26,087 bases of DNA from Desulfobacterales bacterium (lineage in GTDB: Bacteria; Desulfobacterota; Desulfobacteria; Desulfobacterales; RPRI01), in NCBI GenBank assembly GCA_020052975.1, contig JAGVOC010000165.1, positions 1 through 26,087 on the forward strand. The letters run 5' to 3'. The stretch's first letter is position 1, and every line of letters begins with the position of its first letter. The translations under genes and the position numbers were made by a program. Positions 1-26,087 of the stretch are shown piece after piece. Under the pieces are notes generated by a model. It was not told the origin of the DNA. It saw only the letters and a list, made by a program, of their open reading frames with translations, and searched no databases.

Positions 1-125
1 GTGACCCGGCTTTCTTTAAATCCGACCGTGTTCACGTTGGCGATATTATCGCCGATGACTGTCATTGAATTTCCCAGGGCGCTCAGGCCGCTGATTCCAG
101 AAAAAAGTCCGCTTGTTAGTGACAT
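1..125 (-). CDS. flgE: Flagellar hook protein FlgE, N-terminal fragment
   Basis: Only the first 41 codons are in the window; the gene runs off the left edge. The translation begins MSLTSGLFSGISGLSALGNS and continues with a stretch containing IGDNIANVNTVGFKES, the conserved N-terminal motif of the flagellar rod/hook protein family that forms the D0 coiled coil. FlgE polymerises into the hook outside the cell. The start ATG is at 125 and is preceded by AAGGAGAAC about 6 nt upstream, a good ribosome binding site. It follows fliK and flgD in the order fliK-flgD-flgE, which supports FlgE over other members of the family (FlgF, FlgG). A 174-bp gap holding a repeat element separates it from flgD. 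Confidence 0.85.
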   Translation of the reverse strand, partial: MSLTSGLFSGISGLSALGNSMTVIGDNIANVNTVGFKESRV

Positions 126-157
126 TTTATGTTCTCCTTTTTGTTAACTGTTTAGTT

Positions 158-313
158 TTTATTATCTCATAAAAAGTCTGAATTCAGACGGCAAAGTTAA
201 AAGCTCGTTATGCAAGGAGCGCGAATCTTGACGAATGAAGCGTACTTTTGGGTACGCTGCAATGACGAAAGATGAAGCGCAACACAGCAGAATGACTTTT
301 TACGAAGTCGTCA
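158..313. repeat. MITE-like element, copy 1 (flgD-flgE gap)
   Basis: About 156 bp with imperfect terminal inverted repeats. The right end GACTTTTTACGAAGTCGTCA is well preserved; the left end (158-177) is degenerate outside AAAAAGTC. The inner 143 bp (171-313) align without gaps to 9215-9357 with about 17 mismatches (hand alignment). A small hairpin, AGCGTAC/GTACGCT, lies near the middle. No ORF is apparent. Its right end contains the flgD stop codon, so the last residues of FlgD (TTS) are read from the element. Confidence 0.8.
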
Positions 314-986
314 GTTTTGTAATCTCAATAACCTGATCAGGCGATACAAGCCTTTTCCCGACCATCAGGTAAGGAATACCACTTTGATTGGTAACTCCGG
401 TGACTTCTCCTGTGTGGTAAACATCAGCTGAAACGGACGCCCCGGTTTGACCCGTCGCATTGATTCTGATCGAATAGACGCCGTCACCCACCATGTTTCC
501 CCGGTTATCCCTGCCGTCCCAGCCAATGGAATGTTCACCCGGCGCCTTCAATCCCGCTTTGATGCTTCTGATCTCTGATCCCAGAGCATCGATGACGGAG
601 ATGTTTACATCGGCAGAACCATTTAGGGAATATAAACTCGAATCAATAATTCCGCCTGTAACGGACACCTTGTTGTCGCTGGTTTTAACCACCTTGCCGA
701 TATAGTCGAGAATATTTTCGTTTCCATTTGCCGACAGACTTTTCTGTATGTCCATAAGCGTTTTGTTCATGCCGAACAACTGCTCAAGACTGCTGAACTG
801 CGCCAGCTGAGCGGAAAATTCCTGGCTTTCCATCGGGTTCATCGGGTCCTGATGTTTAAGTTGAGTAACCAGCAGATTCAGAAAATCATCCTTGCCGAGA
901 TCTTTTTTTGCTTTTACGGATGCCGATGAATCAGCACCGGTGACAGCTGACTGCTGATAATCCGTTCCAAGTGAGTTTGTGTACAT
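300..986 (-). CDS. flgD: Flagellar hook assembly (capping) protein FlgD
   Basis: 228 aa. FlgD caps the growing hook and guides FlgE polymerisation. The family signature is clear at residues 33-70: DFLNLLVTQLKHQDPMNPM followed by SQEFSAQLAQFSSLEQ. The C-terminal half has the Ig/Tudor-like pattern, including GWDGRDNRGNMVGDGVYSI. The ATG at 986 has AGAGGTG about 5 nt upstream. It starts 22 nt after the fliK stop and is co-oriented with fliK and flgE. The last codons ACG ACT TCG TAA lie inside the terminal inverted repeat of the element at 158-313, so the C-terminus has apparently been re-set by the insertion. Confidence 0.95.
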   Translation of the reverse strand: MYTNSLGTDYQQSAVTGADSSASVKAKKDLGKDDFLNLLVTQLKHQDPMNPMESQEFSAQLAQFSSLEQLFGMNKTLMDIQKSLSANGNENILDYIGKVVKTSDNKVSVTGGIIDSSLYSLNGSADVNISVIDALGSEIRSIKAGLKAPGEHSIGWDGRDNRGNMVGDGVYSIRINATGQTGASVSADVYHTGEVTGVTNQSGIPYLMVGKRLVSPDQVIEITKLTTS

Positions 987-1008
987 ACAGCACCTCTTTT
1001 GTGTTTGA

Positions 1009-2790
1009 TTATGCCTCTAAATCCAACAAATAATATCTACCTGCCATGTTTCGGGGACTCGGCAATACATCTTCCTGAACGTCATTGTCCGAAAACAGGT
1101 CCCCGTTCGTTTCATGATACTGTTGGTGCTCCTGTCCTGAGCCCTCGTTTAAATTCGTTAAAGACCGTCCGAAATTCTGTCCGACCTGAATATCCAGACT
1201 TTCAAGCCTTATGCCCTGCTCTAACAGGGCGCTCCTGAGTTCGTGGGCACCGGCAAGCATGATTTCTTTTACCGAACTGCTTTCGGCAATCATTCCAAGC
1301 TGCAATGTGTTGCCTTTAATCTCCATAGACAATTTAACGGCTCCCAGATCAGGGGGATTTAACTGCAGGTTGATGATCCTGTCTCCCCTTAAAACAGACC
1401 GTGAAATCTGCTTTCCCAGCTGATCTACAATATGTTCCGGAAAGAAGTTGCTGTCTGTCTGCCTGTTCCGGGGTATAGAAGAAAGCGTTTCATATCTGAT
1501 TGAAGGGTATCCCCCATCCTGAAGGATTTCAGCCGCTTTAGTCTTCAGTCCCCCGCGGTCAGTCTCAAGATTCATTTCTTTTTTATATCTGGATCCCTCA
1601 TTCAAATCGGAAATCCGGTCCGATTTCTCCTGCAGCCCGGCTTCTACAATCCGGCCGCCATAATTATTCTGTTTAATCGACGGTTTTCCGTTTTTACTGG
1701 CCTGTGCGGCCCTCCGGTTGCCTTCAGAGAAATACCCGGTGCCGGTTATTTCTTTCACACCGCCTGAAGATGCCGATTTGAATTGTAAAATGGAGGGTAC
1801 GGCCAACTGCAGTTCAAGCTTTTCATTGGCTGCAACCGATCTTTCGATAATCCGGTCTATGGATGATTTAACATTCAGCGGCAATTGGCCGGCATTATTT
1901 TTTCCTTCTGCCGAATTTTCCTGTGCCGTTTGGATAATCTTCCCGGTTGACCTGCCGTCGTATTCTCTGCCCGTCGTATCGGTGCCTGTCCCCCGGAGCC
2001 CCACAATTGCCCGGTCTCTCAGATGTTCCAGCCCCGTAATCAGATCGTTCATTGCGATTTGGCCCGTAGCCGGGGCAGGTTGTATCTGAATCCCCAGTTC
2101 TTCCAGCTTTTTTGAGACTTTTACCGACGAGCCGGCTTCAACGGTTCCACGCTTTTCTCCTTTCATCCGGTCCCCGGCCACCTTCAATTGGGCAATCAGT
2201 TTATCCAGATCCAGTCCGCCATCGGCGGCACGGGCGACATTAAGAGTACGACCCGCCTCCTCAAGGGTCAACCCGAAATCTTTTAAGAGAGAATCAAACC
2301 GGGGAGCTACCGAAGGATTTATTATTATGGACGGATACGGCCTTCCCCCGGATGTTCCAGGGGCTGTGACCTGAGAAAAAAATTCGGAAAGCGGGATCAT
2401 TCCATCCGGATGCTTCTCAAGCAGTTTCCCGATAAATTTTTCCGCATCCGCTTCCGTATATCCGCATTGCCTGAGGAAATCCGCCAGGATATGAATATCA
2501 TTGCTGTTCAAACAGGCCTTATCCAATGATTTACCCCTTGCAATAAGGCCTTTATTAAGGGCTTCAAGGTAAGCTCCGGTCCCGCTCCCTTCCGGATTAT
2601 CTGTTTTTATAAGCCGGGCATTTTCGGCACAATTCATGTTTCTGATGCCATCGATCGACTTTTTAATCAAAGAGTCAAAATCTTCGGATACCTTCTCCGG
2701 CAGGGAAGGTTTTGAGTCACCTGCCAATCCATTCAATCCATTAAGAAGTAAATTAAGTATTGAGCCGGCAATCATTATGTTCGTATACAT
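1009..2790 (-). CDS. fliK: Flagellar hook-length control protein FliK
   Basis: 593 aa. FliK measures hook length and triggers the export switch from hook to filament substrates. The C-terminal Flg_hook domain is recognisable at about residues 455-545: INLQLNPPDLGAVKLSMEIK, then ELRSALLEQGIRLESLDIQV. The N-terminal 440 residues are poorly conserved and low in order, as usual for FliK rulers; a segment near residue 150 is rich in Pro, Gly and Ser. The start ATG at 2790 follows AAAGGG at a rather long spacing. It is first gene of the fliK-flgD-flgE set, behind the sigma-54 site at 2844-2829. Confidence 0.9.
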   Translation of the reverse strand: MYTNIMIAGSILNLLLNGLNGLAGDSKPSLPEKVSEDFDSLIKKSIDGIRNMNCAENARLIKTDNPEGSGTGAYLEALNKGLIARGKSLDKACLNSNDIHILADFLRQCGYTEADAEKFIGKLLEKHPDGMIPLSEFFSQVTAPGTSGGRPYPSIIINPSVAPRFDSLLKDFGLTLEEAGRTLNVARAADGGLDLDKLIAQLKVAGDRMKGEKRGTVEAGSSVKVSKKLEELGIQIQPAPATGQIAMNDLITGLEHLRDRAIVGLRGTGTDTTGREYDGRSTGKIIQTAQENSAEGKNNAGQLPLNVKSSIDRIIERSVAANEKLELQLAVPSILQFKSASSGGVKEITGTGYFSEGNRRAAQASKNGKPSIKQNNYGGRIVEAGLQEKSDRISDLNEGSRYKKEMNLETDRGGLKTKAAEILQDGGYPSIRYETLSSIPRNRQTDSNFFPEHIVDQLGKQISRSVLRGDRIINLQLNPPDLGAVKLSMEIKGNTLQLGMIAESSSVKEIMLAGAHELRSALLEQGIRLESLDIQVGQNFGRSLTNLNEGSGQEHQQYHETNGDLFSDNDVQEDVLPSPRNMAGRYYLLDLEA

Positions 2791-2828
2791 GTCGTAAACC
2801 CTTTATTTATATGTTTGATAGTACATAT

Positions 2829-2844
2829 AGCAAAGGGCATACCA
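2829..2844 (-). promoter_or_regulatory. Sigma-54 (-24/-12) promoter for fliK-flgD-flgE
   Basis: Read on the minus strand, TGGTATGCCCTTTGCT matches the sigma-54 consensus TGGYAYRNNNNTTGCW at every fixed position, with GG and GC 10 bp apart. The predicted start is near 2818, giving a leader of about 28 nt before the fliK ATG at 2790. Confidence 0.85.
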
Positions 2845-2960
2845 ACATTTGAAAATAATTTTATATACTATTATTACAGTATGTTGTCCGGCTACGCTTC
2901 TGAAGCGGCACTTCCGCAGGTATAAAAAAGAGATAATATTTTCCTTATAAAAATAGAAAG

Positions 2961-2979
2961 AGGGGAAAATATTTCCCCT
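2961..2979. terminator. Possible terminator hairpin downstream of the flgB-motE operon
   Basis: AGGGGAAA-ATA-TTTCCCCT is an 8-bp stem with a 3-nt loop. On the minus strand it is followed by CTTTCTATTTTT, a fairly U-rich tract; on the plus strand by TTTTG. It lies between the MotE-like gene (ends 3515) and the fliK promoter, where a terminator for the large flagellar operon would be expected, though 540 nt downstream of the last stop. The rest of 2845-3101 is AT-rich and shows nothing I can name. Confidence 0.45.
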
Positions 2980-3101
2980 TTTGAAGAACGTCTTGATATT
3001 CGGGCCAGATTGTATTATAAGAATAGATATGCGATTGTTTTCACATACGGAACCATAAAGACGCCGGGATTATTCCTTGTGTGATTACATTGAACCTATA
3101 T

Positions 3102-3130
3102 ATTCGAAGTACGATGTACGATATTCGATG
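3102..3130. repeat. Heptamer array (ATTCGAA/GTACGAT units)
   Basis: Successive 7-mers ATTCGAA, GTACGAT, GTACGAT, ATTCGAT form a short array of about four units just upstream of the small plus-strand ORF at 3145. It has the same 7-nt period as the other arrays in the window but a different unit. Confidence 0.6.
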
Positions 3131-3144
3131 CAGGGGAGGCTATA

Positions 3145-3336
3145 ATGATTAATGAGGTGAAAAACAATTGGCCGTTAGTGCCGGTGCACACTCCGGATGT
3201 TACCGTCCTGCGAAAAGATTCTGCTGTTCAGTTTTCTTCGGAACGCCGTAAGGGTTCGATTGCCTTTGAAAACAAGGCTCGGCACACATCGACTTATTTC
3301 TGGGAAAAGGGAGCATTTGTGGATATTTTTGTCTGA
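3145..3336 (+). CDS. Small hypothetical protein (63 aa)
   Basis: 63 aa, beginning MINEVKNNWPLVPVHT and ending FWEKGAFVDIFV. I do not recognise the family. The case for a real gene is a strong ribosome binding site (GGGGAGG 5 nt before ATG), an intergenic position between two minus-strand operons, and a plausible soluble, mixed-charge composition without long low-complexity runs. Against it are the small size, the lack of a promoter I can see (a heptamer array occupies 3102-3130), and an overlapping 83-codon minus-strand frame at 3175-3426. No signal peptide or membrane segment is visible. Confidence 0.4.
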   Translation: MINEVKNNWPLVPVHTPDVTVLRKDSAVQFSSERRKGSIAFENKARHTSTYFWEKGAFVDIFV

Positions 3337-3414
3337 TCGTAACTGCTCAGGTTTCTGGTTCAAGACCTTCCGCCTTTCTTCATCCTTCAGCCCATCTGCC
3401 AAAATAATTACTTT

Positions 3415-3517
3415 TGACGGACTCATAAAAAATCATACGCGACCGGATTTGAGATTTTTGAGAAATCCCCCAAAAATTCATTGAGTTAGCATGGTTGAAC
3501 TTTTTACGAACACATTA
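3415..3517. repeat. Short MITE derivative beside the MotE-like gene
   Basis: The left end TGACGGACTCATAAAAAATC (3415-3434) matches the 9203 copy's end TGATGGACTCGTAAAAAGTC at 17 of 20 positions. The right end GAACTTTTTACGAACACATTA (3497-3517) is a degenerate form of the other terminal repeat and reaches the stop codon of the MotE-like gene. The inner part is only about 60 bp and does not resemble the long copies, so this is probably a deletion derivative or a related element. Confidence 0.55.
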
Positions 3518-4054
3518 CTTTGCGGCAAGTCCTTCAACAATTCTTGCAGCTTTTTCTCTATCAAGAAAAGACAGAATAGCTCCGACGGTTTCTCCTTTCA
3601 TTTGGGAAAGCAGCTCAACGGCAAAGTTCCTGTCAAGTTTTCCTATCACTTCAGCCGCACTCTGAGGTTTCATTGCCGAATACGCTTTTATCAGGTGTTT
3701 GAGCCTCTGTCCGTCAATCGTTTCTTTTTTGGCCAAATCGTTTTTTATCTCTGCCCTGAGCTTCGTCAGTTTTTCCATTTTAATGCCGATCTCATCTCTG
3801 ATGGCTTTCAGATCTTCTTCCTGTGTTTTAAGTTCGGCATTCTTTTGTAAAAGTACTGCCAGATCGATTGTTTTATCTTCCCGGACGGCTGCCGGCTGGT
3901 CTGTTTTCACTTCTGCGGTTGTCTTCTGTTCCGCGGCAATGGCATTTGTGACCCATAATACGGGGTATAGTTCCGCCCGGAAAATATATAATGACACAAG
4001 TATTATTTTTAGAAAGAGCAAAGCTGCGAAAGAAACACAGGTTAATGATTTCAT
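3515..4054 (-). CDS. MotE-like protein with MgtE N-terminal-type domain
   Basis: 179 aa. An N-terminal hydrophobic segment (about residues 8-30) acts as a signal anchor, so the rest should be periplasmic. It is followed by a charged coiled coil (about 65-115) and a C-terminal helical repeat with LLSQMKGETVGAILSFLDRE, typical of the MgtE_N domain. This architecture is that of MotE, a periplasmic chaperone or partner of the flagellar stator partner MotC in alphaproteobacteria; similar proteins follow fliJ in many other flagellar operons. The start overlaps the fliJ stop as ATGA, implying translational coupling. The stop at 3515 touches the end of a repeat element. Confidence 0.75.
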   Translation of the reverse strand: MKSLTCVSFAALLFLKIILVSLYIFRAELYPVLWVTNAIAAEQKTTAEVKTDQPAAVREDKTIDLAVLLQKNAELKTQEEDLKAIRDEIGIKMEKLTKLRAEIKNDLAKKETIDGQRLKHLIKAYSAMKPQSAAEVIGKLDRNFAVELLSQMKGETVGAILSFLDREKAARIVEGLAAK

Positions 4055-4497
4055 AAGCTTATCCTTTTCTCTCTGATGATGGCTGTTTCATCAAGTTCCT
4101 TTTGTTCTTCTTTTTCGGATATCTCCCGATATCGGCAGCTCTGAATTTCCCTTAACGTCTCCAATGTTTTTTTCTTTACTGATTCCTTTTTCAGGAACGT
4201 CCTGTGCAGCTGAACTGCCGCCTCTGTTTTTTTCAGGGCAAGATCGCCCGCTTCCTGGTCGTCGTTCAATTTCTGAAAAAAGTGATAATAGTGCCGGTAC
4301 CGGGCAACATCCATTCCTTTCCGTTTTTCCTCGCTGCATTCTCCCGAAAGTTCTTTGCGTTTCGCAACGATCACTTTAACCGAATTTTCCATCATATTAT
4401 GCTCGTTTATTGTATTGATTAATTTTATCTGAGCTTTTGTTTCCAGATATTTCCGATAGCGTAATACTTTTTCGAACCTGAAGGAAAACTTTTTCAT
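4051..4497 (-). CDS. fliJ: Flagellar export chaperone FliJ
   Basis: 148 aa, almost entirely a charged antiparallel coiled coil, beginning MKKFSFRFEKVLRYRKYLE, the usual FliJ opening (F-x-F-x-x-V-L-x-x-R). FliJ sits in the centre of the FliI hexamer and links it to FlhA, and helps recycle export chaperones. It starts 1 nt after the fliI stop with GAGGGG upstream, and its stop overlaps the next gene by 4 nt. Length matches the family (about 145-150 aa). Confidence 0.9.
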   Translation of the reverse strand: MKKFSFRFEKVLRYRKYLETKAQIKLINTINEHNMMENSVKVIVAKRKELSGECSEEKRKGMDVARYRHYYHFFQKLNDDQEAGDLALKKTEAAVQLHRTFLKKESVKKKTLETLREIQSCRYREISEKEEQKELDETAIIREKRISL

Positions 4498-4498
4498 T

Positions 4499-5830
4499 TC
4501 AATTCCCCTCGAGCAATAAATTCAGCCGCGAAAGGCTCTCATCAAAACTCATCTTTTGATGAATATCCTGCTGGAGGAACGCATTGATCTTCCCGATCAT
4601 TCTTTTTGCAAAATCGATATCAGGATCGCTGCCGTCAGCATAAGCCCCAATGTTAATCAAGTCCTCGGCATTCCTGTAAGTGGAAAGGATTTTGACCATT
4701 TTTTTTGCGCTGTCAAGGTGGCCGGATGCAACGATATCTTTCATTACTCTGCTGATACTTGCCATTACATCTATCGCCGGATAGTGACCACGGTGTGCAA
4801 GGGCTCTGGACAGAACGATATGCCCATCCACGATGGATCGGACGGCATCGGCTATCGGCTCGCTCATATCATCTCCCTCGACCAGCACGTTGTATATACC
4901 CGTAATACTTCCCTTCTTCTCAATATTGCCGGCCCGTTCGAGAAGTTTCGGCAACTGGCTGAAAACGCTTGGCGTATATCCTTTTGCTGTTGGGGGCTCT
5001 CCAGCCGCAAGACCAACCTCTCTCAATGACATGGCCACCCTGGTTATTGAATCCATAAGAAGGAGAACATCCGACCCATTATCTCTGAAATATTCTGCCA
5101 GAGCAGTGGCGAGATACGCCGCTCTTATCCTGACCAGGGCGGGCGCATCTGATGTCGATGCAACAACAATCGATTTTTTTATCCCGATCTCACCCAAATC
5201 TTTTTCGACGAAATCTCTGACTTCCCTGCCCCGTTCACCGATCAATGCGATTATTGCAACATCTGCCGCTGTATTCCTTGCCATCATACCCATCAACACG
5301 CTCTTTCCGACTCCCGATCCGGACATGATCGCCATTCTCTGCCCCTTGCCCACGGTTATCAGGGCGTTGATCGCTCTGACGCCTACATCCATAACTTCCT
5401 TGACAATTCCTCTTTGCAACGGGTTAAGGAGATTCCCATAAGTCGGATACTCACCATCCGGCTTTATGACTCCTTTGCCGTCTATCGGCCGGCCGAGTCC
5501 GTCAACCACCCTGCCGAGATATTCTTTCCCCACAGGTACAGTCGGCTTGTTGCTTATTTCGACAATTCTGCTGCCCGGCTTTATGCCCCTCATTTCTCCA
5601 AACGGCATCAGGAATAATCGCTGGTCTTTGAATCCGACAACCTCCGCTCTTATATTATGCCCGGGTGTGGTTTCGATCTCGCAAAGGCTGCCGACACTGA
5701 GCCCCGGCCCGTTTGCTTCAGCAACAATTCCCGCCAGTTTTATGATCCTGCCCTGTAGCCGGAGGGGCCGGCAGGTCTCCAGCGATTCAGTATATTTGCT
5801 CCAATTGATCTGTCCGTTCAGGTCAGTCAT
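4499..5830 (-). CDS. fliI: Flagellar export ATPase FliI
   Basis: 443 aa from the ATG at 5830. FliI is the hexameric ATPase of the flagellar type III export gate, related to F1-beta. Visible motifs are Walker A (GSGVGKS), Walker B (VLLLMDSITR), and the conserved AAGEPPTAKGYTPSVFSQLP. I prefer ATG 5830 (MTDLNGQINWSKY) over an in-frame TTG at 5857, because the ATG gives the usual length and overlaps the fliH stop by 8 nt (ATGACTGA), a common coupling arrangement. A GGAG abuts the ATG, so its own ribosome site is poor and coupling is likely. Confidence 0.95.
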   Translation of the reverse strand: MTDLNGQINWSKYTESLETCRPLRLQGRIIKLAGIVAEANGPGLSVGSLCEIETTPGHNIRAEVVGFKDQRLFLMPFGEMRGIKPGSRIVEISNKPTVPVGKEYLGRVVDGLGRPIDGKGVIKPDGEYPTYGNLLNPLQRGIVKEVMDVGVRAINALITVGKGQRMAIMSGSGVGKSVLMGMMARNTAADVAIIALIGERGREVRDFVEKDLGEIGIKKSIVVASTSDAPALVRIRAAYLATALAEYFRDNGSDVLLLMDSITRVAMSLREVGLAAGEPPTAKGYTPSVFSQLPKLLERAGNIEKKGSITGIYNVLVEGDDMSEPIADAVRSIVDGHIVLSRALAHRGHYPAIDVMASISRVMKDIVASGHLDSAKKMVKILSTYRNAEDLINIGAYADGSDPDIDFAKRMIGKINAFLQQDIHQKMSFDESLSRLNLLLEGN

Positions 5831-6575
5831 CTCCGTTTCCCGTATATGCTTCTTCAAGGCATTGGCGGATCATCTCCAGTTGCGTTTCCACCCGCGCATC
5901 AACATCCCCGAAGGGGGTTTCAAGGAAACACCCTCCTCTCCTGACTGATGGATTGGAAACGACCTCCATCGATTCCAATTGATTGAACCGCTGGAAAAAT
6001 TCCGGCCTTAACCGGTCGATATAATCAAATTCCTCAGGATTTATTTTAAGGAGGATGGATCTCTTTTCCGTTGCAAGTTGAATCGCCTTGATGACTGTTT
6101 CCCTTATTGTCGCCCCGTTCAGCCCGACCTGATGGTGAACGACCTTTTCCGCAACCGAACAAATAAGTCCAAGTATATCATTTTCATAACGTTTAACTAT
6201 GTCGGTTCGTAAACGGCCTATTTCATCCAGAAGATTCTCTATGTTCTCAACGATTTTCAGTGCCTTTAAGGCGCCTAATTCCAGTCCGTCTTTTTCACCC
6301 TGTGCAAAGCCTTTCTCATATGCCTCCCGTTCCAGCATGGCGGCTTTTTCACGGGATCTCTCCATGATATCATCCGATCCTTCATTTTTCCTGTAGTTAC
6401 CTTTGCCATCTATTTGATGAAAGACCGCGTTTTCCACTCCTGCGGTTTGAAGCGCCGTAAAAAGTCTGTTTTCGTTTTTTTCCGCGGCGGGAAATGAATC
6501 AAAAGGCTTTATTTCATATTGTTTCAACACATAGTCTTTTCTATGTATATTAATGGTATGATCAGACAAATACAT
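5823..6575 (-). CDS. fliH: Flagellar assembly protein FliH
   Basis: 250 aa. FliH is the peripheral stalk that anchors and regulates FliI at the C ring. The middle has the helical AYEKGFAQGEKDGLELGAL segment with GxxxG-type spacing, followed by a conserved C-terminal globular part (ICSVAEKVVHHQV, then VRRGGCFLETPFGDVDARVE). The first 70 residues are variable. The gene overlaps the end of fliG by 14 nt and the start of fliI by 8 nt, in the standard fliF-G-H-I-J order. Confidence 0.92.
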   Translation of the reverse strand: MYLSDHTINIHRKDYVLKQYEIKPFDSFPAAEKNENRLFTALQTAGVENAVFHQIDGKGNYRKNEGSDDIMERSREKAAMLEREAYEKGFAQGEKDGLELGALKALKIVENIENLLDEIGRLRTDIVKRYENDILGLICSVAEKVVHHQVGLNGATIRETVIKAIQLATEKRSILLKINPEEFDYIDRLRPEFFQRFNQLESMEVVSNPSVRRGGCFLETPFGDVDARVETQLEMIRQCLEEAYTGNGDD

Positions 6576-7584
6576 CTTCTTTCCCTTTTCCTGAAAGAAT
6601 TATTTTGCCTTCTGCCTCCAGCTTCTTGGCCGCTTTGATAATCAACTGCTGATTATCTTCAACTTCTTTAAGCCTGACAGGACCAAGGACTTCCAAGTCT
6701 TCTTTAAGCATTTCGGCAGCTCTTTCAGATAAATTTGAAAATATTTTTTGTTTCATATCATCAGAGGAGGTTTTCAAGGCCCTTATAATGACATCATTGT
6801 TGATGTTTTTCAGAATTTCCCTGAAACCCTTGTCGTCAATCTTTAACAAATCTTCAAACAGGAACATCTTCTGACGTATCTTTTCAGCCAGCTCACCATC
6901 CTCTTTTTCTATATGCGACATGATGCTTTTTTCGGTTTTGCCGTCCACCTCGTTTAAAATGCTGGCCAGCGCATCAATCCCGTTGAACTTTTTTGTTGAA
7001 CTTGTTCCCAGGCTGTTGATCTCATTCTTGATTATCTCGTCAAGGTCCCTGATGACATCGGTCTGGACTTCCCCGATCTGCAATATTCTTAATGCTATAT
7101 CGGCCTTGATCTCATCCGGGAACAGACAAATAATTTCAGCGGCCTTCTCCTGCGGGAGGTTGGAAAGGATCAGCGCAATCGTCTGTGGATGCTCGTTCTT
7201 AAACACATTGATCACGCTTTTTGCCGGAAGATAGGCAAGCTCGCCGAAAGGAGCATTTTCATTTTCCCTTTCAATAGATTTGAAAGCCTCCCTGACCGGA
7301 GACTCACCCGAAGATTTATCCGCCACCTGCTTCAAAAACGATTTGCCGGACATATTGATTGACTTGTCATTTTCATAGCTTCTAGCGAATTCATCCATAA
7401 CCGAATTCAAAACATTCGGAGGAACAAAGGATATTTTCGACATATACCTGCCGATATTCTTGATGGCATTTTCATCTATTTTTTTAAAGAATGAGGCCGT
7501 AAATTCTTCACCCATCGCCATCAGCAGAATCGCCGATTTCTGGAGTCCTGTTATTCTTTTGGGATCATTTATGTCTGCGTTCAT
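6562..7584 (-). CDS. fliG: Flagellar motor switch protein FliG
   Basis: 340 aa, the normal length. FliG joins the MS ring to the C ring and contacts the stator to generate torque. Family features visible are the FliF-binding N-terminal domain, the middle domain with EHPQTIALILSNLPQEKAAE, and the C-terminal torque helix region (MFLFEDLLKIDDKGFREIL, and later LGPVRLKEVEDNQQ). The start ATG at 7584 lies 3 nt after the fliF stop, so translation is probably coupled to fliF. Confidence 0.97.
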   Translation of the reverse strand: MNADINDPKRITGLQKSAILLMAMGEEFTASFFKKIDENAIKNIGRYMSKISFVPPNVLNSVMDEFARSYENDKSINMSGKSFLKQVADKSSGESPVREAFKSIERENENAPFGELAYLPAKSVINVFKNEHPQTIALILSNLPQEKAAEIICLFPDEIKADIALRILQIGEVQTDVIRDLDEIIKNEINSLGTSSTKKFNGIDALASILNEVDGKTEKSIMSHIEKEDGELAEKIRQKMFLFEDLLKIDDKGFREILKNINNDVIIRALKTSSDDMKQKIFSNLSERAAEMLKEDLEVLGPVRLKEVEDNQQLIIKAAKKLEAEGKIILSGKGKEDVFV

Positions 7585-7587
7585 TTT

Positions 7588-9156
7588 CTACTCACTTATC
7601 CACCCTTTAATAAGCTGTTCGACTTTTTCCGGATTACTTCTTCCCATTTCGAGGACCTTTTCTCTATTGCCTTGTGCGCTTCCCGCGGAAAGCTGCATAC
7701 TCGGCTGCATGTTTGCCGGAAGTTCCTTAAAGCTGACACCGGTCTCTCTCGGCATATTTTTCAAACCTTTTAACAATGGTCTGACCAGAACAAAAAAGAC
7801 GGCAACCAGTAAAAGCAGATTGATGATCGTTGTTCTATAATCCTTTAAAAGAGCCTTAAAATCAAAACCATCAGTTACAGTTCCCATCTGACTTTCAGCG
7901 GAAACGCTTTCAGAAAAAGGTATTGAGGTAACTGAAATCCGGTCTTCGCGGTCTTCACTGTAACCCATCGCGCTTTTAACGATATCTTCAAACTTTTTTA
8001 ATTCTTCCTCGGTTCTCTGAATATAATTTCTTTTTACAGTACCGTCCTTCAGCTTTTCCACTTCATATCTTCCGTCAATAACAGCGGCAATCGACAGTCG
8101 TTTAACGGTTCCGGCCGGCTTGAATATCACTCTTGTAACTTTATTGATCTCGTAATTAGTCAGAGTATCTTTTTTCTTCTTTCCGTTTTGAGAAACCGAC
8201 TCGGAAGGAACGACACCGGCCCTTTGATTAATAGTTGTCAAAGCTGCCTCCGGAGATGCATTTCCGGCCTGGGCAGACTCTTCAATATCTCTCTTGCTCC
8301 TCACGCTGGTTGACGACGGATCATATTCCTCTTCGTTCATGTTGACTTTGTTAAAATCTATATCGGCTGTTACCCTGACAATTGCATTGCCTGCCCCAAT
8401 GATCCCCTCCAGCATGCTTTGAACATTTCTGCCGGTTTCACTTTCAACTTTCGACTTAAAGTCCAGTTGGGAATTGTTAAGCATCGCATTTGTTTCGTTT
8501 TTATTTCCCCCCTTAAAAATCACCCGGCCTTTTGTATCGACAACTGTTACCTGTTCCGGGTCAAGTCCTTCGACGGCGCTGGCGACAAGATGAATAATCG
8601 CGGTAAGTCTTTCAGGGGGCAGGTTTGACTTCAGGTCCAGCAGGATTGAGGCCGAAGCAGGTTTTGCATCTTCGACAAAAAGTGAGTCCTTCGGAAGAAC
8701 AATAAATACCCTGGAGCTGTTTATCTCCTTAAAACTGCTTATGGTTCTGGCCAGTTCACCCTGCAGGGCTCTCTGATAATTGAGCCCCTGAACAAATTGA
8801 GTTGTTTTATAGTCAGTCCTGTCAAATATTTCAAAACCGACCTGGCCATCTTTGGGGAAGCCCTCTCCTGCAAGCCCGAGGCGTAACTCGTACACCTGCT
8901 CTGCAGGCACTAAAATCAGGGAGCCGTTTCCTTCAATTTTGTAAGAAACATTTTTTTCTTTTAACTTCGTTATTACGGAGGAGGCATCCTGGGCGGACAG
9001 ATTGTTGAACAGAACCCTGTATTCAACCTGGTTCGCCAGTAAAAACATGCCTGTGAAAGCTGCAATCAGAAGTAAAACCGTAAAAAGAATGCTGATTTTT
9101 TTTGACGGCGGCAACGATTTTATAAAATTTATAAATTGAACCGGAGAATCATTCAT
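7588..9156 (-). CDS. fliF: Flagellar MS-ring protein FliF
   Basis: 522 aa. FliF builds the MS ring in the inner membrane around the export gate. It has an N-terminal membrane helix (about 20-43), ring-building motifs with VEYRVLFNNLSAQDASSVI, a periplasmic beta-collar region around 290-380, a second membrane helix near the C-terminus (TIINLLLLVAVFFVLVRPLL) and the cytoplasmic FliG-binding tail (EKVEQLIKGWIS). It is slightly shorter than typical (about 550 aa). It is separated from fliE by 198 bp, 155 of which are the MITE-like element, while its 3' side is tightly packed against fliG. Confidence 0.97.
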   Translation of the reverse strand: MNDSPVQFINFIKSLPPSKKISILFTVLLLIAAFTGMFLLANQVEYRVLFNNLSAQDASSVITKLKEKNVSYKIEGNGSLILVPAEQVYELRLGLAGEGFPKDGQVGFEIFDRTDYKTTQFVQGLNYQRALQGELARTISSFKEINSSRVFIVLPKDSLFVEDAKPASASILLDLKSNLPPERLTAIIHLVASAVEGLDPEQVTVVDTKGRVIFKGGNKNETNAMLNNSQLDFKSKVESETGRNVQSMLEGIIGAGNAIVRVTADIDFNKVNMNEEEYDPSSTSVRSKRDIEESAQAGNASPEAALTTINQRAGVVPSESVSQNGKKKKDTLTNYEINKVTRVIFKPAGTVKRLSIAAVIDGRYEVEKLKDGTVKRNYIQRTEEELKKFEDIVKSAMGYSEDREDRISVTSIPFSESVSAESQMGTVTDGFDFKALLKDYRTTIINLLLLVAVFFVLVRPLLKGLKNMPRETGVSFKELPANMQPSMQLSAGSAQGNREKVLEMGRSNPEKVEQLIKGWISE

Positions 9157-9202
9157 TTCATTCGCTCTTTTTATTTGGGCCTTCTGACAAGCCGGTTAAA
9201 AC

Positions 9203-9357
9203 TGATGGACTCGTAAAAAGTCCATATTCGGACGGCAAAGTAAAAAACTCATTATGCAAGGCGCGCGAATCTTGAGGAATGAAGCGTAATAATTGGTACG
9301 CTGCAATAACGAAAGATGAAGCGCAACACAGCAGAATGACTTTTTACAAAGCCATCA
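9203..9357. repeat. MITE-like element, copy 2 (fliE-fliF gap)
   Basis: 155 bp bounded by TGATGGACTCGTAAAAAGTC and, at the right, GACTTTTTACAAAGCCATCA; as an inverted pair these match at about 16 of 20 positions. The right terminal bases include the fliE stop codon (TGA, 9355-9357). This is the best-preserved copy at both ends. It carries a central AGCGTA/TACGCT hairpin and two related internal sub-repeats around GAATGAAGCG and AGATGAAGCG. No ORF fits. I see no clear target-site duplication. Confidence 0.85.
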
Positions 9358-9645
9358 AAACTGCATTCGCATTATTTCCCTATAAGCTTCAATAACCTTA
9401 TTTCTCACCGATAGAAGCATTCGCATGGATATATCGGCCTTTTGAAGCGCAATCATCGTTGTATGGACCTCTTCCTTTCCCTGGAGGAGATTCAGTATGG
9501 ACTTATCCGCATCCTTTTCCATGCCGCTCACATTATCGATCGCACTTTTAATAACATTTCCAAAGCCTGTGGGGTCGTTTGAATTTATCCGTTCGGTCCT
9601 CTGGAAGCGGGCCGGGGACAAGTTGTCAATTTTTAAGTCACTCAT
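9355..9645 (-). CDS. fliE: Flagellar MS-ring/rod junction protein FliE
   Basis: 96 aa, a normal FliE length. FliE connects the MS ring and export gate to the proximal rod. The C-terminal helices are typical: EEVHTTMIALQKADISMRML followed by VRNKVIEAYREIMRMQ. The ATG at 9645 has AAGGAG 7 nt upstream. It sits between flgC and fliF as in most flgB-flgC-fliE-fliF operons, but with unusually long gaps on both sides: heptamer arrays upstream and a MITE-like element downstream that overlaps the stop codon. Confidence 0.93.
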   Translation of the reverse strand: MSDLKIDNLSPARFQRTERINSNDPTGFGNVIKSAIDNVSGMEKDADKSILNLLQGKEEVHTTMIALQKADISMRMLLSVRNKVIEAYREIMRMQF

Positions 9646-9646
9646 A

Positions 9647-9793
9647 TTATAACTCCTTAGAAGATAGAATCCAGAAGCCAGAATCCAGAATAGAAGCAGT
9701 ATATGCCTTCATCAATTTACTCACTTCTTCAAGTTGGGACATCAACTGTAATACATCACCATAACCAGGATCTTTAGCCGGCATCCTTTTCAT
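9647..9793 (-). CDS. Possible 48-aa ORF between flgC and fliE
   Basis: An open frame from ATG at 9793 to TAA at 9649-9647: begins MKRMPAKDPGYGDVLQLMSQ, then an amphipathic helix (LEEVSKLMKAYTASI), then a tail ILDSGFWILSS read from a heptamer array. A ribosome site GGAG lies 5 nt upstream, itself inside the other arm of the inverted array. The first 35 residues are not repeat-derived and look protein-like. It could be a real small gene, the remnant of a larger one broken by the array, or chance. I know no homologue. Confidence 0.33.
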   Translation of the reverse strand: MKRMPAKDPGYGDVLQLMSQLEEVSKLMKAYTASILDSGFWILSSKEL

Positions 9794-9829
9794 TCTGGCT
9801 CCTGAATTCTGGCTTCTGGCTCCTGAATA
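9658..9829. repeat. Inverted heptamer arrays (CCAGAAT/TTCTGGC family) in the flgC-fliE gap
   Basis: The left arm (9658-9691) reads as 7-mers ATCCAGA, AGCCAGA, ATCCAGA, ATAGAAG. The right arm (9792-9829) reads TTCTGGC, TCCTGAA, TTCTGGC, TTCTGGC, TCCTGAA. The arms are reverse-complementary and about 100 nt apart, so the flgC-fliE transcript could fold into a large stem with the 48-aa ORF in its loop. The right arm ends at the flgC stop codon. Confidence 0.8.
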
Positions 9830-9830
9830 G

Positions 9831-10256
9831 TTATGTTTTCCCTATTTCCAGTGCTTTTAGAACCATTTGGCGCGTCGATTTCAGAGCTGCAAGATTGGCC
9901 GCAAAGGCGTTTCGGGCCATCAGCATGTTCGTCATTTCAACAACAAGATCCACATTGGGTTTTTGCAGGTTTCCGTCCTTATCAGCATCGGGATGGCCGG
10001 GATTATGGACCATTTTAAAAGGCGTTTTATCCTCTACGATTGCGTCAACCCGAACCCCTTCGATTTGTGACCCGAGCATATCGCCGAAGTCATCGATCGG
10101 TTCAGCGACCACGGCAATCATTTTTCTCCTGTAAGGCCCGCCCTTTTCGGTACGGGTGGTTTCGATGTTTGAAAGGTTTCCGGCAATAACATCCATTCTT
10201 TTTCTCTGGGCAAAGAGCCCCGATGCGCTTATTTTCAGCGAATCTAAAAAATTCAT
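9831..10256 (-). CDS. flgC: Flagellar proximal rod protein FlgC
   Basis: 141 aa. It has the rod-protein N-terminal motif (DSLKISASGLFAQRKRMDVI, AGNLSNIETTRT) and the C-terminal FlgC pattern (PNVDLVVEMTNMLMARNAFA, then LKSTRQMVLKALEIGK). Part of the axial rod, exported through the type III gate. ATG 10256 is preceded by GGAGGGCGTTAGT, the last codons of flgB, so the ribosome site lies in flgB and the two genes are probably coupled. The stop is followed at once by a heptamer array. Confidence 0.95.
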   Translation of the reverse strand: MNFLDSLKISASGLFAQRKRMDVIAGNLSNIETTRTEKGGPYRRKMIAVVAEPIDDFGDMLGSQIEGVRVDAIVEDKTPFKMVHNPGHPDADKDGNLQKPNVDLVVEMTNMLMARNAFAANLAALKSTRQMVLKALEIGKT

Positions 10257-10257
10257 A

Positions 10258-10665
10258 CTAACGCCCTCCCTCTCTGATGACTTCCTTCATTATTGCAATT
10301 TTTCTCAATAATGTTTCGGTTGCGGTTCTGTAAACAAGATTGTTTTCCGTCATCTTATTCATTATATTATCGATACTCATCCAGTTGAACCCATTCCATT
10401 CCCCGTTTTCCTCGAATGGTTCTATTTCCGGCTCAGATCCGGTATTCTGGCCGATATGATCCGTATGCGTTCTGGCCAAAGCAGTACTTGATTCGGAATT
10501 CAGGGCCTGTGCCATGGCGGTTTTAAAATCAATGTCCTTCGCCCTGTATCCTGGTGTCTCCAAATTGCTGATATTGCTTGAAATAATGTTATGCCGCTGT
10601 TGTGCTATACTGATTGCACTCTCAAGGGCGCCTGACATATTCTGTAATGACAATTTATCCGGCAT
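10258..10665 (-). CDS. flgB: Flagellar proximal rod protein FlgB
   Basis: 135 aa. The rod-protein motif is present at residues 23-46: QRHNIISSNISNLETPGYRA and KDIDFKTAMAQAL. The C-terminal helix has NLVYRTATETLLRKIAIMKE, as in FlgB. FlgB is the first rod protein added above FliE. ATG 10665 has AGGAGG 7 nt upstream. It is the first gene of the flgB-flgC-fliE-fliF-G-H-I-J-motE run, behind a sigma-54 site 43-58 bp upstream. Confidence 0.95.
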   Translation of the reverse strand: MPDKLSLQNMSGALESAISIAQQRHNIISSNISNLETPGYRAKDIDFKTAMAQALNSESSTALARTHTDHIGQNTGSEPEIEPFEENGEWNGFNWMSIDNIMNKMTENNLVYRTATETLLRKIAIMKEVIREGGR

Positions 10666-10707
10666 AAAATTCCTCCTCTTCCCTCTATTCTCCTGAATTT
10701 CAAATAC

Positions 10708-10723
10708 TGCAAATTACATGCCT
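10708..10723 (-). promoter_or_regulatory. Sigma-54 promoter for the flgB operon
   Basis: On the minus strand AGGCATGTAATTTGCA matches TGGYAYRNNNNTTGCW at all but the first base, with correct GG-N10-GC spacing. Predicted start near 10697 and a leader of about 32 nt to the flgB ATG. The -24 part touches the lone MITE end (10722-10739), which itself overlaps the stop of the upstream activator gene. Confidence 0.78.
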
Positions 10724-10739
10724 TTTTACGAAGCCGTCA
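10722..10739. repeat. Solo MITE end at the 3' end of the activator gene
   Basis: CTTTTTACGAAGCCGTCA matches the right terminal repeat of the elements at 158-313 and 9203-9357, but the rest of the element is absent. It encodes the last residues (TAS) and stop of the FleR-like activator, the same position and frame as in flgD. Confidence 0.6.
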
Positions 10740-12066
10740 TTTTTTCTCTGTACTCATTGAGCTTATTTCTCAAGGTTCGGACACTGATACCCAGGATATC
10801 AGCCGCGTGAGTCCTGTTGCCTTTAGTCCGGTCAAGCGTTTGGAAAATGACCTTTTTCTCCAGTTCTCTCAAAGAAACCTCCGGCATTAATGGATATCCC
10901 ACAGGTGCAGCCGGCTTGGGTCGTCCGTTTAACAACAGACCTTCTTCGTCGATAATATTTCCCTTAGACATCAGAACCGCTCTTTCGATTATGTTTTCCA
11001 ACTCCCTTACGTTACCTCTCCACGGCTTTTTCATAAGTGCCAGGATCGCATCTTCCGCCAATCCTTTGACGACCTTACTCTCAATATTGTTATATTTTTT
11101 GAGAAAATAATCGGCCAGCAAGGGTATGTCGTCCTTCCTCTCTCTCAATGGGGGCAAATGAATAGGAATGGTGTTTAAACGATAATACAGGTCTTCCCTG
11201 AATTTCTCTTCCTGTATCTGTTTTTCAATATCCCTGTTAGTGGTCGCGATAATCCGCACATCGACCGGTATCGATACAGTCCCTCCGACCCTGTCGATTT
11301 CCTTCTCCTGCAGCACTCTTAATAATTTTGATTGAAGCTGGTAATCCAACTCACTGATCTCGTCCAGCAGAATGGTCCCTTTATCGGCCGCTTCGAACTT
11401 TCCTTTCTTTCGGGCGCTTGCCCCGGTAAACGCACCTTTTTCATAACCGAAAAGCTCGCTCTCCATCAGCGTTTCCGGAAGAGCGGCGCAGTTAACAGCC
11501 AGAAAGGGTTTATCCTTACGATCACTGCACTGGTGAATATGTCTTGCAAACAGTTCTTTACCCGTACCTGATTCTCCGTGGATGAATACAGAGGCACGGC
11601 TGCCGGCAATCTCTTCGGCGTCACTCAAAAGTCGGTTCATTTCCCTGTTTTTTGTGACGATTGCGTATTTGCCGTTCGTTGCGGATGCAGCCTCAACTGA
11701 AGAGGCCCGAAGGAATCCTGAGGCAATACATTCAATCGTTTCAGGTGACAGCGGCTTCATAATAAAATCATTCGCACCCTTTTTCATGGCTTCAACCGCT
11801 TCCTTTACGCAAATACCGGACGCAATGAGAATTACCGGAAGAGCGGTATTGACTTCCTTTATCCTCATCAACAGGTCAATTCCGCTCATCTGAGGCAAAT
11901 TGAGTTCCGAAACAACCATGTCGTATTGACCGTCCGATAGCTTGCCGAGGGCCGCATGTCCATCACTGACGGCACACAACCGGTGACCGGCCCGAATAAA
12001 GAGATCGGCTATGGCAGCCGATTCGTTTTTATCATCTTCAACAAGCAACACACGTTTTCCCTGCAT
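10726..12066 (-). CDS. Sigma-54-dependent activator, FleR/FlrC-like, with degenerate receiver
   Basis: 446 aa: receiver (1-120), AAA+ sigma-54 activation domain (about 135-370) and C-terminal Fis-type helix-turn-helix (LDRTKGNRTHAADILGISVR). The ATPase is intact: Walker A GESGTGK (164-170), GAFTGA loop that contacts sigma-54 (211-216), and LLDEISELD. The receiver is not: the phospho-acceptor Asp is Glu54 (VVSELNLP) and the switch Thr/Ser aligns with Ala82, while the acidic pair (E10, D11) and K104 remain. It should therefore not respond to phosphorylation in the usual way. No partner kinase is adjacent. Position just upstream of the flgB operon and 9 nt after the AMIN-TPR gene suggests control of middle/late flagellar genes. 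Confidence 0.88.
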   Translation of the reverse strand: MQGKRVLLVEDDKNESAAIADLFIRAGHRLCAVSDGHAALGKLSDGQYDMVVSELNLPQMSGIDLLMRIKEVNTALPVILIASGICVKEAVEAMKKGANDFIMKPLSPETIECIASGFLRASSVEAASATNGKYAIVTKNREMNRLLSDAEEIAGSRASVFIHGESGTGKELFARHIHQCSDRKDKPFLAVNCAALPETLMESELFGYEKGAFTGASARKKGKFEAADKGTILLDEISELDYQLQSKLLRVLQEKEIDRVGGTVSIPVDVRIIATTNRDIEKQIQEEKFREDLYYRLNTIPIHLPPLRERKDDIPLLADYFLKKYNNIESKVVKGLAEDAILALMKKPWRGNVRELENIIERAVLMSKGNIIDEEGLLLNGRPKPAAPVGYPLMPEVSLRELEKKVIFQTLDRTKGNRTHAADILGISVRTLRNKLNEYREKMTAS

Positions 12067-12075
12067 ATCCGCTGT

Positions 12076-14733
12076 CTATCTCCTGTTCTTACCGGGGTAA
12101 ACTTTCCTGAGCATCTCCTCAAACTCTATTGATTCCATCCTTTCTTTGGCAACACGGCTCCATAACGGATCATTAAGTCCGGCAAGCTGGTTGTAGAGAG
12201 GAATATAATCGCTTTTCTTATTAAGCGCCTCATAGCATCGCGCAATTGAAAACTTCAGTTTGGCGCTCTGTTTTTCATCTTTTTCAAATGACAGGGCATC
12301 ATTGAACAGTGAGAGGGCCTCTGCCGGACGTCCGATATGGAAATAGAGGTCTCCAACCTCCTGATAAAGGGATTGACTCTTTTCCTGTCTTTCCGCCAGG
12401 GATTGTTCTGCATATCGCGCTACCGCCAGACTCTCTTCATTTAAACCGGATGCCGTTAAGGCCCGCGCCTTATCCATCATGATATATATTCCGTCATCGA
12501 GTCCCGGACGGCTTTTCAAGGCTTTCGAGAACATTTCAATCGCCTTGGCGTATTCATTATTTTTATGAAAGACGACACCTTTTAAATGGTAAGCTTTTGC
12601 AGAATATTTCCCGGACGGGTAGTTAATAATGAGGGAATTCAGTTTTTCCACTCCATTTTCAGGCTGCCCCTTTTCTAAAAAATATTTTCCCAGATAAAAA
12701 AGAAGCTCTTCAGGTTTTTTTTCTTTCGGCAAAAGGGCATCAGCCCTCTGGAATAATTCGGCAGCCATCTCCTGAAATCCCAGACCCTGGTACGCTACGG
12801 CAACAGCTATGAATGTCCTCGGAGGCGCAAGCCGCTGAATAGGCTCTTTTTGTTTCTGATATATGTTTAGAATTTTGATGTATTCATCTTCTCCTTTATC
12901 CTCGAGAACTGCCTCAAATGTATCGCTCAAAGCGTATACGATTTCCGGAAGCAACTTTGACAGAGGATATTTTTCCAATAAATCTTTCAATATATCCAGA
13001 CTTTTCCCATTGTTTTTTCCTTTTCGATGAATAATGGCGAGTTTAAGCAACGCATACTCAACCATTGGACTATTATTTTTTTTACTGATCAATTCACGAA
13101 TCAATTCTTCATATATCTCACGGGGTGATGCAATCGCTTCATCGATAATTTTAAAGGGGGCCGGAATCCCCTCCGTTATTTTCATTTCTCCGCTTTCCTG
13201 TTCTTCCGCGAGACGTGTCAGGCTGATAAGTGCTCCTTCCGTTTGCGGGAATCGGGTAAGAACCAATTGATATATTTTTGCCGCCGCATTCGTAAATCCT
13301 TCAGCCCGGTATGAATCTCCTATCTTGCTTAACACCAGAGGGCATGTTTCACTGCCGGGACAAATATTATAATACCTGAACAGGTTTTTCCTCGCCTCGG
13401 CATAATCTTTTTTCTGGTAATAATTATACCCAAGGTAGAGAAAGATATCCGGATAGCGGTATATATTTTCAGGCCGTTGCGCCAGCCGTGTAAGCAGGGT
13501 GATCGATTTATCAAAACTGTTTATCTCAAAAAGCGCTTTTGCCGCGCCTATCTCCGCTTCCGTTTCCGCAAAAGAGCCGCCATAATTTTGAATGATAAGC
13601 TCATAAATGGAAAGCGCTTCCGCGTATTTGCCCCTTTGAAACAGCAGATTACCCTTTTGAATCATTGCCTTCACACAGGAAATTTCGTCGGGTTTTTTTT
13701 CAATAACGAGGTTAAAATATCCTATAGCCTCATCGTAGCTTTTGACTTTCAGGCAGATATCTCCCACGGACAGCAGAGCATCAGGAGCAAAGTTGGACGC
13801 AGGAAACCTGTAAATTGCATCATCGTAATGACTTTTTATCACTGAAAAATGTTCCGAAGGTGTTTGCGAATGCAATTGTTCTATCGATTTCGCCAGTAAA
13901 AAGTATGCTTTCTCAGAATATCGCCCTTTAGGATAAGTCTTGATGAGATGTTTCAGGCTTTTTTCTGCTTCAGGCCAGCCCTGCCGCTTGAAAGCCTCTA
14001 CTCCTTTCAAAAACAGCGCTGTGTCTTCGCTTCCGTCGTTTGTTTCGATCTGCATCATTTTTTCAAGCAGTAAAGCAGGGGTGGACTGTGACAGGTCCTT
14101 CGATACTGATACTTCCGTATTTCCGGACGTTGCCTCTTTCACAGAACCGGCATGATTATACTCCGTTTCGTGCGGACCATTATTTTCTTCAGAGACAGAT
14201 GACTTGTAACCAGTCGGATTCGTTTCCTTAGCGTTCATAATCTTTGCTCCGGAGTCCGTACTGACCCCTGAACCCTGGCCCCTGAACCCTGGCCCCTGAC
14301 TCCCCTCTCCAAGCATGATAATCAGTTCATGATCGCCCTGCCGATATGTAGACTTAGGAATATCGGAACCTTTCAACTCAAATGCCAGCCTGATCTTATT
14401 GGGATGATATTCGACCATGATACTTTTCAAATACGAACTTTTTATAGATCGGTCCACATTTGAGAACGGCATGCCATCGTAATAGAGGTCATATATGATT
14501 CTGGGCGGCGCATTCAGAAACATGGTTTTTTCTACCGTCATTTTTCCGACGCTTTTTATGGTGAGGATTGTTCTCTGGTTGTTTTCTGCCGCAGAAATAG
14601 AAACAATTTCTTTAAGGTCTTCACCTGTAACGGAGATAAAAGGACCGTCAGCAGCAGCCGATAAATACGGCAGCCCCATAAGCATAAACGTCACTATTAG
14701 AATGTATCGGGTATAACAACGATGTTTTCGCAT
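12076..14733 (-). CDS. AMIN domain and TPR-repeat envelope protein
   Basis: 885 aa from the ATG at 14733. A signal peptide is clear (RKHRCYTR, a hydrophobic core around YILIVTFMLMGLPYL, then SAAA). It is followed by an AMIN-type domain (about 30-140; RTILTIKSVGKMTVEKTMFL, with PPRIIYDLYYDG), a Gly-rich linker at about 143-157 encoded by a heptamer array, and from about 200 many TPR units of the YbgF/BamD type (GWPEAEKSLKHLIKTYPKGR, YSEKAYFLLAKSIEQL). AMIN domains bind peptidoglycan or localise envelope machines, so a periplasmic scaffold for the flagellum or its pole is an inference. An in-frame TTG at 14751 is unlikely as start since it lies within the -12 box of the promoter. Confidence 0.8.
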   Translation of the reverse strand: MRKHRCYTRYILIVTFMLMGLPYLSAAADGPFISVTGEDLKEIVSISAAENNQRTILTIKSVGKMTVEKTMFLNAPPRIIYDLYYDGMPFSNVDRSIKSSYLKSIMVEYHPNKIRLAFELKGSDIPKSTYRQGDHELIIMLGEGSQGPGFRGQGSGVSTDSGAKIMNAKETNPTGYKSSVSEENNGPHETEYNHAGSVKEATSGNTEVSVSKDLSQSTPALLLEKMMQIETNDGSEDTALFLKGVEAFKRQGWPEAEKSLKHLIKTYPKGRYSEKAYFLLAKSIEQLHSQTPSEHFSVIKSHYDDAIYRFPASNFAPDALLSVGDICLKVKSYDEAIGYFNLVIEKKPDEISCVKAMIQKGNLLFQRGKYAEALSIYELIIQNYGGSFAETEAEIGAAKALFEINSFDKSITLLTRLAQRPENIYRYPDIFLYLGYNYYQKKDYAEARKNLFRYYNICPGSETCPLVLSKIGDSYRAEGFTNAAAKIYQLVLTRFPQTEGALISLTRLAEEQESGEMKITEGIPAPFKIIDEAIASPREIYEELIRELISKKNNSPMVEYALLKLAIIHRKGKNNGKSLDILKDLLEKYPLSKLLPEIVYALSDTFEAVLEDKGEDEYIKILNIYQKQKEPIQRLAPPRTFIAVAVAYQGLGFQEMAAELFQRADALLPKEKKPEELLFYLGKYFLEKGQPENGVEKLNSLIINYPSGKYSAKAYHLKGVVFHKNNEYAKAIEMFSKALKSRPGLDDGIYIMMDKARALTASGLNEESLAVARYAEQSLAERQEKSQSLYQEVGDLYFHIGRPAEALSLFNDALSFEKDEKQSAKLKFSIARCYEALNKKSDYIPLYNQLAGLNDPLWSRVAKERMESIEFEEMLRKVYPGKNRR
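14261..14305. repeat. In-frame heptamer array (CCCTGRC units) inside the AMIN-TPR gene
   Basis: On the plus strand the 7-mers ACTGACC, CCTGAAC, CCTGGCC, CCTGAAC, CCTGGCC, CCTGACT run without interruption. On the coding strand they are translated in frame as SQGPGFR followed by GQGSGVS. Three 7-mers equal 21 nt, so the peptide also repeats with a period of 7 residues. It joins the AMIN domain to the TPR region. Confidence 0.8.
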
Positions 14734-14746
14734 ATATCTGGTACAG

Positions 14747-14762
14747 AGCAATTATTATGCCA
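14747..14762 (-). promoter_or_regulatory. Sigma-54 promoter for the AMIN-TPR/activator operon
   Basis: TGGCATAATAATTGCT on the minus strand matches the 16-base consensus fully. The predicted start is near 14736, only 3 nt before the ATG at 14733, so the mRNA would be nearly leaderless or translation would begin at a later ATG (for example 14685). If real, the activator gene downstream is itself under sigma-54 control. Confidence 0.65.
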
Positions 14763-14892
14763 ATAGCACAGGGTCCCGTACAAAGCTTAGTTCACCGGTT
14801 CTTTATAATGATTTTAAAATGTTGAATAGTTGATCTGTTATGAGGTGATATATGGCGGGATGTCATTACTTTGACGATAAAACATATGGCTT

Positions 14893-14980
14893 CCGGTTGC
14901 CGGTTACCCCTGCCCCCTTAACCCTGGCCCCTGCACCCTGACCCCTGGCCCCTATTTTTCCGGCCCCTGCCCCCTGATTA
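14893..14980. repeat. Mixed heptamer array at the 3' end of the NtrC-like gene
   Basis: Reading the plus strand, CCGGTTG, CCGGTTA, CCCCTGC, CCCCTTA, ACCCTGG, CCCCTGC, ACCCTGA, CCCCTGG, CCCCTAT, then after one extra base CCCCTGC and CCCCTGA. Two unit families (CCGGTTN and CCCCTGN) are joined in register. The last unit touches the stop codon (14978-14980) of the activator gene. The rest of 14763-14892 shows nothing I can name. Confidence 0.85.
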
Positions 14981-16366
14981 TGCGCAGGCTGATTTGGGAA
15001 AGTTCTGCTTTTTCATCTTCTCGACAAGCGTGGTTCTTTTAATATTGAGCAGCTTTGCGGCCTTTGCCTTAATTCCATTACTCTTTTCCAGGGCTTCAAG
15101 TATGAGCCTTCTTTCATAGACTTTAACCGCATTATCAAGTGAAACAACCTCTTCAAGGGCCGGAGCCGCAGCTTCGCCATGGGAAACCGATATCTCCGCC
15201 TGCTGAATATGTTCAGGAAGATCTTCAAGCCCGACGGTCTGTTTCTCACAAAGGACAATTATTCGCTTCATGACGTTTTCAAGCTCTCTGACGTTCCCGG
15301 GCCAGTTGTATTCAAGCAAGGTATCCATTGCCGCTGGGCTGAACCCGGCGATCGTTTCTTTGTCCTTTTTTTGAAATTTCTTCAGGAAATAACTGACAAG
15401 CAGGGGAATATCGGATTTACGCTGTTTCAATGAAGGAGCCTTGATCATGATCACATTTAACCGGTAATAAAGGTCCTCCCGGAATGTGTTGTTGTTAATT
15501 GCGGCCGTTAGGTTTTTGTTGGTAGCCGCGATAATGCGTACGTCCACATGAATGGTTTTGGTTCCGCCGACCCTTTCAAACCGCTGATCCTGAAGCACCC
15601 TTAGCAGTTTTACCTGCAATGCCGGGCTCATCTCTCCTATTTCATCCAGAAATATGGTGCCTCCGTTTGCCATTTCAAATCTGCCGACCCGGCTCTTGTG
15701 GGCCCCGGTAAACGCTCCTTTTTCATGCCCGAACAGTTCGCTCTCCAGCAAGGCTTCGGGAATCGCGCCACAATTGATAACCACCAGAGGCTTATCGTTT
15801 CGGCAGCTTTCATAATGAATCGCCCTTGCAATCAATTCCTTGCCTGTACCGCTTGAGCCTTGGATGAGAACCGTAATGTCCGTATCGGCCACTTTTTCAA
15901 TCAGGCCGAATATATTCTGCATAGCCTTGCTGGTACCGATAATATTGGTACGCGAATATCTTTTTTTTAACTCTCTTTTAAGCCGGATATTTTCTTCTTC
16001 AAGAATCTTGAATTTAAGGGCTTTCTCTACGACCAGGAGAAGTTCGGTTGATGCAATGGGCTTCGTAATATAATCAAAGGCTCCCTGTTTAATCGCCTCC
16101 ACGGAACTCTTTATGGTTGCATGGCCGGTGAGGATGATACACTTGGTTTTAGGGCACTTGTTAACAACATGGTTGAGTACACCCATTCCGTCCAGATCGG
16201 GCATCATGAGATCGGTGAGCACCAGATCATAAAAATTATTCTCCAGTTCCCTGATTCCGGTCACCCCGTCCGAAGCAAACGCCGCTTCATAGCCTTTAAC
16301 TTTTAAGACATTCACGATTATTTTTGCCTCAGGAAGATTGTCTTCTATGACCAGAATTTTTTCCAT
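14978..16366 (-). CDS. NtrC-type sigma-54-dependent response regulator
   Basis: 462 aa: receiver, AAA+ sigma-54 interaction domain, Fis-type HTH. The receiver is complete: acidic pair E8/D9, phospho-acceptor D52 (VLTDLMMP), T80 and K102. The ATPase has Walker A GSSGTGK (171-177) and GAFTGA (218-223). The C-terminal helix-turn-helix is [20 protein letters not shown]. It ends the chemotaxis operon, 59 bp after the small unknown gene, with AAGGTAAAA upstream of its ATG. In the FleQ/FleR or FlrA/FlrC scheme it could be the phosphorylation-responsive partner of the degenerate activator at 10726-12066; its kinase is not in the window. Confidence 0.9.
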
Positions 16367-16425
16367 ATTATTTTACCTTTTTTGTAACTGCTCAGGTTCA
16401 AGGGGGCAAAGGCAGAATAGTTACC

Positions 16426-16827
16426 CTACAAATAATCTCCCCGCTGAAACTTCAAGACGGCAACATGCGCGGTAACCGACAGGTCTCTGACGAATCGTTC
16501 AATTTCCCCGTCCTGAAGAACTATTCCCGCAGTCTTCGATTCGATAAGATCAGCCTCTTTTTCGATACGAGATACTATCGGTTCAATATCTTTTAATGTC
16601 TTTAGCGGATTACTCAATTCTTTTGCGTAATCATCAAGAAGATCAAGCACTTTATCACTATGGTCAAGCAGATCAGTTTTAGGATCGGCGGAAGTCAGGC
16701 TTGAAATAGAGTTGACTTCGGAAAGTTTCCGGTCAAAGATTTGCTTAAAACCCTTATCGTTCGTTATCCCGTCAAAAGCTGACGGCCGTGGATGTCCCAC
16801 CTGATCTATTTTTTTTATATTCATCAT
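16426..16827 (-). CDS. Conserved-looking small protein of unknown function
   Basis: 133 aa from the ATG at 16827, chosen because GGAGGG lies just upstream; ATG 16824 is equally good, and a GTG at 16869 would give 147 aa with a weaker site. I do not recognise it. The middle and C-terminal parts are predicted helical (SDKVLDLLDDYAKELSNPLK, then DIEPIVSRIEKEADLI), ending RFVRDLSVTAHVAVLKFQRG. It is acidic and soluble, with no signal peptide. It lies between cheY and the NtrC-like gene in the chemotaxis operon, so a regulatory or assembly role in motility is only a guess. Confidence 0.7.
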   Translation of the reverse strand: MMNIKKIDQVGHPRPSAFDGITNDKGFKQIFDRKLSEVNSISSLTSADPKTDLLDHSDKVLDLLDDYAKELSNPLKTLKDIEPIVSRIEKEADLIESKTAGIVLQDGEIERFVRDLSVTAHVAVLKFQRGDYL

Positions 16828-16926
16828 TAGCCCTCCCGCATTTTTGTCCCCGGACTTCATGTTTTTCACCGGTCCCGACGTGAATGATTATACTTAATTC
16901 ATTGTTGTTCAAAAATAAAGAAAAAA

Positions 16927-17301
16927 TCAGCCAAAAAGTTTTTTCAGTTTTTGTTCAACGATTTCCGCAGTAAACGGTTTTACGATATAGCTGTTTACGC
17001 CGGATTTTACCGCCTCAATAATATTCTCCTTTTGAGCCTCGGCCGTAACCATCACAAAGGGTGTGCCCTTCAATTGTTCATCCGCCCGTACCTTGCCCAA
17101 CAACTCTATTCCCGGCATTTCGGGCATATTCCAGTCACACATGATCAGGTCAAATTTATCGCTCTGGAGCATCTTTAAAGCGCTTTTACCATCTTCGGCC
17201 TCAAATATATTGGTAAACCCGATCTGCTTTAGGATGTTTTTTACAATTCTTCTCATCGTCGCGAAATCGTCAACAACAAGAACCTTCATGTTTAAATCCA
17301 T
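16927..17301 (-). CDS. cheY: Chemotaxis response regulator CheY
   Basis: 124 aa single receiver domain, the standard CheY length. All active-site residues are present: D11/D12, phospho-acceptor D56 (IMCDWNMP), T86 (VMVTAEA) and K108 (YIVKPF), with the aromatic switch residue Y105. Phospho-CheY binds FliM to change motor direction. The CDWNMPEM motif is characteristic of genuine motor-type CheY. ATG 17301 has GGAGG about 10 nt upstream. A palindromic heptamer array separates it from cheZ. Confidence 0.93.
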   Translation of the reverse strand: MDLNMKVLVVDDFATMRRIVKNILKQIGFTNIFEAEDGKSALKMLQSDKFDLIMCDWNMPEMPGIELLGKVRADEQLKGTPFVMVTAEAQKENIIEAVKSGVNSYIVKPFTAEIVEQKLKKLFG

Positions 17302-17325
17302 AATCCGTCATCCTCCATATATCAT

Positions 17326-17398
17326 ACAATTAGTCTATTAGGCCTTAGGCTATTAGTTTTTTAGTTTTACCTAACAGCCTACAGCCTTCAGTCTACCC
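17326..17398. repeat. Inverted heptamer array (GGCTGTA family) between cheZ and cheY
   Basis: The plus strand reads CTATTAG/GCCTTAG-type units, then a T-rich loop, then CCTAACA, GCCTACA, GCCTTCA, GTCTACC. TAGGCTATTAG (17346-17356) and CTAACAGCCTA (17371-17381) pair at 10 of 11 positions, giving a hairpin in the mRNA. The array begins shortly after the cheZ stop. Confidence 0.75.
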
Positions 17399-17415
17399 AC
17401 CGGTTCAGTTACCAA

Positions 17416-18201
17416 TTATAAACTTGCCAGGAGACTGTCGATATCCGCCTGGTCAAGCCCATGCCCAGCCTTCTGGGGGCCGGCCAGCGCAGTCACCTTT
17501 TCAGCTATGACCCGCTGCAATTCCTCTTCGGAAATATCCGGATTCTTATCCTTTTCGGAAAGTTTTACTCCGAAACAGATAACCATCTTTTTCAGCTTTT
17601 CCTCCATTTGCTGTACGAGAGTCATAATTTTTTTGATCCGTTGGCCGGTCAGGTCCTGGAAGCTCATTTGAGCAAAGATATCAGTTATCAACGCCGTGTT
17701 ATTATGTTCGGTTGTTTCAATGTAATCGAGCAGAGGCGTTATCGTTTCAACTGTTTTCGTATCAACATCGACCTCAATAAATTCCATATTCTTCCCCGGC
17801 ACTATCAGCTTTCCTGATTTGAAAGAGGCAATAACACCTTCCATTTTCCTGGTCTGCTCCTGCAGCAAATCGAGATTATCCATGATCCTGTTGGCGGCTT
17901 TTTCGGTAGTTTCAATAATTCCCTCAAGCTGGTCGGCTGCTTCGGGGATATATTTTGTCGCCAGATCATTCAGTTCGGGGTGAACTTTAGCCTTGATATC
18001 CCGCCTGAAATCAATCACCAGTAAAGCCAGTTCCTTGACCGACCCGGTCATTTCATAAGCAATCTCCTTGAAAAACTGCTCATCTTCATACAGATTGCTT
18101 GATGTCACTTGTTTTATAAAATGGACTACCTCCCCTATCTCAGCTTCCGAAAGCTTTCCGTTAACAATATTGATGATTTTCTCTTGCAACCGTCCTGACA
18201 T
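17416..18201 (-). CDS. cheZ: CheY-P phosphatase CheZ
   Basis: 261 aa, somewhat longer than the enterobacterial CheZ (214 aa). CheZ dephosphorylates CheY-P. The catalytic motif AQMSFQDLTGQRIKKI is at about 178-191; D183 and Q187 correspond to the E. coli CheZ residues D143 and Q147 that bind the CheY active site. The C-terminus ADIDSLLASL is the CheY-binding peptide. The long helices between are as expected for the four-helix-bundle dimer. ATG 18201 has AGGAG/GAGG upstream; it starts 24 nt after cheB. Confidence 0.95.
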   Translation of the reverse strand: MSGRLQEKIINIVNGKLSEAEIGEVVHFIKQVTSSNLYEDEQFFKEIAYEMTGSVKELALLVIDFRRDIKAKVHPELNDLATKYIPEAADQLEGIIETTEKAANRIMDNLDLLQEQTRKMEGVIASFKSGKLIVPGKNMEFIEVDVDTKTVETITPLLDYIETTEHNNTALITDIFAQMSFQDLTGQRIKKIMTLVQQMEEKLKKMVICFGVKLSEKDKNPDISEEELQRVIAEKVTALAGPQKAGHGLDQADIDSLLASL

Positions 18202-18225
18202 TTTATCCTCTTCTCCTTTCCTCTC

Positions 18226-19841
<1,616 letters not shown>

Positions 19842-20228
19842 CACGGACCTCCTCTCCCATTAAGCTGCGCAATGCTTTTTTTATATCCTCAGGGAAAAAC
19901 GGTTTTTTAATATATTTGCTTGCTCCCAGCCGGATCGATTCCTGAATTTTTTTCTCACTTCCTTCGGTTGTTACCATTATCACGGGAATCGAGCTGTGCA
20001 GTTCGTTTTTTTTCATCTCGGTTATAAGTTCCAGACCGTTCATATTGGGCATGTTTATATCGGATAAAACGAGATCAACCCATTTATTTGAAAGCAGCTC
20101 CAAAGCCTCCCTGCCGTCTCCTGCCTCAAAGTACTCACCGACATCAAAGCCGGATAACTTAATGGTTCTTTTTATAACCGCACGCATTGACGAAGAATCG
20201 TCAACAATCAGAACATTAAATGCCATTT

Positions 20229-21086
20229 TCAATGCCCTCCAGACATATTAATCAGATCCTCAACAGCTTTGATTTTTTCCCAGAAATCGGCAATTGTTTT
20301 CTGCAAGTCGATATCCGTAAAATTCAACCGGGTCATTACTTCCTGGTAATACCTGTAAGCGAGTCCGTCCGCCCCTCCGCCGATTCCGACCATCATGCAT
20401 ATGGTATCAGCCAGATAAATAATCGGAATTGAAAGGTCATCCTCGAGCAAAATTTTCAGGGGATCATGATGATTCCTGATAATAAATACCATTTCCGGGC
20501 TGAATCTCCAGTTCTCAGCGACCCTGGCGCCTAATTCGGCATGATCAATTCCTATTATCTTCTTTTCCGCTTCAAGAAATGTCAGTCCGTCGTTCTGCAC
20601 GCATAATACAATTTTTTGAAAAGCTTCTTTGATGTGAGTACTTAATACGACCTTGCCTATATCTTTCAACAGCGCTGATGTGAAAAGACAGGGTATGTTC
20701 TTATGATGTTGTTTTTCAGCCAGACTCTTGGCGATGAGTGCCGAGGAAATCGAATATTTCCACAGCTCGCCTTCACTCAGATCATAACCTCCCTGGGCAG
20801 AGGTGAAATTTTTTGAGAAGTTTCCCATTATCACGGCGCCGGCTATATTATTCATTCCGAGATAGGCGACCGCCTGCCTGATGGATACGACCTTTGTTCT
20901 CAAACCGAAGTAAGCTGAATTGCATATTCTGAGAAGATTCGCGGTCATAGCCTGATCGTACTTGATGACATCGACTATCTCCGCCAGAGAACTGTCAGGA
21001 TTGGAGATGATCTCCATAAGCCTGTTGCCTGTAGCGGAAACAGGACTCAGAGAATCGATTTTTTGTATGATTTTATCTATATCCAT
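20229..21086 (-). CDS. HDOD domain protein
   Basis: 285 aa. HDOD domains (an HD-related fold) are common in signalling proteins beside chemotaxis genes; their activity is generally unknown. The family pattern is visible: YDQAMTANLLRICNSAYFGL, VVSIRQAVAYLGMNNIAGAV, FTSALLKDIGKVVLS and HAELGARVAENWRFS. The site that would be HD in HD phosphohydrolases is K141-D142 here, so metal-dependent catalysis is unlikely. It overlaps the end of cheD by 10 nt. A scaffold or signalling role in chemotaxis is inferred from position only. Confidence 0.88.
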   Translation of the reverse strand: MDIDKIIQKIDSLSPVSATGNRLMEIISNPDSSLAEIVDVIKYDQAMTANLLRICNSAYFGLRTKVVSIRQAVAYLGMNNIAGAVIMGNFSKNFTSAQGGYDLSEGELWKYSISSALIAKSLAEKQHHKNIPCLFTSALLKDIGKVVLSTHIKEAFQKIVLCVQNDGLTFLEAEKKIIGIDHAELGARVAENWRFSPEMVFIIRNHHDPLKILLEDDLSIPIIYLADTICMMVGIGGGADGLAYRYYQEVMTRLNFTDIDLQKTIADFWEKIKAVEDLINMSGGH

Positions 21087-21565
21087 TGTATTTTTCTCAA
21101 TTCATTGCCGGATATTTTCATCAGGGCTTCGCCGTTTTTTACTCCAAGCTTTAATGTCCGGTTGACGGTTCCTCCAACATCTTCAAAATCAGTCGTGATA
21201 TTATTTTTCCAGAATATTTTCCTGAGTACGGTGTGGTTACGATTACCGATATTAAACAGCCCTCCCTGGTCGAGGATCTGGGCTCCACCGAGGACCATGA
21301 CTTTAAGGCGGTTTTTCGCGGCGCCGAACTTGTAGGTCTCTTTAAAAAGAAGCGGTATGCCGGTGTCGCCGAACATGAAAGGATTATTTCTGGCTTTCAC
21401 CGGATCAAGGCTTGATTCCGGCAGCATATAATGAAGCACTCCGCCCACTTTTACGAACGGATCGTATATCGCCACTCCGATACATGACCCAAGGGCGTAT
21501 GTAATGATAACCGCTTCCGGGTTATTGCTGACTTTCATGTCTCCCACACCGACTACAAGATCCAT
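21077..21565 (-). CDS. cheD: Chemoreceptor glutamine deamidase CheD
   Basis: 162 aa, the normal CheD length. CheD converts receptor Gln residues to Glu and in some bacteria also regulates CheC. The Cys-His catalytic pair is present: C28 in YALGSCIGVAIYD and H45 in GGVLHYMLP. Further family motifs are KVMVLGGAQIL and IGNRNHTVLRKI. ATG 21565 has AGGGAA upstream. It lies 89 bp after cheA; that gap shows no array. Confidence 0.95.
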   Translation of the reverse strand: MDLVVGVGDMKVSNNPEAVIITYALGSCIGVAIYDPFVKVGGVLHYMLPESSLDPVKARNNPFMFGDTGIPLLFKETYKFGAAKNRLKVMVLGGAQILDQGGLFNIGNRNHTVLRKIFWKNNITTDFEDVGGTVNRTLKLGVKNGEALMKISGNELRKIQWI

Positions 21566-21654
21566 TATGATTCCCTGTATACCTTTAGATAGTATCCATC
21601 CGGAAAAGAGATAGTTTGTTTGAGCATAACGCAGATATCGGACAAAATTGCCAT

Positions 21655-23907
21655 TTATGGATGGACATTAGATACCATCTGAAATATGCTTCCTATATCA
21701 AGGATAAGCCCGACTCTCCCGTCTCCCATTATCACAGAACCGGCCACCCCCTTGATCTCTTTAAGCCATCCACCCAGACTTTTTATGACAATTTCCTCCT
21801 GGCCGATCAGCTCATCCACAAGCAGGCACTTTTTCTTTTCCTGGTTTTCAACAACCACGACCAGTTTTTCCCACGGCGCGATCCTGATTTGTTCCGAAGA
21901 ACCGCTCCCGTTTAACCCGAAAAGCCGGTCAAGACGTATCAGGGGGATCAGAGTGTTCCTGACCTTGATCATTTCACCTTCACCCTTTACGGTAAAATAT
22001 TCATTCTCCTTTGGCTTGAAGGATTCCTGAATATTCAATGTTGGAATAATATATCTTTCGTTCGACACTTTAACGATCATTCCGTCCACTATGGCCAGGG
22101 TAAGCGGCAGCCGGATGAAAAATGTAGACCCTTTATCCGTAACGGACCGCACTTCGACCCTTCCCCTTAACTTTTCAACTTTACTTTTTACAACGTCTGT
22201 ACCGACGCCTCTTCCGGATATGTCCGTCACCTTCTCAGCGGTCGAAAAACCGGGATGGAAAATCAGGTTGTCAATTTCAGCATCCGACAATTTATCTTCC
22301 TGCTTGATCAGGCCGGTGGAGACCGCTTTCTTCAGGATTTTTTCCCTGTTCAACCCCCGGCCGTCATCCTCAATTTCTATAACGATATTACCACCCCTGT
22401 GATATGCCTTTAAATAAATGGTCCCCTGTCTCGGTTTGTTTTTCGCTTCTCTTTCATCCGGAAGTTCCAGGCCGTGGTCTATCGAGTTTCGAATCATATG
22501 AACCATCGGTTCATAAATTTCTTCCATTATATTTCTGTCTATCTCTGTGTCTTCACCGGACATGACAAGTTGTATATCCTTGCCCGCTTTCCTAGAGAGA
22601 TCACGCACAAGCCGCAGCATCTTCTGAAAGGTATTTTTTATCGGCACCATCCTCATCGACATGGCAATATTCTGCAGGCCGGATGTAATAAGATTCAACT
22701 GGTTGGTGATCTGATCGAGCTTTCTGTCCTTGCTGTTCAGAACCGCCTCATGTTGTCTCAGCATCGACTGGGCGATAGCCAGCTCACCGACCATGTCTAC
22801 GATACTATCCAGCTTTGTGGTATCTACCTTCACCTGGAGCATATCCGCAGCGCTGTCGGTCCGTTTCTGCTCCCTGAGAGTGGAAACGACAGTCTTCGCT
22901 TTTATTTTTTCCTGCTCAACAAGTATCTCGCCTATTTTCTTATCGGGTTCCTTTTGCTGGACATCCAGAGCTGTTTTTATATCCGCATCGGTTACCGTAC
23001 CTTTTGCAATCAGCATTTCACCCAATAGTTTTTTGTTCTCTGCCTGGACCGGGGAAATAAGTTGTTCGATTTTCAGCTTGATTCGGCTGATATCTTCATT
23101 CCCTTCAAAAGGATTATCGGTATCTAGTGAGTCTCTGACGCTTTCGATCATGCCCTTCAACAGGTCCACGCTTTCGAGGATAACATCAACTATTTCACCG
23201 TCGATACGCAATTCGCCGTTTCGCGCCTTGTCCAGTAAATTTTCCACTATATGAGCGAATTTATTGATCTTGTTAAAATTGAGAAAGCCTGAAACGCCTT
23301 TAACGGTATGGAAGGGTCTGAATATGGCATTGATCGTTTCGACATCCGTTGGATCCTGCTCAAGGTCCATAAGCCGGACTTCAATCGTCCCCAGGTTGTC
23401 GAGAGACTCGGCAACAAAGTCGGAAATAATTTCCCTGTCCTCCTGACTCATTTTCGTGGGCGGTCCATTGCCTCCGGAATCAATGGCTTCTTTATTATCA
23501 GACGGCCTGTTTGAGGACTCATCCGTTCCTGCGGCCGACGCATCCTTATTAATACCTTTTTCAACGTCCGTATCCCCGGTCGCTTCAGGCGAATCTGATG
23601 GATTACGATCCAAATCAATTTTTTTCCCTTTGGCGATATCCCTGACCATTTCCTGCAACGTGGAGATACCTCTTTCAAAGGGCCCCAAATCCTTTCTTTC
23701 TCCTAAAATGGCTTCTTCAACATACTGTTTCATCGCTTCTGTTATCGAAGTCAGGGCACTCTCTTTTAACGGTTTCGACAGTTCCATGATAGACTCGATT
23801 GATTTTACGGCCTTTCCAAGACCGGAGATATCATCAGCATCAAGCATCACAGTTTCAAGCGCAAGGTTCTCAATTTCCCGATTAAGTTCTTCCAATATCA
23901 ATGTCAT
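21655..23907 (-). CDS. cheA: Chemotaxis histidine kinase CheA with MshEN-like insert
   Basis: 750 aa. Order: an N-terminal helical region without an active His (about 1-95), an acidic linker (96-150), the HPt/P1 domain with H200 (FRPFHTVKGVSGFLNF), then at 294-347 two 24-residue motifs resembling the MshEN/GspE N-terminal domain (LLGEMLIAKGTVTD..., KIGEILVEQEKIKA...), P3 dimerisation (about 358-425), ATPase P4 (HMIRNSIDHGLELPDER, DDGRGLN, GRGVGTDVV) and CheW-like P5 (about 612-748). A classical CheY-binding P2 is not evident, so the MshEN-like part sits where P2 usually lies. CheA autophosphorylates and passes phosphate to CheY and CheB. ATG 23907 has AAGGA upstream. No cheW is adjacent. Confidence 0.95.
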   Translation of the reverse strand: MTLILEELNREIENLALETVMLDADDISGLGKAVKSIESIMELSKPLKESALTSITEAMKQYVEEAILGERKDLGPFERGISTLQEMVRDIAKGKKIDLDRNPSDSPEATGDTDVEKGINKDASAAGTDESSNRPSDNKEAIDSGGNGPPTKMSQEDREIISDFVAESLDNLGTIEVRLMDLEQDPTDVETINAIFRPFHTVKGVSGFLNFNKINKFAHIVENLLDKARNGELRIDGEIVDVILESVDLLKGMIESVRDSLDTDNPFEGNEDISRIKLKIEQLISPVQAENKKLLGEMLIAKGTVTDADIKTALDVQQKEPDKKIGEILVEQEKIKAKTVVSTLREQKRTDSAADMLQVKVDTTKLDSIVDMVGELAIAQSMLRQHEAVLNSKDRKLDQITNQLNLITSGLQNIAMSMRMVPIKNTFQKMLRLVRDLSRKAGKDIQLVMSGEDTEIDRNIMEEIYEPMVHMIRNSIDHGLELPDEREAKNKPRQGTIYLKAYHRGGNIVIEIEDDGRGLNREKILKKAVSTGLIKQEDKLSDAEIDNLIFHPGFSTAEKVTDISGRGVGTDVVKSKVEKLRGRVEVRSVTDKGSTFFIRLPLTLAIVDGMIVKVSNERYIIPTLNIQESFKPKENEYFTVKGEGEMIKVRNTLIPLIRLDRLFGLNGSGSSEQIRIAPWEKLVVVVENQEKKKCLLVDELIGQEEIVIKSLGGWLKEIKGVAGSVIMGDGRVGLILDIGSIFQMVSNVHP

Positions 23908-23925
23908 CAGTTCTGTCCTTTTCTT

Positions 23926-24009
23926 TAGGCTGAAGGCTATAAAACATATAGAAAAGCCTTCTGCCTTCAGCCTATCTATCTTCAGTCTTCAATCTTCAGC
24001 CTATCTACC
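23926..24009. repeat. Inverted heptamer array at the 3' end of the PilZ gene
   Basis: Left arm AGGCTGA, AGGCTAT; right arm GCCTTCT, GCCTTCA, GCCTATC, then ATCTTCA, GTCTTCA, ATCTTCA, GCCTATC. The core on the minus strand, AAGGCTTTTCTATATGTTTT, is nearly the same as in the array at 19296-19374. It encodes the last eight residues of the PilZ protein (VDRLKIED) and its stop. Confidence 0.8.
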
Positions 24010-24584
24010 TTTTTTTTTCGAATAGCCTCTCTCTGCTGCTGAAAAACATAAGCGACAATTTTTTCCCTTCCGGTTTCTTCGATGTTTAGAAATTTTATCC
24101 CGACCTGACACAAGGGCGCATCTTTTCCCTCTAAAGCGTTAATCCGAATGATTTCGCCATATACATCGATATAGAAGAAGGGTAATTTAGAAAGAACTAT
24201 ATTAGCATGAACGATCTGCCCTTGCTTAACCGGTCTGTCTATACAGATATTCATTCCTGATGCGCTTATATTATTACCGGTTCCTTGCCCTAACCACTCT
24301 GAAAATGCTTCATTTTTTGATAACATTGACAAAATACGATCCAATTTCTCATCCATTCTGACAAAAAATTCCGCCACACCGTCATTAATTGCATAACCTG
24401 TATCCATATTATCGTTATCGGATCGTGCCCGGCCGATCTTTAGTTTTTCTATATCAGGGTTCAACGGCCGGAAGGTTTTTTCTCTGATTGAATGAAATTC
24501 TTCAGGAGTGATAATTTCATATTCAACGGTATATGAAAAATCTCCCCTCACGTCCGAACGCAATTCTCTTTCGTTCGAAATCAT
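23982..24584 (-). CDS. PilZ domain protein, probable cyclic-di-GMP sensor
   Basis: 200 aa from ATG 24584, chosen for AGGAGG 6-7 nt upstream; an in-frame TTG at 24608 is weaker. Both PilZ ligand motifs are visible: RxxxR at R9-R13 (LRSDVRGDF) and NxSxxG at N105-G110 (NISASG), followed by the beta-barrel strands (GQIVHANIVLSKLPFF, then CQVGIKFLNI). Between the motifs there are about 90 residues, partly helical (VRMDEKLDRILSMLSKNEAF), instead of about 20-30; helical insertions of this kind occur in oligomeric PilZ proteins. First gene of the chemotaxis operon, so cyclic-di-GMP input into motility is a reasonable inference. The last eight residues come from a repeat array. Confidence 0.85.
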   Translation of the reverse strand: MISNERELRSDVRGDFSYTVEYEIITPEEFHSIREKTFRPLNPDIEKLKIGRARSDNDNMDTGYAINDGVAEFFVRMDEKLDRILSMLSKNEAFSEWLGQGTGNNISASGMNICIDRPVKQGQIVHANIVLSKLPFFYIDVYGEIIRINALEGKDAPLCQVGIKFLNIEETGREKIVAYVFQQQREAIRKKKVDRLKIED

Positions 24585-24655
24585 CTGCCCCTCCTCTTCC
24601 CTGCGCAAATTATTTATTTTTTACACCCGACAGGAAAATAACTGCAATTATTGAA

Positions 24656-24671
24656 TGCAAACTTTGTACCA
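24656..24671 (-). promoter_or_regulatory. Sigma-54 promoter for the PilZ-cheA operon
   Basis: TGGTACAAAGTTTGCA on the minus strand matches the sigma-54 consensus at every fixed position. Predicted start near 24645 and a leader of about 60 nt to the PilZ ATG at 24584. Confidence 0.85.
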
Positions 24672-24681
24672 GAAATCAGTG

Positions 24682-24759
24682 GTCAGGGGGGCAGGGGTTG
24701 GGAGTCAGTTATCAGTTACCAGTTACCAGTTGCCGGTTTACCGGTTACCGGTTGTCAGT
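24682..24759. repeat. Mixed heptamer array in the divergent PilZ-cheR gap
   Basis: Plus-strand units: TCAGGGG, GGCAGGG, GTTGGGA, GTCAGTT, ATCAGTT, ACCAGTT, ACCAGTT, GCCGGTT, then TACCGGTT (8 nt), ACCGGTT, GTCAGTC. Two unit families (CAGGGGN and CAGTTAC) join in register, as in the array at 14893-14980. It lies just upstream of the PilZ promoter. Confidence 0.82.
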
Positions 24760-24763
24760 CCCT

Positions 24764-24796
24764 TGCCGAAGGTCCGCCAAACAGTACGGCGGAATC
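24764..24796. repeat. GGTCCGCC...GGCGGA palindromic repeat, copy 1
   Basis: TGCCGAAGGTCCGCC, a short loop, then GGCGGAATC, able to form a TCCGCC/GGCGGA hairpin. A second copy with the same opening is at 25044-25080, and a half copy (GTGGCGGAATCCCTGAC) at 25003-25019. Confidence 0.65.
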
Positions 24797-24920
24797 TCGT
24801 CAATTATTTGACGTCTCCACCATTTCTTCAGCCAAACCGATTTTGTACCGGAAAACAGGAAATAATTTCCCATGTGACTCATTGTCGTCCCGTTTTTTCC
24901 TGTCAGAGCCGATGCGTGTT

Positions 24921-24947
24921 TCGGGCCGCTCTTCCGGAGCGGTCCGA
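24921..24947. repeat. Strong GC-rich hairpin
   Basis: TCGGGCCGCTC, loop TTCCG, GAGCGGTCCGA: an 11-bp stem with one G-U pair. Neither side has a T-tract, so it is more likely a REP-like palindrome than a terminator. It lies between two divergent operons, where no terminator is needed. Confidence 0.6.
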
Positions 24948-24953
24948 CAAATC

Positions 24954-24980
24954 ATCCTGTTAATCCTGTAAATCCTGTCA
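24954..24980. repeat. Nonamer tandem repeat (ATCCTGTNA)
   Basis: Three 9-nt units, ATCCTGTTA, ATCCTGTAA, ATCCTGTCA. From memory, this unit occurs as an intergenic repeat in many unrelated bacteria. Period 9 sets it apart from the 7-nt arrays. Confidence 0.7.
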
Positions 24981-25012
24981 GATAAGTATTTGTTGTAGCG
25001 CCGTGGCGGAAT

Positions 25013-25106
25013 CCCTGACTACTGGCCACTGACCCCTGCCCTCTGCCGAAGGTCCGTCCGCCATACTGATTGGCGGAAATCCCTGATTCTCTGACCCCTG
25101 ATCCGG
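25013..25106. repeat. Heptamer array interrupted by the palindromic repeat, copy 2
   Basis: CCCTGAC, TACTGGC, CACTGAC, CCCTGCC, CTCTGCC (25013-25047) run into TGCCGAAGGTCCGTCCGCC...GGCGGAAAT (25044-25080), after which CCCTGAT, TCTCTGA and CCCCTGA continue to 25106. The palindrome appears inserted in, or copied with, the array. The array ends just before the cheR promoter. Confidence 0.7.
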
Positions 25107-25110
25107 CTCA

Positions 25111-25126
25111 TGGTATAAACATTGCA
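25111..25126 (+). promoter_or_regulatory. Sigma-54 promoter for cheR
   Basis: TGGTATAAACATTGCA matches the sigma-54 consensus fully. Predicted start near 25137, giving a leader of about 38 nt to the cheR ATG at 25175. It is divergent from the promoter at 24671-24656, 440 bp away. Confidence 0.87.
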
Positions 25127-25174
25127 TTGATGTCTTGTCGGATGATCAGCGAAAACGGCTAAGGTGATAAAAAA

Positions 25175-25933
25175 ATGGATATGACTTCAGGACAATTCAA
25201 GAAATTCTGCGAACTGGTACATAGTGAGTGTGGAATTAACCTTCACGACGGCAAACAGCAGCTTCTCCAGGCGCGGCTTTCAAAGCGTCTGCGCAGCACA
25301 GGCATTGATTCTGTTGCCGAATATCTGACGGTTCTGGAAAACGACTCACAGGAACTGATGAACTTTCTCGAAGCCGTATCCACCAATCACACCTACTTCT
25401 TCAGAGAAAGTCATCATTTCGAACATCTCAGGACAGACCATTTAAAGATATGGTGCGCAGCCTCATCAAGCGGTGAAGAACCTTATTCCATCGCGATCTA
25501 CTGCCTTGAAAAAGGATTCAGGCCCTCCATCGTCGCATCGGACATATCGACCAGAATGCTCGAAATCGGACAAAACGGTATCTATCCGGTTGAAAAAACA
25601 AAAAGCCTGCCTCCTCCTGTACTTAAGAAATATTTTCAAAAAGGTGTGGAAAAATGGGATAACCATGTCCGTGTAAAAAAAGAAATAAAGCAAATGGTTA
25701 CCTTTCAGCGATATAACCTGCTCGTCGATCCGGTACTATCACGGGAATTTGACGTTATTTTCTGCAGAAACGTATTTATATACTTTGATAACGTCACAAG
25801 ATCCCACATAACAAACAAACTCTGCGGCGCGTTAAAAACGTCCGGCTATTTTATTATCGGCGGAGCCGAAAGCCTGAATACCATTGATCATCCTTTCAAA
25901 TATATCCAGCCGAGCATCTACAGGAAAATATAA
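25175..25933 (+). CDS. cheR: Chemoreceptor methyltransferase CheR
   Basis: 252 aa. CheR uses S-adenosylmethionine to methylate receptor glutamates, opposing CheB. It has the N-terminal helical domain, then VSTNHTYFFRE (69-78), the SAM-binding motif KIWCAASSSGEEPYSIAI (91-108; more often WSAGCSTGEE, so the usual Cys is Ser here), FDVIFCRNVFIYFD and GYFIIGGAESL. It is a little shorter than most CheR (about 270-290 aa), with a short N-terminal domain. ATG 25175 has AAGGTGA 7 nt upstream. It is the only clear plus-strand gene and is separated from cheB. Confidence 0.95.
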   Translation: MDMTSGQFKKFCELVHSECGINLHDGKQQLLQARLSKRLRSTGIDSVAEYLTVLENDSQELMNFLEAVSTNHTYFFRESHHFEHLRTDHLKIWCAASSSGEEPYSIAIYCLEKGFRPSIVASDISTRMLEIGQNGIYPVEKTKSLPPPVLKKYFQKGVEKWDNHVRVKKEIKQMVTFQRYNLLVDPVLSREFDVIFCRNVFIYFDNVTRSHITNKLCGALKTSGYFIIGGAESLNTIDHPFKYIQPSIYRKI

Positions 25934-25968
25934 TGTAACTGTTCCGGAGACGGGAGAAGTTAACTCTT

Positions 25969-25984
25969 TGGCATCTAAATTGCT
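25969..25984 (+). promoter_or_regulatory. Possible sigma-54 promoter pointing out of the window
   Basis: TGGCATCTAAATTGCT agrees with the consensus except for one base (C where R is expected). GG-N10-GC spacing is right. The predicted start is near 25995, so the leader would include the hairpins at 26003-26056. The driven gene lies past the right edge. Confidence 0.6.
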
Positions 25985-26068
25985 TCATTATATAATGAAG
26001 CTCCCCGCCGCAGAGCGGCGGGGTATCTAACTTTACTTGTAACACTATTGTTACAAATTGAACAATTT
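25983..26068. repeat. Run of four palindromes downstream of cheR
   Basis: In order: the perfect 18-bp palindrome CTTCATTATATAATGAAG (25983-26000); CCCCGCCGC-AGA-GCGGCGGGG (26003-26023); TTGTAACA-CTAT-TGTTACAA (26037-26056); and AAATTG-AA-CAATTT (26055-26068). The GC-rich hairpin with its flanks (GAAGCTCC...GGTATC) resembles REP-like repeats I recall from other genomes. It could also end the cheR transcript, though no T-run follows. Confidence 0.7.
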
Positions 26069-26087
26069 TAACTGCTGTATCCGGCTA

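Follow-up and report, generated by a model that had tools for sequence, protein, structure and literature searches.

Why should one stretch of bacterial DNA carry many tandem repeats that share a unit length of seven nucleotides but not a sequence? The question is raised by a 26.1-kb window of Desulfobacterales DNA, which is the whole stretch analysed here. An earlier note had listed nine heptamer arrays in it and attributed them to a single generating mechanism (slippage, a templated polymerase or a mobile unit) rather than to selection for a sequence. Seven-periodic DNA is present at all nine positions (3102, 9658, 14261, 14893, 17326, 19296, 23926, 24682 and 25013), and the unit families are unrelated in sequence, as had been claimed. 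In a self-shift scan, seven period-7 arrays reach a score of at least 11, whereas five Markov-1 resamples average 0.4. For periods 4–6 and 8–13 the scan yields 0 or 1 array each, these counts being given without resampling, and for the harmonic period 14 it yields five. The heptamer arrays are likely to derive from small insertion elements with a gene for a four-helix bundle (FHB) protein, either as the ends of such elements or as what is left of copies that lack the gene or have suffered deletions.

The arrays in the window differ in structure as well as in sequence. Array A (3105–3129, + strand, score 11.4) consists of CGAAGTACGATGTACG heptamers, and a search of the window found no inverted partner for it. 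Array C (14261–14310, − strand, score 16.6), of the CAGGGGT family, lies within an 891-aa TPR reading frame. Array D (14888–14953, − strand, score 19.4) passes from CCGGTTN to CCCCTGN units in register, and site H (24680–24757, + strand, score 26.6 at 24705–24753) from CAGGGGN to CAGTTAC/CCGGTTN units. Two arrays had been said to switch family without loss of register; this holds for array D, whereas 24705–24753 contains a 1-nt slip (4% indels in TRF). Inverted arrays of AGGCTGN type make up site E (17326–17400, + strand, with a short spacer), site F (19296–19372, + strand, score 16.6 at 19298–19325) and site G (23926–24005, + strand), while site I (25013–25102, − strand, score 12.8 at 25015–25047) has arrays of the CAGGGGT family. 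Inverted pairs flanking a spacer were computed for 9658/9795 and seen by eye for 19296/19348 and 23926/23955. Two of the arrays, those at 17326 and 23926, have best sub-stretches scoring 8.8–10.8, too weak for a call by period; their support comes from counterparts in a relative and from the inverted partners found by eye. An Rfam search of the window gave no match at gathering score.

The period-7 excess extends beyond the window, as 28 arrays against 0.2 expected were counted in 165.6 kb of the closest relative (G001), a sample of contigs picked for carrying FHB genes or the homologous locus. Nor are the arrays fixed and equal in length in all relatives, since the sites of the window and of G001 differ in presence, family and length. 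Unchanged lengths are found at site E and at both arrays of site B, which is described below. Site E is nearly identical in L001/G001 and absent from L003. The counterpart of array A in L001 is shorter, and array C is largely missing from L001/G001. At the position of array D, G001 has another family (TCGGACT/TTCGNNN-like). Site F has the same family in G001 with a different array, site G is longer and different there, and the position of site H is occupied by CAGGGN-type arrays flanking a different spacer. For site I, the G001 alignment shows no counterpart.

The link between arrays and a gene family comes from loci outside the window. The array-flanked gene matches PF05635 ("23S rRNA IVP"), and plasmid records annotate it as four helix bundle or S23. 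The 2gsc structure originates from Xanthomonas. A total of 111 FHB loci was compiled, 93 from searches in Desulfobacterota and 18 from mostly cyanobacterial plasmids, mostly taken from the top of score lists. A short-unit array (6–9 nt) adjoins the gene in 106 of these 111, compared to 14 of 129 random positions in the same loci. The best unit length is 7 nt in 84 loci, 8 in 19 and 9 in eight. Among 92 loci the arrays around the gene are inverted in 78, direct in 11 and ambiguous in three, and sharing between the upstream array and the reverse-complemented downstream array is 0.448 within a locus and 0.033 between loci. An intact element has the form array–FHB gene–same array, usually inverted, and measures approximately 400–500 bp. 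At 16 FHB loci on plasmids, the genes annotated on either side code for proteins.

Other gene families were considered as owners of the arrays. In the same test, matching inverted period-7 flanks were found at 54 of 109 FHB loci, at none of 27 Y1_Tnp loci and at none of 29 GxxExxY loci. The Y1/RAYT transposase is therefore rejected, with any 6–9 nt unit at 4/27. GxxExxY is rejected as owner of heptamers; units of other lengths do match there, with some 6–9 nt unit at 13/29. The inverted reading of the GxxExxY arrays is preliminary, because their own flanks score higher in direct (17.5) than in inverted orientation (14.2).

The heptamer differs from one FHB subfamily to the next; cyanobacterial types, for example, include GGGAACA and AGTAGGG. 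The heptamer is common to 93% of the pairs with at least 0.80 protein identity (15 pairs), to 73% of those at 0.65–0.80 (67 pairs), to 18% at 0.55–0.65 (68 pairs) and to at most 2% below 0.55 (5,521 pairs). Over all pairs (n 107) the Mantel correlation is small, 0.106, with a permutation maximum of 0.090; the signal sits in the close pairs, and common descent alone could account for it. One subfamily occurs with one heptamer in two phyla, i.e., in Desulfobacterota (L025, L289, L292, L296, L307) and on cyanobacterial plasmids (L219, L220, L224, L227), the listed cross-phylum pairs being 73–82% identical. The earlier idea that no sequence is selected was consequently only half right, since the unit is tied to the FHB subfamily and not arbitrary.

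Replication slippage at a polymerase-favoured length, which would create heptamer arrays anywhere, was proposed by Mrazek and colleagues in 2007 (via PMC4679880, PMC4692102). It agrees with the greater likeness of adjacent units (differing by 1.75) compared to distant ones (3.01, a figure inflated by register slips) and with a 14-nt, two-unit difference in one array between the plasmid loci L219 and L220. Within-array substitutions (461 transitions, 680 transversions) show no sign of stem pairing. However, the stretches sampled from FHB-free genomes have no period-7 excess: within one phylum, 3 arrays were found in 286 kb of FHB-free and 47 in 284 kb of FHB-rich genomes, or 1.05 and 16.5 per 100 kb, the FHB-rich sample being uneven, with nine of 20 stretches lacking an array and L279 alone providing 20 of the 47. 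Moreover, gene and arrays come in together, the arrays being inverted to each other in most cases, and the heptamer is conserved with its protein across phyla. As an origin, slippage is rejected on the grounds of the missing excess and the joint arrival, and this part of the earlier note, now highly improbable, finds no support; slippage may still alter array length after arrival. The relation between gene and arrays is not strict in single genomes. L254, a stretch from a genome without an FHB match, has two arrays, and G005, with 12 FHB matches, has five period-7 arrays in 396 kb, barely above other periods. A PF05635 search in the four genomes reached via L010, L011, L013 and L014 found nothing.

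Comparison of filled and empty sites, which constitutes the evidence for mobility, indicates that the FHB gene and its arrays insert together. Plasmids 97–99% identical to those carrying L219 and L220 have empty sites, and five further filled/empty comparisons involve identities of 84–97%. L235 and L239 each offer one deleted or gene-less copy per site. These observations bear on the possibility that the arrays are non-mobile regulatory binding sites (operators, translational control, G-quadruplexes or nucleoid sites) of FHB or another protein. Proposals of this kind have been published (PMC4679880, PMC4692102, PMC8161180), the arrays lie close to start and stop codons, and the upstream sense strand is more than half purine in 76 of 98 cases. 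Filled and empty sites, cross-phylum copies, an orthologous site with different families, and gene-less and deleted copies all speak against a purely regulatory role, which is considered very unlikely. Given their position near start and stop codons and the purine-rich upstream strand, FHB arrays may nonetheless supply a ribosome site in addition.

In the window itself, a profile search detected no FHB domain, with nothing above noise. Site B (9650–9834, − strand) aligns to the L025 element as an internal-deletion derivative, in which 246 nt inside the FHB gene are absent. Both terminal motifs (the one at the 9650 end diverged), both arrays, and the first and last FHB codons are kept; the FHB remnant is visible only by comparison with L025. 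The left array (9658–9691, + strand, score 16.0) consists of AGAATCC and AGAAGCC units, and the right one (9795–9827, − strand), found by inverted-pair detection, reads CAGGAGC CAGAAGC CAGAATT and has a match of 0.83 to the L025 arrays. L001/G001 have the same structure and array lengths, the left part has diverged in L002, and site B is absent from L003 and L004. The window retains one deleted FHB element together with probable array remnants.

The window arrays other than site B resemble arrays of particular FHB genes in sequence. The match was scored as shared 6-mers against shuffles, a weak null because shuffling destroys periodicity. Array A is best matched by the arrays of L020 (0.62 of 6-mers against a shuffled mean maximum of 0.16), array C by those of L066, L058 and L045, site F by several FHB loci, L300 among them (0.37 against 0.18), and the CAGTTAC part of site H by the FHB locus L016 (0.59 against 0.12); for the left part of site E the match is weak (0.22 against 0.17). 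A sample of 61 stretches contains 174 arrays, of which 23 stand in strict inverted pairs (14 pairs, two of which enclose an FHB gene) and 151 are unpaired, so that the remnant status of most arrays is inferential.

A subset of elements, site B included, ends in a common motif, which reads GTAACTRCTCAGGT or closely resembles it. The window has TAACTRYTCAGG at positions 3340 and 16385, with an inverted copy at 9822–9833. The copy at 3340–3351 (+ strand) is solitary and reads TAACTGCTCAGG, with one mismatch to TAACTAYTCAGG. That at 16385 belongs to a possible mini-element of 41 bp (16384–16424, + strand; GTAACTGCTCAGGT...AATAGTTAC), recognized by motif search and array match, with motif-like, inverted ends and a heptamer-like core. 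In 1.05 Mb, comprising the window and L015–L144, 37 matches within one mismatch were found, compared to 8.3 on average for three control patterns. The motif was present in 30 of 247 genomes, with up to 86 copies, whereas a backward control had 11 matches in all.

The motif raises the alternative that the arrays belong to the subterminal regions of miniature transposons of IS66 type, mobilized by an IS66 transposase acting in trans, with FHB as a mere passenger. The IS66 family is characterized by an 8-bp target duplication. Duplications with at least 7/8 identity flank 7 of 23 paired motif-bounded elements, against 0 of 2000 mismatched pairs, and L176, an IS66-type transposon of 2,399 bp, has the same ends as the motif elements. 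L176 lacks a target duplication (0/8), however, and the other nine of ten IS66 loci do not have both ends. The motif is found at only three FHB loci (L025, L036, L043) among L015–L074, and none was seen at the cyanobacterial junctions inspected. For 32 FHB loci whose arrays are strong, the 45 nt outside the arrays contain no 8/8 direct repeat. An IS66 transposase match was obtained in 7 of 12 motif-rich draft genomes, six of them above the cut-off. Moreover, in a shared set of 115 genomes, FHB is present in all 14 that bear the motif, compared to 55 of the other 101. IS66 as sole mover is unsupported for most loci, given the few motif-bearing FHB loci and the missing 8/8 duplications, and the passenger explanation is regarded as unlikely.

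The reading of the arrays as parts of FHB elements gives the period one cause, as the earlier note expected, and among its three candidates it selects the mobile unit. Several heptamer families in a genome would represent several FHB element lineages. The FHB protein may recognize the heptamer of its own element, as DNA or as RNA, the unit length perhaps reflecting a spacing read by a multimer, and it might, by analogy with RAYT for REPINs, help to spread the element and its gene-less copies. The motif subset, including site B, probably owes its movement to an IS66 transposase acting in trans, part of the subset having IS66-type 8-bp target duplications. Array length would afterwards drift through local duplication and loss. 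That FHB is the mover does not follow from association and joint insertion, and the protein is not known to have catalytic residues. Duplication at empty sites is inconstant, with approximately 5 bp in one case and short stretches exchanged or lost in others; together with the lack of 8/8 repeats, this means that a single mechanism for all FHB elements is not established. More tentatively, the elements might represent a new class of protein-coding mobile elements with ends set by unit length, mostly 7 nt for FHB and 8–10 nt for the unrelated PD-(D/E)XK-like GxxExxY. Such a class would have multimeric readers, a unit of its own per subfamily and a route without known recombinase or constant target duplication, and the bacterial heptamer excess would be its footprint.

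Many bacteria have an excess of heptamer repeats in their genomes (survey of 2007, via PMC4679880, PMC4692102), and explanations have so far been sought in polymerase slippage, G-quadruplexes, and translational or nucleoid roles. FHB elements could explain such unrelated seven-letter repeats in many bacteria. Conversely, the arrays offer a role for the PF05635 family, described as functionally uncharacterized (PMC11270868). With a carrier gene identified, the question becomes testable at once through FHB distribution, binding and movement. FHB genes in cas loci have been reported as an associated function (PMC3936711). L216 and L226, which lie in such loci, have heptamer arrays, and L223, a third such locus, has repeats of another unit length, which suggests that these genes may be insertions. 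The order cas6–FHB–cas4 is an example of a filled site with genes in one direction.

Among known systems, RAYT/REPIN, i.e., a REP-associated tyrosine transposase with its REP doublets, is similar in combining a gene with cognate inverted repeats and gene-less inverted pairs in extragenic space, and in having more than one group of repeats, with a separate gene for each (PMC3116915). It differs by its tyrosine (Y1, HUH) transposase, as opposed to a four-helix bundle, and by palindromic REPs instead of tandem arrays of 7 (8, 9) nt; the Y1_Tnp genes found in these genomes have no matching flanks of period 7. IS66-family miniature transposons share the terminal motif, in part the 8-bp duplications, and the ends of L176, a likeness limited to a subset. 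Intervening sequences of rRNA have inverted ends. Those of 23S rRNA are also inserted stretches that encode PF05635 and putatively spread horizontally (PMC11270868), while FHB elements lie beside protein genes, outside rRNA genes, and end in tandem arrays. Constant-size tandem repeats of Bacillus likewise have a fixed unit length and variable sequence, but their units measure 20–21 and 52 nt, and the cited passages name no carrier gene (PMC8161180). A heptamer unit is shared by heptanucleotide repeats in the literature, namely three Calothrix families and GGGNATC in Xanthomonas/Nostoc (PMC4692102), TAACTGA in Beggiatoaceae (PMC4679880), and GGGACCG and MTYCTGA in Geobacter (PMC2700814). They too are mostly intergenic and patchily spread, and MacGregor suggested horizontal transfer and a binding protein as the mobile element (PMC4679880). 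A literature search found no link between heptamer arrays and FHB genes, and the passages cited here name no carrier gene; the arrays described here differ from these repeats by the FHB gene family attached to them.

Genes of the four-helix-bundle family PF05635 (23S_rRNA_IVP; FHB hereafter), together with the cognate repeat arrays at their flanks, form an element that inserts as a unit, is common to different phyla and also exists in deleted forms. In the five genomes G001 to G005, of which G001 is the closest relative of the window, a profile search gave 14, 25, 6, 1 and 12 PF05635 matches, against none in 14 control genomes; in a sample of the phylum, the family was found in 70 of 118 genomes. 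As read in their flanks, these genes carry arrays, inverted in most cases, close to the start codon and the stop codon, with a unit particular to each gene. The mean period-7 score at 58 loci is 13.9 upstream (57 flanks) and 14.1 downstream (53 flanks), compared to 4.3 in control stretches of the same loci (n = 323). Among periods 4 to 14, only 7 and its harmonic 14 lie far over control, with 8 slightly raised. The full set comprised 118 loci, 116 of which have an FHB match to a profile built here (L019 and L039 do not); both flanks were available at 111 (25, 29, 18 and 39 per fetching round), the other five being dropped for too short flanks. An array with a unit of 6–9 nt is present at 106 of these 111 loci, the remaining five showing weak repeats by eye, and at 14 of 129 positions drawn at random from the same loci. 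Arrays scoring at least 9 in either flank have period 7 at 80 loci, 8 at 26, 9 at seven and 6 at five, while period 5 or 10–12 is seen at zero to three. When only 7, 8 and 9 nt are considered, these are the best unit at 84, 19 and eight loci, respectively. The unit length equals that of the nearest protein neighbor at a fraction of 0.78 of the loci (shuffled, 0.62 ± 0.04).

The window itself is a cluster of flagellar and chemotaxis genes, encoding FlgD, FliK, FliJ, FliI, FliH, FliG, FliF and two flagellar rod-type proteins, as well as two sigma-54 response regulators, CheZ, CheB, CheX, CheD, a CheA-like kinase, PilZ, CheR and a TPR protein. Metagenome-assembled relatives of its FliF are 92% (Proteobacteria), 88% (Desulfobacteraceae), 73% (Proteobacteria) and 72% (Thermodesulfobacteriota) identical, for which reason the DNA is assigned to Desulfobacterota, and locus L001 of G001 is syntenic with the window, the longest block having 89% nucleotide identity. 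The common 7-nt period that the earlier note had claimed for the arrays of the window is borne out: seven arrays score at least 11 at period 7 vs. 0.4 in Markov-1 resamples, and every other unit length from 4 to 13 gives zero to one. The excess extends to G001 (28 period-7 arrays in 165.6 kb, 0.2 expected), G002 (10 in 65.9 kb) and G003 (11 in 120.0 kb), whereas G005, despite its 12 FHB matches, has only five in 395.9 kb (0.2 expected), hardly above its periods 10 or 12. Because the stretches of G001–G003 were picked for FHB genes or for homology to the window, a comparison of first contigs is cleaner. Three period-7 arrays, spread over two stretches, were counted in such contigs from 20 phylum genomes without FHB match (286.3 kb), and 47, spread over 11 stretches, in those from 20 genomes having five or more matches (284.3 kb); L279 alone accounts for 20 of the 47. 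Other periods (4–6 and 8–13) average 1.5 and 2.2 per 100 kb, respectively. The 20 arrays of L279 (G090:C1:1-20000), the maximum among the 40 stretches, lie within 20 kb and belong to several families.

Insertion as a unit is visible on plasmids. A tblastn search with one FHB protein gave 24 plasmid records, mostly cyanobacterial, 18 of which were analyzed (16 annotated). Their flanks have mean period-7 scores of 21.6 and 19.0 vs. 3.7 in 36 control stretches, with heptamers such as (AGTAGGG)n in Nostoc edaphicum, (GGTGACA)n in Anabaena sp. 90 and (GGGAACA)n in Nostoc C052, and heptamers in Azospirillum too; the Gemmatirosa and Picosynechococcus loci give no period-7 score, their best unit being 8 nt. 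The FHB gene is co-directional with its two neighbors in 11 of the annotated records, opposed to both in three and of mixed orientation in two. Plasmids of Nostoc linckia and Aulosira laxa have empty sites with flanks 97–99% identical to the filled ones on Scytonema and Trichormus plasmids, where 406–420 bp of arrays and FHB gene are present, with the target appearing as GTAATTAA to the right of the insert and as GTAATAAA to the left (5 bp exact, 7/8). The upstream reading frame is shorter in the filled L224 than in the empty L241, a stop codon standing at the start of the insert; in L217 a stop codon precedes the insert, in L222 the insert takes the place of a short stretch, and in L215 the insert lies antisense between nrdB and nrdA. 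Two plasmids of Nostoc ATCC 53789 share a homologous operon in which each has an FHB element at a junction of its own, the two elements having unlike heptamers. Deleted or gene-less copies (L235 and L239) occupy sites as in their filled counterparts, and the length of the target duplication varies among the insertions compared. FHB genes have been described in cas loci (PMC3936711); here, one lies between cas6 and cas4 in Anabaena 90 and Pseudanabaena (L216/L226) and one between cas10/cmr2 and cmr3 in Picosynechococcus (L223).

The heptamer goes with the protein. Upstream and downstream arrays of the same locus share sequence at 0.448, foreign pairs at 0.033. A common heptamer is found in 93% of protein pairs with at least 0.80 identity (n = 15), 73% at 0.65–0.80 (n = 67), 18% at 0.55–0.65 (n = 68) and at most 2% below 0.55 (n = 5,521). 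The Mantel correlation over all pairs, low at 0.106 (permutation maximum 0.090), reflects the lack of signal in distant pairs. A subfamily with AGGAGTC/AGAATTC units is represented in Desulfobacterota by L025, L289, L292, L296 and L307 and on plasmids of cyanobacteria by L219, L220, L224 and L227, its proteins being 73–82% identical in the listed cross-phylum pairs.

Site B of the window (9650-9834) is such an element in deleted form. It consists of two inverted arrays with about 100 bp between them, the translation of which resembles the end of a four-helix-bundle protein, and it corresponds to the element of L025 minus 246 internal nt, with the terminal motif present as TAACTATTCAGG. All 17 window stretches compared with FHB arrays had a best match above the mean shuffled maximum, a weak null because shuffles destroy periodicity; the match is clear at A (3105-3129), B, C (14261-14310), G (23926-24005), H2 (site H, 24680-24757) and I (25013-25102), and less clear in the left part of E (17326-17400; 0.22 vs. 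0.17) and the right part of F (19296-19372; 0.30 vs. 0.20). In the alignment with L001, length is unchanged at site E and in the two arrays of site B, and site D (14888-14953) has different heptamer families in the two genomes; in G001, site H has a CAGGGN-type pair with a spacer unlike that of the window, site I has no counterpart, and the greater part of array C is missing. Conversely, G001 has inverted AGGCTGN arrays at two places where the window has none, taking up about 140 bp (between window positions 997 and 1008) and, around 18226-18230, about 285 bp. Array C sits inside the reading frame of the TPR protein (12076-14751); since the relative lacks most of it, remnants of this kind may contribute sequence to proteins. 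Distinct from the arrays, a repeat about 140 bp long is dispersed in the window (183-313 and 9210-9357) and also present in L001; its ends are ACTCGTAAAAAGTC ... GACTTTTTACGA, and it is probably another miniature transposon family.

The terminal motif TAACTRYTCAGG bounds AGGCTGN elements in several genomes as well as the FHB element of L025. Within one mismatch, it has 37 matches in 1.05 Mb (mean of three control patterns, 8.3); GTAACTRCTCAGGT occurs in 30 of 247 phylum genomes, with up to 86 copies (G044), its backward control giving 11 matches altogether. Duplications of 8 bp (at least 7/8) flank seven of 23 paired motif elements in the loci scanned vs. none of 2000 mismatched pairs. One of the paired elements is an IS66-type transposon of 2,399 bp with the same motif at its ends (L176, 55-2454), the only one among ten IS66 loci with both motif ends; a target duplication was looked for there and not found, and by eye an additional reading frame precedes the transposase. 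IS66 transposases are matched in seven of 12 motif-rich genomes. Of 115 genomes searched for both, FHB genes occur in all 14 with the motif and in 55 of the 101 others (Fisher p 7e-4). By eye, L124:1480-2020 has concentric inverted repeats with two or three families nested, an arrangement suggestive of younger elements inserted into older ones. In L117:900-1580, again by eye, a sequence of about 100 bp is repeated head to tail in near-identical form, and every copy contains AAGGCTG-type parts in inverted orientation.

The FHB protein may recognize the units of its own arrays. The solved relatives 2gsc and 2rld contain five chains each, while 1nig, a weak match (E 0.011), has one; Xcc0516, the protein of 2gsc, is described in the title of a paper as five four-helix bundles. 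A ring that reads units of fixed spacing would tie unit length to the protein family, and the unit sequence would be free to diverge along with the protein. The open-access literature, as far as consulted, shows no link between heptamers and FHB genes; an earlier description may exist elsewhere, for instance in preprints or subscription journals. Heptamer repeats have been published for Beggiatoaceae (PMC4679880), Xanthomonas and Nostoc (PMC4692102) and Geobacter (PMC2700814), and repeats of constant size for Bacillus (PMC8161180). Related work concerns giant sulfur bacteria (PMC4853749), rRNA insertions (PMC11270868) and REPINs (PMC3116915).

Two other small gene families, Y1_Tnp (RAYT-type transposase) and GxxExxY (PF13366), were compared with FHB under one common definition, using 27 and 29 loci out of 30 each. 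Matching inverted period-7 flanks occur at 54 of 109 FHB loci and at none of the 27 Y1_Tnp or 29 GxxExxY loci, and any unit of 6–9 nt at 103 of 109, four of 27 and 13 of 29, respectively. In ungapped comparisons of own vs. foreign inverted flanks, the 99th percentile is exceeded at 45 of 108 FHB, 11 of 26 GxxExxY and three of 26 Y1_Tnp loci. GxxExxY genes of the same genomes have flanking repeats of 8–10 nt (CACAGAGGA, CGCAGATTA, and CGCTAAGG); across L353-L382, such short repeats are frequent and 7 nt is seldom seen. At 26 loci, arrays in either flank have unit 8 in seven, 9 in six, 10 in three and 7 in three cases, and matching inverted flanks unit 8 in three, 9 in three, 10 in one and 7 in none. 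These 26 loci, in which the orientation of the repeats is unclear, suggest that unit length follows the gene family. GxxExxY genes with their flanking repeats are possibly a sister system to the FHB elements.
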